This document shows positions 1-64,000 of a DNA stretch of 64,000 bases, piece after piece. The stretch spans positions 446,699 to 510,698 of the forward strand of contig NZ_JABEKV010000001.1 in the NCBI RefSeq assembly GCF_013283645.1, written 5' to 3'. The notes beneath the pieces were generated by a model that saw nothing but the letters and a program-made list of their open reading frames with translations, was not told the origin of the DNA and searched no databases. A program made the translations under genes and the position numbers. The DNA is from Sinorhizobium psoraleae (GTDB taxonomy: Bacteria; Pseudomonadota; Alphaproteobacteria; Rhizobiales; Rhizobiaceae). The number at the start of each line of letters is the position of its first letter. Within the stretch, counting starts at the first letter, position 1.

Positions 1-47
1 GGCTCATAACCTGAAGGCCGCAGGTTCAAATCCTGCCCCCGCAACCA
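1..47 (+). tRNA. Initiator tRNA-Met (fMet), 3' portion
   Basis: The window opens inside a tRNA. The anticodon loop CTCATAA (anticodon CAT) is followed by the T arm with GGTTCAAATCC and an acceptor strand ending in CCCCGCA-ACCA with encoded CCA. The A at position 72 would face the C1 of bacterial initiator tRNAs, which favours fMet over elongator Met. The 5' half lies outside the window. Confidence 0.9.
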
Positions 48-61
48 AATCCATCCGCAAT

Positions 62-81
62 AGGCGCCCCCAGGGGCGCCT
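62..81 (+). terminator. Hairpin downstream of the tRNA
   Basis: AGGCGCCCC pairs perfectly with GGGGCGCCT across a two-base centre. A short T-rich stretch follows. This fits the intrinsic terminator of the tRNA. The 274 bases from 82 to 355 hold no gene I can support. Confidence 0.65.
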
Positions 82-355
82 TTGGCGTTTCTGGACATCG
101 GCCCGCACGCCAAAGCGCGCAAACGACAATACGGCAGGCAAAAAAGCGCCACCGGCAAAGCCGATAAGGTCGGCACCGCCGGCAAAAACAAGCCCTCGCA
201 ACCAGTGCCCACTCCACCAATCCGCGACGCGGTGTACGCGGAACGGTTACAGCGGGCGGAAGCCGCAGCACCCCAATTTCCGGTTGAACTCAGGGATATC
301 TCGGTTAAGCTGTTTGCGGCACCGAGGAATTGCGCAGATCCGACTGACGTCGGAG

Positions 356-1624
356 ATGGCGTATTCTATCGACCAAATGGGATGTGCGGTGCTCTATGTC
401 CTCCTGCTATTCATCTCTGCTCTTCTTGCGGCTTCAAGCCTCTCCAGCGCCGTTGCGCAGGAGCCTTCTCCCGCGCCGGCCGGCAAGTCGGCTCAAGCCG
501 GACAGGTTTCCGAGATTAAGCTAGGCTATCTTCGTGCCTATGCGCCGCAGCTGGCCCTTTCGGTTCTGGATGTGCCGCCCCGCGACGAAGGTGTCGCGGG
601 GGCGAAGGTGGGCGTCGGCGACAACAACACCACCGGTACCTTCCTTGGACAGAAGTTCACGCTCGACGTTTCGGAGGTAAGGCCGGATGCCGACGTCGTG
701 CCGGCCTTCAATGACATGGTCTCCAAGGGCGTCCTCTACGTTCTCGCTGATCTCTCCGCCACGCAGCTCCTGTCGATTGCCGATGTCGCGCGCGAAAAGG
801 GCGTCCTGATCTTCAACGTTGGCGCCACTGACGACCGTCTGCGCGAGGAGGAGTGCCGGGCGAATATCTTCCATACAGCGCCGACGCGTACCATGCTCGC
901 CGATGGGCTGGCGCAGTATTTGATCTGGAAGCAGTGGCGCCGATGGGTGCTGGTCTACGGCTCCCATGAGCCCGACAAGCTGTTCGCCGAGGCGCTCCGC
1001 CGTGCCGCCACGCGCTTTGGCGGCGAGATTGTCGCGGAAAAGGAGTTTACCGATACGGGCACGGCGCGGCGGACGGATACGGGGGTGGTCCAGATCCAAC
1101 GACAGATGCCCGTCTTCACGCAGGGCCTTCCCGATCACGATGTGATGCTCGTGGCAGACGAAAGCGAGGTTTTCGGAACCTATGTGCCCTTCCGGACCTG
1201 GATTCCTCGGCCCGTGGCGGGAACCGCCGGCCTGATCCCCTCCGCCTGGCATCCGGCCAGCGAGCAATGGGGCGGCACGCAGATACAGAACCGTTTCGCC
1301 AAGGCCAATGGCAGACGGATGTTGTCGAAGGACATGGCCGCATGGACGGCAGCAAGGATTATCGGCGAGGCTGCAACGCGCACGCGAAGTGCCGATCCCG
1401 AGAAGCTCGCGGCCTTCATTCGAGCCGACGATTTTTCGATCGCCGCCTTCAAAGGACAGAAGCTGACCTTTCGCAAATGGAACTGGCAGCTGCGCCAGCC
1501 AATCTTCCTGGGAGACGGCCGTTCCGTCATATCGACATCGCCGCAGGAAGGATTCCTGCATCAGTTTTCCGAACTCGACACGCTCGGGATCGATCAGCCG
1601 GAGACCCAATGCGCGCTGAAATAG
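356..1624 (+). CDS. Periplasmic substrate-binding protein of a PQQ/methanol-associated ABC system
   Basis: A 422-residue exported protein resembling branched-chain amino-acid type binding proteins (type I periplasmic binding fold), of the family found beside PQQ-dependent alcohol dehydrogenase genes. An N-terminal hydrophobic stretch (about residues 10-34, ending near SSAVAQ) acts as signal peptide. The start at 356 has GGAG directly before it and keeps the signal peptide intact; TTG at 284 and ATG at 377 are alternatives. It heads a tight run with a beta-propeller, an ABC ATPase, a permease and a small exported protein, an order resembling the lut lanthanide-uptake loci of Methylobacterium. 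The ligand is inferred, not shown. Confidence 0.8.
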   Translation: MAYSIDQMGCAVLYVLLLFISALLAASSLSSAVAQEPSPAPAGKSAQAGQVSEIKLGYLRAYAPQLALSVLDVPPRDEGVAGAKVGVGDNNTTGTFLGQKFTLDVSEVRPDADVVPAFNDMVSKGVLYVLADLSATQLLSIADVAREKGVLIFNVGATDDRLREEECRANIFHTAPTRTMLADGLAQYLIWKQWRRWVLVYGSHEPDKLFAEALRRAATRFGGEIVAEKEFTDTGTARRTDTGVVQIQRQMPVFTQGLPDHDVMLVADESEVFGTYVPFRTWIPRPVAGTAGLIPSAWHPASEQWGGTQIQNRFAKANGRRMLSKDMAAWTAARIIGEAATRTRSADPEKLAAFIRADDFSIAAFKGQKLTFRKWNWQLRQPIFLGDGRSVISTSPQEGFLHQFSELDTLGIDQPETQCALK

Positions 1625-1646
1625 CCTGAAAGAGGGAGAGAGCCAG

Positions 1647-2624
1647 ATGCTGCGAAAACTGACTTTTCTTTCGGCCGGACTTGCTTTGGCAGCAAGCATG
1701 AGTTCTCCGGTCTCCGCCCATATGGTCTATGTTTCCAACGAGAAGGACAACACGGTGACCGTGGTCGACTCGACCACGAAAGAGGTGGTCCGCACGCTCG
1801 ATGTCGGCCAGCGGCCGCGTGGCATCACGATTTCGCACGATGGCAAGTTCATCTATCTGTGCGCAAGCGACGACGACACGATCGAGATCATCGATACGGC
1901 AACGTACGAGATCATAGGATCGTTGCCGTCCGGACCGGACCCCGAACTGTTCGTCCTCTCGCCCGACGGGAAGACGCTTTACGTCGCCAATGAGGACGAC
2001 AATCTGGTCACCGTCATCGACCTGGAGAGCAAGAGGGTGGTTGCGGAGGTGCCGGTTGGCGTCGAACCCGAGGGGATGGGCATCAGCCCGGACGGGAAGG
2101 CGTTGGTCAACACCTCGGAAACGACCAACATGGCGCACTTCATCGACACCGAGACCCACGAGATCACCCATAATGTTCTCGTCGATTCCCGGCCACGCTT
2201 CGCTGAGTTCAAACCCGACAATTCCGAGGTCTGGGTCAGCTCCGAAATCGGCGGCACCGTTTCCGTCATCGACAATGCGAGCCGCGACGTAAAGCACAAG
2301 ATCACTTTCGAGATTCCCGGCCTGCGCTCGGAAACGATCCAGCCGGTCGGCGTGCGCATCACCGCCGACGGTACGAAAGCCTACGTGGCGCTCGGGCCTG
2401 CCAATCGTGTGGCTGTGGTGAATGCGAAGACTTACGAGGTCGAAAAATACGTGCTCGTCGGCCAGCGGGTCTGGCAGCTCGCCTTCACGCCCGACCAGAA
2501 GATGATCATCAGCACCAACGGCGTTTCGAATGACATTACCTTCATCGACGTTGCTACCGATGAAGCAATTCAGTCCGTGACCGTCGGGGCGCTGCCCTGG
2601 GGCGTGGTCGTCAGCCCGAACTGA
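1647..2624 (+). CDS. YVTN-family beta-propeller protein, exported
   Basis: A 325-residue periplasmic beta-propeller of the PQQ-catabolism-associated YVTN type. After a signal peptide (cleavage likely after SPVSA) come seven-blade-like repeats, each with the pattern VYVSNE..NTVTVVDxxT or close variants (for example at about residues 28, 70, 112, 155, 200, 250 and 290). The start follows a GAGGGAG ribosome site. It lies 22 bp after the binding protein and before the ABC ATPase. Related propellers in methylotroph clusters are thought to work in periplasmic metal or cofactor handling; the exact role is unknown. Confidence 0.85.
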   Translation: MLRKLTFLSAGLALAASMSSPVSAHMVYVSNEKDNTVTVVDSTTKEVVRTLDVGQRPRGITISHDGKFIYLCASDDDTIEIIDTATYEIIGSLPSGPDPELFVLSPDGKTLYVANEDDNLVTVIDLESKRVVAEVPVGVEPEGMGISPDGKALVNTSETTNMAHFIDTETHEITHNVLVDSRPRFAEFKPDNSEVWVSSEIGGTVSVIDNASRDVKHKITFEIPGLRSETIQPVGVRITADGTKAYVALGPANRVAVVNAKTYEVEKYVLVGQRVWQLAFTPDQKMIISTNGVSNDITFIDVATDEAIQSVTVGALPWGVVVSPN

Positions 2625-2754
2625 CGACGGTCCGGGCCGTGCACCTACACGTTGTCCGCTCCAGATCTTGCCAACAAGGCCGTGGAAGGAACGAGCACTA
2701 TCAAATAGGCTGCGATGAAGGCTAATCTTGCTGTTCGCGGAGGAAGACGGCACC

Positions 2755-3543
2755 ATGCAGCATGTGAAGGCGAATGATGCAGTAAGCTTGCCTGCCGCAC
2801 TTGACGTGTCGGCCGTCAATCATAGCTACGGCCAGAAACAGGTTCTGTCGGACGTTTCTTTTTCAATAGCACCCGGACGCTTCACCGTCTTGCTCGGCCT
2901 CAACGGGGCCGGCAAGACGACGCTGTTCTCCCTGATCAGCCATCTTTACAACACGCGCCGCGGGGCGATCCGCATCTTCGGCCACGACATCAGCCGGGAA
3001 CCGGGCGAGGCGCTGCGCCTGCTCGGTATCGTCTTTCAGGCGCGCACGCTCGATCTCGATCTCAGCGTCTACCAGAACCTCTCCTATCACGCGTCGCTGC
3101 ACGGTATTGGACGAAGGGAGGCCGCGTCGCGCATCAAGACGCTGCTCGACCAGATCGGCATGAGCGACCGGTTGTACGACAAGGCGCGCAGCCTTTCCGG
3201 CGGGCAGATGCGTCGCGTCGAAATCGTCCGGGCTCTGTTGCATCGGCCGCCGCTGCTGCTGCTCGACGAGGCGACCGTGGGTCTGGACATACAGTCGCGT
3301 GCCGAAATTCTCGCTACCATCCGTCAGCTTGTGGTTACCGATGGCATCAGCGTCTTCTGGGCGACCCATCTCATCGATGAGGTCGAAGACAGCGATCATG
3401 TCGTCATACTCCATAAGGGCAAGGTGCTTGCTGACGGCAGGGTCGACGATGTCGTCCAATCCTGTGGCGCAAACAGCATTGGAGAGGCCTTTGCGACGCT
3501 GAGCGGGGTAGCCTCGGTTCCGGCAGGTGGAGGATCCCAATGA
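2755..3543 (+). CDS. ABC transporter ATP-binding protein (PQQ/methanol-associated)
   Basis: A 262-residue ATPase of the ABC-2/export type. It shows Walker A GLNGAGKTT (about residues 52-60), signature LSGGQMRR, Walker B LLLLDEATVGLD and the switch histidine in WATHL. ATG 2755 follows GGAGGAA and is preferred to the upstream TTG at 2728. Its stop overlaps the permease start (ATGA), so the two are translationally coupled. With 3540-4412 it forms an ABC-2 pair, a permease class better known from exporters, although related lut systems are proposed to import lanthanides. Confidence 0.9.
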   Translation: MQHVKANDAVSLPAALDVSAVNHSYGQKQVLSDVSFSIAPGRFTVLLGLNGAGKTTLFSLISHLYNTRRGAIRIFGHDISREPGEALRLLGIVFQARTLDLDLSVYQNLSYHASLHGIGRREAASRIKTLLDQIGMSDRLYDKARSLSGGQMRRVEIVRALLHRPPLLLLDEATVGLDIQSRAEILATIRQLVVTDGISVFWATHLIDEVEDSDHVVILHKGKVLADGRVDDVVQSCGANSIGEAFATLSGVASVPAGGGSQ

Positions 3544-4412
3544 CCTTGCAATCCGCCACAGGCCGCATTCCGGCCGGCACCACCGTTGAACATGGCTTCA
3601 GCCTTCGTCAGTATCTTGTTTGCCTCAAAGGCATTCTGGTCCGGGAAGGACTTCGCTTTCTCAATCAGCGAGAGCGCTTCGTCTCGTCGCTGGTTCGCCC
3701 GCTCTTGTGGCTCTTCGTGTTCGCCGCCGGCTTCCGTCAGGTGCTTGGCGTCTCGATCATCCCGCCCTACAAGACTTATGTGCTGTACGAGGTCTACATC
3801 ACGCCCGGCCTGTGCGGCATGATCCTGTTGTTCAGCGGCATGCAATCCTCGCTCTCGATGGTCTATGACCGCGAGATGGGAAACATGCGGACCCTCCTGG
3901 TCAGCCCGTTTCCACGCTGGTTCCTGCTGGTGTCGAAGCTGCTCGCTGGCGTCGCGGTTTCGATCCTGCAAGTCTATGCTTTTCTGGCCATCGCCTGGTT
4001 CTGGGACGTCACGCCACCATGGACCGGCTACCTCTTGATCCTGCCCGCACTGTTCCTTTCAGGGATGATGCTGTGCTCGCTCGGCATGCTCTTGTCGTCG
4101 ATGATCAAGCAACTGGAAAATTTCGCGGGGATCATGAACTTTGTGATCTTCCCGATGTATTTTGCGTCTCCGGCGCTCTATCCGCTGTGGCGCATCCAGG
4201 AATCGAGTCCGCTTCTCCACAAGATCTGCCTCGCAAATCCGTTCACCTACGCGGTCGAACTGATCCGCTTTGCCCTTTATGGACAGATTGACTGGGGATC
4301 GCTCATGGTCGTGGTTGCGTTCACCGTGCTGTTTCTGGGGGGCGCAATCCTCGCCTATGATCCGTCAAACGGCTTGCTCAGCCGCAAGCAGGATACCGGA
4401 GGGAATGCCTGA
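3540..4412 (+). CDS. ABC-2 type transporter permease
   Basis: A 290-residue inner-membrane protein with about six hydrophobic segments and the ABC-2 permease layout: cytoplasmic N-terminus, a first membrane segment near residues 55-75, and the conserved NFAGIMNFVIFPMYFASPALYPL stretch region around residues 195-220. It overlaps the ATPase by four bases at its start and the next gene by one base at its end, so it belongs to one operon. The substrate is unknown; context suggests a factor needed for XoxF function. Confidence 0.85.
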   Translation: MTLQSATGRIPAGTTVEHGFSLRQYLVCLKGILVREGLRFLNQRERFVSSLVRPLLWLFVFAAGFRQVLGVSIIPPYKTYVLYEVYITPGLCGMILLFSGMQSSLSMVYDREMGNMRTLLVSPFPRWFLLVSKLLAGVAVSILQVYAFLAIAWFWDVTPPWTGYLLILPALFLSGMMLCSLGMLLSSMIKQLENFAGIMNFVIFPMYFASPALYPLWRIQESSPLLHKICLANPFTYAVELIRFALYGQIDWGSLMVVVAFTVLFLGGAILAYDPSNGLLSRKQDTGGNA

Positions 4413-5044
4413 TGCAGTGGCGATCGCTGACTCGCATCATCCCCGCCGCGGCAGTTACCGCAATCGTCGCGTGGCCCGCCGTGGCTGCGCAGGGGGACGA
4501 CCCGGACTGGCCATGTATCCAGCGCAAGGTTCCGGAGCTTTCGCTTGGCCAGATATGGACCGATGCCGAACTGCCGCAAACGGCCGCCGACTGGTCCAAA
4601 GACGCGGCCGTTTCCGCGCTGGTCGTGGAACTGTCGGCGCGTCGCGTGCCGCTTCCGGAGGCGCAAGAAAAAATAAGCGAATATGCGAAAAGCCTGCCGG
4701 AGGGCGAGAGAGAACGGCGCATGACAATGCTCGTGCAGGGTTTGTTCGATCATATGAACCGAGAACGCGCGGACGTCATCGCCGGTATTGCACGTTACGC
4801 CCAAAGGCAGAGGGACATGGCGACCCTCCTGCGCCAGGAGGCTTCTGCCGTGGATGTTTTGCGGGCCAAACCCGATGTCAACCCGAACGAGATTGTACTC
4901 CGGAGTGATCGGCTCGCGTTTCAGACGCGCATCTTTCAGGAGCGCGCGGAGTCGCTGAGCTTTGTCTGCGAAGTGCCGACGCTGATCGAGCAGCGCTTGT
5001 ACGCGCTGGCCAAGACGATTGCGGAGGCGCTGAAGGCCAGATGA
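4412..5044 (+). CDS. Small exported protein of the ABC/XoxF-associated operon, function unknown
   Basis: A 210-residue protein with a clear signal peptide (hydrophobic core about residues 10-24, ending AVAA). The mature part is helical and charged, with the phrase DWPCIQRKVPELSLG near its start and a second cysteine in FVCEVP near residue 190. The start overlaps the permease stop (TGATG), so it is translated with the transporter. Position matches exported proteins of unknown function in lut-like loci. I recognise no catalytic motif. Confidence 0.7.
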   Translation: MQWRSLTRIIPAAAVTAIVAWPAVAAQGDDPDWPCIQRKVPELSLGQIWTDAELPQTAADWSKDAAVSALVVELSARRVPLPEAQEKISEYAKSLPEGERERRMTMLVQGLFDHMNRERADVIAGIARYAQRQRDMATLLRQEASAVDVLRAKPDVNPNEIVLRSDRLAFQTRIFQERAESLSFVCEVPTLIEQRLYALAKTIAEALKAR

Positions 5045-5211
5045 GCTTCCGGAGTGGAGCAACGCGAATAATTGACGCTCGTTTCTCGCACGCGTATCCT
5101 CGTCGAAGGCTTTCCATCAGGGCACCTTGCGGGAGGAAGCTGTAGGACTGGCATGCGAAGGATGTCGGTCAGCATTCGTCTGCGCGCGTTCGTGCAGGGA
5201 AAGGTGCTCAA

Positions 5212-5421
5212 GTGAACCTCGTCGATCTCGTTCTGACCGTCTGCATGTTGGCCAACCCCACCGATTGCCGCACGGAGCACCTGTATTTCGAGAGCCGCGG
5301 ATCGCTCGTCCAATGCATGATGCTGGCTCCGAGTGAGATCGCGAAGTGGTCCGAGAGCCATCCGAGGCTGAAGATCGTGCGATGGAAATGTGTTTTCCCT
5401 GACGGGGACCAGGAAACCTGA
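5212..5421 (+). CDS. Small hypothetical protein
   Basis: A 69-residue protein starting with GTG after a GGGAAAGG site. It contains four cysteines (VCMLANPTDC and later MMLAPS/WKCVF contexts) and a short N-terminal hydrophobic stretch, so it could be a small periplasmic protein. It lies between the exporter-type ABC operon and the NitT/TauT-type operon on the same strand. I recognise no family. Confidence 0.5.
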   Translation: MNLVDLVLTVCMLANPTDCRTEHLYFESRGSLVQCMMLAPSEIAKWSESHPRLKIVRWKCVFPDGDQET

Positions 5422-5454
5422 CGTCGCTGCAAACATTTGCTGGGAGGTGGCATC

Positions 5455-6447
5455 ATGAATATATCGCGGCGCGCGCTCTGCGGGGTAGCTTTGCTGGCTG
5501 TAGCACATCCTCTGGGCTTCCGAGCCTCGGCAAACCCCGCCGCTCCGAAGATACGGGTGGGTGTCCTGAAGTTCGGGACGGTGAACTGGGAGCTCGACAC
5601 CATCAAGCACAATAAATTCGACACCAGCAACGGCATCGACGTGGAAGTCGTTTATTTCGCCGGCGAAGACGCCACCAACGTGGCCATGCTGGCAGGCGAC
5701 CTCGACGTCATCGTTTCCGACTGGTTGTGGGTGTCGCGCCAGCGTTCGCAGGGCGAGGACCTGACGCTCGCGCCTTACTCGACCGCCGTTGGCGCTATCA
5801 TGGTCAGGGAGGACGCGCCGATCCGTAGCATCCCCGACCTCGTGGGGAAGAAAATCGGGGTAGCCGGCGGATCGCTCGACAAGAGCTGGCTCCTGATCCA
5901 GGGGCTTGCGCAGCGTGACCATAAGATCGATCTGGCCAAGGAGAGTGACGTCGTTTTCGGCGCACCGCCCTTGCTAACGGAAAAGGCTCTCTCCGGTGAG
6001 CTCGACGCGGTTTTGAACTTCTGGCATTTCTGCGCGCGGCTGGAGGCAAACGGCTTTCGCCGCCTGATCGGTGCGGACGATGCAGCCAAGGCGCTCGGGG
6101 CATCGGGACCTGTCTCGGCGTTGGGATACGTGTTCCACGACAAATGGGCGAACGAAAACCCTGACGTGGCGATGAGCTTTGTGAAGGCAAGCGCGGAGGC
6201 CAAGAAACTTCTAGCGAACTCCGATGCTGAATGGCAGCGTTTGGCACCTATCGTGCGAGCCGAGGGCAGGGAGCTCGAAGTGCTGCGCGATCGCTATCGT
6301 GAAGGCATACCGAACCGGCCTCTTGCCGAAGAGGAAAGCGATGCCGCCAAGCTGTACGAGATTCTTGCGGACCTGGGCGGAGAGAAGCTCGTCGGTGAGG
6401 CGCGGCAGATGGCTCCCGGAACGTTCTGGGCCGCATTGAAGACATGA
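5455..6447 (+). CDS. ABC transporter substrate-binding protein, NitT/TauT (SsuA-like) family
   Basis: A 330-residue periplasmic binding protein of the type II fold used for nitrate, taurine, sulfonates and similar small anions or organics. A twin-arginine-like start (ISRRALCG) and hydrophobic core end near residue 27. The region VGVLKFGTVNWELDTIKHN and the lobe motif DLDVIVSDWLWVSRQR are visible. ATG 5455 follows GGGAGGTGG. It is followed by an overlapping permease and ATPase, so the operon encodes a full importer. Such importers recur beside xoxF clusters; the ligand is not evident from sequence. Confidence 0.85.
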   Translation: MNISRRALCGVALLAVAHPLGFRASANPAAPKIRVGVLKFGTVNWELDTIKHNKFDTSNGIDVEVVYFAGEDATNVAMLAGDLDVIVSDWLWVSRQRSQGEDLTLAPYSTAVGAIMVREDAPIRSIPDLVGKKIGVAGGSLDKSWLLIQGLAQRDHKIDLAKESDVVFGAPPLLTEKALSGELDAVLNFWHFCARLEANGFRRLIGADDAAKALGASGPVSALGYVFHDKWANENPDVAMSFVKASAEAKKLLANSDAEWQRLAPIVRAEGRELEVLRDRYREGIPNRPLAEEESDAAKLYEILADLGGEKLVGEARQMAPGTFWAALKT

Positions 6448-7271
6448 AAGCGGGATTTCGGTCGGAAAACGAGACATCTGAAAACCGGCGCGCCCAACGG
6501 GTCTCTCGCGGCATTGGTGCCGCGTTGCCGGCAGCCACGGCCCTGGCATCGCTCCTCGGACTGTGCTTGCTCTGGAGCCTCGCGGCCGGGATCTGGCCGA
6601 GCCGCGCTTTTCCGCCCCCGCTTGAGGTCTGGCGGGTGCTGCTCAAGGAGGCGGCGAGCGGCGACCTTGAATATCACTTGGCAATGACTCTCTGGCGGGT
6701 TGCGGCCGCCTATGTTGTTGCAATGGTCGTCGGGTCGGTCATCGGTGTCCTGCTCGGCACGCACCGGCGGGCGGATTCCTTCTTCAACCCGTGGCTTATC
6801 CTCTTCCTCAACCTCCCGGCACTGGTCGTCATCGTGCTCGCCTACATTTGGTTCGGCTTGACGGAGGCTGCCGCGATCGGCGCTGTTGCCATCAACAAGA
6901 TACCCAACGTCGTCGTCACCATGCGTGAGGGTGCGCGTGCGCTCGACCCGCGTTTTGCGGAAATGGCCACCGTTTACCGGCTGGGGCCGCTCGATCATGT
7001 CCGCCATATCCTGATGCCACAGTTGCAGCCCTATTTCGCGGCTGCCTCGCGCTCCGGCATTGCGCTGATCTGGAAGATCGTGCTCGTCGTCGAACTGCTC
7101 GGCCGCTCCAGCGGTGTCGGCTTTCAGATTTATCTCTATTTCCAGATATTCGATGTTGCCTCCATCCTTGCCTACACGCTGGCCTTCGTGGCTATTATGC
7201 TGCTGATCGAACTCCTTCTGGTGCAGCCACTTGAACGACATGCAACCCGTTGGCGTCGCCGCCCCGCTTAA
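6444..7271 (+). CDS. ABC transporter permease, NitT/TauT (SsuC-like) family
   Basis: A 275-residue inner-membrane permease with about six transmembrane segments. The importer EAA-type loop is visible in the stretch EGARALDPRFAEMATVYRLG followed by LMPQLQPYF, which docks the ATPase. The start overlaps the binding-protein stop (ATGA) and its end overlaps the ATPase gene, so the three genes are coupled. Confidence 0.88.
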   Translation: MKAGFRSENETSENRRAQRVSRGIGAALPAATALASLLGLCLLWSLAAGIWPSRAFPPPLEVWRVLLKEAASGDLEYHLAMTLWRVAAAYVVAMVVGSVIGVLLGTHRRADSFFNPWLILFLNLPALVVIVLAYIWFGLTEAAAIGAVAINKIPNVVVTMREGARALDPRFAEMATVYRLGPLDHVRHILMPQLQPYFAAASRSGIALIWKIVLVVELLGRSSGVGFQIYLYFQIFDVASILAYTLAFVAIMLLIELLLVQPLERHATRWRRRPA

Positions 7272-7980
7272 CGTCGACATTGCCGAGAAGACGTTCCAGT
7301 CGGCTGAGGGCGTTAAGATCGTGGCATTGCGCGGACTTTCCTTCGAAGTGAGACAGGGCGAGTTCGCCTGTCTGCTGGGCCCGTCGGGCTGCGGCAAGAC
7401 CACCACCTTGCGAATCCTGCTGGGTCTCGACCGGCAATTTTCGGGCAGCTATCAATTGCCCGAAGGCGGTTCCAACCGCATCGCTGCGGTCTTCCAGGAG
7501 CCGGTGCTTCTGCCTTGGCGGACGGTGGAGCAGAACGTCCGCCTTGCGCTGTCTCCGAGCCTCAGGGACAAGGAGTTGGACTGGCTGTTCGAAATACTGG
7601 GCCTCTCCACAATGCGGTCGCTCTATCCTTCGGAGCTTTCGCTCGGGCTTGCGCGCCGCGCCGCCTTGGCACGGGCCTTCGCCACAGAGCCCGCGATACT
7701 CTTCTTGGACGAACCTTTCACGTCGCTCGACGAACGGACCGCCGACCGGTTGCGCCGTCTTCTGATGACGGTGTGGGCGGCGAGGCCTACCACCGCCCTG
7801 ATGGTGACCCACAATCTGCGCGAGGCGCTTCTGCTTGCCGATCGTATCATCGTGTTGTCGCCGCGCCCGGCGCAGGTCCTGGGCATCTATGACGTGGCCC
7901 TCTCGCGCCAGTTGCGCGACGCGCCGGCGCTGGACGATCTCGTGCTGGATTTTCACAGGAGGTTTCCGGACACCGTGTGA
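7240..7980 (+). CDS. ABC transporter ATP-binding protein, NitT/TauT (SsuB-like), degenerate signature
   Basis: A 246-residue ATPase with Walker A GPSGCGKTT, Walker B ILFLDEPF and switch motif VTHNLREAL. The ABC signature, normally LSGGMRQR, reads LSLGLARRAALARAF, so both conserved glycines are altered or shifted. The start is uncertain: ATG 7240 and TTG 7231 both lie inside the permease gene. It completes the importer of 5455-7271. Family membership is clear; full ATPase activity should not be assumed. Confidence 0.85.
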   Translation: MQPVGVAAPLNVDIAEKTFQSAEGVKIVALRGLSFEVRQGEFACLLGPSGCGKTTTLRILLGLDRQFSGSYQLPEGGSNRIAAVFQEPVLLPWRTVEQNVRLALSPSLRDKELDWLFEILGLSTMRSLYPSELSLGLARRAALARAFATEPAILFLDEPFTSLDERTADRLRRLLMTVWAARPTTALMVTHNLREALLLADRIIVLSPRPAQVLGIYDVALSRQLRDAPALDDLVLDFHRRFPDTV

Positions 7981-8050
7981 TCGCGCTCCAAACCGTGGAG
8001 CTATTCACGGATGGAGGATCCGATCTGGCGGCGGATCTTGCGTTCGAGGG

Positions 8051-8398
8051 TCAGAAGCAGCGGACCTCTGCTTCGGCCTGCGCTCGTCTCAGTTCGGCGA
8101 CGGCGGATTTTGCCGGCGCAGTCTGCCGGAACAGAGCCCCTCTTTCGCCTGTCTCAAGTCCCAGGCTCCGGAACGTCTCGGCCGCTTCGTAGCGCTCGTA
8201 AGGCATGATCGAGGCTATGACATCGATAGAGCAAGAGCACCCCTCGAGTGCGGCGCGTGTTTCGCCATTGGCCTTCATGCAGCCATACACATAATCGACG
8301 ACCGCGATCGTCGGGTAGCCCCCGGCTGCCGATGCCGTCGCAGCAAACGTGAGCGCTGCGAGGAAGGCGATCACGTCTAGGTTACCGGTGGCCACCAT
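8051..8398 (-). CDS. Small exported protein beside xoxF, function unknown
   Basis: A 115-residue protein read on the minus strand, convergent with the ABC operon and divergent from xoxF. A signal peptide (about residues 8-26, ending ASA) precedes a small domain with the cysteines YGCMKANG and LEGCSCSIDV and the helical stretch MPYERYEAAETFRSLG. The start at 8398 follows GAAGGGAGA at good spacing; a longer form from 8479 lacks such a site. Its place next to xoxF suggests a methanol-oxidation accessory role, but I do not recognise a named family. Confidence 0.65.
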   Translation of the reverse strand: MVATGNLDVIAFLAALTFAATASAAGGYPTIAVVDYVYGCMKANGETRAALEGCSCSIDVIASIMPYERYEAAETFRSLGLETGERGALFRQTAPAKSAVAELRRAQAEAEVRCF

Positions 8399-8826
8399 GA
8401 AATCTCCCTTCGGTACTGGGGCATAGACAGGATCCAAGTTAATCTGATCGGAGCTCTGTATTATTATAGTAAGTGTCATGGAAGAGCCAATTTAAATCCT
8501 GTAAATATTAGTAATTCTTGTATTGCAAAGCAGCATTTTTTATTTTGCATCGCACAATAATCGTATAATTAATCTTGCGTTATTCAGGCTAATCGCCTAT
8601 CCTCCAGCGGTTTCCGGCTTCAAGCCTTGTCTCTTGGGAGCGTAAAAGTCGCGTAGGTCAAGAGGACGGGCAATAACGGTGCCCTCTGCCCATCCAACTG
8701 GACCGTGAAACGCTGAAGGAAGCAGATATCCCACGACAAGCATGACAGAGCTTGGGCTGGCCTTGTGGTCTCCCGAGGATTGTGATGACGCGCCTCGGGT
8801 CCACATCGACATCGGGAGGAATCTGC
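8399..8826. promoter_or_regulatory. AT-rich region upstream of xoxF
   Basis: This 428-base gap contains no supported gene. Its middle (about 8453-8600) is strikingly AT-rich for this replicon. It holds a perfect TATAAT at 8564-8569 and an inverted repeat TGCAAA (8524-8529) / TTTGCA (8544-8549). It probably carries the promoters of xoxF and of the divergent small gene. No clear -35 box stands 17 bp before the TATAAT, which would suit an activator-dependent promoter. Confidence 0.5.
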
Positions 8827-10725
8827 ATGCGCACACTCGGAAAACTTTATCTGCCGATGACCGCTGGACTTCTGACAGCGGCTCTTGCCGGAAATGCGTT
8901 CGCCAACGAGGAACTGACGAAACTGGCGGCCGACGCGAAGAACTGGGCGATGCCCACGGGCGACTATGCCAATCACCGTTATTCCAAGCTCAATCAGATC
9001 ACCAAGGACAACGTGAAGGACCTGCAGGTCAAATGGACCTTCTCGACCGGTGTGCTGCGGGGCCATGAGGGCGGACCGCTGGTCATCGGCGACGTCATGT
9101 ACGTCCATACGCCGTTTCCCAACAACGTCTATGCCCTCGATCTGAACAACGACGGCAAGATCCTCTGGAAATACGAGCCAAAGCAGGATCCGACCGTCAT
9201 CGGCATCATGTGCTGTGACACGGTCAATCGCGGCGTCGCCTATGGCGATGGCAAGATAATCCTGAATCAGAACGACACGATGGTCGTTGCCCTCGACGCC
9301 AAGACCGGCAAGCCCGTCTGGTCTGTGAAGAACGGAGAACAGGTCGATGGCAGCAAGGCCGAGTCCAGCACGGGTGCGCCGATGGTGGTCAAGGACAAGG
9401 TGCTGATCGGTATATCGGGTGCGGAATTCGGTGTCCGCGGCTGGATGGCGGCTTACAATCTGAAAGATGGGTCGCTTGCCTGGAAAGCCTATTCGACTGG
9501 CCCCGACTCCGAAATGCTCGTCGACCCCGAAAAGACCACCCATCTAGGAAAGCCAATCGGACCTGACTCCGGTATAAAGAGTTGGGAAGGCGAGGAGTGG
9601 AAGACCGGCGGCGGCACGACATGGGGGTGGTACTCCTATGACCCGAAGCTCAACCTGATCTATTATGGCACGGCTAATCCGGGGGCTTGGAACCCCGTGC
9701 AGCGCCCGGGCGACAATCGCTGGTCCATGACCCTGATGGCGCGTGACGTCGATACCGGTATGGCCAAATGGCTGTATCAGATGACCCCGCACGACGAGTG
9801 GGATTATGACGGCGTCAACGAGAACATTCTCGTCGATGGAATGCAGATCAACGGTCAGCCGCGCGACGTGCTCGTGCATTTCGACCGCAACGGCTTTGCC
9901 TATACCCTTGACCGGGCGACGGGAGAGCTTCTGGTTGCCAAGAAATACGATCCGACGGTCAACTGGGCGACGGAAGTCGTCATGGATCCGAAGAGCGAGC
10001 AGTATGGCCGGCCGCAGGTCGTGGCGAAGTACTCCACCGAACAGAACGGCGAGGACGTGAATACGACGGGGATCTGCCCCGCCGCCCTCGGCACGAAGGA
10101 TCAGCAGCCGGCCGCCTATTCACCGAAGACCGGCCTGTTCTACGTGCCGACAAACCACGTCTGCATGGATTATGAGCCGTACAAGGTCAGCTACACGGCC
10201 GGTCAAGCTTATGTCGGTGCGACCGTTAACATGTATCCGACCCCGGGCAGCCATGGCGGCATGGGCAACTTCATTGCCTGGGATGCTGCCAAAGGCGAGA
10301 TCGTCTGGTCGAAGCCTGAGCGGTTCTCGGTCTGGTCCGGTGTTCTCGCGACCGAAGGCGACGTGGTCTTCTACGGAACCCTGGAAGGTTACATCGTCGC
10401 CGTCGATACGGCGGGCAAGGAACTCTACCGGTTCAAGACGCCATCCGGCATTATCGGAAACATCAACACGTTCGAACATGGCGGCAAGCAGTATATCGCC
10501 GTCTTGTCGGGCGTTGGTGGCTGGGCAGGCATCGGACTCGCCGGTGGCCTTCTGGGAGCGGAGGGCGCAGCGGCGTGGCAGCAGGCCGTGGCCGGTAAGA
10601 ACGCTCCGACCGCAGAAAAAGAAAGCATCGCCACAGCAGGTTTGGGTGCGGTAGGCGGTTATGCCGGACTGGCGGAGTACACGACGCTTGGCGGGCAACT
10701 GACTGTCTTCGGTCTTCCGGACTGA
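8827..10725 (+). CDS. xoxF: Lanthanide-dependent methanol dehydrogenase XoxF
   Basis: A 632-residue periplasmic PQQ quinoprotein oxidising methanol, with cytochrome XoxG as acceptor. A signal peptide ends AGNAFA (residue 26). The vicinal cysteine pair that stacks on PQQ is at residues 129-130 (MCCDT). The pair D326-Y327-D328 in DEWDYDGVN carries the catalytic aspartate and the second aspartate that marks lanthanide-binding XoxF; calcium-dependent MxaF has alanine there. Tryptophan-docking propeller repeats continue to the end. ATG 8827 follows GGGAGGAA. No PQQ biosynthesis genes are in the window. The C-terminal tail after about residue 590 is long and glycine-rich. Confidence 0.97.
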
Positions 10726-10743
10726 TGACCACCCGTTCGAGAG

Positions 10744-10776
10744 TGATGGGGCTGCGTCTCCGGCGCGGCCCCATCA
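10744..10776 (+). terminator. Hairpin between xoxF and xoxG
   Basis: TGATGGGGC (10744-10752) pairs with GCCCCATCA (10768-10776). No T-run follows, so it may be a stabilising or attenuating 3' structure that lowers xoxG/xoxJ expression relative to xoxF. Confidence 0.45.
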
Positions 10777-10890
10777 GACATCGACGGCCCGGAGCAATAA
10801 CTGCCAAGCAGTCCGCATCTCCATTCGTGCAAACCCCGATATGCCCTGCTGGAGCGTCGCGTTCCGGTTTTCCAAAGCGTGGAGTTATTG

Positions 10891-11415
10891 ATGGCTTTTC
10901 GTAATGTAGTTTTGGCGCTTGGCGCCATGTTCCCGTTCTTGATTCCCGGAAATATTACAGCGGCAGACGACAAGCAAAAAGCCGCAGCAGTCAAAGACGA
11001 AGACGGCAAATACTTCGATGCGGAGGGCAACCCGACATTCAAGTTTCAGGAGGATGGCACAGTCGACTGGTACACCTTCAGCGGCTACCGGCGCTATCAC
11101 TCGGACTGTCATGTCTGCCACGGCCCCGATGGGGTCGGCTCGAGTTATGCACCCGCTCTGGCCACGACCATGAAGAACATGGATTATCCGACTTTCCTCT
11201 CGATCGTTGCGGAGGGACGCAAGAACGTTGGCGGCGGCAAGGAAAACGTCATGCCGGCGTTCGGCGACAACAAGAACGTCTATTGCTACCTCGACGACAT
11301 TTACGTCTACCTGCGCGCCCGCGCCGTCGGCGCCGCGCCCCGAGGTCGTCCGCCCAAGAAGGTCGACAAGCCCGAAGCGGCGAAGGCTTACGAGACGTCC
11401 TGCATGGGTGAATGA
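10891..11415 (+). CDS. xoxG: Cytochrome c, electron acceptor of XoxF
   Basis: A 174-residue periplasmic monohaem cytochrome c. A signal peptide (about residues 1-24) is followed by the mature domain with one haem-binding CHVCH motif in SDCHVCHGPDG and a distal methionine candidate in NVMPAFGDN. ATG 10891 follows GGAG with seven-base spacing. It lies between xoxF and xoxJ, the usual place of XoxG, which takes electrons from XoxF. The tail is proline/lysine-rich and ends in a single cysteine region (ETSCMGE). Confidence 0.92.
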   Translation: MAFRNVVLALGAMFPFLIPGNITAADDKQKAAAVKDEDGKYFDAEGNPTFKFQEDGTVDWYTFSGYRRYHSDCHVCHGPDGVGSSYAPALATTMKNMDYPTFLSIVAEGRKNVGGGKENVMPAFGDNKNVYCYLDDIYVYLRARAVGAAPRGRPPKKVDKPEAAKAYETSCMGE

Positions 11416-11416
11416 C

Positions 11417-12280
11417 ATGGCACACGGCATTCATCGGACCTTTAGGGCAGCCCTCATCTCCACGGTGATGGCCGCGCTGATGCCGTTGCAAGCGCAATCC
11501 CAGAGCGCCGGGCTCGGGGCCGCTGGCGAACTGGTCGATCCGGACACGCTGCGGGTCTGCGCCGATCCGTCCAACATGCCATTCTCCGACCAGAGTGGCG
11601 AAGGCTTCGAGGACAAGCTCGCCAAGATGGTCGCAGCCAAGACAGGGCGAAGCTCCGTCACCTACATGTGGTATCCTTCGATCACGGGCTTTGTGCGCAA
11701 TACTCTCGGCGCCAACCGCTGCGACATCATCATGGGCTACGCGCAGGGAGACGAACTCGTCCAGAATACCAACGCTTATTATCGCTCCTCCTATGTGCTA
11801 ATTTACAAGAAGGATGGCGATCTTGCTGGCGTCGAAACGCTGACCGATCCGAAACTTGCCGACAAGCGGATCGGTGTGGTCCAGGGAACGCCACCCTCCG
11901 CGAATATGGCGATCGCAAAGCTGATGCGCAAAGCCAAGGTCTATCCGCTCATGGTCGACACGCGGATAATGCCGTCGGTGGCCGAGCTCATGATCCGAGA
12001 CATGCTGGCAGGCGTGATTGATGCCGCTGCAGTCTGGGGTCCGATGGCAGGTTATTATGCCGGCAAGTCCGGGGCCGATCTGGCGATCGTGCCTTTGACC
12101 GGCGAGAAGGGCGGCCAGCGCATGATCTATCGGATCACAATGGGTGTGCGGCCGTCCGACCAGCAATGGAAACGCACGCTCAATTCCTTCATCAGGGACA
12201 ACCAGGCGGAAATCAACAAGCTCTTGCTTTCCTATGGCGTCCCGCTGCTCGATGAACACGATGAGAGGATCACGCAGTGA
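11417..12280 (+). CDS. xoxJ: XoxJ-type periplasmic binding protein
   Basis: A 287-residue exported protein of the type II solute-binding fold (SBP_bac_3-like). After the signal peptide (ending near AQSQS) comes the family phrase DTLRVCADPSNMPFSDQSGEGFED. XoxJ proteins are proposed to help load or activate XoxF rather than serve a transporter. Its ATG is one base after the xoxG stop, so the two are co-translated. A small hairpin (TTCGAG/CTCGAA, 12283-12297) follows. Confidence 0.92.
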   Translation: MAHGIHRTFRAALISTVMAALMPLQAQSQSAGLGAAGELVDPDTLRVCADPSNMPFSDQSGEGFEDKLAKMVAAKTGRSSVTYMWYPSITGFVRNTLGANRCDIIMGYAQGDELVQNTNAYYRSSYVLIYKKDGDLAGVETLTDPKLADKRIGVVQGTPPSANMAIAKLMRKAKVYPLMVDTRIMPSVAELMIRDMLAGVIDAAAVWGPMAGYYAGKSGADLAIVPLTGEKGGQRMIYRITMGVRPSDQQWKRTLNSFIRDNQAEINKLLLSYGVPLLDEHDERITQ

Positions 12281-12282
12281 CG

Positions 12283-12334
12283 TTCGAGTACCTCGAAACG
12301 CTGGAGATGTGGGGCGCCGGGATACCGCGGCGCC
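12283..12334 (+). terminator. Two hairpins after xoxJ
   Basis: TTCGAG-TAC-CTCGAA at 12283-12297 is followed by GGCGCC (12313-12318) pairing with GGCGCC (12329-12334). Neither has a T-run. They could lower read-through from xox into adhC, or simply protect the 3' end. Confidence 0.35.
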
Positions 12335-12435
12335 ATCCGCATCCGATGGCTGCGGACGCTCGGAGGGGCTGTATCTTGTCGGACTCATCCTGGCGAACCA
12401 GTCCATGGAGGTGAGAATCAAGGGAGGATAACGAC

Positions 12436-13563
12436 ATGGACGTACGCGCCGCCGTCGCCACTGAGGCCGGCAAACCTCTGGAAATCATGACGGTTCAGCT
12501 CGAAGGGCCGAAGGCCGGCGAGGTGCTGGTCGAGATCAAGGCGACCGGCATCTGCCACACCGACGATTTCACGCTGTCGGGCGCCGATCCCGAGGGGCTG
12601 TTCCCGGCAATCCTCGGCCATGAGGGCGCCGGCATCGTCATCGACGTCGGTCCCGGCGTCACCTCGGTGAAGAAGGGCGACCACGTCATCCCGCTCTATA
12701 CGCCGGAATGCCGATCCTGCCCCTCCTGCCTCAGCCGCAAGACCAATCTCTGCACTGCCATCCGCGCCACCCAGGGGCAAGGGCTGATGCCGGACGGCAC
12801 CTCGCGGTTTTCGCTCAACGGCGAGAAGCTGCACCACTACATGGGCTGCTCGACCTTTGCGAACTTCACCGTGCTGCCGGAGATCGCCGTCGCCAAGGTC
12901 AACCCGGACGCGCCGTTCGACAAGATCTGCTACATCGGCTGCGGGGTGACCACCGGCATCGGCGCGGTAATCAACACCGCCAAGGTCGAAATGGGGTCGA
13001 CGGCGATCGTCTTCGGGCTTGGTGGCATCGGCCTCAACGTCATTCAGGGGCTTCGGCTTGCCGGCGCCGACATGATCATCGGCGTCGACATCAACAACGA
13101 CAAGAAGCCCTGGGGCGAGAAGTTTGGCATGACCCACTTCGTCAATCCGAAGGAGGTCGGCGACGACATCGTGCCCCATCTTGTCAACCTGACGAAACGC
13201 GGCGCCGACCAGATCGGCGGCGCCGACTACACCTTCGACTGCACCGGCAATGTCAAGGTGATGCGCCAGGCGCTCGAGGCCTCGCATCGCGGCTGGGGCA
13301 AGTCGGTGATCATCGGCGTTGCCGGTGCCGGCCAGGAGATTGCCACCCGGCCGTTCCAACTGGTCACCGGCCGCACCTGGATGGGCACCGCCTTCGGCGG
13401 CGCGCGCGGCCGCACCGACGTGCCGAAGATCGTCGACTGGTACATGGAGGGCAAGATCGAGATCGACCCGATGATCACCCACACGATGCCGCTCGACGAC
13501 ATCAACAAGGGCTTCGAACTGATGCATTCCGGCGAAAGCATCCGCAGCGTCGTGATCTACTGA
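12436..13563 (+). CDS. adhC: S-(hydroxymethyl)glutathione dehydrogenase / class III alcohol dehydrogenase
   Basis: A 375-residue cytosolic zinc enzyme that oxidises S-hydroxymethylglutathione to S-formylglutathione with NAD. It shows catalytic zinc ligands in [11 protein letters not shown] and LGHEGAGIV, the structural zinc cluster [15 protein letters not shown], and the nucleotide motif [12 protein letters not shown]. Length and motifs match class III ADH exactly. The ATG follows AAGGGAGG. With gfa downstream it handles formaldehyde made by XoxF. S-formylglutathione hydrolase, the next step, is not in the window. Confidence 0.97.
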
Positions 13564-13650
13564 GCGTATCCGCCGGGCGCTCGAACCAAGCTGAAGCGCC
13601 AGAGCATCCGAGACGAGATTTGGGCTTCGGCACAACAGGGAGGACACGCA

Positions 13651-14226
13651 ATGGAAAGTTCAATTAGCATTCATCCGGCGGTCGATGGTGGCCTGAGAGA
13701 GGCCAGCCCGAACTTTACCGGAGGCACGCTTGTTTGTGCCTGCACGGACCGGCCGGTCAAGGTGAGGATCGAGGGACAGATTGCCCACAATCATGCTTGC
13801 GGCTGCACCAAATGCTGGAAGCCCAGCGGCACCAATTTCTCCATTGTTGCGGTTGTTCCGCATGACAAGGTGACCGTGCTCGAGAACGGCGACAAGCTGC
13901 AAGTGGTCGACCCGTCTGCGCTGATCCAGCGGCACGCCTGCAGGGACTGCGGCGTTCACATGTATGGCCCGGTGGAGCGCGAACATGCCTTCCAGGGGCT
14001 GGACTTCATTCACCCCGAGCGCTTTCAGGAGTCGGGCTGGGCTCCGCCCGGCTTTGCCGCCTTTGTCTCCTCCATCATCGAATCGGGGGTCGATCCCAGT
14101 CGCATGGATGGCATCCGGGCCCGCTTGCGGGAGCTTGGACTGGAGCCCTATGACTGCCTGTCGCCAGCCCTGATGGACTATATCGCCACCTGGGTTGCGA
14201 AGAAGTCGGGCGCGCTTCCAAGCTGA
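13651..14226 (+). CDS. gfa: S-(hydroxymethyl)glutathione synthase (Gfa)
   Basis: A 191-residue glutathione-dependent formaldehyde-activating enzyme that condenses formaldehyde with glutathione. The zinc-binding cysteines are visible in [15 protein letters not shown] and ACRDCGVH, the arrangement of the Gfa fold. It follows adhC by 87 bp on the same strand, and its ATG follows AGGGAGGA. Together they form the glutathione branch of formaldehyde oxidation downstream of methanol dehydrogenase. Confidence 0.95.
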
Positions 14227-14250
14227 TCGAGCAAATGGAGTTGATGCCGC

Positions 14251-14277
14251 CCTGTCAGTGCGCTAACCGCTGACAGG
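14251..14277 (+). terminator. Hairpin after gfa
   Basis: CCTGTCAG (14251-14258) pairs perfectly with CTGACAGG (14270-14277) across 11 bases. It has no T-run but lies 25 bp after the gfa stop and marks the end of the methylotrophy block. The rest of 14227-14377 shows nothing further. Confidence 0.5.
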
Positions 14278-14377
14278 GGCGCCTCTGCCATGGACTTTGA
14301 CGCGTGGAAACAGCCGCGGCTACCCTGTGCCTGCGATTGAAGGAGCATCCGGTAGATCGCCCGGACACGACGCGGAT

Positions 14378-14656
14378 CTAGGGGCGCGGCGGCTTGACGC
14401 TGCCGAACCGGACCTCTTCGCGTGAGGGATTGTCGGCGATCGACTGCTCCTCCTCATCATCTGGAAGAGCTTCGTCGGGATCGACATTTGCCTCATCGCG
14501 GCTCGGAACCGGCGGTATCCGGCCTTGGTCCACCGGCTTTGCATCCTCGGGGCGCGATAAATCCGGTCGCGTCTCGGCGTTCTCGTCGGGGACTTCGGCC
14601 TCGTCGGGGACCTCGGCCGGTCGGCGGGCAGGGTCTTTCGGATTGATACGTGCCAT
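14378..14656 (-). CDS. Acidic, proline-rich disordered protein, stress-promoter-linked
   Basis: A 92-residue protein of very low complexity, rich in Glu, Asp, Pro and Arg (PDEAEVPDENAET and similar), with no hydrophobic core. It is probably intrinsically disordered and cytoplasmic. ATG 14656 follows AAGGAAGA; a longer form from 14710 has no ribosome site. A GGAAC-N18-TT site on the same strand ends about 27 bp upstream, so it is likely induced by the general stress sigma factor. I know no function. Confidence 0.65.
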   Translation of the reverse strand: MARINPKDPARRPAEVPDEAEVPDENAETRPDLSRPEDAKPVDQGRIPPVPSRDEANVDPDEALPDDEEEQSIADNPSREEVRFGSVKPPRP

Positions 14657-14682
14657 CGCGATCTTCCTTTTCTTATCGGAAG

Positions 14683-14707
14683 AAAGCGAGTGGCAGCACT
14701 TTGTTCC
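14683..14707 (-). promoter_or_regulatory. Candidate EcfG/RpoE2 promoter for the acidic protein gene
   Basis: On the minus strand GGAAC (14707-14703) is followed by 18 bases and TT (14684-14683), matching the general stress consensus GGAAC-N18/19-TT. The start codon is 27 bp downstream. Confidence 0.65.
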
Positions 14708-14792
14708 CAATCCTCACCTGTTCCCTATTCTCCAAGTTCCCGCTCCAGCGTCCTGCCGGCAAGGGCGAACGCTGGCGGGGATCTTCCGTTGA

Positions 14793-14817
14793 GGAACAAT
14801 TGCCATCGACGACGATT
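14793..14817 (+). promoter_or_regulatory. Candidate EcfG/RpoE2 promoter for the small membrane protein at 14893
   Basis: GGAAC (14793-14797), 18 bases, TT (14816-14817). It lies 75 bp upstream of the small gene and on the correct strand. Confidence 0.6.
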
Positions 14818-14892
14818 GGGGCTTCGAACACGCGGGAATGCGGGACGGTATCCCAAGCCCTTGTTCCGTCGGTCTCGTGGTTCAGATCAGGA

Positions 14893-15045
14893 ATGAAGGA
14901 TGGTCACCGGAGGATGTCAAAGCTTGCGACAGCAGCGGTACTTCTGATTCTGGTCGTGATCGCAGTGATCTGGGTGCTTTTTCCGTATGACGGGACCCCC
15001 GATATTGGACAGCCACCGCCGCATGCGATCGACCAATCGGATTAG
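14893..15045 (+). CDS. Small single-span membrane protein
   Basis: A 50-residue protein with one strong transmembrane helix (about residues 11-27, LATAAVLLILVVIAVIW) and a short proline-rich tail. Two starts are possible: ATG 14893 after CAGGA, and ATG 14914 directly preceded by GGAGG, which would give 43 residues. An EcfG-type promoter precedes it. Small single-span proteins of this type are common in rhizobial stress regulons, but this one is not recognised. Confidence 0.5.
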   Translation: MKDGHRRMSKLATAAVLLILVVIAVIWVLFPYDGTPDIGQPPPHAIDQSD

Positions 15046-15147
15046 GCGTCCCCCGTGGCCGCGTGTCCGGAATCCACGACACATCGCCCATACAACGCCT
15101 CCCGCCTACGTGGTGCGACGCCCATGCCGGCGTTGCACAGTGATGTC

Positions 15148-15172
15148 GGAACATCTTCAGCCGCTGGCGGTT
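15148..15172 (+). promoter_or_regulatory. Candidate EcfG/RpoE2 promoter for the SDR/ADH operon
   Basis: GGAAC (15148-15152), 18 bases, TT (15171-15172), 35 bp before the SDR start codon. The spacing to the gene is ideal. Confidence 0.7.
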
Positions 15173-15206
15173 CCTTCGGAACCCTCGTTCGAGACGGAGA
15201 TGCGAC

Positions 15207-16196
15207 ATGAGAAAAGCTCTGAGAGATGCGGTAGTGGTCATCACGGGCGCTTCGTCCGGAGTTGGGCAGGCCGCGGCTGAAGAGTTCGCCCGACGCGGTT
15301 CGAAACTCGTGCTCGCCGCCCGCGATGCGGCCGCGCTTCAACGCGTGGCGAAGACCTGTCGCGAAATGGGGGCCGAGGTCCTGGTTGTGCCGACTGACGT
15401 GACGGACGCAGACGCAGTCAGGGAGCTGGCCAGGAAGGCGACGAGCTTCGGCAAGATCGACGTCTGGTTCAGCAATGTCGGCGTCGGTGCGGTTGGTCGC
15501 TTCGTTGATACGCCGATCGCCGCCCACGAGCAGGTCATTCGCACCAACCTGATGGGCCATATCAATGACGCACATGCAGTCATTCCGATCTTTCTCAAGC
15601 AGCGCCAGGGCACCTTCATCAACATGATTTCTCTTGGGGGTTTTGCTTCCACGCCTTTTGCGACGGCCTACAGTGCCAGCAAGTTCGGCCTTAGAGGCTT
15701 CTCCGAAGCGCTCCGTGCCGAACTCGCCGATGAACCCGATATCCACATTTGTGATGTTTACCCCACCTTCATGGATACTCCGGGGGTGGCCCACGGTGCG
15801 AATTACACAGGCCGCAAACTCAGCGTTCCTCCACCCGTCTACAATGCGCGCCGTGCCGCTCGCGCCATTGTCCGTCTCGCGGAGCGTCCACGCACCTCGA
15901 TCACGGTTGGCTTCGTGGCGGACCTGGCGCGTTTCGCGCATTTTCTCGCGCCCAATCTCACGACGCGGCTGCTGGCGCAGCTTACGTCCCGTTATCTGAG
16001 CCAAGCGCCGCGGGTGGAGAGCAGCAACGGCAACTTGTTCAGGGCGCCGGCCGTGGCCGGCGGTATCGACGGAGGTCTTCGCTCGTCCCATAGAATTCCG
16101 CTTGCAACCGTGGCAGCCGTGGCTGTCGTCGGGCTCGCGGTCGCTGCCCTGATCGCCGGGAAGCCCCGTGCTTCGCACATGGGAGTCCTGAGGTGA
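15207..16196 (+). CDS. Short-chain dehydrogenase/reductase with C-terminal membrane anchor
   Basis: A 329-residue SDR. The N-terminal Rossmann motif is TGASSGVG (about residues 13-20), with the dinucleotide loop SNVGVG near residue 91 and the catalytic serine in ISLGG and Tyr155 in YSASK. After the catalytic domain (about 260 residues) it carries an extra tail ending in a hydrophobic helix (about residues 296-318), so it is probably anchored in the inner membrane. Its stop overlaps the GTG start of the next gene, so the two act together. The substrate is unknown. Confidence 0.85.
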
Positions 16197-17362
16197 AGGC
16201 CCTGACCTGGCACGGCAAGGGCGACATCCGGTGCGAGAGCGTGCCTGATCCGAAAATCGAGGACGATCGCGATGCCATCATCAAGGTCAGCGCGTGCGCG
16301 ATCTGTGGCTCGGACGTCCATATTTTCAATGGTCTCATTCCCTCGATGGAGCACGGCGACGTGCTTGGCCATGAAACGATGGGCGAGGTGGTCGAGGTCG
16401 GCAAGAGGGCGACCAGATTGAGGGTCGGCGATCGTGTCGTCGTTCCCTTCACGATCGCCTGCGGCGAGTGTTTCTTCTGTCAGCGAGGCTTCTATTCGGG
16501 CTGCGAACGCACCAATCCCGATCGGGAAAAGGCGGTGAAGCTGTGGGGCAATTCGCCTGCCGGCCTGTTCGGCTATTCCCATCTTCTCGGCGGCTATAGC
16601 GGCGGGCAGGCGGAATATCTTCGCGTGCCCTATGCGGATGTCGGACCGATCAAAGTCCCGGACGAGTTGACCGACGAGCAGGTGCTGTTTCTTTCCGACA
16701 TCTTCCCGACCGGCTACATGGCCGCCGAATTCTGCGACATCAAGCCGGCCGACACGATCGCTATCTGGGGCTGCGGTCCCGTCGGGCAGATGGCGATCCG
16801 TTCGGCGTTCCTGCTCGGAGCCGAAAGGGTCATTGCCGTGGATACGGTTCCGGAACGCCTGAGGCTCGCCGAAACGGCGGGTGCGATGACCCTCGATTTC
16901 ATGCAGGAGGACATCTACGATCGGATCATGGAGATAACCCACGGTCGGGGCGCCGACGCCTGCATCGACGCGGTCGGGACCGAAGCCGACAGCCGGGCAA
17001 GCCTCGATTCCTTTGTCGATCGCGTGAAGGTGGCCACGTTCATGGGCACCGATCGCCCGCATGTCTTGCGGCAGGCAATCCATTGCTGCCGGAATTTCGG
17101 AACCGTCTCGATCGTAGGCGTCTATGGCGGATATCTGGACAAAATACCCATGGGGTCGGCAATCAACCGCGGACTGACTTTCCGCATGGGCCAGACGCCG
17201 GTGCAGCGTTATCTGCCTTCGCTCCTCGATCGGATCGGGAAGGGGGAGATTGACCCCTCTTTCGTCATCACCCACAGGGGCAGTCTCGATGAGGGGCCGG
17301 CGCTCTACCGTACCTTCGGCGACAGGAAGGATGGTTGCGTAAAGGTGGTTCTGAGGCCGTAA
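16193..17362 (+). CDS. Zinc-dependent alcohol dehydrogenase, glutathione-independent formaldehyde-dehydrogenase-like
   Basis: A 389-residue MDR-family zinc dehydrogenase. Catalytic zinc ligands are in [10 protein letters not shown] and LGHETMGEV; the structural zinc lobe is [15 protein letters not shown]. The nucleotide-binding motif is GCGPVGQMA. The long middle section is typical of the glutathione-independent formaldehyde-dehydrogenase-like subgroup, whose substrates vary. The GTG start overlaps the SDR stop (GTGA). A stress promoter upstream of the SDR would drive both, so a role in aldehyde or alcohol detoxification under stress is plausible rather than shown. Confidence 0.88.
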
Positions 17363-17447
17363 AGGGATCTGCACTCGTCAAGCGCCGCCGCGTGCCCGCG
17401 ATCGCGCGATTTAACTCTTTGAACTCCTAGGACTCTTTGAACTCCCC

Positions 17448-17466
17448 GGAACTGTTTTACAGTTCC
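17448..17466 (-). terminator. Hairpin at the end of the metallophosphoesterase gene
   Basis: GGAACTGT (17448-17455) pairs with ACAGTTCC (17459-17466) around three T. It overlaps the last codons of the minus-strand gene. Just beside it a 14-base unit ACTCTTTGAACTCC occurs twice (from about 17413 and 17431). It may end transcription from both sides of this convergent junction. Confidence 0.4.
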
Positions 17467-18167
17467 AGAATGGCGTAGGGCCGGCCCGTCGGCTTTTCTA
17501 TATGCGCAGCGACATTGAACACCGGGGCGCCGCCCGGTGTCTGCCCTTCGTAGGTTCCTTTATGTGCGTGGCCGTGAACAACGGCGCTCACGCGGAAGCG
17601 GTCGATGGTCTCGGCGAGACGGGATGAACCGAGAAACGGGTATATTTCCTTGGGTTCCCCCGCGACGGTTTCGGCGATCGGGGAATAATGCAGAACGACC
17701 AGGGCGCGCTGTGCCCTGGTGTTCCTCAAGGCATTCTCCAGACGCATGGCCTCGTCGACGCTCTCCGAGACCATGGCCTTTATGGCGGTCTCGCCGAACG
17801 AGCCCAGCATGTGCCGACCGAAGCCGCCGATGAAGCCTTTTGTTCCGGCGAACCCCACTCCGTCGATCTCGACCGTCTGGCCGTTGAGAAGATGGACGCC
17901 TGCCTTCACCAGGATCGACGAGACTTCCTCCGCCGCATCGCATTGGTGATCGTGATTTCCAAGAACGGCGATGACGGGAACCGTGCAGGACTTCAGGTCG
18001 GCCGCGAGGAGTTCGGCCTCCACCGGCTTGCCCAGGTCCGTTAGATCCCCGGCGATGACGAGCACGTCAGCGGCTTGCGAAATCTCAGAAAACAGCTCGG
18101 TATAGGAGACCGACCTGTCCTCCTTCACGTGGAGATCCGCAACGGCGGCGACTTTCAGCTTGCTCAT
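17457..18167 (-). CDS. Metallophosphoesterase (calcineurin-like)
   Basis: A 236-residue two-metal phosphoesterase. The five family motifs are visible in order: ADLHV, AGDLTDLG, GNHDHQ, a histidine in VVLHYSP and VVHGHAHKG. It would hydrolyse a phosphomonoester or phosphodiester; the substrate cannot be read from sequence. Its start overlaps the stop of the nucleotidyltransferase gene upstream, so the two are translated together. A shared general-stress promoter lies upstream of that partner. Confidence 0.88.
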   Translation of the reverse strand: MSKLKVAAVADLHVKEDRSVSYTELFSEISQAADVLVIAGDLTDLGKPVEAELLAADLKSCTVPVIAVLGNHDHQCDAAEEVSSILVKAGVHLLNGQTVEIDGVGFAGTKGFIGGFGRHMLGSFGETAIKAMVSESVDEAMRLENALRNTRAQRALVVLHYSPIAETVAGEPKEIYPFLGSSRLAETIDRFRVSAVVHGHAHKGTYEGQTPGGAPVFNVAAHIEKPTGRPYAILEL

Positions 18168-18985
18168 GGCGTCTTCTCCTCGATTCCTTCGCGCATGTCA
18201 CCTTCGCCGCCGATATCGGCGAATCCCCATTCCCTGACGTCGATCTCGTAGTCGGGGCGCGAGTACATTCGTCCGCGGCAGATTTTCGTCTGCGGCAGCG
18301 GCAGATCCCGTTGTGCCGCCAGCCTGCTCAGGAGCTCGTCCATCAGCCACTGCGGAACCTTGTTGCGCTCGGAAGGATATATCCATCGGAAATTGAGGAG
18401 GTGGATAAGCAGGACCTCCCAGTGAACCTCCATGTATTCGAGCAATCTTGTCCAGTCGACCCGGTCGTGCGCCTTCAGGATCACGTGGACCACGTCGGCG
18501 CCGTCGTAGCGTTCACGAAGCTGGATGAAGGACTTCGACCAGATCAATTCGGTCGGCGCGGCGATCGAGACCGGACAGCCGCAGATTTCCACCGGCAGCG
18601 CATGTGCGAACCAGCTATCGTTGACCAGCATAGTTCCATTCGGCGAGGCGAAGATTACGTCGAAGAAAAATCTGCCCTTGAACACCTTTCCCAACCACCG
18701 GTCGTCCTCGATTTCGACCGCGTAGCCGCGGGACTTGAAGTGCTTGAGAATACGGGTGTAGTCACCCGCCTTGCAAAAGACGTCGAGATCCTTCGTCGGC
18801 CGTGAGATGCCGGTATAGGCGCTGACGGCAAAGGTGCCTGCGATCAGGAAGGGAATTTTGGAGCGAACCAGCTCCGCGATTGCCTCCGCAACAAAGGCCT
18901 CGGCCTCCTCGTTAACGAGTTGCGGCACCGCGAGCGGTCCGGCTCCTCCGCGTGAATTCTCTTGCGGCGGTATGGCTGACGTCAT
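18164..18985 (-). CDS. Nucleotidyltransferase-fold protein
   Basis: A 273-residue protein with the minimal nucleotidyltransferase signature: a small-residue turn IAGTFAVSAYTG followed by RPTKDLDVF, where the two aspartates bind metal. A third acidic position is likely in FFDVIF. Such proteins include antitoxin-like, kanamycin-transferase-like and uncharacterised enzymes, so the substrate is open. It is coupled by a four-base overlap to a metallophosphoesterase, and a GGAAC-N18-TT site lies 35 bp upstream. No toxin-like partner is nearby. Confidence 0.75.
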   Translation of the reverse strand: MTSAIPPQENSRGGAGPLAVPQLVNEEAEAFVAEAIAELVRSKIPFLIAGTFAVSAYTGISRPTKDLDVFCKAGDYTRILKHFKSRGYAVEIEDDRWLGKVFKGRFFFDVIFASPNGTMLVNDSWFAHALPVEICGCPVSIAAPTELIWSKSFIQLRERYDGADVVHVILKAHDRVDWTRLLEYMEVHWEVLLIHLLNFRWIYPSERNKVPQWLMDELLSRLAAQRDLPLPQTKICRGRMYSRPDYEIDVREWGFADIGGEGDMREGIEEKTP

Positions 18986-19019
18986 GCTGTTCTCCGGTAC
19001 CGACAGAATCTCCTACGGA

Positions 19020-19044
19020 AACACGCTAGACTTGGGGAAGTTCC
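19020..19044 (-). promoter_or_regulatory. Candidate EcfG/RpoE2 promoter for the nucleotidyltransferase/phosphoesterase operon
   Basis: On the minus strand GGAAC (19044-19040), 18 bases, TT (19021-19020), 35 bp before the start at 18985. The rest of 18986-19138 holds no gene I can support. Confidence 0.7.
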
Positions 19045-19138
19045 GCGCCATCGTTGAAGCAGAAGAAGGGGTGCCTCGCAGCAGACGAACTCCGGGCGGC
19101 GCATCCATCGGGGCGATACCGCGCGTCAGGAGCTTTCG

Positions 19139-19705
19139 CTAGCCGCGTTGCTCGCCTTCGCGTTTGGCTTGGGCGAGATCCTCGTCCGTCAGGACGCGGA
19201 CGTCCGGATCGGCTGCGCCGCGCTCCTGCTGGTTGAAGCGCAATTTCTCCATGTACGGCGTCGGCTTCTTGCGGCGGTAGTCGCCAAATTCCTTGGCATA
19301 ATAGGCGCGCGCTTCGTCGACGCTTTTCGCGCCGGTCACAATGTCGTGCATCAGGTTGAGTGCCAGAAAGTTCGCCTGTTCGTCGTGGCAGCGCGCCGAC
19401 ACTTCGCCGGCCGTGCGTTCGACGATCACGCTGCCGTCGAAAGCAGCAAGCTCGGAAAACTTTTCCGGTGGAACCCGGTAGTCGATGACCGATTCCACCG
19501 AGTCGTTGTGAGGGGCAGGAAAGTTGTGCTCGTAGAATGTCTTCGACGCGACGATCCGCTTCCATGGCCCGGGCCGGTGCCACACCAGCTGGCTGTCCGT
19601 CGTCTCGTTCGGTTCACCGTATTGATCGATGACAAGCTGGGCGGCCTCGCGAGATTCCTCTGGCCAGTTCTGGACGTATTTGGAGAATTTCTGTTCAGGC
19701 ATCAT
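19139..19705 (-). CDS. Conserved hypothetical protein, stress-promoter-linked
   Basis: A 188-residue soluble protein with no signal peptide or membrane segment. Readable features are an N-terminal NWPEESREAAQLVIDQYGEPNE stretch and RPGPWKRI followed by FYEHNFPAPHNDSVE. The order of motifs looks like a rhizobial conserved hypothetical family, but I cannot name a function. Two adjacent ATG codons (19705, 19702) follow GCGGAG. A stress promoter ends 22 bp upstream. Confidence 0.75.
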   Translation of the reverse strand: MMPEQKFSKYVQNWPEESREAAQLVIDQYGEPNETTDSQLVWHRPGPWKRIVASKTFYEHNFPAPHNDSVESVIDYRVPPEKFSELAAFDGSVIVERTAGEVSARCHDEQANFLALNLMHDIVTGAKSVDEARAYYAKEFGDYRRKKPTPYMEKLRFNQQERGAADPDVRVLTDEDLAQAKREGEQRG

Positions 19706-19726
19706 CTACTCCGCGGTTGAGGCACC

Positions 19727-19751
19727 AACCGGCACAACGCCGGAAAGTTCC
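19727..19751 (-). promoter_or_regulatory. Candidate EcfG/RpoE2 promoter for the 188-residue protein gene
   Basis: On the minus strand GGAAC (19751-19747), 18 bases, TT (19728-19727), 22 bp before the start codon at 19705. Confidence 0.68.
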
Positions 19752-19764
19752 GCGGCTGCAGCAC

Positions 19765-20097
19765 TCATGGCCATTGCCCGCTCAGCCTTGGTTGATGAAG
19801 CTGGCGGCTCTCTGCAGGCGACGCCAAGTCGCGTGCCGTTCGCAATGCAGCAAGGGCTTCTTCCGGCGAATGGCACAGAAGATTGAGTTCGGTCGGCCGG
19901 CGAAGCGCTATCTGGATGTGATGCGGTCCGAACATGCGAACCAGGCCATATCCAGGAAAACGGCCATTGCCGGCTGCACGGTTGTTCCAGCGCGTGATCC
20001 TGCCGTACGGCCACGGGGTATAGGAATGTTCCACATCCAGAATGCGGGCGCATTCCTCATAGAACGCCTTCTTGCTGATGTCCGTGCGAGCGCCCAT
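19765..20097 (-). CDS. Conserved hypothetical protein
   Basis: A 110-residue basic protein with aromatic-rich phrases such as HSYTPWPYGRITRWNN and GYGLVRMFGPHHIQIAL, suggesting a small folded domain. ATG 20097 lies after a purine-rich GGAGGAAGGAAGAGA site, better than the longer start at 20190. A palindromic stress promoter lies in the divergent gap towards the DUF2267 gene. No function is recognised. Confidence 0.6.
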   Translation of the reverse strand: MGARTDISKKAFYEECARILDVEHSYTPWPYGRITRWNNRAAGNGRFPGYGLVRMFGPHHIQIALRRPTELNLLCHSPEEALAALRTARDLASPAESRQLHQPRLSGQWP

Positions 20098-20136
20098 GCG
20101 ACAGATTCTCTTCCTTCCTCCGTAAGCCGGAATCTT

Positions 20137-20163
20137 GGAACCGTTCCCGCCGGACAATGTTCC
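20137..20163. promoter_or_regulatory. Palindromic EcfG/RpoE2 site between divergent genes
   Basis: GGAAC (20137-20141), 17 bases, GTTCC (20159-20163). Read either way it gives GGAAC-N18-TT. It can serve the minus-strand gene starting at 20097 (42 bp away) and the plus-strand DUF2267 gene. Confidence 0.65.
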
Positions 20164-20183
20164 CGATCTGTCTGCGTTCGCGC

Positions 20184-20208
20184 GGAACAATCAAAAGCGA
20201 CGTCGGTT
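20184..20208 (+). promoter_or_regulatory. Second candidate EcfG/RpoE2 promoter for the DUF2267 gene
   Basis: GGAAC (20184-20188), 18 bases, TT (20207-20208), 32 bp before the start at 20240. It is better placed than the upstream palindromic site, giving this gene tandem stress promoters. Confidence 0.68.
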
Positions 20209-20239
20209 CGACCTTCGTGAAGACATAGGAGGAAAAATC

Positions 20240-20671
20240 ATGAGCGCTTCCGGTGTCGCTGCCTTCGACAAGACACTTCAGGTTACCAACACGTGGTTGG
20301 ACGACATCATGAAACAGCAAGGGCCGGATCGCCAGGTTGCGTGGCATATTCTCGGTGCCGTCTTGCACACGATTCGGGACCGTTTGCCCGCAGATCTGTC
20401 CGCCCACCTTGCCGCCCAACTGCCACTGCTGGTGCGCGGCGCGTATTACGAACAGTACGAGCCATCCAAGCAGCCCATGCGATTGCATTCGCTCGACGAG
20501 TTTCTCACGCAGGTGAAGGAGGAACTCGCCTTCACACGGCCGAAAGATGCGGTGCAGACGGTCTTCGGCGTCCTGTCGCATTATCTCGATCCCGGTCAGG
20601 TCGCGAAGGTGCGGGAAAGCTTGCCCGAAGACATACGTGCTCTGTGGCCGGACCCCCATTCCCGACATTGA
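20240..20671 (+). CDS. DUF2267 family protein
   Basis: A 143-residue all-helical soluble protein of the DUF2267 family, recognisable from FDKTLQVTNTWLDDI, the central HILGAVLHTIRDRLP and HLAAQLPLLVRGAYYE, and a repeat-like second half with AVQTVFGVLSHYLDPGQ. Members are common in rhizobial general-stress loci, but their activity is unknown. ATG 20240 follows AGGAGGAAAA. Two GGAAC-type promoters precede it. It is convergent with the cytochrome gene that ends at 20712. Confidence 0.88.
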   Translation: MSASGVAAFDKTLQVTNTWLDDIMKQQGPDRQVAWHILGAVLHTIRDRLPADLSAHLAAQLPLLVRGAYYEQYEPSKQPMRLHSLDEFLTQVKEELAFTRPKDAVQTVFGVLSHYLDPGQVAKVRESLPEDIRALWPDPHSRH

Positions 20672-20711
20672 ATAGGAGCGATCCGGGTCATCGCCACGGC
20701 CGCGCAGAAGT

Positions 20712-21818
20712 TCATCGTGATTCCCGTCCGGACCGGATGGCGATGGAACGCGCCGGTCGCGACTCGGCGGTTGCGAAGTATGCGGCCAGCGCCACGATTT
20801 CGTTGTCGGAAAGCGTTCTCGCTACCTCTCGCATCAAATGTCCATATCCGGTGCCGCCGCGCCGCCCCTCGCGGAAGAGGCGGAGTTGTTGCTCGACATA
20901 GGGCGCTGGCTGGCCGGCCAGCGATGGGAATACCGGATTGCGATCTCGGCTCGCGTGGCAGACAAGGCAGGCGGGAATACGTCTTGACGGATTTCCCTCC
21001 GTGGCAAGTTTCCTGCCTGCTTCGACAAGCTCTGTCGCAGTGCCTGGTCTTCCCGGGGGTGGGGGCAATGCTGCGAAATGCGCTGCGAGGCCTTGCCAGT
21101 GGCGACGGTCGACGATCTTTGCGACCACATTCATGACGCCGCTCGCTCTGCGGTCCTCGGCGTAAGCGCCGAGACTCTGCAGAAGGTAGGTCTCGTTTTG
21201 GCCTGCGATGACCGGCGTCGCGGTGCTGCGACCCCGGCCATCCACGCCATGGCATCGCGTGCATTCGGCGAGAGCCTGCTGAAAGGTCGTTGGCCGATCG
21301 ATGAGCGCACCCGCCGGGCCGTATGCCAGATCGCGATAGCCCTCGACGCCAAGCGCCGGCAGTCGGCGCAGGAAGGCGACCATCGCCCAAGCCTCGTCTT
21401 CGCGTTGTTCGCTGGGCCAGGCCGGCATTCCGGTGAACCGCACACCATGCTTGACGATGCGAAAGAGTTCGGCATCGCTCCAGGTGTTGACGCGCTCGGC
21501 GAGGTCCGGCGGCTGCGGCAGCATGCGCAAGACTGCCGGCGAGCGGGGTTCGCCCGGTGCGCCGTGGCAAAGGGCGCAACCACGCGCAAAGTGGCCTGCC
21601 GCCGTCTGGACGGCGTGGTGCGGCAGCTCCGGAGGGACTTCAACTGCAAGAGCATATGTTCTGACTGCCGACCGCATTGCGAAATGCAGGAACCAGTCGG
21701 TGATCTTCCAATGGCCGCTCGACGCGCCCACGTTGAAGAAACCGATCCAGGCGCCGAGAACCACCGCGAAAGGGAGAATAGCGAGAACTACGGCGACGTG
21801 TTTCCAGTTGACGTGCAT
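20712..21818 (-). CDS. Triheme c-type cytochrome of the caa3 oxidase operon
   Basis: A 368-residue exported or N-terminally anchored cytochrome with three haem motifs: CALCH (about residue 80), CTRCH (about 187) and CLVCH (about 283). An N-terminal hydrophobic helix (about residues 8-27) anchors it. The last two domains resemble class I c4-type modules (VIAGQNETYLLQSL and SLAGQPAPYVEQQL phrases). It is the last gene of the operon, and its ATG overlaps the preceding TGA. It probably passes electrons to the oxidase encoded upstream. Confidence 0.88.
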   Translation of the reverse strand: MHVNWKHVAVVLAILPFAVVLGAWIGFFNVGASSGHWKITDWFLHFAMRSAVRTYALAVEVPPELPHHAVQTAAGHFARGCALCHGAPGEPRSPAVLRMLPQPPDLAERVNTWSDAELFRIVKHGVRFTGMPAWPSEQREDEAWAMVAFLRRLPALGVEGYRDLAYGPAGALIDRPTTFQQALAECTRCHGVDGRGRSTATPVIAGQNETYLLQSLGAYAEDRRASGVMNVVAKIVDRRHWQGLAAHFAALPPPPGRPGTATELVEAGRKLATEGNPSRRIPACLVCHASRDRNPVFPSLAGQPAPYVEQQLRLFREGRRGGTGYGHLMREVARTLSDNEIVALAAYFATAESRPARSIAIRSGRESR

Positions 21819-22459
21819 CAGCCCTCTGCCTTCCTTTGATGGCCCGGCGCCAATAGCCGAGCCAGGAGCGTCACCCCTCCGGTGAGATAAACGACAGCGC
21901 CGACGGCGAGCATGATGACCCCACCAAGCACCTGGTCCTGCTCGGCGCTGAGGGGATTACCAAAACAGACGACAGAGTCCCTCCCATAGAGAGGCCTCGG
22001 GCTGAGGGCGAGCAGCACGCCCATCAAGGTCATGTGCACTGACGTGAGAAGAAGCGCGAAGGCCCCGGAGAGCGCCGCCTGGTCCCTTCCGCCGTGCTGT
22101 CCGATACAGGAAAGCCACAGGAAAAGCCCTGCTGCGAGGAAGGTTGCTTGCTCCAGCAGGAGAGCCGCGACGTTGGTCCGCGCGAGCGCGCGCAAGATCG
22201 GCGCGTGCCATGTCCACACGACAACAAATTCGACGAACGAGGCAATCAGAGGCGTTGCCGGTGCAAACAGAAGGGCAGCAGCGGACCGGTGGATCCTGAG
22301 TGTGCTCAACCCCATCGCTATCAGCGGTGCCGCGATCGCGACTATGCCCATATGCGCCAGCATATGGGCGGTAAACGATCCTTGCGAACCCGGGAGCAGG
22401 GAACCTGTAAGAATCAGGGCCAGCAGCGCCATCCCTGACAGGAGTGCCAGCCGCCTCAT
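21818..22459 (-). CDS. CtaG-like (caa3_CtaG) cytochrome oxidase assembly protein
   Basis: A 213-residue polytopic membrane protein with about six helices, of the caa3-type CtaG family linked to copper delivery to subunit I. Histidine-bearing helices are visible in FTAHMLAHMGIVAIAAP, VVVWTWHAPI and LLTSVHMTLMG. ATG 22459 overlaps the preceding stop (ATGA); an in-frame GTG lies at 22468. The second oxidase cluster has its own homologue at 58275-59162. Confidence 0.82.
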   Translation of the reverse strand: MRRLALLSGMALLALILTGSLLPGSQGSFTAHMLAHMGIVAIAAPLIAMGLSTLRIHRSAAALLFAPATPLIASFVEFVVVWTWHAPILRALARTNVAALLLEQATFLAAGLFLWLSCIGQHGGRDQAALSGAFALLLTSVHMTLMGVLLALSPRPLYGRDSVVCFGNPLSAEQDQVLGGVIMLAVGAVVYLTGGVTLLARLLAPGHQRKAEG

Positions 22460-22854
22460 TGCAAACACTCCGTCACGAACAGCACCGGCAGCGCGACGAA
22501 GACCACTGCGATGAAGCTCAGACCGGAAAGCAACAGCGTGGCGAAACCCTGGAAGAGCGTGCGGTCATGGCGCGTCGGCTCATCATGCGGCGGGTCGTGG
22601 GCGCCGAAGCCCCATTGCCGCCAGGCGAGCCAGGCAGACACCAGAATGGCGACAAGCGCGAATGCCGTCGCCACGCCTATGCCGACACGAATTGCATCGA
22701 AGCCGATTGGGAACCGGTCGCGTTTGGCGCAATAGATTGCCACGCCCAGATAGCAGATCAGGAAGTGAGCCGCCCAGACGACCGGAGCCGTGAAGAGTGT
22801 CCAGAGCGATTCCAGGCCGCCGCTGGGACGCGATCGTGGAGGCGTCGTGCGCAT
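22456..22854 (-). CDS. Small membrane protein of the caa3 oxidase operon
   Basis: A 132-residue protein with three or four predicted membrane helices (APVVWAAHFLICYLGVAIYC; VATAFALVAILVSAWLAW; LLSGLSFIAVVFVALPVLF) and charged loops. It starts two bases after the oxidase stop codon and overlaps the CtaG-like gene. A protein of similar kind, encoded at 57976-58287, occupies the same relative position in the second cluster, so both are probably oxidase accessory subunits. No name is assigned. Confidence 0.78.
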   Translation of the reverse strand: MRTTPPRSRPSGGLESLWTLFTAPVVWAAHFLICYLGVAIYCAKRDRFPIGFDAIRVGIGVATAFALVAILVSAWLAWRQWGFGAHDPPHDEPTRHDRTLFQGFATLLLSGLSFIAVVFVALPVLFVTECLQ

Positions 22855-22856
22855 CG

Positions 22857-25379
22857 CTACCTCCATCCGGCTTGCGGGAAGAGCCCAATCACGGGGAAGG
22901 TGATTGCGGCGGTGATCACGAGAAAATGCCAGAAGAGAACCACGTTGCTCAGATCGGCATCGTATTGGCGCGTCAGGCGGCCTGCGAAGCTGCGCGCCAG
23001 GCAATAGGCCTGCATGACGGCACCGACTGCGGCATGAGCCAGCACCCATATGACCAGTATCCAGACAATCGCCGGGTATACATGCGCGGTCGGCTGCATC
23101 GCGTGCGCCCGGGGCCCTTGGAGGGCCGCGACGCTTGCGGCGCAGGTCAAAGCGAAGGAGACCGCGAGGCAAAGCCGCATGACGAGAACGTCGTCCTTGG
23201 TGTTGTAGCGTCGGGCCACGACGGTCAGGCCCCATGCCGCGGCAAAGAGTGCCAGCGCCAGCAACGGCCAGAATGAACCTGGACCGTCGATGCCGCCGGT
23301 AAAATCAGGGTGAATCGTCCAATAGAAAAAGTATCCGAAGACGAGACTTGCGAATGCGGTGCTGTCGCCGACCATGGTGATGAACATCGCCCACCAGCCT
23401 ACCGACGCCGGGCCCGAGGCATAGATAGGCAATGTGAGATCGAGGCCGACGTCCTTCTCCGGCTTTTCCGGGATCTCGGCCGTTCCGGTCCAGAGCCACC
23501 AGACGATGGCAGTGAAGGCCGCCATCGCAGCCACCAACGAAGCAATCCACCAATGAAAGGTAAGCGCGATGAAAGTTGCGCCGAGCGATGCAGCCGAAAC
23601 GATTGTGAGATAGGACGTTCCGCCGACGCGCAGGACTTGCAGGGGCCTGGCATCGAGGACCGAGGTGACGAGCCCTTCTCGCCGGCCTTCCTCTGCGTCG
23701 GGGAGATAGCCGCGTCCTTCGCTGATATCGCGCATCAGCGTCTTCTGGTCCCATAGCGGATAGCGGCTCGTGATCACCGGAATCGAGCGCACGCCCCAGT
23801 TCTCCTCGGGTTCCGATATCCATTCGAGCGTGCCGGCCCGCCAAGGGTTCATCTCGCCACGGAGGTAACGATTTTTGGGCCGGAGAACGTCGAAAGCGAC
23901 GAGCAGCACACCGGAGGCAAAGACGAAGGCGCCCGTGGTGGAAATCAGGTTGAGCCAATCCCAACCGAGTTCCGTCTGATAGGTGAATACCCTGCGAGGC
24001 ATGCCGCGCATGCCTGTCAGATGCATGGGAAAGAACGCGATGTTGAAGCCGGCAAACATCAGCCAGAACGCTATGCGTCCGAGCGCGTCCGAGAGGTGCT
24101 TCGCGTCTATGAGAGGATAATAATAGTAGATCCCGGCCACGACCGGGAACAGCATACCGCCGATCATCACGTAATGGAGATGCGCCACGACGAAATATGT
24201 GTCGTGCGCCTGCCAGTTGAAAGGCGCGAGCGCCACCATGACGCCCGTCAATCCGCCGATGACGAAGATGGCGATGCCGCCAACGCCGAAGAGCATCGGG
24301 ACCGAGAAGATGACCCGGCCGGCAAGCATGGTCGCGATGAAGACGAAAAGCTGCACGCCGGTTGGAATGACGACCGCTTCCGATGCCGCCGAGAAGAAGG
24401 CCAGCGAAATCTGCGGCAGCCCTGTTGCGAACATGTGGTGAACCCACAAGCCAAAGGATAGAAAGCCGGTGCCGACGGCGGCGAGAACGATCCAGGAGTA
24501 TCCGACGATCGGCCGTTGCGAAAAGGTCGGCACGATCATGGCCATCAACGCAATGGCCGGCAGGAAAATGATATAGACCTCCGGATGACCGAATATCCAG
24601 AACAGGTGCTGCCATAGCAGCGGATCGCCTCCGCGTGTCGGATCGAAGAAAGGCCAGTCGAACATTCGCTGCATCTCGAACAGGATGTCCCCGGCAATCA
24701 GCGGCGGAAAGGCGAACAGGATCATTCCCGCGACGATCAGCAGGTACCAGGCAAACAGAGGCATCAAATTGATGCGCATGCCCGGCGCGCGGCATTTCAT
24801 GATGCCGACGATCAGCTCGACTGCCGCTGCTATCGACGCGATCTCGATAAAGGACAGGCCGAGCAGCCAGATGTCGGCGCCTACTCCGGACAACTCGGGA
24901 TCGGTGGCGAGCGGCGGGTACATGAACCATCCCGATGACGGCGCCGCATCAAAAAAGATGGAGCCGCATACAAAAACGCCGCCGATCAGAAAACTCCAAA
25001 AGCCGAACGCACCTAGCCGCGGGAAAGGCAATTCCCTGGCGCCCAGCATCGGCGGCAACAGGAAGATCGCCGCAGCCTCGAAGATCGGCACGGCGAAGAG
25101 AAACATCATCACCGTTCCGTGGAGCGTGAAGGCCTGATTGTAGAAATCCGCGGAAAACAGGTCGCTCACCGGCGTCGCCAGTTGCAAGCGCATCAACAGC
25201 GCCAGAACGCCGCCAAAGAGCATGAACGCGAACGCCGCCGACGAATACCATAGTCCGACTTGAAAGTTATTGACCGACGTCCAGTAGCGCCAGCCGCTTG
25301 GATTCGCCCAGACTGCACGCAATCGCTCCGCCTGCGCATGGCGGATCTTGCGCGTGTCTGCGTCAGGTCGAACACTCAT
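22857..25379 (-). CDS. Cytochrome c oxidase subunit I fused to subunit III (caa3-type)
   Basis: An 840-residue fusion. Residues about 1-570 are subunit I, with the low-spin haem helix LHGTVMMFLFAVP, the proton-channel/CuB motif FGHPEVYIIFLP, the CuB histidines LWVHHMF, and the haem ligand pair in VVAHLHYVMIGG. After a linker, residues about 620-840 carry the helices of subunit III (GWWAMFITMVGDSTAFASLV). The start overlaps the subunit II stop (ATGA). The glutamate in HPEVY marks an A1-type enzyme. It reduces oxygen with electrons from cytochrome c. Confidence 0.93.
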   Translation of the reverse strand: MSVRPDADTRKIRHAQAERLRAVWANPSGWRYWTSVNNFQVGLWYSSAAFAFMLFGGVLALLMRLQLATPVSDLFSADFYNQAFTLHGTVMMFLFAVPIFEAAAIFLLPPMLGARELPFPRLGAFGFWSFLIGGVFVCGSIFFDAAPSSGWFMYPPLATDPELSGVGADIWLLGLSFIEIASIAAAVELIVGIMKCRAPGMRINLMPLFAWYLLIVAGMILFAFPPLIAGDILFEMQRMFDWPFFDPTRGGDPLLWQHLFWIFGHPEVYIIFLPAIALMAMIVPTFSQRPIVGYSWIVLAAVGTGFLSFGLWVHHMFATGLPQISLAFFSAASEAVVIPTGVQLFVFIATMLAGRVIFSVPMLFGVGGIAIFVIGGLTGVMVALAPFNWQAHDTYFVVAHLHYVMIGGMLFPVVAGIYYYYPLIDAKHLSDALGRIAFWLMFAGFNIAFFPMHLTGMRGMPRRVFTYQTELGWDWLNLISTTGAFVFASGVLLVAFDVLRPKNRYLRGEMNPWRAGTLEWISEPEENWGVRSIPVITSRYPLWDQKTLMRDISEGRGYLPDAEEGRREGLVTSVLDARPLQVLRVGGTSYLTIVSAASLGATFIALTFHWWIASLVAAMAAFTAIVWWLWTGTAEIPEKPEKDVGLDLTLPIYASGPASVGWWAMFITMVGDSTAFASLVFGYFFYWTIHPDFTGGIDGPGSFWPLLALALFAAAWGLTVVARRYNTKDDVLVMRLCLAVSFALTCAASVAALQGPRAHAMQPTAHVYPAIVWILVIWVLAHAAVGAVMQAYCLARSFAGRLTRQYDADLSNVVLFWHFLVITAAITFPVIGLFPQAGWR

Positions 25380-26374
25380 TTGAGCCCCTTCAGATAAGTG
25401 GCGATGGCTCGTATCTCGTCCGGCGGCAACATCGCGAAAGACGGCATTCGGGTTCCCGGCTTGAGAACTCCGGGCTCCGCAATGAAGCGAGCGATTGCGT
25501 CTTCGGTGTTGGGGAGGATGCCTGCGCCGACCGTTTCCCTTCCGCCAAGGTGAGACAGGTCCGGTCCGACCAGTCCGCGCGCCTCCGTGCCGTCGATGCG
25601 GTGGCAGCTTCCGCAACCGTGTTTCATGAAGAGATGCTTGCCCGACCCTCCCGCGTTCGCGGCGGGGTTTGACTGAGCGGCCAGCCAACGATCGAAGTCG
25701 TCCGGTCGCATTGTCACGGCAGAAAAGGCCATCAGCGCGTGCGACGTCCCGCAAAACTCCGTGCATACGCCGCCATAGATGCCCGCCTTGTTTGCCAGGA
25801 GGGAGAGCCTGTTCGTGCGACCCGGTATCATGTCCATCTTGCCGCCGAGCGACGGTATCCAGAAGGAGTGGACGACATCGTCGCTTCGCAGCACCAGCTC
25901 GACCGGCTCGCCCACCGGCAGCCTTATCTCGTTGGCAGAGATCGCCGGCGGCCCCGGCGACTGGTGATAGGCGACCCGCCACCAAAACTGAGTACCGGTG
26001 ACTTCGATGCGCAAGGCACCGGCGCTCGAAGGTCGCAGGCCCGGCATCAGCCATAACGCGTATGTCAGGAGCGCAAGCAGCACCACGGAGGAAAAAATCG
26101 GTCCCGCCCACAGGATGAGCTTGCCGGCGGCGTCTTCGCTCCACATGTGACGGCGATCGCGCAGGGCGTAAACAAGAAGGCCGACCACGGCGAGCCAGAT
26201 GAACGCGCCGGTGCTCACCAAGACCCAGAACAGGAATGAAGTGGCGTCCGCTTCCGATCCGGCGGTGTCAAGCGCCGATTGACGTCCGGTGCACCCGCAG
26301 CAAAGAAACGGCGCGCCTGTCGCGTAGCGCCCGAATGTCGAGCGGCGCTGCTCGGGATGGCAACCATAAACCAC
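25376..26374 (-). CDS. Cytochrome c oxidase subunit II with fused cytochrome c (caa3-type)
   Basis: A 332-residue subunit II. A lipobox-like LCCGC near residue 27 and two helices precede the periplasmic cupredoxin domain, where the CuA ligands lie in VHSFWIPSL and CTEFCGTSHALM. A C-terminal class I cytochrome c domain follows with haem motif CGSCH and axial methionine in TRMPSFAML. The GTG start at 26374 is a weak point; the extreme N-terminus looks unusual and could be misplaced. A palindromic general-stress promoter ends 42 bp upstream, so this oxidase is probably stress-induced. Confidence 0.9.
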   Translation of the reverse strand: MVYGCHPEQRRSTFGRYATGAPFLCCGCTGRQSALDTAGSEADATSFLFWVLVSTGAFIWLAVVGLLVYALRDRRHMWSEDAAGKLILWAGPIFSSVVLLALLTYALWLMPGLRPSSAGALRIEVTGTQFWWRVAYHQSPGPPAISANEIRLPVGEPVELVLRSDDVVHSFWIPSLGGKMDMIPGRTNRLSLLANKAGIYGGVCTEFCGTSHALMAFSAVTMRPDDFDRWLAAQSNPAANAGGSGKHLFMKHGCGSCHRIDGTEARGLVGPDLSHLGGRETVGAGILPNTEDAIARFIAEPGVLKPGTRMPSFAMLPPDEIRAIATYLKGLK

Positions 26375-26413
26375 GGCGATGTCCGTCTTTCAACGCGCAA
26401 ACCATTCCGCGGA

Positions 26414-26440
26414 GGAACCCCTGATTGCGTTCAAAGTTCC
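26414..26440 (-). promoter_or_regulatory. Candidate EcfG/RpoE2 promoter for the fused-subunit caa3 oxidase operon
   Basis: GTTCC at 26436-26440 and AA at 26416-26417, so the minus strand reads GGAAC-N18-TT 42 bp before the coxB start. The site is palindromic (GGAAC also at 26414-26418), but no plus-strand gene lies ahead of it. Confidence 0.62.
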
Positions 26441-26476
26441 CGCTGGCTTGCAGCCGGGACTCCGCCGCGCTGGCGA

Positions 26477-28462
26477 TTAGAGCCCGAAGGGGAACGTCTC
26501 CGGCACGCCCGGGCTTACATGCTCCGGCATCAAAGGTGCTACCGGCGTCGTCCGGTCGAACCAGACAAACGCATCGAATTGCTGCGGCAGAGATGCATGG
26601 GCGTAGTGGCTCATGCGTTCGGTCTCGGGTCTGTAGATGACACCGATGAATCGCTCGAGCTTCGGCTCGTTCAGACGCTGGCGCAAAGCGTCGTCGCGTG
26701 AAAAATCGAGCAGGAAGCGATCAACCCGCGAGTCGTGAAAAAGCCGTTCGTAGCTGCCGGGGAGGGAAGGCTGGATCTCCTTCGTCTCCATTTCGCCGTC
26801 CCAGTCGCTTGCCGCGGCCACTTTGCCGCCGTGTGTTCCGAAACCGATCAAGGCGGCCTGCTCCGCAAAGCGTTCGCGGCAAAGCTGGCCGATGTTCAAC
26901 TCGTCGCGAGCCGCCCCCATCTCCGTGTGGCGGGCATCGCCTATGTGTGAATTGTGTGCCCAGACGACGGCCCTCGAAGCGGGCCCCTGGGACTCGAGCA
27001 GGTGTTCGAGCGTTTCGAACATGTGGCTGTCGCGCAAATTCCACGATTCGGCGCTCCCGTAATACATGATCCGGTAGTATCGCTCGGCGGAGGCAACTAA
27101 CCGGGCGTTCTGTGCGGCGTCGAAAAGCTGCTCCCCGTCACTGTCGGTGGCGTGCAGGCGTCGCTGCAGCAGTTCACGGCATTGACGCACCACGGCCTCC
27201 TCGCACTTGTGGTAGCTGGCGGTGAGCACCGCCCGACCGTAGGTGGAAGGATCGTTTTGCCAGGGGGTTAGGCACCCGTAGCGTTCGCGTGCGATTGTCG
27301 CGGCGGCCGGATCGACCTTGTCGAGATAATCCAGGACGGCGGCAATGGATTCGCGCATGTTGTAGATGTCGAGCCCATAGAACCCGGCCTGGTTCTCCCC
27401 GGCAACGTCCTGGTTGTGTTCGCGCATCCAGTCGACGAATGCCATGACCTCGCGATTTCTCCACATCCATGTGGGAAAGCGCAGGAACGGCGCTTTCATC
27501 CCTCTCTTGGGTGCGCGATGCCGGACATACCGGTCGACGGCTGCCGCATCCGGCCAGTCGGCCTCCGCGGCGACGATTGTAAAGCCGTGCTCCTCGATCA
27601 GCCGGCGGGTGATCGCGGCGCGAGCGCGATAGAATTCCGAGGTCCCGTGACTTGCTTCCCCGAGCAATACCACCCGGCGATCGCTAAAACGGTCAAAGAG
27701 GCGCCCGAATGCCGGATCGTCGATATCCGGTAGTGGTTCGGCCGCGTCGGCCACCATCTCGGAGAGCGTCCGCGCAGGCGGGCGGCGGGTCGATCGGGCA
27801 GGCTGCGACGGTTCTTCTTTCCGGGCATGCTCGCCGATCAGCGGCACAAAGCGCACCCCGCCAAGGTCGTGCTCTTCGAAGGTGGTGGCGTTGACGCGTG
27901 TCACCTTGAGCAAGCGCTGCTCACCGGCCGGTCCGATGGGTATGACCATGTGACCGCCAAGGTCGAGCTGTTCCTTCAGCGCTTGGGGCACCCCGGGCCC
28001 GCCGGCCGCCACGAGAATGGCATCGAAGGGGCCGGCTTCCGGCCAGCCCTTCGTTCCATCGCCGATGCGAATATCGAGGTTGTCGTAGCCGAGCTTGGCA
28101 AATCGCTTTCTGGCCTCGTTTGCGAGCGTCGCATGACGTTCGATCGTGTAGACATGGGCGGCGATCCTGCTCAGAACAGCGGCTGCGTAACCAGAGCCAG
28201 TTCCGATTTCGAGCACCGTATCGCCGGGTTCGATCTCGGCCTGCGCGATCATCAACGCGACGATGTAGGGCTGCGAAATCGTCTGTCCTTCGCCGATCGA
28301 GAGCGCAGTATCTTCATAGGCGAACTCCTCAAAGCCTGGATCGACGAATGCCTCGCGAGGAACAGCTCGCATGGCTTCGACGACGCGGGGATCATCGATC
28401 CCGCGGCGGACGATATGAAGGTCCACCATCCGGTCGCGAGCACGGGAAAGATCGATCTTCAT
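26477..28462 (-). CDS. Protein-L-isoaspartate O-methyltransferase fused to an erythromycin-esterase-like domain
   Basis: A 661-residue two-domain protein. The N-terminal 210 residues are an isoaspartyl methyltransferase (repair of damaged aspartyl residues with SAM): ISQPYIVALM, motif I LEIGTGSGYAAAVL and DGTKGWPEAGPFDAILV. A disordered linker (about residues 215-245) leads to an erythromycin-esterase family domain with LLGEASHGTSEFY, EADWPDAAAVDRYVR, VWAHNSHIGDA and GFGTHGGKVAA, which carry the family's catalytic His/Glu residues. ATG 28462 follows AAGGGA. It shares a palindromic stress promoter with the divergent catalase gene. The fusion suggests a repair enzyme rather than antibiotic resistance. 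Confidence 0.9.
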   Translation of the reverse strand: MKIDLSRARDRMVDLHIVRRGIDDPRVVEAMRAVPREAFVDPGFEEFAYEDTALSIGEGQTISQPYIVALMIAQAEIEPGDTVLEIGTGSGYAAAVLSRIAAHVYTIERHATLANEARKRFAKLGYDNLDIRIGDGTKGWPEAGPFDAILVAAGGPGVPQALKEQLDLGGHMVIPIGPAGEQRLLKVTRVNATTFEEHDLGGVRFVPLIGEHARKEEPSQPARSTRRPPARTLSEMVADAAEPLPDIDDPAFGRLFDRFSDRRVVLLGEASHGTSEFYRARAAITRRLIEEHGFTIVAAEADWPDAAAVDRYVRHRAPKRGMKAPFLRFPTWMWRNREVMAFVDWMREHNQDVAGENQAGFYGLDIYNMRESIAAVLDYLDKVDPAAATIARERYGCLTPWQNDPSTYGRAVLTASYHKCEEAVVRQCRELLQRRLHATDSDGEQLFDAAQNARLVASAERYYRIMYYGSAESWNLRDSHMFETLEHLLESQGPASRAVVWAHNSHIGDARHTEMGAARDELNIGQLCRERFAEQAALIGFGTHGGKVAAASDWDGEMETKEIQPSLPGSYERLFHDSRVDRFLLDFSRDDALRQRLNEPKLERFIGVIYRPETERMSHYAHASLPQQFDAFVWFDRTTPVAPLMPEHVSPGVPETFPFGL

Positions 28463-28550
28463 GAGAGATTCCCTTGCATTATTGATGATCAACAGGCACC
28501 CGCCGGAGCTGTCTCACAGTCGCGTGCGAGCTGGTTTTCGTGGTTCAGTC

Positions 28551-28577
28551 GGAACCAGTGAAGGGCGCGAATGTTCC
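28551..28577. promoter_or_regulatory. Palindromic EcfG/RpoE2 site between the isoaspartyl methyltransferase fusion and catalase
   Basis: GGAAC (28551-28555), 17 bases, GTTCC (28573-28577). It reads GGAAC-N18-TT on both strands and can fire towards 28462 and towards katE. Apart from this and the nearer katE site, the 391-base gap 28463-28853 holds nothing I can support. Confidence 0.65.
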
Positions 28578-28788
28578 GCGCGTGACCATTCCGAATGGAG
28601 CGCTGCGTGAGCCCCATTTTGGGCCGGCATTCGCCGGAGGTCGTCAAGTCCCAGCAGTCGCGGCGTCCGCGGCAATGTTCTTGGCTCCATCTGCGGCTCG
28701 GCAGGCTCGATGGAACCCCAGCGAAGGGTCGGCTGCTTCCGTCAACCGCAAAGCCGGGCCGCAGTTTTGCCCTCCGCGATCTTTCTTG

Positions 28789-28814
28789 GGAACCAAGCAT
28801 CCCACGCATTGGTT
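28789..28814 (+). promoter_or_regulatory. Proximal candidate EcfG/RpoE2 promoter of catalase
   Basis: GGAAC (28789-28793), 19 bases, TT (28813-28814), 40 bp before the catalase ATG. The HPII-type catalase KatC of Sinorhizobium meliloti is a known RpoE2 target, which supports the reading. Confidence 0.68.
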
Positions 28815-28853
28815 TGTGATGCATTCCCGTGTCCCGATCGACGGAGAATTCCC

Positions 28854-30971
<2,118 letters not shown>

Positions 30972-31047
30972 CGGCGTGCCAAGCGAGGGTAACCGCGACG
31001 TCTCGACCGGTGATCACTCTCGAACAGCAACAGCAATGGAGAAAGAG

Positions 31048-31323
31048 ATGGAGGAAACACAAGCGATTTCCCGGCCTCAACAGTCGTCCGACTATCCGGG
31101 GCGCCAGACGGACTGCGTCGCCGCGCTGAGACCAGCCGTTTCGGACCTGGCTACGACGTCTCAGGACAGCATCGTCGCAGCGATCGGCGGAGAGATGACG
31201 GACGAGTTGCTCGCGCTCGCCCACAGGGCCGAAGAGGCGGGCTGGACCTTCGAGGAGGCATCGGCGGCGATCGAAACGCTCGCTCGTGAATATGAGGGCG
31301 CCAAGGGCACCATCTTCGACTGA
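31048..31323 (+). CDS. Small hypothetical protein downstream of catalase
   Basis: A 91-residue acidic soluble protein. Its second half is helical: EMTDELLALAHRAEEAG followed by WTFEEASAAIETLAREYEGA. ATG 31048 is preceded at ideal distance by GGAGAAAG; ATG 31036 is four codons earlier without a ribosome site. It lies 76 bp after katE on the same strand and no own promoter is visible, so it is probably co-transcribed with catalase. Function unknown. Confidence 0.65.
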   Translation: MEETQAISRPQQSSDYPGRQTDCVAALRPAVSDLATTSQDSIVAAIGGEMTDELLALAHRAEEAGWTFEEASAAIETLAREYEGAKGTIFD

Positions 31324-31407
31324 GATGGCCCGGTTCGCGCCGATTCGAGTTGCCGCATGCCCTTCAGCCGATTTCGGCTCGAGGAATGATGAGTCGGCGA
31401 TTGCGGC

Positions 31408-31432
31408 GGAACCTGCCTCGACAGGGCTGGTT
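31408..31432 (+). promoter_or_regulatory. Candidate EcfG/RpoE2 promoter opening the glycoconjugate locus
   Basis: GGAAC (31408-31412), 18 bases, TT (31431-31432), 25 bp before the TTG start of the pyruvyl transferase gene. No other promoter-like element is evident in 31324-31456. Confidence 0.7.
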
Positions 31433-31456
31433 AGATGGGCCGAGAGGTAAAGGCCA

Positions 31457-32521
31457 TTGGCGAAGCTTGGTGTCCTGACGTTTCATCGCTGCATCAATTA
31501 CGGGTCGTTCTGGCAGGCACGCTGTCTGGTCCTTGGTCTTCGTTCGCTCGGCGCTAAACCTGTCGTTCTCGACCATCGTTCCGACCGTGTCAGCCGCGCC
31601 GAGTGGCGCTGCGCGCTGCAGCCGCTGCTGCCCGCGAGGACCGCACGGTCGGACATCTCGCTTTACGCCTCGAAAATCAGGAAATTCCAGAACGCTTTCG
31701 CATCATTTCCGCTCAGCGCGGCGTTTGCGCTTGACGAGCCGCTCGCCCCCGAAGATTGCGACCTCGTCGTCGTTGGCAGCGACGAAGTCTGGAATTTTCG
31801 ACATCCCTGGTACGGCGGGGTCCCCCTCTTCTATGGAGAGGGCCTCTCGGCAAAGAGGATCGTTTCCTACGCGGCGACCTTTGGAAGTCATCCCGCCGCG
31901 AACGGACTTGAGAGCTATTGGGCGGATAAGCTCCGGCAGTTTCATGCTATTTCCGTGCGCGACGAAAATTCAAGGACGATCATCGAGAGGGCGCTTGGAC
32001 GCGAGGCGGCGCTTGTCCTTGATCCGTGCCTGCAATTTCCTGAAACGATCGCGCCCTGCCGCAACCTCGTTATCCCGCGCCCCTACGTTGCCGTCTACGG
32101 GCACTCGTTTCCGTCCTGGTTTCAGCAGGAGGTTCGCCGCTGGACGGCATCCCGCTCGCTTCCTCTCATCAGCATAGGTTACCGCAACGATTGGGCGGAC
32201 GAGCAGTGGCTCGACGGCGGACCCTACGATTTCGCCGGCTTCATTGCCGGTGCCGAAGCTGTGGCCACGAATTTCTTTCACGGCTGCGTATTCGCGCTTC
32301 TCAATGGCAAGCCTTTCGCCTGCGTCCTGTCCGACTACCGTTCCAACAAGGTCCGCGACCTCACGCGCATGGTCGGTGCGCAACGCCACGTGGTGTCGCA
32401 GAAGACGCCTCCGGCGGACTATGAAAGCATTCTCGGCGTGGCGCCGAGTCCGGCCATCGAGAACCGGCTCGAGCAGCTCCGCCTGCAATCGCGGAGCTAT
32501 TTGACCAATGTCCTCGACTGA
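31457..32521 (+). CDS. Polysaccharide pyruvyl transferase family protein
   Basis: A 354-residue member of the family that adds ketal-linked pyruvate from phosphoenolpyruvate to sugars. Family features are VVVGSDEVWNFRHPWY near residue 100, YAATFGSH, the SVRDENS turn and the C-terminal TNFFHGCVFALLNGKP, which contains the conserved histidine. It starts with TTG after GAGAGGTAAAGG and overlaps the next gene by 14 bases. A pyruvyl transferase paired with an FrhB-like protein is a recurring arrangement in surface-glycan loci. The acceptor is unknown. Confidence 0.88.
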   Translation: MAKLGVLTFHRCINYGSFWQARCLVLGLRSLGAKPVVLDHRSDRVSRAEWRCALQPLLPARTARSDISLYASKIRKFQNAFASFPLSAAFALDEPLAPEDCDLVVVGSDEVWNFRHPWYGGVPLFYGEGLSAKRIVSYAATFGSHPAANGLESYWADKLRQFHAISVRDENSRTIIERALGREAALVLDPCLQFPETIAPCRNLVIPRPYVAVYGHSFPSWFQQEVRRWTASRSLPLISIGYRNDWADEQWLDGGPYDFAGFIAGAEAVATNFFHGCVFALLNGKPFACVLSDYRSNKVRDLTRMVGAQRHVVSQKTPPADYESILGVAPSPAIENRLEQLRLQSRSYLTNVLD

Positions 32522-33947
32522 AGATCGGGCGCCACCGGATGGCTCCTCCCTTGCGCCGAGACAGATGGACGCTTCGGGTCTGTGCATCGGCTGCGGCGTA
32601 TGTATGGCGCAGTCCAACGGGAATGCCGCCGGGATGCGGCTGGATCGTTATGGCCAGTTCAAACCGGCGGCATCCCGTCCCCCGCCGCGCTTCGCTGAGC
32701 TGTGTCCGTTCTCGCCTGACGCCAGGAATGAAGACGACATTGCCCGCGGGCGGTTTGCGTCGGCAAGATACTTCGATTCGCGCATCGGGCGCTTCGAGGC
32801 CGCCTATGTGGGACATGTCCGTGAGCACAGCTTTCGTACCGACGGCAGTTCCGGTGGCATGGCCAACTGGACGGCGGTGGAGCTTCTGGAAAAGAACCTG
32901 GTCGACGGTGTTGCTCACGTGGTTCCTCGACGCGGGACCCTGGGACCTCTGTTCCATTATCGTATATCGCGGACCGTGGAGGACATACGCGCGGGCGCCA
33001 AGTCACGCTATTATCCGGTGGAACTGTCCGGGATCATCGAAGAAATAAGACGCTGTCCGGGCCGCTACGCAGTCGTCGGTATCCCCTGCTTCATCAAGGC
33101 CCTGCATCTCCTCTGCCTGCAGGATCCGGTGCTGCGCGAACGCCTTGCCTTTACGCTAGGGCTCTTCTGCGGACATATGAAAAGCGCGCGTTTCGTCGAG
33201 AGCATCGCCTGGCAGATGGGCGAGAGAATCGAAGCTGTCGCGGGGGTGGATTTCCGACTGAAGGATGCCCGCAGGCCAGCGAACTGGTACACCGCCCACC
33301 TCGTTCTGAAGGACGGAAGCACAAGGAGCAAGGACTGGTGGCATCTGGCGGACGGCGACTGGGGGGCCGGCTTCTTCCAGAACTCCGCGTGCAATTTCTG
33401 CGACGATGTCGTCGCCGAAACCGCAGACATTTCCTTTGGCGACGCCTGGGTGGAACCCTATGCATCCGACGGGCGCGGCACGAATGTCGTTGTCGTGCGC
33501 TCCACTCTGCTTCAACGGCTCATCGACGGCGCAGTCGATGAAGGGCGGCTCGAGCTGCAGGAGGTCGACAGCGCATTTGTGGTGCAAACGCAGGCTGCCG
33601 GGTTCAGGCAGAGACGCGAAGGCCTCGCCTTTCGGCTGAACCGGCGGCGGCACGGTGTCATGCCGAAAAAGCGCGTCGCGCCGCAACGGGGCGGCCTGAG
33701 GGTGCGGCGGATGATCGTCTACTGGCTGCGCAGCTCGATCAGCGCACAAAGCCACCGGATGTTTTGGCTCGCGAGGATATCGCGTCTGCCGACGGTCTAT
33801 ATCCGCTGGGCCTCGACGATGCTTACCCTTTATCAGGGCGTGACCTATTCGCGGGGCTGGATCGGCAGGCTCATCGACCACATTTGCCGCGAAGAGCAGA
33901 CAGGCGATCGAGGCAGATCATCTAGCGACGACGAACCGGGGGCATAG
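32508..33947 (+). CDS. Coenzyme F420 hydrogenase/dehydrogenase beta-subunit (FrhB) family protein
   Basis: A 479-residue protein with an N-terminal ferredoxin-like cluster motif CIGCGVC (about residues 26-32), the FrhB phrases DGSSGGMANWTAVELLE and GIPCFIKALHLLC, and a further CNFCDDVVAETADISFGDAW. It probably binds flavin and iron-sulfur clusters. Homologues sit next to pyruvyl transferases in glycan loci, where a redox step on the sugar or carrier is suspected; F420 use is unlikely in this organism. Its last 103 bases overlap the convergent glycosidase gene. Confidence 0.85.
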   Translation: MSSTEDRAPPDGSSLAPRQMDASGLCIGCGVCMAQSNGNAAGMRLDRYGQFKPAASRPPPRFAELCPFSPDARNEDDIARGRFASARYFDSRIGRFEAAYVGHVREHSFRTDGSSGGMANWTAVELLEKNLVDGVAHVVPRRGTLGPLFHYRISRTVEDIRAGAKSRYYPVELSGIIEEIRRCPGRYAVVGIPCFIKALHLLCLQDPVLRERLAFTLGLFCGHMKSARFVESIAWQMGERIEAVAGVDFRLKDARRPANWYTAHLVLKDGSTRSKDWWHLADGDWGAGFFQNSACNFCDDVVAETADISFGDAWVEPYASDGRGTNVVVVRSTLLQRLIDGAVDEGRLELQEVDSAFVVQTQAAGFRQRREGLAFRLNRRRHGVMPKKRVAPQRGGLRVRRMIVYWLRSSISAQSHRMFWLARISRLPTVYIRWASTMLTLYQGVTYSRGWIGRLIDHICREEQTGDRGRSSSDDEPGA

Positions 33948-34822
33948 CGCGCGGTCATCTCCGCGCAGAAATCGGCAAATTCCTCCGGTACGATCGGCGC
34001 GCTCGTGTGATGCGGCGCCAGGCCCCTGTGTTCCGGTGTGAAACAGAAAGTGACCGTGACATCGAACTCTTCGAGCGCCCCCATCTGTCTATCGAACCAG
34101 GCAAGCGCGTTTGGCCGGAAACGGTCGGCCCAGGACAGGCCGGTGCGCAGGTGGGTGACGCCGAGGCGCTTCATCCATGAAACGGCCTCGTCAAGACGGG
34201 GGTCCTCGAAATGGAACCATTGCACGAGGCCGATCTCCGGGGTGTGCCGGGCAAACTCCTCGAGCGCCAGCTTGGGCGAACCGTCCTCACGCAAAAGACC
34301 CATGTAGAAATGCCGGTAGTAGGACGAGCCCTCCGCCTCCTTGTGCCGGGTCGTCGCGGGCCAGGCGCTCGGCAGGTCGTAGAGGCTGTACCACTGAATT
34401 CGCTCGACTCTGCCCTTGAGCAGTTCGGCCGTCTTCTTCAGCCCCCAAAGCTGCACTTCCTCGGCGCCGAAGGTCGAAACACCAACCTCACTGATCCATA
34501 TCGGCAGATCGGTCACGGCACGCAATTCCTCGACCTTCCGTGGCCATTCCTCGATTTGCCAAAGGTTCCAGTCGAGCGGAAAACCATGCGCCGCCACGGC
34601 ATCGATGTGGTCGAGGACGCCATAGGATTTCATCAGGCCTATGAACCCCGGATCGATCGGCGAAATTCCGCCAAGCACCCGCGTGAGCCCAGGGTTGACG
34701 TCCCGGATCGCATCCGCGGCCAGCTTTGCCATATGTGCAAAGCGGCTCCAGTCCGGATCGATCTCGGGATCCCAATGCGACTTGTTGTTCGGCTCGTTCC
34801 AGATCATGGCGGCTTCTATCAT
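33845..34822 (-). CDS. Glycoside hydrolase-like protein (clan GH-A, GH39-like)
   Basis: A 325-residue TIM-barrel-like protein. The acid/base glutamate is in IWNEPNNKSHWD near residue 10 and the nucleophile glutamate in PIWISEVGVS near residue 112, the clan GH-A spacing. Unusually, the sequence begins at the acid/base strand, so the first barrel strands are missing or moved; a later LVQWFHFEDPRLDEAVSWMKRLGVTHLRTGLSWADRF could supply them in permuted order. ATG 34822 follows CGGAGGTAAG. No signal peptide is present. It ends an operon behind ino1 and a phosphatase. Confidence 0.75.
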   Translation of the reverse strand: MIEAAMIWNEPNNKSHWDPEIDPDWSRFAHMAKLAADAIRDVNPGLTRVLGGISPIDPGFIGLMKSYGVLDHIDAVAAHGFPLDWNLWQIEEWPRKVEELRAVTDLPIWISEVGVSTFGAEEVQLWGLKKTAELLKGRVERIQWYSLYDLPSAWPATTRHKEAEGSSYYRHFYMGLLREDGSPKLALEEFARHTPEIGLVQWFHFEDPRLDEAVSWMKRLGVTHLRTGLSWADRFRPNALAWFDRQMGALEEFDVTVTFCFTPEHRGLAPHHTSAPIVPEEFADFCAEMTARYAPGSSSLDDLPRSPVCSSRQMWSMSLPIQPRE

Positions 34823-34895
34823 TCTTACCTCCGAACGCCCGGTGGCCAGGCTGTTTCCGTTTGAAGCATCGCGCGACGTCGGCGCTTCGCCGCGT

Positions 34896-35495
34896 TCACG
34901 TGAAGTCCGCGTTCACCATAAGGACCTTCGCGCCCCAATCGCCCGCCGTCACGGCGGAGACGGAGGCCGGCCCGACTTCCAGTCGGGACCAGGCGTCCAC
35001 CGATAGACCGAGGACATGGCAAATGAGCGCCCTGATGACATCGGCGTGGCTGACAAGGGCGATCTTCTTGTCGCGGTCGCGCGCTGCCAGCGCTTCGACG
35101 AACGCCATCACCCGGTGCTGTACGTCCAGCATCGTCTCGCCGCCCGGAGTGCGCACCAGACTGCGCCTGCAATTCCATTGCTGCCAAAGCGGGTCCGTGT
35201 TGAGGACCTCGAAGGTCTTGCCCGACCAGGAACCGAAGTCGACTTCGTCAAGGGCGTCCGCGATCTTCACCTCTGCAATCGCGGATGCGGCGGCGATTGC
35301 CGCTGCCGTCTCCTGCGTCCGTCTGCGCGGGCTGGCGTAGATCGCCGCGATGTCCTTACCGGCGAGGCGCGCTGCCAGACGCTTGGCTTGCGCGCGACCG
35401 GCGTCGCCGAGCGGGACGTCGCTTGTCCGACCGGCGAGAAAATTGCCGACCCTGTCGTGCGCGGCGTGCCGCACCAGCAAAAACGTAGTCGTCAC
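34896..35495 (-). CDS. Histidine phosphatase family protein
   Basis: A 199-residue phosphatase of the phosphoglycerate-mutase-like superfamily. The phosphohistidine motif is LLVRHAAHD (residues 6-14), with arginine in [12 protein letters not shown], glutamate in [11 protein letters not shown] and the second histidine in [14 protein letters not shown]. Its start overlaps the ino1 stop (four bases). That coupling suggests it dephosphorylates inositol-1-phosphate made by ino1 or a later phosphorylated intermediate; this is inference. Confidence 0.9.
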
Positions 35496-36595
35496 TCTGC
35501 TGCCCCCAGGAGTGCGTCTGCATCACCGGCAATGAACTCCTCCAGCCGCCTGCGCGCCTCGGCGTCGGTGAATTGCTGTGGCGGGGACTTCATGAAATAG
35601 CTCGACGGGGCAATCAGCGGACCACTGATGTCACGGTCGATCGCGAGCTTCGCGCAGCGAATCGCATCGATAACCACGCCGGCCGAATTGGGCGAGTCCC
35701 ATACCTCGAGCTTCAACTCGATATTGAGGGGGACGTTGCCGAACGTCGTGCCCTCGACGCGAATATAGGCGAACTTGCGGTCGGCCAGCCAAGGCACGTG
35801 GTCGCTGGGTCCGACATGGATGTCGCCGGCTGCAAGCGGAATGTCCATCTGGCTGACGACCGATTGCGTCTTCGAGAGCTTCTTGGATTCGAGCCGTTCC
35901 CGCTCCAGCATGTTGAGGAAGTCGGTATTGCCGCCAAAATTGAGCTGGTAGGTCCGGTCGATGCGCACGCCTCTGTCCCTAAAGAGATTGGCGAGCAGCC
36001 GGTGCACGATCGTGGCCCCGACCTGGCTTTTTATGTCGTCGCCGATCAGCGGCAGCCCGCGCTCGGCGAATTTTCGCTGCCACGACCGGTCGGAGGCGAT
36101 GAAGACAGGGATACAGTTGACGAAACCGCAGCCGGCGGCGAGCGCCTGCTCCGCATACCAGCGCGTCGCGATCTCCGAGCCGACCGGGAGATAGGAGATG
36201 AGAACGTCTGTTTCCGTCTGTCGCAAAACTTCCGCGACATCGGCTGCAGGCGCGTCGGATTCCTCGATTTCCTCCCGCAGGTAGCGCCCAATCCCGTCGA
36301 GTGTTCTGCCGCGTTGGACAACGACGCCGGTGGCAGCGACATCAGCGAAGCGAAAAGTGTTGTTCGGAGGGGCGTAGATGGCTTCCGCCACGTCACGTCC
36401 GACTTTCGCGGCGGCGACATCGAAGGCTGCAGAAACTTCGATATCGCGGACGTGATAGCCGCCGAGATTGACATGCATCAGTCCTGGAACGGGTTCATCT
36501 TCACTCGCACTGCGATAGAACGTCAGCCCCTGAACGAGGGAGGACGCGCAGTTCCCGATCCCGACCAGCCCGACCCGAATGGATTTCGATCGCAT
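35492..36595 (-). CDS. ino1: Inositol-3-phosphate synthase
   Basis: A 367-residue NAD-dependent enzyme that isomerises glucose-6-phosphate to myo-inositol phosphate. The Rossmann motif is [13 protein letters not shown] (about residues 11-23). Downstream hallmarks are [49 protein letters not shown] and KLSKTQSV, the conserved active-site lysine/asparagine region. The length matches the short prokaryotic form. A GGAAC-N18-TT promoter ends 40 bp upstream. It feeds inositol into the surrounding glycoconjugate locus. Confidence 0.95.
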
Positions 36596-36634
36596 CTGTC
36601 CGCTACTCCTGCGCAGTATCTACAATGCTGGCCA

Positions 36635-36659
36635 AACCCGCGCACGGCGGAATGGTTCC
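36635..36659 (-). promoter_or_regulatory. Candidate EcfG/RpoE2 promoter of the ino1 operon
   Basis: On the minus strand GGAAC (36659-36655), 18 bases, TT (36636-36635), 40 bp before the ino1 start. No matching site faces the divergent gene at 36726. Confidence 0.7.
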
Positions 36660-36725
36660 TTCTCCCGTTTCTCGCGCATAGCGGATCGAATTCAGCCGAG
36701 GCGCGTTGAAGGCGAATGTGCAGCG

Positions 36726-38498
36726 ATGGACGAAGCCATGCTCATATATGGTGATGTGACGCGTTCGGAGCGCGCCGACGCGTTGTGCGCGGCGATCGCG
36801 GCGCAGTTGCGGGAGCTCGAACATCGACAGCCGGGCATAGAGCGCCACGCCGCACTCGTCGGCATCCTGCTGAAGGCCGGCGAGCTCGTGCAGGGATTGT
36901 CGGACATCGAATTCGAAAAGGTGGCGGGCGACGACCTGTCGGCACGGCGTGAGATCGGCGGTCTCGTTCTTCTTGATCTGGCGCGGCTCGTCGTCCGCTC
37001 CTGGCGGCAGGGCTTGGCCGGTCCGCTCACCGTGCCGCCGCGTGTGACAGCGTTGTTACCGGACCTGCGGGCGCCGTTTTCGCTCAGCATCAAGGAGGCG
37101 GAGGGCTACAGCTTTTACGCTCTCTATCCGGAAAGCTACGTTGAAGCCGCCGTACGCTCCGGGCTTACGGCAAACGCGACCGTGATCGGCATCCGAAGCA
37201 TCGGAACCAGCCTGTCGGCAGTGGTTGCCGCTAGCATCGGCGCCACCGGACCGGTCACGCTGCGGCCGACCGGCCCTCCTTTCCAAAGGCGAGTTACGGT
37301 GGCGTCGCGGCTTTCGCGGTGGCTTCTGCGTGATCCGGCAGCCAATTTTGCGATCGTCGACGAGGGGCCAGGTCTTTCCGGCAGTTCCTTCGGAAGTATC
37401 GCGGACTGGCTCCACGATCATGGCGTCGACGACAAGCGCATTCATTTCTTCCCGGGCCACAAAGGAGAACTCGGGCCGGAATCCAGCTGTCGCCATCGGC
37501 AACGCTGGGTGGCAAGCCCTCGTCATGTGGTCGATGTCGATGATCTCCTCCTCGAAGCCGCCCACCCGCCGTGCCGTCTCGCCTCCTGGGTCGGTGACCT
37601 CGTCGGCCCGCTCGAAAGGCCGCTCGAAGATGTCTCCGCCGGGGCCTGGCGGAACGCGCTTCATGGCGATCACCATGCCTCGCCCCCGGTCGACCGGAGA
37701 TTCGAACGCAGAAAATTCCTCGCCCACACGGCCGACGACATATGGCTTGTCAAATTTGCCGGGCTCGGAGACGCAGGCCAGCGCAAGCTGGCCAAGGCAC
37801 GCCTCCTTGCCGAAGCCGGCTTCACACCCCCCGTCGCAGGATTGTGTCACGGCTTCCTCGTCGAGAAGTGGATGGCGGCGAGATCGGCCGCACCAAGCGA
37901 ATTCCGCCACGCGGCTTTTATCCACCATCTCGGACGCTACCTCACCTTCCGGGCGCGCCGCTTGCCGTTGCCGGTGACCGCCGGAGCGTCGCTTTCGAAG
38001 CTGTGCGAGATGGCGATGGTCAATACCGAAGAGGCACTGGGCGCGGCTGCGGCATCGCGGCTGAGAGGACTGATCTGCGGCGCCGAGCGCTATGATCGCC
38101 TCGTGCAGCCTGTCGATACCGACAACCGGCTGCATCGCTGGGAGTGGCTTGCCGGAGGCGAGCGAGGCTTTCTCAAGGCCGACGCGCTTGACCACAGCGC
38201 CGCCCATGACCTGGTTGGATGTCAGGACATTGCCTGGGATCTTGCGGGGGCGAGCATCGAGTTCGGGCTTTCGATGCAGGAATCGGCCGACTTGCGCGCG
38301 GTCGTGTCCGAAGGATGTTCGCGCGCGGTGAACGCCGAGCTGGTGGCAATCCTCGAGCTTTGCTATCTGGCGTTTCAGCTCGGCATGTGGATTTCGGCAA
38401 GGTCGGCCGCCGCCGCTGAAGAAGTTCCTCGGCTGGAGGCGGTCGCGTCACGTTACGCGGAGCTTCTGCTGCGCCGTATAGAACGCGACAGCGTGTGA
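36726..38498 (+). CDS. Phosphoribosyltransferase-like / aminoglycoside-phosphotransferase-like fusion protein
   Basis: A 590-residue protein. Residues about 120-260 resemble a type I phosphoribosyltransferase: GYSFYALYPESYVEAA, VIGIRSIGTSLSAVVAA and a PRPP-loop-like AIVDEGPGLSGSSF near residue 208. Residues about 320-590 resemble an APH-type kinase, with a lysine in WLVKFAG, the hinge FLVEKWMAA, and QDIAWDLAG resembling the metal-binding aspartate motif. The N-terminal 100 residues are helical and unassigned. It diverges from ino1 and stands inside the glycoconjugate locus. It may build or phosphorylate a sugar-phosphate donor; this is inference. Confidence 0.7.
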   Translation: MDEAMLIYGDVTRSERADALCAAIAAQLRELEHRQPGIERHAALVGILLKAGELVQGLSDIEFEKVAGDDLSARREIGGLVLLDLARLVVRSWRQGLAGPLTVPPRVTALLPDLRAPFSLSIKEAEGYSFYALYPESYVEAAVRSGLTANATVIGIRSIGTSLSAVVAASIGATGPVTLRPTGPPFQRRVTVASRLSRWLLRDPAANFAIVDEGPGLSGSSFGSIADWLHDHGVDDKRIHFFPGHKGELGPESSCRHRQRWVASPRHVVDVDDLLLEAAHPPCRLASWVGDLVGPLERPLEDVSAGAWRNALHGDHHASPPVDRRFERRKFLAHTADDIWLVKFAGLGDAGQRKLAKARLLAEAGFTPPVAGLCHGFLVEKWMAARSAAPSEFRHAAFIHHLGRYLTFRARRLPLPVTAGASLSKLCEMAMVNTEEALGAAAASRLRGLICGAERYDRLVQPVDTDNRLHRWEWLAGGERGFLKADALDHSAAHDLVGCQDIAWDLAGASIEFGLSMQESADLRAVVSEGCSRAVNAELVAILELCYLAFQLGMWISARSAAAAEEVPRLEAVASRYAELLLRRIERDSV

Positions 38499-38527
38499 TC
38501 AGACCGCGCGAGAGGGCGGCGGGTTAT

Positions 38528-39553
38528 CTATCGCCCGTAAATTCTGTCAAGGACATCCGCCACCGCGACCAGGCGTTCATTGTCGGGATCAAAACGCTCC
38601 CCTGCGGCCAGGCGCTTCGCCCAGGCGGCTGCCGCGCGTCCGCCCCAGGCATCGGGAGGGAGCGCCAGCACCTGCCGTTGTGTCCCGCGATACCGTTCGG
38701 CCGAAAAGTCGAGATAGGACCCGCTCACGTTTCTAAAACTCGCGCCGCCTCCGGTGCCGTGAAAGTCGGCTGCAATCACCGCGTCGCATCCAGCCTGCAA
38801 ATGCCACGAGCATGCGATACGGGCGACAACGCCGCTCGCCAATTCGAGAGTCGCGACGGCGTAGTCCTCAACGTCGTCGCCGTCGCGGCGGACGGGAGCC
38901 CCTTTGCACATCAACCGGCTTTCGACGCGAACGACATCCGGGAACCCGAGGACCCAAAGGAGGAGGTCGACGAGGTGCACGCCGAGATCGATGACGCAGC
39001 CGCCGCCGGAAAGTGCCCTGTCGTAGAACCACGGCTTGCTGGGCCCATAGGCGTTGTGAAATGTGAGATCCGCGGCGAAAACGGTGCCGAGTTCGCCCTG
39101 CGCGATCAGATCGCGGATCTGTTGCATCCCATCGGTGTGACGATAGGAAAGGTCCACGCTCAACAGTCTGTCCATGTTTCGAGCCGTGTTAACGACGGCT
39201 GCTGCCTCATCGCGCGTACGGCCGAGCGGCTTCTGGCAAAAAACCGCCACGCCTTGCTCCAGGGCGACGATCGATTGGGCAGCGTGGAGCGCGCTTGGCG
39301 AAGCGATTACGACGCCGTCCAGTTGCTGATCGAGCAAGGCTTCGAAGGAACTTACGACTGCGGCCTCGGGCGTCAACTCGAGAGCCGCCGCGGCCATCTC
39401 CGGTGAGGGATCGAAGATCGCAGCGGTTTCGACAGATCCGGTGTCGACGATCGCTCTCATGCGATGGAGGCCGATTCGTCCGACGCCGAGGAAGCCGACG
39501 CGGGGGCGGCCGGCGCGTTGCGGGTTCGTTGAAAGCGGTATCACGCTACCCAT
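38528..39553 (-). CDS. Gfo/Idh/MocA family oxidoreductase
   Basis: A 341-residue NAD(P)-dependent sugar or inositol dehydrogenase-like protein. The Rossmann motif is LGVGRIGLHRMRAI (about residues 22-35). The usual catalytic EKP is QKP here (FCQKPLGRT). The second-domain lysine/histidine pair is in GGGCVIDLGVHLVDLLLW. Inositol dehydrogenases belong to this family, which fits the ino1 gene nearby. It overlaps the preceding alcohol dehydrogenase gene by eight bases and so shares its promoter. Confidence 0.9.
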   Translation of the reverse strand: MGSVIPLSTNPQRAGRPRVGFLGVGRIGLHRMRAIVDTGSVETAAIFDPSPEMAAAALELTPEAAVVSSFEALLDQQLDGVVIASPSALHAAQSIVALEQGVAVFCQKPLGRTRDEAAAVVNTARNMDRLLSVDLSYRHTDGMQQIRDLIAQGELGTVFAADLTFHNAYGPSKPWFYDRALSGGGCVIDLGVHLVDLLLWVLGFPDVVRVESRLMCKGAPVRRDGDDVEDYAVATLELASGVVARIACSWHLQAGCDAVIAADFHGTGGGASFRNVSGSYLDFSAERYRGTQRQVLALPPDAWGGRAAAAWAKRLAAGERFDPDNERLVAVADVLDRIYGR

Positions 39554-40538
39554 CGTAGATCACCAGCGCCTTGATGAAGCCTTCCGGCCGATCGCGGGTC
39601 ATGTCCAGCGCCGCGCCGAGCTGTTCGAGCGGAAACCTGTGCGTATAAAGGCGTGAAGGGCACATCCGCCCTGCGGCCGTGGCCGCGATCGCCTCATGGA
39701 TGCCGCGCATGTAGACGGCGGGATCGCGCTCGTGCGCATTGATCACATCGAGGCCGCGCCAGTTCCACAACTGCATGTTGATCTGCCGCGGCCCGTCCTG
39801 ATGGTAGCCTGCGATGACAAGCCGCCCGCGCTCTTTCGTCAGTTCGCCCGCAAGGTCGAGAGGCCACTGCTTGCCGACGGCCTCGATGACGCAGTCGCAG
39901 AGCTCCCCCGAGGTCAGTTGCTTCACCTCTTCGATAATCCGCCAATGATCGTCCATGGCAACCACCTGGTTGGCACCGGCGCGCTCTGCCGCAGCGAGCG
40001 ACGAAGGTCGGCGTGAGATGGCGATCACCCGTGCGCCCGCGGCGCTTGCGAGTTCGGTCAGAAGAATTCCGAGAAAGCCGATGCCCACGATCGCCACGGT
40101 CTCCCCCGGCTTGATCGCGCTGCGGCGGAAGATATTGAAGGCGCAGCCGAGCGGTTCGCCGGGAAAGGGCTGATCCGCAAGCGCCGCTGGCAGGGGGGCT
40201 ATGGCTGTTTGGTCGGCAACGTCGTGCGTCGCATAGGCGTGATAGGAGAGTGCAGCCACGCGGTCGCCCGCTGTAAAACCATGCACGTCGTCGCCAACCG
40301 CGTCGATAATTCCCCAACCCTCATGGCCGAGCGCCCCTGGTTCGGTCGGGAACTGCATCCAGTCCGGCCCCGCCCAGGGAACGAGATTGGAGGCGCAGAC
40401 GCCGCACCCTTCGAGTCTGATTCGAACTTGCCCGCGGCCCGGGTGTGGCAGCGGCAGGGTTTCGATATGCACTTTGCCTGGCGCGGTGATAATCGCCGCA
40501 GACATTGCATCCGTCTGCTGAGGCGCCGCTATGTTCAT
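39546..40538 (-). CDS. Zinc-type alcohol dehydrogenase lacking the structural zinc lobe
   Basis: A 330-residue MDR-family dehydrogenase. Catalytic zinc ligands are in GCGVCASNLVPW and LGHEGWGII with GEPLGC downstream, and the nucleotide motif is GIGFLGILL. The four-cysteine structural zinc loop found in classical members is absent; the chain runs directly from DRVAALSYHAYATHD to the cofactor domain. ATG 40538 follows GGGAGGGA. With the Gfo/Idh gene it gives the locus two dehydrogenases, possibly a double oxidation or an epimerisation through a keto intermediate. Confidence 0.88.
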   Translation of the reverse strand: MNIAAPQQTDAMSAAIITAPGKVHIETLPLPHPGRGQVRIRLEGCGVCASNLVPWAGPDWMQFPTEPGALGHEGWGIIDAVGDDVHGFTAGDRVAALSYHAYATHDVADQTAIAPLPAALADQPFPGEPLGCAFNIFRRSAIKPGETVAIVGIGFLGILLTELASAAGARVIAISRRPSSLAAAERAGANQVVAMDDHWRIIEEVKQLTSGELCDCVIEAVGKQWPLDLAGELTKERGRLVIAGYHQDGPRQINMQLWNWRGLDVINAHERDPAVYMRGIHEAIAATAAGRMCPSRLYTHRFPLEQLGAALDMTRDRPEGFIKALVIYDG

Positions 40539-40662
40539 GCCTGTTCCCTCCCGCTGTCGAGACCAATCCGGCAGCCCGGGCGCGGCATTGGAATACCGCA
40601 AGGACCGATTGCGTACTTTCCGGGGCAAACTGCAAACGACCCTCGGCTGCCTTTGCGCCCTT

Positions 40663-40687
40663 AACTTGATGTTGCAGCTTTTGTTCC
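40663..40687 (-). promoter_or_regulatory. Candidate EcfG/RpoE2 promoter for the dehydrogenase pair
   Basis: On the minus strand GGAAC (40687-40683), 18 bases, TT (40664-40663), 125 bp before the start at 40538. The leader is longer than at most other sites. Confidence 0.55.
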
Positions 40688-40706
40688 TGATGCCCTCATT
40701 TCGCGT

Positions 40707-40731
40707 GGAACACTCGCGCGAAAGCGAGGTT
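40707..40731 (+). promoter_or_regulatory. Candidate EcfG/RpoE2 promoter for the epimerase/glycosyltransferase operon
   Basis: GGAAC (40707-40711), 18 bases, TT (40730-40731), 137 bp before the start at 40868. Together with the minus-strand site it makes the 329-base gap 40539-40867 a divergent stress promoter region; I see no gene in it. Confidence 0.58.
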
Positions 40732-40867
40732 TGTACCTTGAGGCGGGCCCCACCATGCAGCTGATCAAAGTAGAACAAGAAGAAGAAGTCATGGATGAAG
40801 GAACATTTGCTACCCAAGCTTGTTGGAGCTTTGTCTCTATCTCTGATCGAACATCGTCAGGTGCATC

Positions 40868-41974
40868 ATGACAAAGGTTCTTGTTACCGGCGGATGCGGT
40901 TTCATAGGTCGGCATGTGGTCGAGGAACTCCTCTCGAGGAGCTATAGCGTGCGCGTGTTGGACGTGCTCAACGAGCAAGTTCACGCGGATGCACAGATTG
41001 CGCTGCCGCCTGACGTGGAGATGCGGCAGGCCGACATTCGCGACGCGGTTGCAGTAAGAAGCGCGCTGGCGGACGTCGATTGCGTTATCCATCTCGCAGC
41101 CGAGGTCGGGGTCGGTCAGTCGATGTACGAGATCGCCCGCTACGTGGGCGTCAACGACTTTGGAACGGCCGTCCTGCTTGAGGCGATGATCGGAACGCCG
41201 GTCCAGCGCATCGTGGTCGCTTCATCGATGAGCGTCTATGGTGAAGGCCTTTACGAGACGACGGCGGGCGAGCGTTGTGCGCATGTCAGACGTTTCCCCG
41301 CCGCAATCAGGGCAGGCTCATGGGATCCGGCGGGACCCAACGGGGAGCAACTCAGACCGGTGGCGACGGATGAGCACAAGCCGGTCGATCTCGCGTCTAT
41401 CTATGCGCTGACGAAGTACGCCCAGGAACGCCAGGTTCTGATTTTCGGGGAAGCCTATGGCGTGGAGGCCGTGGCGCTTCGCCTCTTCAATGTCTACGGC
41501 GCCGGTCAGGCGCTTTCCAATCCCTATACCGGCGTGCTTGCCAATTTTGCGTCGCGGCTTGCCAACGGACAATCGCCGATGGTGTTCGAGGATGGCAGAC
41601 AACGGCGGGACTTCGTTCACGTTCGAGACGTGGCGCGGGCGTTCCGGCTGGCGCTTGAGCGGCCACATGCCGCCGGTCACGTCATCAATGTCGGCAGCGG
41701 CCAGGCCTACGCGATCGCCGATGTCGCCTCCCTGCTTGCCGATGCGATGGGAGTACCCGAGATCGAGCCGGAGATCATGAACAAGGCCCGTTCGGGCGAT
41801 ATCCGCAATTGTTTTGCCGACATTGCCACGGCGCGAGACCTGCTCGGCTTCGAACCCGCCCATCGACTCGAAGATTCACTCGCCGATTTCGCGCAATGGG
41901 TCGGCAGCGTCGGTGCGATCGACCGGGGCGCCGAGATGAAGCAGCACCTGGAAGCCCGGGGGTTGGTCGTATGA
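40868..41974 (+). CDS. NAD-dependent nucleotide-sugar epimerase/dehydratase
   Basis: A 368-residue extended SDR. The cofactor motif is TGGCGFIGRH (residues 7-16), with DIRD and the catalytic Tyr/Lys pair in YALTKYAQE. The substrate loop RLFNVYGAGQALSNPYTG and the RDFVHVRDVARA segment are typical of UDP-glucose-4-epimerase-like enzymes. It opens a run of eight overlapping or closely spaced genes ending at 49411. The exact nucleotide sugar is not determined. Confidence 0.9.
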   Translation: MTKVLVTGGCGFIGRHVVEELLSRSYSVRVLDVLNEQVHADAQIALPPDVEMRQADIRDAVAVRSALADVDCVIHLAAEVGVGQSMYEIARYVGVNDFGTAVLLEAMIGTPVQRIVVASSMSVYGEGLYETTAGERCAHVRRFPAAIRAGSWDPAGPNGEQLRPVATDEHKPVDLASIYALTKYAQERQVLIFGEAYGVEAVALRLFNVYGAGQALSNPYTGVLANFASRLANGQSPMVFEDGRQRRDFVHVRDVARAFRLALERPHAAGHVINVGSGQAYAIADVASLLADAMGVPEIEPEIMNKARSGDIRNCFADIATARDLLGFEPAHRLEDSLADFAQWVGSVGAIDRGAEMKQHLEARGLVV

Positions 41975-43092
41975 GCGCCGGGTCTCTGGACAGGCGTGCT
42001 CGCCTGGCGACGCCCGCCCTTTCCGGGAAGACGGCGGCAATCGTCGTCGTGGGCGGCAGCGGCTTCGTCGGCAGCAATCTCGCCGACAGTTTTCTGAGGG
42101 AGGGCGAGGAGGTGATCGTCCTCGACAATCTCAGTCGCGCCGGCGTCGAGCGAAACCTTGAATGGCTGGTGGACAATCACGGCGGCGCCGTCCACCCCGT
42201 GCTCGCCGATGTCCGCGACCTCGCCGCAATGGAGCCGGTCTTCAGGGACGCAAAGGCCGTTTTTCATTTTGCGGCGCAGACGGCGGTGACGACCAGCCTG
42301 CAGCAGCCGATCGACGATTTCGAGACGAATGCGCGCGGCACTCTCAACGTGCTCGAAGCCGCACGCAAAGCCGGGCGTAAGGCGCCGGTCATATTCGCGA
42401 GCAGCAACAAGGTTTATGGCGCACTGGCGCAAATGCAGATGAACGAGGTCGGAGAACGCCACTTCCCGGTCGATGAGGCGGCGCGCACCCATGGTGTCAG
42501 CGAGATGCAGCCGCTCGACTTCTGCACGCCCTATGGCTGCTCGAAAGGTGTGGCGGATCAATACGTGCTGGACTACGCGAGGTCCTTCAAGCTCCCGACG
42601 GCCGTGCTCCGGATGAGCTGCATCTATGGTCCAAGGCAGTTCGGCACCGAGGACCAGGGATGGGTCGCGCATTTTCTCATTCGTGCGCTCGCGGGCGAGT
42701 CGATATCGATCTATGGCGACGGCAAGCAGGTGCGCGACATCCTCCATGTCGGCGATGCGGTCGCCGCCTACAGGGCGCTGCTTAAATCGATCGACCGCTT
42801 CAAGGGGCGCGCTTTCAACCTCGGCGGCGGGCCTGAGAATGCGGTCAGCATTGCCCAGGTTCTGAGCGAGATCGAACTCTTGACGGGGCGCCGGCTTGCG
42901 ACGGTGAAGCGCGACTGGCGCGCCGGCGACCAACTGTTCTTCGTTGCCGATACGCGCGCGCTTGCCGACGCGGTCGGCTGGAAGCCCCGTACGGCCTGGC
43001 GCGCGGGGCTGCGTGATCTGCATGCCTGGCTTCTGAAGGATTGGAACGAGGTAAACAAGGTTCATCACCAAGCAAAGAGGATCACCGCATGA
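41971..43092 (+). CDS. NAD-dependent nucleotide-sugar epimerase (CDP-paratose/tyvelose-epimerase-like)
   Basis: A 373-residue extended SDR with cofactor motif VGGSGFVGSN after a 25-residue N-terminal extension, and catalytic pair in YGCSKGVADQYV. The wording FASSNKVYG and CIYGPRQFGTEDQGWVAHF resembles CDP-paratose 2-epimerase-type enzymes. ATG 41971 overlaps the preceding stop (ATGA). It is likely to make a second activated sugar for the glycosyltransferases that follow. Confidence 0.88.
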   Translation: MSAGSLDRRARLATPALSGKTAAIVVVGGSGFVGSNLADSFLREGEEVIVLDNLSRAGVERNLEWLVDNHGGAVHPVLADVRDLAAMEPVFRDAKAVFHFAAQTAVTTSLQQPIDDFETNARGTLNVLEAARKAGRKAPVIFASSNKVYGALAQMQMNEVGERHFPVDEAARTHGVSEMQPLDFCTPYGCSKGVADQYVLDYARSFKLPTAVLRMSCIYGPRQFGTEDQGWVAHFLIRALAGESISIYGDGKQVRDILHVGDAVAAYRALLKSIDRFKGRAFNLGGGPENAVSIAQVLSEIELLTGRRLATVKRDWRAGDQLFFVADTRALADAVGWKPRTAWRAGLRDLHAWLLKDWNEVNKVHHQAKRITA

Positions 43093-44240
43093 GCGATCGT
43101 GCCGGTTCCGCCCTTCGCTCTATCAGCCTCGGCGGCACCCAAGGTCCGCTGCCGCGGCGGATCATCATGAGCGTCGATGCTGTGGGTGGCGTATGGCGTT
43201 ACGCGATGGACCTCGCCGAAGCGCTACGCGGCGCCGGCGTGGAGACGCTGTTCGTCGGCTTCGGCCCCGAGCCTTCCGCGCATCAGCGGCGCGAGGCTAC
43301 CCACATCGGCACGCTCGAATGGTTCGCAGCGCCGCTCGACTGGATGGCCGGCGACGAAAGCGAGCTCGACCGCGTGCCGGACCTTTTGACGGAACTGTCG
43401 CTCAGGCACTCGATCGATCTCTTGCATCTGAACCTGCCTTCGCAGGCGGCCGGCTTCCCGGCGCAAACGCCTGTTGTCGCGGTCTCGCATTCGTGCGTCG
43501 CCACGTGGTTCGAGGCCGTGCGCGGCTCTGATTTGCCGAGGGATTGGCGCTGGCAGAAGCGGCGCAACCGATTGGGCTTCGACCGCGCCGACGTGGTTCT
43601 TGCACCGAGTGCGAGCCATGCCGCCGCACTCGACCGCTGTTACGGCCGGATCGACAATCTTGTGGTCGTCCACAATGCGAGCCGAAACCCGTGCTCTGTG
43701 GCCGTCAAGGAGAATTTCGTCTTTGCCGCAGCCCGCTGGTGGGACGAAGGCAAGAATGGTGCGGTGCTGGACCAGGCTGCCGCGCGTATTCGCTGGCCGG
43801 TCGTCATGGCAGGAGCATGCGACGGGCCAAACGGCGAGCGTCTGGTAATCAAACATGCCGATCATCAGGGGGAGTTGAGCCACGATCGGGCGTTGGCTCT
43901 GATGTCGAGAGCCGCGATCGTCGTCTCTCCCTCTGTCTACGAACCGTTCGGGCTGGTTTCGCTTGAAGCGGCACGCACCGGCGCCGCCCTCGTACTTGCC
44001 GATATCGACACCTATCGCGAGCTTTGGGAAGGTGCTGCCCTGTTCGCCGATCCCGGCGATCCCGCCGCTCTCGCGGATGCCGTCAACGCTTTGGCGAACG
44101 ACGCACGGCGCACGGCTGAACTCGGCCGGCGGGCACGATTGCGGTCGGCAGAATTTTCCATCGAAGCCCAGCGCGATGCGGTGCTCGACATCTACAGGCG
44201 AGCAATGCGCAGGTCTCTTCAACTGATGTCTGCGGAGTGA
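43089..44240 (+). CDS. Glycosyltransferase, GT4-like
   Basis: A 383-residue GT-B fold enzyme. A donor-side motif SPSVYEPFGLVSLEAARTG contains the E-x7-E pair of family GT4. The N-terminal half begins with IIMSVDAVGGVWRYAMDLAEAL, typical of the acceptor domain. The ATG overlaps the epimerase stop (ATGA). It is one of four glycosyltransferases in the operon and the only one with a clear GT4 motif. Confidence 0.88.
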   Translation: MSDRAGSALRSISLGGTQGPLPRRIIMSVDAVGGVWRYAMDLAEALRGAGVETLFVGFGPEPSAHQRREATHIGTLEWFAAPLDWMAGDESELDRVPDLLTELSLRHSIDLLHLNLPSQAAGFPAQTPVVAVSHSCVATWFEAVRGSDLPRDWRWQKRRNRLGFDRADVVLAPSASHAAALDRCYGRIDNLVVVHNASRNPCSVAVKENFVFAAARWWDEGKNGAVLDQAAARIRWPVVMAGACDGPNGERLVIKHADHQGELSHDRALALMSRAAIVVSPSVYEPFGLVSLEAARTGAALVLADIDTYRELWEGAALFADPGDPAALADAVNALANDARRTAELGRRARLRSAEFSIEAQRDAVLDIYRRAMRRSLQLMSAE

Positions 44241-44243
44241 GCG

Positions 44244-45377
44244 ATGCGTTTTCTTTTCTACACCCATTCGCTTGTTTCCGATTGGAACCACGGCAATGCC
44301 CATTTCCTGCGCGGCGTCATGCGGGACCTGCTGCGACGCGGCCACGATGCGGTGGCGCTCGAGCCGCGCGATTCCTGGAGCCGCCTCAGCCTGATCGCGG
44401 ATCAGGGCGTCGGACCCATCGCGGCTTTCCGCAAGCACTTTCCGGAGCTGCGCGTCGAGATCTACGATGCCGATTTCGATCACGAGGCAGCGATCAGTGA
44501 GGCCGACGTCGTCGTGGTGCATGAATGGACGGAGCCGGCATTGGTCGCAGAACTCGGCCGCATTCGTCGCGCAGGCGGCAGCTTCACGCTCGCCTTCCAC
44601 GATACCCATCACCGCGCCGTCACGGCGAAGAGCGACATCGCCCGCCTCGATCTTTCCGGTTACGATTTTGTCCTGACGTTCGGCGAGGCGCTGCGCGAAC
44701 GCTATCTCGGCGCGGGCTGGGGCAGACACGTCTTTACCTGGCACGAGGCCGCCGACACTTCGTTGTTCCATCCAATTGCGAATGTCGAGAAAAGAGGCGA
44801 TCTCGTCTGGATCGGCAATTGGGGCGATGACGAGCGCAGCGCCGAGATCACGTCCTTCTTCGTCGAGCCCGCGCGACAATTGAGGCTTACGGCGACGGTG
44901 CGGGGCGTAAGATATCCCGAAGCCGCCCTCCGGGCATTGCGCGCGGCGCGAGTCGTCTATGGCGGCTGGCTCGCGAATGCCGCCGTTCCGCGGGCCTTCG
45001 CCGAGCATCGCGCGACTGTGCACATTCCTCGACGTCCCTACGTCGAAGCCTTGCCGGGAATACCGACCATCCGGGTTTTCGAAGCACTCGCCTGCGGCAT
45101 TCCGCTGATTTCGGCGCCATGGAACGACACCGAGGGTCTCTTCCGCCCGGGCACGGATTTCCTTTTCGCCAGGAACGGCAAGGAGATGAAGCGTCTTCTG
45201 CGCCAGGTGCTCTCAGAGCCAGCCTTCGCGCAGGAAATGGCTGCCTCCGGATTGGCAACGATCCAGGCACGCCATACGTGCGGGCATCGCGTTGACGAGC
45301 TTCTTCGCATCCTTGCTTCCTACAGGCCAAAGAAGGTTGCGGACGGCCGCATTGCCTCCAAGGAGATCGCGATATGA
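44244..45377 (+). CDS. CgeB-like glycosyltransferase (first of three)
   Basis: A 377-residue protein of the CgeB/spore-maturation glycosyltransferase family, GT-B like. The C-terminal donor region reads IPTIRVFEALACGIPLISAPWND, and the N-terminus RFLFYTHSLVSDWNHGNAHFLRG resembles that of the next two genes. It starts three bases after the GT4 gene and overlaps the next gene by four bases. There is no signal peptide or membrane helix, so it acts on the cytoplasmic face. Confidence 0.85.
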   Translation: MRFLFYTHSLVSDWNHGNAHFLRGVMRDLLRRGHDAVALEPRDSWSRLSLIADQGVGPIAAFRKHFPELRVEIYDADFDHEAAISEADVVVVHEWTEPALVAELGRIRRAGGSFTLAFHDTHHRAVTAKSDIARLDLSGYDFVLTFGEALRERYLGAGWGRHVFTWHEAADTSLFHPIANVEKRGDLVWIGNWGDDERSAEITSFFVEPARQLRLTATVRGVRYPEAALRALRAARVVYGGWLANAAVPRAFAEHRATVHIPRRPYVEALPGIPTIRVFEALACGIPLISAPWNDTEGLFRPGTDFLFARNGKEMKRLLRQVLSEPAFAQEMAASGLATIQARHTCGHRVDELLRILASYRPKKVADGRIASKEIAI

Positions 45378-46462
45378 GGATCGCTTTTTACGGATCGAGT
45401 CTCGTTTCAGCCTATTGGAACGGCGCGGCGACCTATTATCGCGGATTGCTCCGAGCGCTTGCCGCGCGCGGGTATGAAACCACTTTCTATGAGCCGGACG
45501 TGTACGACCGGCAGAAGCACCGCGACATCGATGTGCCGGACTGGTGCAGGGTTGTCGTTTATCAGGGAACAGTCGCGGCGTTGAAGCGCGTCGCGACGGA
45601 AGCCGCCAACGCCGATGTCGTTGTCAAGGCGAGCGGCGTAGGCTTCGAGGACGATCTGCTGCTCGCTGAAGTCATGGCGTCTGCAAAGCCGACTGCGCTG
45701 AAGATCTTCTGGGATGTCGACGCCCCCGCCACACTTGCAGAGCTGAGAGCCGCACCCGATCATCCTCTCCGGCGGACGCTTCCTTCCCTGGATCTCATCT
45801 TGACCTATGGCGGCGGCGATCCCGTGGTCGAGTCCTATCGCGCCATCGGCGCGCGGGAATGCGTTCCCATCTACAATGCCGTCGACCCTGAGACGCATCA
45901 TCCCGTGGCCGCGGAACGGCGCTTTGCCGCCGATCTCGCCTTCCTCGGTAACCGCCTGCCGGATCGGGAGGAGCGAGTGGAAGCTTTCTTCCTGCAGCCG
46001 GCACGCCAGCTCTGGCAGCGGCGATTCGTGCTCGGCGGAGCCGGCTGGCATGACAAGTCCCTGCCCGCAAACGTCGCCTATGTCGGCCACGTTCCGACTG
46101 CCGACCACAACGCCTTCAACGCGACGCCGAATGCAGTCCTGAACATTTCGCGCGCCAGCATGGCGGAGAACGGCTTCTCGCCGGCAACCCGCGTTTTCGA
46201 GGCGGCCGGGGCAGGCGCCTGCCTGATCACCGACGCGTGGGAAGGCATCGAACTCTTCCTGACGCCCGGAGAGGAAGTGCTGGTCGCCAGAGACGGACAG
46301 GACGTCATCGAACTCATGGCCAATCTCACACCGGCGAGCGCGAAGGAGATCGGAGAGCGGGCGCTCCGTCGCGTGCTCGGCGAACACACCTACGCGCATC
46401 GTGCCGCGGAGGTGGACCGCCTTTTCCGGAGCCGGGCGCGCCAGGTGGAGGCAGCCGAATGA
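45374..46462 (+). CDS. CgeB-like glycosyltransferase (second of three)
   Basis: A 362-residue paralogue of its neighbours. The N-terminus IAFYGSSLVSAYWNGAATYYRGLL and the donor motif SPATRVFEAAGAGACLITDAWEGIE correspond to those of the other two CgeB-like proteins. Both ends overlap neighbouring genes by four bases (ATGA). The close similarity suggests tandem duplication followed by specialisation for different donor or acceptor sugars. Confidence 0.85.
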   Translation: MRIAFYGSSLVSAYWNGAATYYRGLLRALAARGYETTFYEPDVYDRQKHRDIDVPDWCRVVVYQGTVAALKRVATEAANADVVVKASGVGFEDDLLLAEVMASAKPTALKIFWDVDAPATLAELRAAPDHPLRRTLPSLDLILTYGGGDPVVESYRAIGARECVPIYNAVDPETHHPVAAERRFAADLAFLGNRLPDREERVEAFFLQPARQLWQRRFVLGGAGWHDKSLPANVAYVGHVPTADHNAFNATPNAVLNISRASMAENGFSPATRVFEAAGAGACLITDAWEGIELFLTPGEEVLVARDGQDVIELMANLTPASAKEIGERALRRVLGEHTYAHRAAEVDRLFRSRARQVEAAE

Positions 46463-47577
46463 GCCGTCCGCTCGACATCGTCGTCCTCGGTCTCTCGCTT
46501 TCCTCCTCGTGGGGCAACGGCCATGCGACGACGTTCCGGGCATTGCTTCGCGGTGTGCGCGCTGCCGGCCACAAAGTGACCTTCCTGGAACGGGACGTAC
46601 CGTGGTACGCCCGCCACCGCGACATGATCGCGCCGGATTTCTGCAATCTCATCCTTTACAAAGATATCGACGAGTTGCTCGTGCGGCATGCCGGCACGCT
46701 GGTGGGGGCGGATGCCGTCGTCATCGGCTCCTATGTGCCGGACGGGGTGGAAGTTATCGACATTGTCGTTGACCTCGCCCCGAAGCGGTTGTGTTTCTAC
46801 GACATCGATACGCCCGTGACACTTGCCAAACTCGAACGTGGCGACGAGGAATATCTTGCCCGCCGTCAGGTTCCGCTCTTCGATCTCTATTTTTCCTTCT
46901 CCGGCGGCCGGACGCTCGACCGGCTGCGAGGCGAGTTTGCAGCCAGACGGCCCCTGGCGCTCTACTGCGCCGTCGATCTGGACCTCTATCGCAACACCGG
47001 TGCGCCAAGGGAATGGGACCTCGGCTACCTCGGTACCTTCAGCCCCGACAGACAGCCCGCGCTCGAGCGCTTGTTGCTGCAGCCGGCGCGGCGATTGCCG
47101 GAAATGCGCTTTGTCGTTGCGGGGCCGAGCTATCCTGCGGACATCCGCTGGCCGAAGAACGTAGCACGCATCGAGCACTTGCCGCCTTCCGAGCACGCCG
47201 AATTCTATAGCCGCCAGCGTTTCACTCTGAACGTGACGCGTACCGACATGGTGGCGGCCGGTTGGTCGCCGAGCGTCCGGCTCTTCGAGGCGGCCGCATG
47301 CCGCACGCCGTTGATCAGCGATTGGTGGGAGGGCATCGACAGCTTCTTTGCACCCGGGGAGGCCGCTGTCATCGCACGGGGCAGCGGCGACGTCGTCGCA
47401 GCATTGACGGACCTCACTGACCAACAGTGCAAGGCGCTTGCCGATTGCGCTTATCAGCGCGTCGCAAGCGCGCACAGCGCGGCGCCCCGCGCCAGGGCCT
47501 TCGTCGAGGCAATCGAAAGCGTCGCGTCCAAGACCAATCTCGCCACGAGACACTCCGAGCGGAGGTTTCCGGTCTAA
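46459..47577 (+). CDS. CgeB-like glycosyltransferase (third of three)
   Basis: A 372-residue paralogue with N-terminus IVVLGLSLSSSWGNGHATTFRALL and donor motif SPSVRLFEAAACRTPLISDWWEGID. The ATG at 46459 overlaps the preceding stop; the open frame continues upstream to 46237 inside the previous gene, but that extension has no ribosome site. A 20-base gap leads to the UXS-like gene. Confidence 0.85.
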   Translation: MSRPLDIVVLGLSLSSSWGNGHATTFRALLRGVRAAGHKVTFLERDVPWYARHRDMIAPDFCNLILYKDIDELLVRHAGTLVGADAVVIGSYVPDGVEVIDIVVDLAPKRLCFYDIDTPVTLAKLERGDEEYLARRQVPLFDLYFSFSGGRTLDRLRGEFAARRPLALYCAVDLDLYRNTGAPREWDLGYLGTFSPDRQPALERLLLQPARRLPEMRFVVAGPSYPADIRWPKNVARIEHLPPSEHAEFYSRQRFTLNVTRTDMVAAGWSPSVRLFEAAACRTPLISDWWEGIDSFFAPGEAAVIARGSGDVVAALTDLTDQQCKALADCAYQRVASAHSAAPRARAFVEAIESVASKTNLATRHSERRFPV

Positions 47578-47597
47578 CACCGAAAGGAGAACGGCCC

Positions 47598-48638
47598 ATG
47601 GCAAGAAGAAACCGAGGAAGTCGAGGAAAGATCATCCTGGTCGCCGGCGGGGCCGGCTTTGTCGGCTCCCATCTTTGTTCAGCGCTTCTCAGCGCCGGCA
47701 ATCGGGTGATCTGCCTCGACAGCTATCTCACCGGTTCCCCTGCCAATCTGAGCAGTCTGCAGGACAATCCTTACTTCACCGTGATCGAGCAGGACGTCTG
47801 CGACGAAATCGAGATCGATGAACCGCTCGACTGCGTCTATAACCTGGCTTGCCCCGCCTCACCGCCGTCCTATCAGGCCGACCCGATCCATACGATGATG
47901 ACCAGCGTTACAGGGACCGGAAACCTTCTACGGCTTGCCGAGCGGCACCGAGCCGTCTTCCTTCAGGCGTCGACGAGCGAGATCTACGGCGATCCGTTGG
48001 AGCATCCGCAGCAGGAGGACTACTGGGGTCATGTCAACTGCACGGGACCGCGAGCGTGCTACGACGAAGGCAAGCGCGCAGCTGAGGCTCTGTGCTTCGA
48101 CAGTCTGAGGGCCGGAAACGTGGATGTGCGGGTTGCTCGCATCTTCAATACATACGGCCCGTATATGCAGCCCAACGACGGCCGGATCGTCTCGAACTTC
48201 ATTGTCCAGGCCTTGAGAAACGAGCCGCTTACGATCTATGGCAGCGGCGAACAGACGCGCTCGTTCTGCTATGTGTCCGATCTCGTCGAAGGATTGATCA
48301 GGTTGATGAATCGCCAGCCGAATCCCGGCGGGCCGGTAAACCTTGGCAACCCAGGCGAGTTTACGGTCATTGAATTGGCCGAGCTGGTATTGTCCAAGAT
48401 CGCGACCGCGTCGACGATCGTCCATGTGCCCTTGCCGCCGGACGATCCGCAGCGCCGTCGACCGGATATAGCGCGCGCCAGGACGCTTCTGGACTGGCAG
48501 CCGAAAGTCCCGTTGCAGGATGGGCTATCGCACACCATAGCCTGGTTCCAAAGTGCGCTTGCGAAGCAGCGAACCGTGCGCCGGCCAGGTCGCTCTCGCC
48601 GTCGCCCGCAACAGCCAGTCCTTTCCCAGGATCTTTAA
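47598..48638 (+). CDS. UDP-glucuronate decarboxylase (UDP-xylose synthase)-like protein
   Basis: A 346-residue extended SDR. The cofactor motif is VAGGAGFVGSHL, and the catalytic motif GPRACYDEGKRAAEAL is characteristic of UDP-glucuronate decarboxylases. Other marks are NLACPASPPSYQADP, ARIFNTYGPYMQPNDGR and YGSGEQTRSFCYVSDLVEGL. ATG 47598 follows AAGGAGA. It would supply UDP-xylose or a related pentose donor to the glycosyltransferases. The last 25 residues are basic and extra. Confidence 0.88.
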   Translation: MARRNRGSRGKIILVAGGAGFVGSHLCSALLSAGNRVICLDSYLTGSPANLSSLQDNPYFTVIEQDVCDEIEIDEPLDCVYNLACPASPPSYQADPIHTMMTSVTGTGNLLRLAERHRAVFLQASTSEIYGDPLEHPQQEDYWGHVNCTGPRACYDEGKRAAEALCFDSLRAGNVDVRVARIFNTYGPYMQPNDGRIVSNFIVQALRNEPLTIYGSGEQTRSFCYVSDLVEGLIRLMNRQPNPGGPVNLGNPGEFTVIELAELVLSKIATASTIVHVPLPPDDPQRRRPDIARARTLLDWQPKVPLQDGLSHTIAWFQSALAKQRTVRRPGRSRRRPQQPVLSQDL

Positions 48639-48640
48639 TC

Positions 48641-49411
48641 ATGGTTCAGCAGACCCAAGACTGCATGGCCATAGAGGATCAGATCGCTGCGCTGGGGCCC
48701 TGGTTTCACAACATGCGGATCAAGGGCGTCGAGACATCGCCCGATCATTTCCTCGGGGACTATCCTGCGGTCAAATGGAAGGCTTTCAGACATGTCGTCC
48801 CGGAAGACCTTGAAGGTAGAAGCGTGCTCGACATCGGCTGCAATGCAGGGTTCTACTCGCAGGAAATGAAACGCCGCAATGCTGGCCGCGTGCTCGGCAT
48901 CGATTCAGATCCACGCTATCTGCGGCAAGCGAAATTCGCGGCAACACAGACCGGGATCGACATCGAATTCAGGCTGATGTCCGTCTACGACGTGGCACAA
49001 CTCCGCGAGAAATTCGATCTCGTCCTCTTCATGGGTGTTCTTTACCATCTCCGTTACCCGCTGTTGGCACTGGATCTTCTTTACGAACACGTCGTCGGCG
49101 ACGAGATGCTCTTCCAGTGCATGCAGCGCGGCGCGAATTCGGCGGCGCCGCTGGATGCGGACTACGATTTCCAGGAGTGGCAGGTCTTCGACCGGCCCGA
49201 TTACCCCAAGTTGTTCTTCGTCGAACACCGCTTCGCCGACGATCCCACCAACTGGTTCATTCCGAACAGGGCTGGAGTGGAGGCGATGCTTCGCAGTTCC
49301 GGCTTCGTCATCGAAGCCAATCCCGAACGGGAGGTCTATCTCGTCCGGCGAGGAAAGCGCCCGTACATGAATGAGCCCGTTCCGAGCGTCGGCGCTTCCA
49401 TGGAATCTTAG
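48641..49411 (+). CDS. Class I SAM-dependent methyltransferase
   Basis: A 256-residue methyltransferase. Motif I is SVLDIGCNAGFYSQEMKRR near residue 65, motif II GIDSDPRYLRQA and motif IV FDLVLFMGVLYHLRYPL. The extended C-terminal part with DRPDYPKLFFVEHRF and DPTNWFIPNRAGVEAML resembles a family found beside glycan genes (tRNA-modifying CmoB-like wording is also present). It starts two bases after the UXS-like stop and ends the operon. It probably O-methylates the glycan or its precursor. Confidence 0.87.
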   Translation: MVQQTQDCMAIEDQIAALGPWFHNMRIKGVETSPDHFLGDYPAVKWKAFRHVVPEDLEGRSVLDIGCNAGFYSQEMKRRNAGRVLGIDSDPRYLRQAKFAATQTGIDIEFRLMSVYDVAQLREKFDLVLFMGVLYHLRYPLLALDLLYEHVVGDEMLFQCMQRGANSAAPLDADYDFQEWQVFDRPDYPKLFFVEHRFADDPTNWFIPNRAGVEAMLRSSGFVIEANPEREVYLVRRGKRPYMNEPVPSVGASMES

Positions 49412-49508
49412 AGCAATCAGGAAGTGTGTAACGATCTTCCCTCCGGAATTGCGTAGTTTCAAAGAGCTAGATCGTTCACTGCTTCAATGAGACAGCGAGA
49501 CAAACCGG

Positions 49509-49590
49509 CTACAGCGCCGCACAAAGGTCGCTGTAGTCGGTTGAATTGCTGCATGTTTTCATTCTTAAATCGATTTAAGAAGACATGCAG
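49509..49590 (+). repeat. Rhizobial intergenic mosaic palindrome (RIME-like), copy 1
   Basis: CTACAGCG (49509-49516) pairs with CGCTGTAG (49529-49536), followed by TTGAATT and a second palindrome: CTGCATGT (49549-49556) pairing with ACATGCAG (49583-49590) around a perfect 16-base palindrome CTTAAATCGATTTAAG (49564-49579). This modular pair is typical of Sinorhizobium intergenic repeats. Copy 2 lies inverted at 53751-53853. The surrounding gap 49412-49617 holds no gene. Confidence 0.75.
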
Positions 49591-49617
49591 CAGTCAATGG
49601 TTCTTCGAAAAACGCAG

Positions 49618-49809
49618 TTAGCCGTGTTGCCGAAGCTGCCTTGCCTCCTGCTCAAGCAGGTCGGCCACTTCGCCGAGCGTCATGTGGGTGACGCAAAGGT
49701 GAATGGCGCACTCGAGGAAGCGCGTCGATGACCGGCGCAGGTATAGTGCTTCTTCCTGGGCCGCCAGCCTGGATAGCGGGCTCCTTCTGTCGTCGTGGTG
49801 ATCAGGCAT
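49618..49809 (-). CDS. Small conserved hypothetical protein
   Basis: A 63-residue charged, helical protein starting MPDHHDDRRSPLSRL and ending with the leucine/glutamate-rich VADLLEQEARQLRQHG, a possible short coiled coil. ATG 49809 lies ten bases after AAGGAG. It is downstream of 49895-50230 on the same strand and may be co-transcribed with it under the stress promoter at 50258-50282. Function unknown. Confidence 0.6.
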   Translation of the reverse strand: MPDHHDDRRSPLSRLAAQEEALYLRRSSTRFLECAIHLCVTHMTLGEVADLLEQEARQLRQHG

Positions 49810-49894
49810 TCGAAAAACTCCTTCGGTTGCCTCCAAGACCCGGTTGTGCGGCAACGGGAGCACCTTCTCCGCGCGGCCAAGCTCGATGTTGCGA

Positions 49895-50230
49895 TCACCC
49901 GGCGCCGACAGCGAGAGCAAAGACGCCGGCGACGACGACAATGGCTGCCATCAAGAGGACAAGACGATACTTCGGCGATCGGCGGGGCTCTGCGGTCGAG
50001 AGAGGCCGCATCGCGTCGCCGTATTCGGTGGAGGCGTCGGCTTGCCCGTCCGAGCGCTGCCCGGCTCTGGCAGTTCCCGTTGCCTCTGTGGTCAAAGGCG
50101 TGCCCGCCGCCTCGTCATCCGTTTCCAACGGTGCCGCTGAAGGGTCGAAGCCGCGCTTCTTGTCGCCTGTGCGCCCGCGCTGTATATCGCCGCGCACCTG
50201 CGCGGGATTGCTTTCAGGCAGCTTGGACAT
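49895..50230 (-). CDS. Small protein with C-terminal membrane anchor
   Basis: A 111-residue protein. A polar, low-complexity N-terminal region of about 85 residues (MSKLPESNPAQVRGDIQRG and on) is followed by one hydrophobic helix (LVLLMAAIVVVAGVFALAVGAG) at the very end, so it is a tail-anchored protein facing the cytoplasm. ATG 50230 follows AAGGAGCG. A GGAAC-N18-TT site ends 28 bp upstream. Function unknown. Confidence 0.68.
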   Translation of the reverse strand: MSKLPESNPAQVRGDIQRGRTGDKKRGFDPSAAPLETDDEAAGTPLTTEATGTARAGQRSDGQADASTEYGDAMRPLSTAEPRRSPKYRLVLLMAAIVVVAGVFALAVGAG

Positions 50231-50257
50231 GATCGCTCCTTTTTGCCGCTGCAGCAC

Positions 50258-50282
50258 AACCGGCATGCACTCCGTTTGTTCC
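50258..50282 (-). promoter_or_regulatory. Candidate EcfG/RpoE2 promoter for the tail-anchored protein gene
   Basis: On the minus strand GGAAC (50282-50278), 18 bases, TT (50259-50258), 28 bp before the start at 50230. Confidence 0.68.
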
Positions 50283-50319
50283 CGACGGCGACCGCGATGC
50301 GGTCCCAATGTCGGATCGA

Positions 50320-50344
50320 GGAACATCTGCAGCACCGACGAGTT
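50320..50344 (+). promoter_or_regulatory. Candidate EcfG/RpoE2 promoter of the P450 gene
   Basis: GGAAC (50320-50324), 18 bases, TT (50343-50344), 27 bp before GTG 50371. It lies inside the upstream extension of the open frame, which argues for the later start. Confidence 0.66.
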
Positions 50345-50370
50345 CGGCTACAGAAGGAGCCTGGCAGGAA

Positions 50371-51633
50371 GTGAAAGCCATCCCGCAAACATCATCGCTC
50401 GACAGTACGCTGGCGCTGCTGCACGAAGGCTACGCGTTCATCTCGAATCGCTGCGACGAACTTGGGACGGACATTTTCCAGAGCCGATTGATGCTCCGTC
50501 CTGTCGTGTGCATGCGCGGCGAGGCAGCGGCGCGTCTCTTCTATGGCGCCGACGGTGTGACGCGTGTCGGTGCGATGCCGTGGACCGTGCTGCGCCTGCT
50601 TCAGGACAAGGACAGCGTTCAGCAGCTCGATGGGGAGGCGCATCGGCGGCGGAAGGCCATGTTCATCGACATCGCGATGGATAACGCAGCCGTCGCCGCC
50701 CTCCTGGAGCGGTTCCGGCAGCACTGGCTCGTTCATTTCGAGAGGCGCAAGGAGGACTGCGATCTGCGTGAAGCGGCGAATCTCATTCTCACGAAGGCGT
50801 CCGCAGATTGGATAGGCATCCCGCCAAGCCGGCGCGATGACGTGAAGCTTGCTCGGCGGCTTGCCCTGATGATCGATCGGACGGGTCGTCCGGGGCCAGC
50901 GGCATGGCTCGCCCTCGTCTCACGGCGCCGCCTCGAGCGCTGGCTCGTAACGATCGTGACGGCGCTTCGCGACGGATCGCTCGAGGTGGCCGAGGGATGC
51001 GCGCTCAGGAGGATCAGCCTGGACTACCGGGACGCCGACGGGCAGCCTATGTCGGAGGAGGAGGCGGCTGTCGAACTGCTCAACCTCCTGCGTCCGATCG
51101 CTGCCATCAGCCGGTGGGTTGCTTTCGTCGGTCTGGCGCTTGCCCGAAATCCGCAGTGGCGAAAGCGCTTTGGTCAAGGGCAGGACGATGATATCGAAGG
51201 ATTTGTCGAGGAGGTGCGGCGCCTCTATCCCTTCTTCCCATTCGTCGGCGCGCGGCTGGCGCGGAGTCAAGATTGGCTAGGCTATTCGCTGCCAGAAGGC
51301 AGCTGGCTGCTACTCGACCTCTACGGAACGACGCATGATCCGAGACTGTTTCCGTCCCCCACGAATTTCAGCCCCGAGCGGGGTCTCACCTGGCGCGACC
51401 TCGACTTCCGCTTCATCCCGCAGGGCGGGGGCCGGCCAGAATCGAGCCATCGGTGTCCCGGCGAAAAGATAACCGTCGAAATCCTGAAAGAAACCGTGAA
51501 GCTGCTTTGCGGAATTCTTCCGCTCCGGATAACGCCGGTAAACGCCGACGTCCCCCTGGGCACAATTCCGGCCTCTCCGGTGCCGGCTATCCGAGTAGGG
51601 CCGGACCGGGCAGGGGCGCGCTCCTCCGCTTAA
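50371..51633 (+). CDS. Cytochrome P450, CYP152-type fatty-acid peroxygenase
   Basis: A 420-residue P450. The haem cysteine is Cys362 in HRCPGE, preceded by FIPQGGG, and residues 241-242 read Arg-Pro (NLLRPIAAI) as in the hydrogen-peroxide-using fatty-acid hydroxylases CYP152 (P450 BSbeta), where this pair replaces the usual acid-alcohol pair. The GTG start at 50371, after CAGGAA/AAGGAG, aligns the N-terminus (TSSLDSTLALLHEGYAFI) with that family; ATG 50308 would place the promoter inside the gene. Peroxide-driven hydroxylation fits a stress promoter and needs no reductase partner; none is nearby. Confidence 0.9.
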   Translation: MKAIPQTSSLDSTLALLHEGYAFISNRCDELGTDIFQSRLMLRPVVCMRGEAAARLFYGADGVTRVGAMPWTVLRLLQDKDSVQQLDGEAHRRRKAMFIDIAMDNAAVAALLERFRQHWLVHFERRKEDCDLREAANLILTKASADWIGIPPSRRDDVKLARRLALMIDRTGRPGPAAWLALVSRRRLERWLVTIVTALRDGSLEVAEGCALRRISLDYRDADGQPMSEEEAAVELLNLLRPIAAISRWVAFVGLALARNPQWRKRFGQGQDDDIEGFVEEVRRLYPFFPFVGARLARSQDWLGYSLPEGSWLLLDLYGTTHDPRLFPSPTNFSPERGLTWRDLDFRFIPQGGGRPESSHRCPGEKITVEILKETVKLLCGILPLRITPVNADVPLGTIPASPVPAIRVGPDRAGARSSA

Positions 51634-51692
51634 CCGCAAAGCCGGCCTGCGCCGCTGTGTCGGGTAGTTCCACGGCAACTCGACCGAGCAGT

Positions 51693-51866
51693 TCACTGGG
51701 ACTTGTCTTCTTGCGATTCTCCGTAGAGCTTCCTGACCTTCCGGTCCTGTGCTTCCTTGACGGCAGGCGGAAGCGGCTTCTGCCGCATGACCACGTAGGC
51801 GAGCGCGGCACCAAGAGCGAAGGCCCCACCTGCAGTTACCAATAGCCAAAGGTAGTCGATCAACAT
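51693..51866 (-). CDS. Single-span membrane protein of 57 residues
   Basis: A short gene with a strong GAGGAGG ribosome site six bases before ATG 51866. The product has one transmembrane helix (YLWLLVTAGGAFALGAALAY, about residues 5-24) and a charged lysine-rich cytoplasmic tail ending EDKSQ. A GGAAC-N18-TT site ends 24 bp upstream, so promoter, ribosome site and coding capacity all agree. I recognise no family. Confidence 0.72.
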   Translation of the reverse strand: MLIDYLWLLVTAGGAFALGAALAYVVMRQKPLPPAVKEAQDRKVRKLYGESQEDKSQ

Positions 51867-51889
51867 TGTTGCGCCTCCTCAATAAGGCC

Positions 51890-51914
51890 AACCGATGTGA
51901 CGACCGAAGGTTCC
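51890..51914 (-). promoter_or_regulatory. Candidate EcfG/RpoE2 promoter for the 57-residue membrane protein
   Basis: On the minus strand GGAAC (51914-51910), 18 bases, TT (51891-51890), 24 bp before the start codon. Confidence 0.68.
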
Positions 51915-51988
51915 AAGGCAGGATTGTCTGCTTGATGCGTCCGCGTAGTGGAATGAGCCGGGCAGACGGGGCTCGACGGGCGGCGCGA

Positions 51989-52495
51989 TCAATGTTTGGC
52001 CGTCACGTCGCGCTCGTCGCGTTCCAGGAACCTGCGCGTGATCTGCGCGGCGTGCTGATCAAGCCACTCGGCCATCGCAACCTCCTGCTGCAGAATGATC
52101 TCGCAGACCCGCTTCGTTTCCTGATCGCCCGCATAGTCGGCGGCAGCGATGAGAATCCTGTAGCTTGCGATTTCCATGTGCTCGAACGTGTAGCTGGCCA
52201 GTGAACCCTTCACCACCTCGTCTTCGACAAAAAGGCCGCTCAAACCCTGCCCGAGGGCAATGATCTTGCCGCCGATATCCTTGACCGTCGACGTTCCGCC
52301 ATTCAGTCGCTCAAGACATTGTTCGAGCATCGCGGCCTGATCGCGAGTCTCCTGCAGGTGCGAGTCGATCCTGGATTTGAGCTCAGGATAGTTTTCCAAC
52401 CGTCGGGACTGGCTGGTGAGCATCGTGATTGCCTGTTCTTCCATTGCATGCGCATCCCTGAGCCAGGCCTGCAAGTGGTCGGTCGCGTTCGCCAT
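51989..52495 (-). CDS. DUF892 / YciE-like ferritin-like protein
   Basis: A 168-residue four-helix bundle protein of the DUF892 (YciE/YciF) ferritin-like group. The first helix has WLRDAHAMEEQAITML, with a glutamate in the position of a ferritin metal ligand; later helices carry LKSRIDSHLQETRDQ and EHMEIASYRILIAAA with further Glu/His pairs. Members are widely stress-induced, with unproven iron or peroxide roles. ATG 52495 follows AAAGGA. A stress promoter ends 32 bp upstream. Confidence 0.88.
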   Translation of the reverse strand: MANATDHLQAWLRDAHAMEEQAITMLTSQSRRLENYPELKSRIDSHLQETRDQAAMLEQCLERLNGGTSTVKDIGGKIIALGQGLSGLFVEDEVVKGSLASYTFEHMEIASYRILIAAADYAGDQETKRVCEIILQQEVAMAEWLDQHAAQITRRFLERDERDVTAKH

Positions 52496-52526
52496 CACGG
52501 GTTCCTTTCGTTTTCGGTGGTGCTCC

Positions 52527-52551
52527 AACCGGTGACCTCTGGAAATGTTCC
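52527..52551 (-). promoter_or_regulatory. Candidate EcfG/RpoE2 promoter of the DUF892 gene
   Basis: On the minus strand GGAAC (52551-52547), 18 bases, TT (52528-52527), 32 bp before the start at 52495. Confidence 0.68.
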
Positions 52552-52594
52552 GGCATCGAATGGGGGGTGGGCTGAACGCCGGCCGCCTGGAATC

Positions 52595-52619
52595 GGAACA
52601 ATACCGATCCATGGCGATT
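52595..52619 (+). promoter_or_regulatory. Candidate EcfG/RpoE2 promoter for the 107-residue protein gene
   Basis: GGAAC (52595-52599), 18 bases, TT (52618-52619), 56 bp before ATG 52675. Confidence 0.65.
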
Positions 52620-52674
52620 GGATGCAGCAAACCGCGGCCAGTCGTTGGACGCGGCGCCATCTGTTGAGGCAGTC

Positions 52675-52998
52675 ATGCAGGAAGAACTTAAAATATACCG
52701 GCTGTCGCCACTGGCGAAACCTGACGATCCGAATTGGCAGAACGCCACGTATCAAGGCGAATTGATCGTGGTTGCAAGATCGAGCGGCGACGCCCGTATC
52801 GTTGCCTCGCAGGCAGAACTCGACTTTCGCGAGATCGACGCGAAACCTGCAGAAGGTGTCACGACCGACATGGCGAGTGCCTTCCGCAGCGAGAAGCTCT
52901 ACACCGTGATCGAGGAGGGGCCGGCACCGCCGGATGCAAAGCGCGGAGTGATCGGCGGCAAGGTGAGACTCGACAACATCATTTCGACGCAGCTCTGA
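52675..52998 (+). CDS. Conserved hypothetical protein
   Basis: A 107-residue soluble protein with the readable phrases EELKIYRLSPLAKPDDPNW, GELIVVARSSGDARIVAS and SEKLYTVIEEG, which suggest a compact alpha/beta domain. ATG 52675 follows TGAGG; an in-frame ATG at 52618 coincides with the promoter's TT and is unlikely. It is divergent from the DUF892 gene. Function unknown. Confidence 0.7.
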   Translation: MQEELKIYRLSPLAKPDDPNWQNATYQGELIVVARSSGDARIVASQAELDFREIDAKPAEGVTTDMASAFRSEKLYTVIEEGPAPPDAKRGVIGGKVRLDNIISTQL

Positions 52999-53129
52999 GC
53001 ACGTGCGGCCGCTGACGGGGCCCCGCCCCGGGAATTTGCCGTGCCTTCGCTAACAACCCACCCAATCGCCGCCCCGGGGAAAGGAGCTCCGGGCTGGACG
53101 GACTGACGGCCGTCGCAAAGCACGCGCTC

Positions 53130-53154
53130 GGAACTTTATCCGCATTTCTCGGTT
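53130..53154 (+). promoter_or_regulatory. Candidate EcfG/RpoE2 promoter for the KGG-like / DUF1328 pair
   Basis: GGAAC (53130-53134), 18 bases, TT (53153-53154), 41 bp before ATG 53195. It is the last such site I found in the window. Confidence 0.68.
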
Positions 53155-53194
53155 GCGTTGTGCGCAGAACCTTAATTTCTACGAGGAGGGCGAC

Positions 53195-53344
53195 ATGGCC
53201 ACAAACCTGAAGGACGGGAAGGCGACCAAGAGTTCAAAGCGTACGCACGGCGGAAATCGCGGCGGCGATCAAGGGAAAAAGGACGACGTCAAGAAAAGCA
53301 GCCAGGCGGCGGGCAAGGATCCGCACCGAGGAAGTAGCCGCTGA
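53195..53344 (+). CDS. Small basic disordered protein (KGG/stress-type)
   Basis: A 49-residue protein made almost only of Lys, Gly, Ser, Asp and Arg (KSSKRTHGGNRGGDQGKKDD), with no hydrophobic core. It resembles the small glycine/lysine-rich stress proteins of enteric and rhizobial bacteria in composition only. The start follows GAGGAGGG at good spacing. It is 51 bp upstream of the DUF1328 gene and probably shares its promoter. Confidence 0.65.
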   Translation: MATNLKDGKATKSSKRTHGGNRGGDQGKKDDVKKSSQAAGKDPHRGSSR

Positions 53345-53395
53345 TGCGGCGATCGCGGCGATATCTTTGAAATCAGGAGAACAGAAGGTGTGGCG

Positions 53396-53569
53396 ATGCT
53401 GAAGTGGGCTCTTATTTTCTTCGTGATCTCGTTGGTGGCTGGCTTCCTCGGATTCTCCGGCATTTCCCAGGCGACGGCAGGCATCGCCAAGATATTGTTT
53501 TATATCGCTGTCTTGATTTTCCTCGTGTTCCTTATTCTGGCGCTGATGGTCGGGGGTGCGGTCACCTAG
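53396..53569 (+). CDS. DUF1328 family small membrane protein
   Basis: A 57-residue protein with two transmembrane helices ([17 protein letters not shown] and [21 protein letters not shown]) joined by the conserved SGISQATAG turn. This pattern is the DUF1328 (YtjA) family. The ATG follows AGAAGG. It lies directly downstream of the small basic protein gene. The family is often stress-linked, with no known activity. Confidence 0.85.
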
Positions 53570-53750
53570 CGCCAGCTCGGCTGAGCCGGACGGCGCGACA
53601 TTCCAAAAGGGCTTTGCGGCGCGTATTATCCGGAAGCCAGCGCGTTCTTGCCCTTGAGCAATCAGGCCCGTCTGATGCCGACGCAAAAGCGCCGTCGCGC
53701 AAGCTCTTGCCGGTACACCTCCGCCGGTTCAGCGAGGTGCTCGTTGGCTA

Positions 53751-53853
53751 CTGCATGATTCCTTAGATCGGAATCGATTTAAGGACAAAATCATGCAGAA
53801 ATTCAACGTTCTACAGCGACCCTTGCGCGTCCGATTAGACGCGCGGCGCTGTA
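53751..53853 (-). repeat. Rhizobial intergenic mosaic palindrome (RIME-like), copy 2
   Basis: CTGCATGATT (53751-53760) pairs with ATCATGCAG (ending 53798) around a CGATTTAAGG core; after AAATTCAACGTT comes CTACAGCG (53811-53818) pairing with CGCTGTA (53847-53853), with an inner GCGCGTC/GACGCGC hairpin (53825-53844). It is copy 1 in reverse order with the inner hairpin kept. It fills most of the 307-base gap 53570-53876, where I see no gene. Confidence 0.75.
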
Positions 53854-53876
53854 AGGGCCAGTGGTCTGGAGCTTAA

Positions 53877-54487
53877 ATGATGCCAGGCAAGGTTCTCAGG
53901 GGTGGCGTTGCTCAGCCGTTGGCCATTGCCTTATTCTCCGTCGCGCTTGCTGGTATCGCGACTCTCGTCGGATTGGAACGTCAGCCGCGGCAGTATCGGA
54001 TAGACCCTCCGGTAGCAGCCGCCCTTGACGAGTTGCGCCTGATGCCGACCGGCATCGGCGGTGCGCCCCCCGAGGTCTATTTCGCGCTCTACAAGCCGTA
54101 TGAAACGAGCGCGTATGATCTGAGCCAGGGCAAGCGGCTCTATTCCTGGTTCGGATGCGCTTACTGTCACGGCGACGGTCGAGGCGGCGCGGGTCCGTCG
54201 TTGATGGACGGATGGTGGTTATACGGGCCTTCTGCGGTCGCGATAGCAGCCTCCATTCGAGATGGGCGCCCGCATGGAATGCCGGCTTTTCGTAGCAGGA
54301 TGACAACGGAACAGATCTGGCAGCTTGCGGGCTATGTCCGGACGATAGGCGCCTATTCGGCTTCCTTGGCGGCTCCGAGCAGAAACGACGACAAGCATAC
54401 CCGACCGGCGGAGAATCGGGCGCGGCCGCCATTCTCTTCAACGAAGAACCGGCACCTCCGCCGTCGGAGCGAGGGCCGCCGTCTTGA
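53877..54487 (+). CDS. c-type cytochrome at the head of the second caa3 operon, probably frameshifted
   Basis: A monohaem cytochrome c with an N-terminal membrane helix (about residues 11-32) and one haem motif in FGCAYCHGDGRGG (about residue 99), followed by GMPAFRSRMTTEQIWQLAGYVRTIG. The reading frame of the haem domain then runs on to 54809, deep into coxB, with an arginine-rich, unnatural-looking tail. A +2 frame from about 54410 instead reads an acidic/proline-rich end (FNEEPAPPPSERGPPS) and stops at 54485-54487, overlapping the coxB TTG. I infer a frameshift or sequence error near 54410-54435. Two adjacent ATG codons begin it. Confidence 0.7.
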
Positions 54488-55470
54488 AGCGCAACTCGAT
54501 CCTCCTCCTGCTCGCGTTCCTGATCTCGGGATGCAGCGGTGCCCAGTCGGTCCTGGACGCCAATGGCCACGCCGCGATTGTGCTCAAGGAATTAATTCTT
54601 GCGATGGTGCTTGTCTGTTCCGCGGTGTGGTTCCTCGTGATGATCGCATTGGTTTCTGCGCTCGCGCGTCGGCGCGATCAAGCGACCGGTGCGATTTCGG
54701 AGCGGAAAGCGACCGTCGCCGTTTCCGGGGCGGTCGGCGCAACCGTGCTGGTCGTCAGTGGACTGACGATCGCCAGCTTTTATACCACCCGTGCGCTCTC
54801 CGAGGCTGAGGATCCGGAGCTGACAATCGTTGTCAGGGCGCAGCAATGGTGGTGGCAATTCACCTATGTCGATCCGCGTTCCACCCAAACCTTCGTAACG
54901 GCCAACGAGCTCCACATCCCGATCGGGAAAGATGTGCGGCTGCGGCTCGAAAGCAGCGACGTCATTCATTCCTTCTGGGTGCCAAGCCTCGCCGGCAAGC
55001 AGGATCTCATCCCGGGCCGCGAGAACATCCTGACGCTCCGCGCGGAACGACCGGGCGTCTATCGCGGCCAGTGCGCCGAGTTCTGCGGTCTGCAACACAG
55101 CCACATGGCCCTCTTCGTAATCGCCGAAGGGGAGGCCGATCACGAGCGATGGGCCGAGGGACAACGCGGAACGAGCGTGGAGCCAAGCGAGGCGGAGGCG
55201 GTCGCAGGGAAAGCCGTGTTCATGGCCAGGCAATGCGCGGCATGCCACACGATACGCGGCACCGGAGCGTCGGGAACGACCGGGCCCGACCTGACCCATA
55301 TCGGCAGCCGCCGCACCATTGCAGCGGGACTGCTCGAAAACACCCGTGGCTCGCTTGCCGCGTGGATCGCCGATCCCCAGACGCTGAAGCCCGGAAACAA
55401 CATGCCGCTGGTTCCTCTGACAAGCGACGAGCTGCGGCAGCTTGCCGCCTATATGGAGGTCCTTAAATGA
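54484..55470 (+). CDS. Cytochrome c oxidase subunit II with fused cytochrome c (caa3-type)
   Basis: A 328-residue lipoprotein-type subunit II: lipobox LISGCSG (cysteine about residue 17), two membrane helices, and the cupredoxin domain with AQQWWWQFTYVDP, VIHSFWVPSLAGK and the CuA site CAEFCGLQHSHM. A C-terminal cytochrome c domain has CAACH and the methionine in NNMPLVPLT. It starts with TTG after GCGAGGG and overlaps the next gene (ATGA). Unlike its paralogue at 25376-26374, no stress promoter precedes its operon. Confidence 0.93.
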   Translation: MKRNSILLLLAFLISGCSGAQSVLDANGHAAIVLKELILAMVLVCSAVWFLVMIALVSALARRRDQATGAISERKATVAVSGAVGATVLVVSGLTIASFYTTRALSEAEDPELTIVVRAQQWWWQFTYVDPRSTQTFVTANELHIPIGKDVRLRLESSDVIHSFWVPSLAGKQDLIPGRENILTLRAERPGVYRGQCAEFCGLQHSHMALFVIAEGEADHERWAEGQRGTSVEPSEAEAVAGKAVFMARQCAACHTIRGTGASGTTGPDLTHIGSRRTIAAGLLENTRGSLAAWIADPQTLKPGNNMPLVPLTSDELRQLAAYMEVLK

Positions 55471-57380
55471 TTGAGGACCGGAAGCGGCCGCCGCTGAGGG
55501 ACGACGGGTTGGACGATGCCGTGCTCGAACGACATCTGTCGCAAACCTGGAGTGCGTCGCCCGGCTTCTGGGGTGCGCTTGCGACGGTCGACCACAAGGT
55601 CATTGCGCGGCGCTACATCGTGACCGCATTCGTCTTCCTCATTTTAGGAGGGCTGCTGGCGATCGCGATGCGCATTCAGCTGGCCTGGCCTGAGGCGCGT
55701 TTTCTCGATTCCGACCGATACAACCAGATATTCACCACCCACGGGAGCACCATGATGTTCCTGTTCGCGGTCCCGGTGATGGAAGCCATGGCCATCTACC
55801 TCGTGCCGCTCATGGTCGGTACCCGCAATATCGCCTTCCCGCGGCTGAATGCCTTTTCCTACTGGATCATATTGATCGGCGGCCTGCTCCTGTGGATTTC
55901 CTTCGCGCTTGATGCGGCACCCGACGTCGGATGGTTCGCCTATGTGCCGCTGTCCGGACCGGAGTATGGTCCCGGCAAGCGCGCCGACATCTGGGCGCAG
56001 ATGATCACCTTCACGGAGCTGTCGGCCCTCGCGGTGGCGGTGGAGATCGTCGTGACCGTGTTCAAACAGCGCGCTCCCGGCATGTCGCTCGATCGCATCC
56101 CCCTGCTGGTATGGTCCATGCTCGTCATGGCCTTCATCGTGATCATGGCGATGCCGGCGATCATGTTCGCAAGTTCAACGCTGATCCTCGATCGCCTCGT
56201 CGAAACGCAATTTTACAATCCGGACGAAGGGGGCGACGCGTTGCTCTGGCAGCACGTGTTCTGGTTCTTTGGCCATCCCGAGGTCTACATCATATTTCTT
56301 CCGGCCGCGGGCATGGTCTCGACGATCGTCGCCACGTTCGCACGCCGCCCCGTATTCGGCTACTTGCCGCTGGTGATGGCTTTCATCGCCACCGGCATCT
56401 TGGCCTTCGGCCTCTGGGTGCATCACATGTTCGTGGTCGGTCTGCCGCGGCTCGGCGAGAGTTTCTTCACGGCGTCGAGCATGGCGGTCGCCGTACCCGC
56501 GGGGGTTCAGATCTTCTGCTGGCTGGCGACCTTGTGGCTGGGGCGGCCGGTATTCACGACATCGCTTCTGTTCGTGATCGGCTTCATCGTCACGTTTGTG
56601 ATCGGGGGCCTCACCGGAGTCATGGTCGCATCCGTGCCATTCGACACCCAGGTCCATGACACATATTTCGTAGTGGCCCACTTTCATTATGTGCTCGTCG
56701 GCGGCGCCGTCTTTCCGCTGCTCGGCGCGATCTACTACTGGTTTCCAAAAATGACGGGCCGGATGATGAGCGAAACGCTCGGCCGATGGGCCTTCGGCCT
56801 CATTTTCCTGGGTTTCAACCTGACATTCTTCCCGATGCACATCCTCGGCCTCCAAGGGATGCCGCGTCGCGTCTATACGTACCAGCCGGAGCTGCCGTGG
56901 GCAGGGCTGAACCTCTTCATCAGCCTGAGCGCGCTCGTCCTGGTTTCCGGCTTTGTCATCTTCTTCGTCGATGCTCTCCGCAGCTGGCGATCAGGCAAAC
57001 CAGCCGGACCAGACCCCTGGAAGGCGGGGACGCTGGAATGGGCAACGGCCTCGCCACCTCCGGCCTATAACTTTCGCAGGATTCCCGTCGTCGACGCCCG
57101 CGAACCTCTTTGGTCGCGCTCCGAGGCACTCGCCGTCACGAAGGGGCTGCAGGTCGATCGGCGGGAACTCATCGTAAGCAGCGTGGTCGAGGCCCTGCCG
57201 GAAGCGCGGGAATCGTCACCACGAGATTCGATATGGCCGTTCTGGGCGGCGATCGCCACTTCGATCATGCTGATCGGTTCGATTTTCACGCCGTGGGCGG
57301 TCGTCTGGGGCTCGATCCCCATCGCGGTGACCCTGATCGGCTGGTTCTGGCCGAAGGGCACGGTTGAGGACACGTCATGA
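55467..57380 (+). CDS. ctaD: Cytochrome c oxidase subunit I (caa3-type)
   Basis: A 637-residue integral membrane protein with about 13-14 helices. Key residues are the haem-ligand helix TTHGSTMMFLFAVP, the proton/CuB motif FGHPEVYIIFLP, the CuB histidines LWVHHMF and the haem pair VVAHFHYVLVGG. The glutamate of HPEVY marks the A1 type. Unlike 22857-25379 it is not fused to subunit III, which is encoded next with a four-base overlap. Its C-terminal region resembles the linker part of the fused enzyme. Confidence 0.95.
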   Translation: MIEDRKRPPLRDDGLDDAVLERHLSQTWSASPGFWGALATVDHKVIARRYIVTAFVFLILGGLLAIAMRIQLAWPEARFLDSDRYNQIFTTHGSTMMFLFAVPVMEAMAIYLVPLMVGTRNIAFPRLNAFSYWIILIGGLLLWISFALDAAPDVGWFAYVPLSGPEYGPGKRADIWAQMITFTELSALAVAVEIVVTVFKQRAPGMSLDRIPLLVWSMLVMAFIVIMAMPAIMFASSTLILDRLVETQFYNPDEGGDALLWQHVFWFFGHPEVYIIFLPAAGMVSTIVATFARRPVFGYLPLVMAFIATGILAFGLWVHHMFVVGLPRLGESFFTASSMAVAVPAGVQIFCWLATLWLGRPVFTTSLLFVIGFIVTFVIGGLTGVMVASVPFDTQVHDTYFVVAHFHYVLVGGAVFPLLGAIYYWFPKMTGRMMSETLGRWAFGLIFLGFNLTFFPMHILGLQGMPRRVYTYQPELPWAGLNLFISLSALVLVSGFVIFFVDALRSWRSGKPAGPDPWKAGTLEWATASPPPAYNFRRIPVVDAREPLWSRSEALAVTKGLQVDRRELIVSSVVEALPEARESSPRDSIWPFWAAIATSIMLIGSIFTPWAVVWGSIPIAVTLIGWFWPKGTVEDTS

Positions 57381-57979
57381 AGGAAAGAGTGGTGCTGGAC
57401 GTATCGAAACTGCCCATGCATGGCATGGGCATCGCCAGCCCAGCCTGGTGGGGAACCTGCGCCTTCATGCTCATCGAAGGCAGCGGTTTTGCCTTGGCGA
57501 TTGCGATCTATTTCTATCTGTTCAGCCTCGCTCCAAAGTGGCCGATCGATGCGCCGTCGCCGGATCTTTTCGCCGGAACCGTGCTCACGCTGCTCCTTCT
57601 GGCAAGCATCGTCCCGAATATCCTCGTGTCCCGTTGGGCGAAGGCGAGGGCGCTTGCGAAGGTTCGTATCGGGCTGATCGTGATGACGCTCCTGGAGGCG
57701 GCGCCGCTGGCGCTGCGCATCTTCGAATTTCCTGCCATGTATGTCAGCTGGGATGAAAACGCCTACGGCTCGATCGTGTGGACGCTGCTGGGGCTCCATA
57801 CCGCCCACATCATCACCGACCTCATCGATACGCTCGTCCTGACCTGCCTGATGTTCAGCCGGCACGGCGACAACACGCGCCGCTACGGCGATGTCGAAGA
57901 CAATGCCCTCTATTGGAACTTCGTGATCGTCGCGTGGCTTCCTCTCTATGTCTGTATCTACTGGGTGCCCCGCCTATGA
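57377..57979 (+). CDS. ctaE: Cytochrome c oxidase subunit III
   Basis: A 200-residue membrane protein with about five helices: WWGTCAFMLIEGSGFALAIAIYFYLF, VLTLLLLASIVPNILVS, an inner pair, and a last helix in NFVIVAWLPLYVCIYWVPRL. The conserved glutamate in LIEGSG and the histidine in LLGLHTAHIITD fit subunit III. It overlaps both neighbours by four bases. It corresponds to the C-terminal third of the fused subunit I/III in the other oxidase cluster. Confidence 0.9.
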   Translation: MKERVVLDVSKLPMHGMGIASPAWWGTCAFMLIEGSGFALAIAIYFYLFSLAPKWPIDAPSPDLFAGTVLTLLLLASIVPNILVSRWAKARALAKVRIGLIVMTLLEAAPLALRIFEFPAMYVSWDENAYGSIVWTLLGLHTAHIITDLIDTLVLTCLMFSRHGDNTRRYGDVEDNALYWNFVIVAWLPLYVCIYWVPRL

Positions 57980-58287
57980 GCATCGGGATCGCGAAATACG
58001 CAGGATTGCTTCTGGCGCCCGGCGCGTGGGCGATCAACACCGAGCTTGCTCAGATACTGCCCTACGTCGATTGCGGCGCCGGGACTTCCTGGTCGGTCGT
58101 CGCCTCGTTCGGCGCTGCGATCCTGGCACTTGCCGGCGCCCTTGTTTCCCATCGCCGTTTCGCGCAAAGCGGGCCGCGAACTAAGATGTTCATCGCCAGG
58201 CTGAACGTGCTTGTCGGTCTCGCCTTCGCCTTTGCCCTTCTTCTCCAGGGAGCGGCTACGATGCTGCTCGACCCATGCCTACGATAG
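57976..58287 (+). CDS. Small membrane protein of the caa3 oxidase operon
   Basis: A 103-residue protein with three predicted helices (KYAGLLLAPGAWAINTELAQ; VVASFGAAILALAGALVS; LNVLVGLAFAFALLLQGAATMLL). The ATG overlaps the subunit III stop, and the end overlaps the CtaG-like gene by 13 bases. The same place in the other oxidase operon is taken by the small protein at 22456-22854. Role unknown, probably assembly or stability. Confidence 0.78.
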   Translation: MSIGIAKYAGLLLAPGAWAINTELAQILPYVDCGAGTSWSVVASFGAAILALAGALVSHRRFAQSGPRTKMFIARLNVLVGLAFAFALLLQGAATMLLDPCLR

Positions 58288-59162
58288 TTGCCGCGCTGGT
58301 GTTGTCCCTTGCGGGGCCGGCTGCGGCCCATGAGACGCAGCCGCATGCCTCCGCGTTCGTCTGGAGCTTCGATCGCTGGATTGTTACGCCGATCGTTGTT
58401 GCAGGACTGCTCTACGCGTTTGGCTCCTTCAGGCTGTGGCGGCGCTCGGGGAGCGGCCGCGGCATCACTGCGGGGGGCAGTCTGATCTGGTGGACCGCAT
58501 GGCTGGTGCTCGTGGCGGCGCTGGTTTCGCCTCTGCATTTCATTGGCGAGCATCTCTTCGCCCTGCACATGATCGAACATGAGCTCGTCATGGCGGTCTC
58601 GGCACCTCTTTTCGTTCTCGCGCGCCCGGTTGGCGTGCTTTTTTGGGGGTTGCCGAGGACGATCCGGCGCCTGACGAGGCGGGCGATGAAGGAAAAGGTT
58701 GTCCTGGCCGCATGGGACTGGCTTACCCGCGGAAGCGTCGCCACTCTATTGCATGGGGCAGCGATTTGGGCCTGGCACGCTCCGGTGCTGTTCGATGCAA
58801 CGCTTGCGGATGTGACGCTCCACCGGTTGCAACATCTCAGTTTCTTCATGACAGCGCTTCTGTTCTGGTGGTCGATTTTTTGGCGGAGCGACCGGGGCCG
58901 GGCGGCGTGGCATCTTTTCCTGACCATGTTGCACACCAGCGCCCTCGGCGCCCTGATCGCGCTTGCGCCGCGCGTCGTCTATCCAGTCCAGACGCATGCG
59001 GCGCCGGAATGGGGCCTGACGCAGCTCGAGGATCAGCAATTGGCCGGCATGTTGATGTGGATGCCCGGCGGTATCATTTACGGCGGAGCGGCATTGGTGC
59101 TGCTGGCGCTGTGGATTTCAAATTCGAGCCGAGGAGGGCTTGATGCAAGCCGCTTCCGCTGA
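58275..59162 (+). CDS. CtaG-like (caa3_CtaG) cytochrome oxidase assembly protein
   Basis: A 295-residue membrane protein with an N-terminal signal-like helix ending PAAAHETQPHA and about seven helices. Histidine-rich helices LHFIGEHLFALHMIEHELVM, LLHGAAIWAWHAPVLFD and LFLTMLHTSALGALIAL match the caa3_CtaG family, linked to CuB assembly. It is larger than its counterpart at 21818-22459. Its 3' end overlaps the next cytochrome gene by 20 bases. Confidence 0.88.
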   Translation: MPTIVAALVLSLAGPAAAHETQPHASAFVWSFDRWIVTPIVVAGLLYAFGSFRLWRRSGSGRGITAGGSLIWWTAWLVLVAALVSPLHFIGEHLFALHMIEHELVMAVSAPLFVLARPVGVLFWGLPRTIRRLTRRAMKEKVVLAAWDWLTRGSVATLLHGAAIWAWHAPVLFDATLADVTLHRLQHLSFFMTALLFWWSIFWRSDRGRAAWHLFLTMLHTSALGALIALAPRVVYPVQTHAAPEWGLTQLEDQQLAGMLMWMPGGIIYGGAALVLLALWISNSSRGGLDASRFR

Positions 59163-59556
59163 CCTTAAAGCTCCCCTGATCCTGGCGAGCATCGTCGTCG
59201 TGCTGCCTTTGGTCATGGTTGCCGCCAGTGTCGTCAAGGAGAGGCAGCAGCGGCGCTCCGTGGCGGAGGCAATGACGCAGGGCGATCCATCCTTAGCGCC
59301 GCCGATCTTTCGCAGGTATGGCTGCGGCGGATGCCACGTCATTCCGGGCGTACCCGGTGCCGATGGCAAGGTCGGCGGTCCGCTTGTCGACCTGCGCGAG
59401 CGCGTCTATCTCAGCGGCGTCGTCGAGAATACGGCGGAAAACCTCATAAACTGGATCGTCTCCCCGCAGCGGTTTTCGCAACGTTCCGCCATGCCGGCGA
59501 CCGGGATCACCGAGCCGGAGGCGAGGCATCTCGCGGCCTATCTTTATTCGCAATGA
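59143..59556 (+). CDS. Membrane-anchored monohaem cytochrome c
   Basis: A 137-residue protein with one N-terminal helix (LILASIVVVLPLVMVAASVV) and a class I cytochrome c domain: haem motif CGGCH in YGCGGCHVIPG and axial methionine in SAMPATGITE. ATG 59143 follows GAGGAGGG. It closes the plus-strand oxidase operon and is likely an electron donor to, or extra subunit of, the oxidase. Confidence 0.9.
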   Translation: MQAASADLKAPLILASIVVVLPLVMVAASVVKERQQRRSVAEAMTQGDPSLAPPIFRRYGCGGCHVIPGVPGADGKVGGPLVDLRERVYLSGVVENTAENLINWIVSPQRFSQRSAMPATGITEPEARHLAAYLYSQ

Positions 59557-59558
59557 CC

Positions 59559-60533
59559 TCAAGGATGCGGTGTGGTGCGAGGCGGCAATGACTTGATGTA
59601 CCTGGCGATCGCCATTCGATCGCTTTGCGGCAGTTGCGATGTGTTGGCAACGACGTCGATCATCGTTGATCCCACTCGCCGATGATCGGGCGTCCTGCCG
59701 CTTGTTAGCATTTCCGCAAGATCGGACTCGGACCAATGGCCGATCCGCTCCGGCGTTATGTTGGGGACGAAACCGGTCCCCTCTTGATCCGGTCCTCCGG
59801 CAAAGCGAGCGCCCGGCTTGACCGCGCCGAAGATGTTGCGCGTCGAGTGACAGTCGGCGCAATGCGCGAGAGCTTCGACGAGGTAAGCTCCCCGATCGCG
59901 AACGGGGTCCCTGGTCAGGACAGCCTCCGACTTGCCTTCGTGAAAGAACAGCAGCTTCCAAAAGCCGACGCCGCGGCGGACGCGGAAGAAGACGAAGAGA
60001 TCGTGCGGCGGCGCGCGGCCGGAAACGCGCGGCAGCGTCTGCAGATATGAATAGAGGTCCCTGACGTCGTCGAGCGTCATGCCGGTGTAACTGGGATAGG
60101 GAAATGCCGGATAATAATGCCTGCCTTCCGGAGAGACGCCGCTGATCAAAGCGTTTGCCAGATCGGCGACCGACCATGATCCTATGCCGTCGACGGGATC
60201 GGGCGAGATATTGGGGACCCTGAACGTCCCGAATGGCGATGCGAGCGCGAGGCCGCCGCCGAGTTTCAGGTGATCCGGCTGTCCCGGTGTGGCATGGCAG
60301 GAGGCGCAACCTCCCGCGGCAAAGATGATCGCGCCACGCGGCGCGCTGCCCTCGTTCAACGCCGACCCGGAATCGAACTTCGGGGCCGGCATAGTCAGGA
60401 ACCAGCACGCGCCGACCGCGAACGCCGCCACAGCCAGCGCCAGCGGCCAGTTGAAGACAAGCCCCGTCAGGCCAGCCCGCAGAGAAGCAGGTCGGCTGCC
60501 GTCGGCCTCGGGAAGGGAACGTCCAGTCTCCAT
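59559..60533 (-). CDS. Membrane-anchored diheme cytochrome c (alcohol-dehydrogenase-subunit-like)
   Basis: A 324-residue protein with an N-terminal helix (FNWPLALAVAAFAVGACWFL, about residues 22-44) and two haem motifs, CASCH (about residue 73) and CADCH (about 222). The phrases VPNISPDPVDGIGSWS and FVPNITPERIGHWSESDLA are typical of the cytochrome subunits of membrane dehydrogenases. It is convergent with the oxidase operon, only two bases away. ATG 60533 is chosen; the frame is open to 60617 without a good ribosome site. Confidence 0.85.
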   Translation of the reverse strand: METGRSLPEADGSRPASLRAGLTGLVFNWPLALAVAAFAVGACWFLTMPAPKFDSGSALNEGSAPRGAIIFAAGGCASCHATPGQPDHLKLGGGLALASPFGTFRVPNISPDPVDGIGSWSVADLANALISGVSPEGRHYYPAFPYPSYTGMTLDDVRDLYSYLQTLPRVSGRAPPHDLFVFFRVRRGVGFWKLLFFHEGKSEAVLTRDPVRDRGAYLVEALAHCADCHSTRNIFGAVKPGARFAGGPDQEGTGFVPNITPERIGHWSESDLAEMLTSGRTPDHRRVGSTMIDVVANTSQLPQSDRMAIARYIKSLPPRTTPHP

Positions 60534-60759
60534 CAGCGACTTACTCGATGACCTTCGGCTGTATTTGGGCGATCGAACTTTGCGAGCGGCCCGGGCGTGT
60601 CGCTGCCCGTAGGGCAAATAAGTGCTCTTGGTTCGTCGTCCTCATGTGTTGCGTGCCGGCTTGGCCTGCAAGCTCGAATGGAAACGCTCTCCTGACCAGG
60701 TTTGTTCGCCTGGCGGCGGCGTTTGTTCGTCCTCGCTCGCGATGCACTCGGCATCGCTC

Positions 60760-60797
60760 AAAAAAGCGTGCCCGCTCGGTCAAGAGCGGGCACGCTT
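60760..60797 (-). terminator. Strong intrinsic terminator of the flavoenzyme gene
   Basis: A perfect 14-bp stem pairs 60764-60777 with 60784-60797 around a six-base loop. On the minus strand it is followed by six T (60765-60760). It lies 42 bp after the stop at 60839. The remainder of 60534-60838 shows nothing I can support. Confidence 0.9.
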
Positions 60798-60838
60798 GTC
60801 AGGTACCTCGGGGTGTGTCTGCCGCGATCGCGGAAAGA

Positions 60839-63400
60839 TCAGGTCCGGGGCTTGAGGTTTTCCGGATCGTAGAGCGGCTTGTAGCCGACGCCGGCGACTT
60901 CGACGGGATAGGTCTCGCCGAAATATTCCACCTTGAGCTTGCGGCCGACCTGGCAATGGGACCAGGGCAGATAAGCAAGCGCTATGTTCTTGCCGATCGT
61001 CGGACCGTAGGCGATCGAGGTCGTGAACGACCGGCGGCCGAGTTCATCGACGAGCGTCTCTCCGGTCTCGGGATCCATGACCGGAAGGATGCCGACCGGA
61101 TATCGGGCGACGCCCTTCGAATCGACATTGTCCGTCATGACGAGCGTGCAGAGCATCGCCGGCTGATGCGGGCGGGCGCGGTGCTCGAGATGCTTGGCCT
61201 TGCCGCGGAAGTCGGCCTCCTTGACCTTCGGGCGGGCGAGGTCGGCTTCCAAGAGGTTGTATTCGGTGAGGAGATCCGCATTCTGCAGGCGCAGGCTCTT
61301 CTCCATGCGGCGGCTGTTGGCATAGGTCTCGACGCCGAAGGCCATTACGCCGGTTGCCCGGAGCGCGTCCCAGACCGCGAGCGCATCGCCATAGGCCATG
61401 TGCAGTTCCCAGCCCTGTTCGCCGACATAGGAGATGCGGAATGCGGTCACATCCTTGCCGGCAATCCGGATCGGTTTGATCGCGGCGAAGGGGAAGTTCT
61501 CCGGCGCCAGGCCCTCGGGGTTCTCGACAACCTTCTGCAAGGTCGTGCGTGCGTTCGGGCCCCAAAGGCCGATCGTCACGTATTTCTCCGTGACGTCGGT
61601 GACCGTCACGTCAAAACCCTTGGCCTCGGCAATCCGGCGCACATAGTGGAAGTCGCGCGGGCCGGCGTCGGCGCCGTCGATCACGCGGCAGCGATCGGCC
61701 ATGCGGATGACGGTCAAGTCGGCGCGCACCATGCCCTCGTCATCGAGGAAGTGGGTGTAGATGCCCTTGCCGATATTGGCGTCGCCGCCGATCTTGGCCG
61801 CGCAGATCCATTCCATCAGTTCGACATGATCCGGGCCTTCGACATCGAACATGTAGAAATGCGACAGGTTCACCATGCCGCAATCCTCGCTCATGGCGAG
61901 GTGCTCGGCATTGGAGACGCGCCAGAAATGGCGGTTGTCCCACTCGTTCTCGCGCACCGGGATACGGTCGCCGTATTTCTCGAGCAAATGTTCGTTTGCG
62001 GCGTAGCCGTGGGCGCGCTCCCAGCCGCCGAGCTCCATGAAGTGGCCGCCGAGTTCCTTCTCGCGCTCCCAGAAGGGCGAGCGGCGCACGCCGCGGCCGG
62101 TGTCATAGGGTTCGCGCGGATGGACCGCCGGATTGTAGATTTTTCGCGCGGCCTCGCCGCAACGGCTTTCGATGAACTTCTCCTCGAGCATGTGGGGATA
62201 GAAGCGCGAATAATCGATCTTGTTGTGGTCGATGGAGGTGCGCCCGTCCGTCATCCAGTCGGCGACGAGCTTGCCGAAGCCGGGGCCGTCCTTCACCCAG
62301 ATGGCGACGCAGTACCACAGGCCCCTGACCTTCTGGCTTTCGCCGACCGAAGGCCCGCCGTCCGTCGTCACCTGCAGCAGGCCGTTGAAGGAGTGGCTTT
62401 CGTTGTAGCCGAGTTCGCCGAGGATCGGGGTCAGCTCCATCGCTCGCTCCAGCGGCTCCAGGATTTGTTCCATTTCGAGGTCGCGCTGCGAGGGCGAAAG
62501 CCGGGCTTCATGCTTTTCGAGAAGTTCGCGCGGATGGCACAGACGCGGGTTCGTTTCCTCGTAATAGCCCCACTCGATCTGGCCGCCTTCAGCGGTCGTC
62601 GGATCGCCGGTGTCGCGCATATAGGCGGAGTTGCCCTGGTCGCGCAGAAGCGGCCAGCCGATTTCCTTGCCGGTGCCCTCGAATTCGTTATAGGGGCCGA
62701 AGAAGGTCAGCGGATGGTCGACAGGCATGACCGGCAGGTCCTCGCCCGCCAATTCCGCGATCAGCCGGCCCCAGAGACCGGCGCAGACGATGACATAATC
62801 GGCTTCGATCGTGCCGCGATGGGTGACCACGCCCTTGATGCGCCCGTCCTTGATGATGAGCGACTGGGCCGGCGTGTTGGCGAAGGCCTGGAGCTTGCCG
62901 GCAGCGACAGCCTGGTCGACCAGCTTGCCGGCAACCGTCTGCGAGCGCGGAATGACAAGACCGGCGTCCGGATCCCAGAGCCCGCCCTGCACCATGCTTT
63001 CCTCAATCAGCGGGAAACGCTCCTTGATCTCGGCCGGCTCGATCAGGCGCGCACGGGTGCCGAAGGCCTTGCCGGAAGCCACCTTGCGTTTGATCTCTTC
63101 CATGCGATCGTCGTCGCCGACGCGGGCAACTTCGAGGCCGCCGACGCGGGCGTAGTGGCCCATCTTCTCGTAGAAATCGATGGAGTAGAGGGTCGTCCAG
63201 CAGGACAGGAAGTCATGGCTCGTGGTGTAACAGAAATCAGAGGCGTGCGCCGTCGAGCCGATATCGGTCGGAATGCCGGATTTGTCGATGCCGACGATAT
63301 CGTCCCATCCACGCTCGATCAGGTGATGCGCGATCGACGCGCCAACGATACCACCAAGGCCGATGATTACGACCTTCGACTTTTGCGGAAACTCTGCCAT
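60839..63400 (-). CDS. FAD-dependent oxidoreductase with GcvT domain (dimethylglycine/sarcosine dehydrogenase-like)
   Basis: An 853-residue two-part enzyme. Residues about 8-400 are a DAO-type FAD domain with the dinucleotide motif IIGLGGIVGASIAHHL and the flavin-attachment-like stretch GSTAHASDFCYTTSHD. Residues about 420-850 are GcvT-like, binding tetrahydrofolate to capture the released methyl group (LSHFYMFDVEGPD, GLWGPNARTTLQKV, SYVGEQGWELHMAYGDALAVWDAL). The expected reaction is oxidative N-demethylation of dimethylglycine, sarcosine or a similar methylamine. It is monocistronic with its own terminator and supplies one-carbon units. Confidence 0.92.
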   Translation of the reverse strand: MAEFPQKSKVVIIGLGGIVGASIAHHLIERGWDDIVGIDKSGIPTDIGSTAHASDFCYTTSHDFLSCWTTLYSIDFYEKMGHYARVGGLEVARVGDDDRMEEIKRKVASGKAFGTRARLIEPAEIKERFPLIEESMVQGGLWDPDAGLVIPRSQTVAGKLVDQAVAAGKLQAFANTPAQSLIIKDGRIKGVVTHRGTIEADYVIVCAGLWGRLIAELAGEDLPVMPVDHPLTFFGPYNEFEGTGKEIGWPLLRDQGNSAYMRDTGDPTTAEGGQIEWGYYEETNPRLCHPRELLEKHEARLSPSQRDLEMEQILEPLERAMELTPILGELGYNESHSFNGLLQVTTDGGPSVGESQKVRGLWYCVAIWVKDGPGFGKLVADWMTDGRTSIDHNKIDYSRFYPHMLEEKFIESRCGEAARKIYNPAVHPREPYDTGRGVRRSPFWEREKELGGHFMELGGWERAHGYAANEHLLEKYGDRIPVRENEWDNRHFWRVSNAEHLAMSEDCGMVNLSHFYMFDVEGPDHVELMEWICAAKIGGDANIGKGIYTHFLDDEGMVRADLTVIRMADRCRVIDGADAGPRDFHYVRRIAEAKGFDVTVTDVTEKYVTIGLWGPNARTTLQKVVENPEGLAPENFPFAAIKPIRIAGKDVTAFRISYVGEQGWELHMAYGDALAVWDALRATGVMAFGVETYANSRRMEKSLRLQNADLLTEYNLLEADLARPKVKEADFRGKAKHLEHRARPHQPAMLCTLVMTDNVDSKGVARYPVGILPVMDPETGETLVDELGRRSFTTSIAYGPTIGKNIALAYLPWSHCQVGRKLKVEYFGETYPVEVAGVGYKPLYDPENLKPRT

Positions 63401-63721
63401 GAGTGCGACCCTAGTTAGTTTGGAAGCCGGATATTAGGGCTTGCTGCGCCACGACTACAGCCTGTCTACGACATAATCATCATGCTGCACGACCAGAATG
63501 GGATAGTCCGCGGACCGCTGGCGCATGATTGTCGGGGCCGCCATCCCACTGATATCGTGAGGAAAACGCCGAAGAGCACCGAAATGTGCTCCGAATCATA
63601 GGGAAATCCGGCGAGGTTCGAATGCGCCATCAAACGCGACGGCTGCGTTCGCGCGGCGATGGCCCCCTGCCGGCGCAAGGCGGGCACGGCCTCGGATGGT
63701 AAACGTTTGACAGCCGCTCCG
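63401..63721. other. Intergenic region without recognised gene
   Basis: This 321-base stretch between the flavoenzyme start and the prepilin peptidase stop shows no gene I can support. A minus-strand frame ending near 63460 could code a short tail (ADYPILVVQHDDYVVDRL), but it is interrupted upstream by a stop and may be a remnant. The promoter of the flavoenzyme gene should lie near 63410-63480. Confidence 0.4.
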
Positions 63722-64000
63722 TCACGCGTTGCCGTAGCGCAGGGCGAGGGCGGCGATCGTGGCGAAGACCATGATCACGCCGTAAGGGATCTTGCGTGTG
63801 GCGCGGATTTCCTCGATGCGCGTGAAAAAGGACAGATGCGCCAGTTGCAGCGGCATCGGCAATTTCAGTGCCAGTATTGTGAATACGCCGCCGATCAAGA
63901 GGAAGATCGCGAAAGGCAGCATGCCGTGCCATCCGACGAATAGGCCGATCGGCAGGAAAAGCTTGGCGTCGCCGGCGCCGAAAAGGCGGAAAAGCCAGAG
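63722..64000 (-). CDS. cpaA: Prepilin peptidase, CpaA type (partial, C-terminal part)
   Basis: The minus-strand frame is open from the window edge to TGA at 63722-63724 and gives the last 92 residues of an A24-family prepilin peptidase. It holds the GxGD active-site motif in LFGAGDAKLFLPIGLF, whose aspartate is the second catalytic residue, then two helices (MLPFAIFLLIGGVFTILAL and IPYGVIMVFATIAALAL). Such enzymes process Flp/Tad pilins. The N-terminal half lies beyond the window. Confidence 0.85.
   Translation of the reverse strand, partial: LWLFRLFGAGDAKLFLPIGLFVGWHGMLPFAIFLLIGGVFTILALKLPMPLQLAHLSFFTRIEEIRATRKIPYGVIMVFATIAALALRYGNA

Follow-up and report, generated by a model that had tools for sequence, protein, structure and literature searches.

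A block at 14.68-53.15 kb of the window, by which we mean the whole stretch of 64,000 nt from Sinorhizobium psoraleae analysed here, appears from its sequence to be a conserved island in which predicted EcfG (ECF15) promoters stand before most of the genes, and these are perhaps read mainly by a sigma factor of the RpoE5/EcfG2 type rather than by RpoE2, a reading to which we give close to an even chance. The -10 class of the sites and the gene neighbourhood both point to this paralogue. A difference of one base at -10, kept at individual sites between genomes and present also near the gene of a second sigma factor, offers a test of how two stress sigma factors divide a genome, and about 20 predicted promoter places are named below as objects for it. 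Neither such an island nor such a -10 split was found described in the literature searched, most subscription papers lying outside that search.

A dense block of sites at a single spacing

The motif GGAAC-N18-TT occurs 30 times in the window, as compared with 5.85 +/- 2.67 times in 100 dinucleotide shuffles, none of which (0/100) attained 30. All but one of the matches (29/30) fall within 14683-53154, the remaining one, at 1501, being intragenic. Within this 38.5-kb block N18 gives 29 GGAAC-TT matches while each of 21 other spacings tested gives 1-11 (about 6), and when GTT is required at -10 the numbers are 21 at N18 and 0-4 elsewhere. The excess is absent from the 425 kb flanking the block, where N18 yields 33 matches and the other tested spacings 26-54 (this control used a 464-kb stretch including the block, with 6,698 bases masked). 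The genome as a whole holds 837 matches in 7.43 Mb, or one per 8.9 kb, against one per 1.3 kb in the block. Because the flanks lack the N18 excess and the genome-wide density is lower, the objection that sites might be equally dense everywhere fails, although 1.66 Mb of the genome also yielded two further site clusters, a second one at C23:123-149 kb and a small one on C13. The shuffle, spacing and flank controls thus confirm the dense promoter-like block described in the initial annotation, including its unusual density, and the count given there, 22 candidates at 20 sites, was a fair one. As was also reported, no N18 site outside the block precedes the genes called xox, lut-like and second oxidase, and the window contains no match to NepR or RpoE2. 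As to possible signs of a mobile genomic island, the window contains no tRNA gene, and its GC content is 57-65% in 2-kb steps.

Sites and genes of the block

Intergenic matches make up 24 of the 29 and are spread over 20 places, the other five (5/29) lying within predicted genes; one extra site, ahead of katE, has N19. Sites at gene heads are mostly 22-61 bp ahead of a start codon and on the correct strand, which bears out the short distances claimed previously. The block shows two features expected of ECF15/EcfG promoters: a fixed N18 spacing in excess, and placement a short way ahead of genes in the correct orientation. Four of the 20 intergenic places are perfect GGAAC-N17-GTTCC inverted repeats, counted on both strands, and 16 have no palindrome. 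The sites and the principal genes, the latter named from Pfam matches where so marked, are as follows, with counterparts in related species.

14683..14707, minus: EcfG-type site, -10 CTTT, 27 bp ahead of gene 14378-14656 (minus); CTTT in S. terangae, GCTT in S. mexicanum
14793..14817, plus: intergenic EcfG-type site, -10 GATT, 390 bp ahead of the short-chain dehydrogenase (SDR) gene; GATT also in S. terangae
15148..15174, both strands: inverted repeat, GGTT on plus, 35 bp ahead of SDR gene 15207, and TGTT on minus; palindrome intact in S. terangae, a single strand only in S. mexicanum
15207..17362, plus: short-chain dehydrogenase and zinc alcohol dehydrogenase (Pfam)
19020..19044, minus: EcfG-type site, -10 TGTT, 35 bp ahead of ATG 18985
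From ATG 18985, minus, downstream of site 19020: nucleotidyltransferase-like gene, then metallophosphoesterase 17457-18167
19727..19751, minus: EcfG-type site, -10 GGTT, 22 bp ahead of gene 19139-19705 (minus)
20137..20163, both strands: inverted repeat, TGTT on plus and GGTT on minus; not found in S. terangae or S. mexicanum
20184..20208, plus: EcfG-type site, -10 GGTT, 32 bp ahead of DUF2267 gene 20240-20671; GGTT in S. terangae and S. mexicanum
20712..26374, minus: cytochrome c oxidase cluster (COX2-cytochrome c, COX1, CtaG-like, c-type cytochrome; Pfam)
26414..26440, both strands: inverted repeat, GGTT on minus, 42 bp ahead of the COX2 gene, and AGTT on plus, which now points at the 3' end of gene 26477-28462; the S. 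terangae equivalent sits between the COX2 gene and katE
26477..28462, minus: protein with PCMT and erythromycin-esterase domains (Pfam)
28551..28577, both strands: inverted repeat, TGTT on plus and GGTT on minus, between the PCMT/esterase gene and katE
28789..28814, plus: EcfG-type site with N19, -10 GGTT, 40 bp ahead of katE; N18 in S. terangae
28854..30971, plus: large catalase, HPII/KatE-like (Pfam); top NCBIfam match catalase HPII, under that model's cut-off
31408..31432, plus: EcfG-type site, -10 GGTT, 25 bp ahead of pyruvyl transferase gene 31457
35492..36595, minus: inositol-3-phosphate synthase (Pfam; NCBIfam match under cut-off)
36635..36659, minus: EcfG-type site, -10 GGTT, 40 bp ahead of the inositol-3-phosphate synthase gene
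40663..40687, minus: EcfG-type site A, -10 AGTT, 125 bp ahead of zinc alcohol dehydrogenase gene (adh) 39546-40538
40707..40731, plus: EcfG-type site B, -10 GGTT, upstream of the epimerase/glycosyltransferase operon
40800..40824, plus: EcfG-type site C, -10 TGTT, 44 bp ahead of ATG 40868
40868..49411, plus: three epimerase-family proteins, four glycosyltransferases and a methyltransferase (Pfam)
50258..50282, minus: EcfG-type site, -10 GGTT, at the start of gene 49895-50266 (minus); GGTT in S. meliloti, S. terangae and S. mexicanum
50320..50344, plus: EcfG-type site, -10 AGTT, 27 bp ahead of cytochrome P450 gene 50371-51633; AGTT in S. terangae and S. mexicanum
51890..51914, minus: EcfG-type site, -10 GGTT, 24 bp ahead of small gene 51693-51866; GGTT in S. 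meliloti, S. terangae and S. mexicanum
52527..52551, minus: EcfG-type site, -10 GGTT, 32 bp ahead of DUF892 gene 51989-52495
52595..52619, plus: EcfG-type site, -10 GATT, 56 bp ahead of gene 52675-52998; GATT in S. terangae and S. mexicanum
53130..53154, plus: EcfG-type site, -10 GGTT, 41 bp ahead of a 49-codon ORF, 53195-53344, called by eye from the sequence; GGTT also in S. mexicanum

The idea that the inverted repeat is an element under selection across the genome finds no support: in a genome listing of palindromes with N14-N20, N17 was as frequent as N16 (11 each, counted by eye among the 50 listed of 75).

Conservation of sites and of the base preceding GTT

The genes and sites of the block are conserved within Sinorhizobium, the adh gene being present in 26 of 33 genomes of the genus. 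Across these 26 loci sites A, B and C are represented by 71 conserved copies, none with CGTT: site A occurs in 22 loci (AGTT 21, GGTT 1), site B in 23 (all GGTT) and site C in all 26 (TGTT 23, GGTT 3). The base preceding GTT is 88-100% identical per site, and the spacers average 68-88%. One further site of the adh region, in genome G024, reads CGTT on one strand. An N18 site lies upstream of the inositol-synthase gene in 8 of the 18 loci having upstream sequence, with GGTT in 8/8, and this site reads TGTT or AGTT in two Rhizobium, Phyllobacterium and Mesorhizobium records. S. meliloti retains part of the cluster, sites included (in strain 1021 the genes concerned are those of pSymB at 242-260 kb), and its orthologous region presumably carries the locus tags SMb2022x-SMb2024x. 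These tags are absent from the main text of PMC3616915, and in the literature searched they were not found together with RpoE2.

The -10 class separates the block from RpoE2 loci

Among the 21 block sites of the form xGTT there are 13 with GGTT, five with TGTT, three with AGTT and none with CGTT. The rpoE2 locus of the same genome has CGTT at 3/3 xGTT sites, and the RpoE2 loci of seven genomes from four other genera have CGTT at 40/47 and GGTT at 0/47. The contrast in CGTT between the block (0/21) and those loci (40/47) has a Fisher p of 6e-12, and that in GGTT between the surroundings of RpoE5-like or inositol-synthase genes in these seven genomes (20/41, with CGTT at 10/41) and the RpoE2 loci (0/47) a p of 9e-9, both values being too small because related genomes contributed their sites separately and palindromes were counted once per strand. 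In the ecfG2 region of R. etli CGTT stands at 1/11 and GGTT at 6/11 xGTT sites, and in both S. terangae and S. mexicanum two islands differ from each other in -10 in the same way. The cluster around the genome's own rpoE5 is mixed (CGTT 9/20 xGTT sites), as are the stretches in genomes G195 (6/17) and G117 (3/7). Thus, of the original assignment of the block to EcfG/RpoE2, the EcfG/ECF15 architecture stands (GGAAC, fixed spacing, nearness to starts, conservation), but the identification with RpoE2 promoters is not supported in the form given, as the CGTT by which the RpoE2 regulon is recognized occurs at 0/21 sites.

A genome-wide rise in GGTT was considered as support for RpoE5 specificity and dropped. 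Of 199 genomes of the family, 51 have an RpoE5-like sigma, and GGTT sites per Mb are indeed higher in these than in the other 148, so that GGTT alone looked positive, but CGTT rises too (p 3e-7 and 9e-10, respectively, kinship ignored) and the ratio of GGTT to CGTT tends, if at all, to be lower with the RpoE5-like sigma (p 0.054, 0.19 and 0.79 by size cut), so that the test does not speak for specificity.

The RpoE5-like sigma factor and its gene

In Mesorhizobium CA14 and BR1-1-16, in Rhizobium 11515TR and AB2/73, and in genomes G190, G195, G012, G001, G020 (S. sojae) and G024, the distance between an RpoE5-like gene and the inositol-synthase or adh gene is 2-26 kb. Of 25 Sinorhizobium genomes in which adh and rpoE5 could both be placed, a tally done by hand, four have them within 26 kb, five at 84-121 kb, three farther apart on one contig and 13 on different contigs, many of these being drafts. 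The neighbourhood is thus shared with the sigma gene in several genera, but neither in most Sinorhizobium nor in the present genome, whose rpoE5-like gene lies within the second site cluster on contig C23, apart from the island.

In a tree the RpoE5-like proteins and R. etli EcfG2 are split from the RpoE2 proteins by a 100/100 branch (25 and 8 proteins), although within its own side the long EcfG2 branch has a weakly supported position (91/45). In a search of curated family models the RpoE5-like protein passes the ECF superfamily model TIGR02937 only, its top specific model scoring 145.5 bits against a cut-off of 307, and no EcfG2-specific model was among those matched; RpoE2 passes NF009169. 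Another ECF sigma, at C12:1485378-1485836 and 40% identical to RpoE5, was set aside by eye because the adjoining 260-aa ORF resembles, also by eye, a membrane anti-sigma factor.

Discussion

In the mechanism we envisage, stress would inactivate a NepR-type anti-sigma factor and free RpoE2, which would switch on rpoE5 (reported as an RpoE2 target in S. meliloti); the RpoE5 holoenzyme would then open GGAAC-N16-DGTT promoters (D being A, G or T), with a joint rise of catalase, alternative oxidase, protein-repair and ferritin-like proteins and a sugar pathway. The four symmetric GGAAC-N17-GTTCC sites would fire in both directions, since in such a repeat the reverse complement of each -35 supplies the -10 for the opposite strand. 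The N18 excess, the positions at gene starts, the conservation, the non-CGTT -10, the linkage to a sigma gene, the tree and the rarity of the CGTT motif in the EcfG2-dependent units of R. etli speak for a role of RpoE5. We hold more tentatively, as a possibility that we would not call probable, the broader claim that the non-canonical EcfG (RpoE5/EcfG2) has a code of its own, GGAAC-N16-GGTT (with G, T or A, not C, before GTT), distinct from the canonical CGTT, and has built its own 40-kb stress island of sigma gene, effectors and symmetric two-way promoters, persisting across genera and moved between replicons.

Counted against RpoE5 are the mixed sites around rpoE5 and in G195 and G117, the exceptional nature of close linkage within the genus, the CGTT strand in G024, the genome-wide ratio and the R. 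etli genes katG and ecfG2, of which the former has no N18 site and the latter none on its own strand. A further objection is that in S. meliloti, despite the retained sites, overexpression of RpoE5 raised one gene and that of RpoE2 320, although in the available part of that report the authors allow that RpoE5 was possibly inactive (PMC6180224). These last numbers also favour the idea, which we judge somewhat improbable but a serious contender, that the island belongs to the ordinary RpoE2 regulon, RpoE2 reading GGTT, TGTT and AGTT directly, the departure from CGTT tuning promoters to lower or graded output and RpoE5 acting as accessory or amplifier. The S. meliloti consensus as given in the initial annotation fixes TT only, EcfG regulons are known to contain non-CGTT -10 elements, departures from CGTT by point mutation reduce output in vitro (PMC7083833, in part), and the counts over whole genomes show no tie between GGTT and RpoE5. 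Against this stand the absence of GGTT from the 47 xGTT sites of the seven RpoE2 loci, the repeated presence of an RpoE5-like gene in or near the cluster, and the like deviation of all 21 block xGTT sites, with a base conserved across the genus at those tested, which would be odd for tuning alone.

That the island is read to about the same extent by either sigma, the EcfG regulons overlapping and the -10 variants carrying no sigma specificity, seems to us unlikely; the mixed -10 classes just mentioned and the C/GGTT promoters shared by EcfG1 and EcfG2 of M. extorquens (PMC4814048, in part), which also count against the RpoE5 proposal, are what one would expect of it, but the sharp contrast between RpoE2 loci and block is not, and the R. 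etli regulons are largely distinct (PMC3892343). The four perfect repeats could suggest that the sites, inverted repeats above all, are operators for a transcription factor, which we consider very improbable given that 16 of the 20 intergenic places are non-palindromic, directional and close to start codons, that the sites fit known sigma promoter architecture and that N17 is no commoner than N16 among the palindromes listed. Chance clustering or sequence bias is refuted by the spacing control, with shuffles, flanks and cross-species conservation also against it, and has in our estimate a negligible probability.

Comparison with known EcfG systems

At least two EcfG-like sigmas were present in half of the alphaproteobacterial genomes completed by the time of the R. 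etli study, a multiplicity that had lacked a satisfactory explanation (PMC3892343, available part). With the S. meliloti RpoE2 regulon the block shares the -35 GGAAC, the spacing, the position before genes, the stress-type gene content and the host genus, but its -10 is never CGTT and its genes are packed in one island, unlike the regulon as described in the parts of PMC3616915 and PMC6180224 available.

The sigma on R. etli p42f that we take as EcfG2 is the 52nd gene by RefSeq numbering and therefore probably PF00052; it is 51% identical to the present RpoE5 over 158 residues and lies amid GGAAC-N16-DGTT sites, one of them an inverted repeat, with P450 and ferritin-like genes adjoining. However, the 98 kb of p42f examined contain no match to most of the window's proteins, and the p42f P450 has no detectable similarity to that of the window. 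The available text of PMC3892343 gives GGAAC-N16-CGTT for EcfG1 promoters, finds this motif in 1/19 EcfG2-dependent units and reports no EcfG2 motif, and the EcfG2 target that it names, katG, is without a site of the kind seen here.

The targets of M. extorquens EcfG1 and EcfG2 have a common consensus, GAAC-N16,17-C/GGTT, which includes GGTT but, unlike the split proposed here, serves both sigmas, and no island is described in the part of that report at hand (PMC4814048). For Sphingopyxis granuli, where a GGTT promoter is transcribed in vitro by both EcfGs, a point that also weighs against RpoE5 specificity, CGTT is the commonest -10, in contrast to 0/21 xGTT sites in the block; yet its GGAAC-N16-CGTT promoters, with TGTT, CATT and GGTT variants transcribed in vitro, share the architecture of the island (PMC7083833, available part).

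A predicted promoter island

The window holds 30 matches to GGAAC-N18-TT, compared with 5.85 in shuffled sequence, and 29 of them fall within 14683–53154, the block that the initial annotation had read as dense in general-stress promoters. The excess is confined to one spacing: with a GTT -10 element, the block has 21 matches at N18 (N16 before the full -10) and 0–4 at other spacings. In the flanking 425 kb (a 464-kb stretch minus the block), the N18 count of 33 lies inside the 26–54 range of the other spacings, and the whole 7.43 Mb genome has 837 GGAAC-N18-TT matches, or one per 8.9 kb. With genes called by a simple codon-usage caller trained on 21 long open reading frames, 24 of the 29 block sites are intergenic, and the end of the -10 lies mostly 22–61 bp from the start codon, measured for three genes to an alternative ATG or TTG instead of the caller's start. 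An exception is the zinc alcohol dehydrogenase gene adh, whose site is 125 bp upstream; the gene at 36726–38498 has no N18 site on its own strand. As predictions from sequence, the block sites are with high likelihood EcfG-type promoters, and 14683–53154 is almost certainly a promoter island.

Genes and operons headed by sites in the block, and the sites between adh and the sugar operon
SDR/alcohol dehydrogenase pair
nucleotidyltransferase-like/metallophosphoesterase pair
DUF2267 gene
cytochrome oxidase cluster
gene for a protein with PCMT and erythromycin-esterase domains
large catalase gene, katE (nearest upstream site N19)
pyruvyl-transferase gene
inositol-3-phosphate synthase gene
dehydrogenase pair
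eight-gene sugar operon (more than one site)
cytochrome P450 gene
DUF892 gene
several small genes
40663–40687, minus strand, site A
40707–40731, plus strand, site B
40800–40824, plus strand, site C

Perfect inverted repeats, GGAAC-N17-GTTCC, occur at four places in the block, and because GTTCC is the opposite-strand GGAAC and includes the -10 GTT, each constitutes a full predicted promoter on either strand. Divergent genes flank three of the four; the fourth (26414) has the COX2 gene and katE as its neighbors in S. terangae, which has no PCMT/esterase gene there. Here that gene (26477–28462) lies between the same neighbors with its own palindromic site, and S. sojae and a further relative (G012) carry a homologue elsewhere in the cluster. 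The katE site (28789–28814) has N19 spacing here and N18 in S. terangae.

Conservation of genes and sites

The window, C1:446699–510698, belongs to a Sinorhizobium genome; its inositol-3-phosphate synthase is 93% identical to the S. meliloti 4H41 protein. S. terangae and S. mexicanum carry the island genes and their sites as well, on large plasmids (chromids), and S. meliloti pSymB carries part of them. The island also lies on a large plasmid in S. sojae. Here it is on contig C1, which has matches to a chromosome-sized S. meliloti record at 650–670 kb and 1110–1130 kb; this would reflect either relocation to the chromosome or misassembly.

The adh protein is present in 26 of 33 genus genomes, and among these 26 loci site A is retained in 22 (AGTT 21, GGTT 1), site B in 23 (all GGTT) and site C in all 26 (TGTT 23, GGTT 3), the absent copies all coming from four genomes. 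CGTT occurs in none of the 71 copies, and one adh region (G024) has an additional inverted repeat with TGTT on one strand and CGTT on the other. The base before GTT is identical in 95%, 100% and 88% of copies of A, B and C, and spacer identity averages 88%, 68% and 81%, so that at A and C this base is under about the same constraint as the spacer, and at B under clearly stronger constraint. Upstream sequence was available for 18 of 19 inositol-synthase loci in the family sample; eight have an N18 site within 200 bp, always GGTT, in the genus itself and four others, and ten have none within that distance. Among other records, the -10 before this gene reads TGTT in two Rhizobium and in Phyllobacterium, and AGTT in Mesorhizobium CA14.

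The base preceding the -10 GTT

At the N18 xGTT sites of the block this base is G 13, T 5, A 3 and C 0 times, whereas the surroundings of the RpoE2 genes in seven genomes from four further genera, 20 kb per genome except for one of 11.7 kb, have C 40, T 7, G 0 and A 0, a difference in C with a Fisher p of 6e-12 that is too small, as for all p values on this class, since sites from kin genomes and both palindrome strands were counted as independent. These seven are the genomes with a match of at least 54% among 13 searched for RpoE5-like proteins, out of 16 inositol-synthase matches outside the genus; with an RpoE5-like sigma in 51 of 199 family genomes (E 1e-37), the tally covers a minority. 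Ten 20-kb stretches around their RpoE5-like or inositol-synthase genes gave G 20, C 10, A 6 and T 5.

In the genome itself, all three xGTT sites of the rpoE2 stretch are CGTT, and the second cluster around the rpoE5-like gene (contig C23, 123–149 kb) is mixed, with C 9, G 7, T 2 and A 2; its 18 upstream N18 EcfG-type sites (C23:123000–149000) include both CGTT and GGTT. The same pattern is seen on the S. mexicanum and S. terangae chromids, with CGTT at 2/21 and 0/21 [AG]TT sites in the block counterparts and at 7/17 and 6/21 in the rpoE5 counterparts. A small contig (C13:8001–26226) has eight upstream N18 sites in 18 kb, four of them CGTT.

A second sigma factor and its gene neighborhood

A genome search with RpoE2 returned RpoE2 itself at C1:1111699, adjoined by a NepR match and by an open reading frame taken for phyR from its place and sequence, and a 42% paralogue at C23:130768. 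The site upstream of the paralogue, GGAAC-N16-CATT, resembles that printed for S. meliloti rpoE5 in PMC6180224, and the paralogue was named RpoE5 on this basis. Copies on S. meliloti plasmids share 87% identity with it. In a tree, a branch with 100/100 support separates RpoE5-like proteins and R. etli EcfG2 from RpoE2 proteins, the position of EcfG2 inside the RpoE5-like side being weakly supported. The clades differ consistently after a conserved GT motif (e.g. KAWLFTILRNE vs KSWLFTIMRNT), in a region generally assigned to -10 recognition in ECF sigmas. Downstream of the rpoE5-like gene, on the opposite strand, is an open reading frame (L107:2005–2388, minus strand) whose end resembles a NepR-type anti-sigma by eye; one near rpoE5 is also reported for S. 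meliloti.

RpoE5-like genes recur near island genes. In Mesorhizobium, the inositol-synthase gene has one ~8 kb away in CA14 (58%) and ~2 kb away in BR1-1-16 (52%), where this was the island gene compared; in G195 the distance is ~10 kb. In G190 the sigma gene is flanked by adh and the sugar operon, and the 20-kb stretch around it contains five GGTT sites and one CATT; on two Rhizobium plasmids, where 13/15 and 18/20 [AG]TT sites are other than CGTT, it directly follows the sugar operon. It is 18–20 kb from adh, after the same gene block, in S. sojae and G012, and 20–25 kb from adh in G001 and G024.

Discussion

Both the class of the -10 and the sigma gene's recurrence in or near the cluster point to RpoE5/EcfG2, which would act below RpoE2 in a cascade, as the most likely main reader of the island. 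This assignment is tentative, with a likelihood of about one half in view of the evidence against it. Overexpression of S. meliloti RpoE5 raised one gene only (PMC6180224), M. extorquens EcfG1 and EcfG2 targets share a C/GGTT consensus (PMC4814048), and both Sphingopyxis EcfGs transcribe a GGTT promoter in vitro (PMC7083833). The genome's own rpoE5 cluster is mixed in class, R. etli katG has no N18 site, and comparison across 199 family genomes does not separate GGTT from CGTT by the RpoE5-like sigma. Linkage of adh and rpoE5 is also loose inside the genus, which lowers the assignment slightly: among 25 Sinorhizobium genomes with both genes placed, they are within 26 kb in 4, at 84–121 kb in 5, farther apart on one contig in 3 and on different contigs in 13 (many are drafts). 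On R. etli p42f, whose P450 has no detectable similarity to that of the window, the EcfG2-like gene lies between ferritin-like and P450 genes inside an N18-site cluster, and the base before GTT around ecfG2 is G 6, A 2, T 2 and C 1 times.
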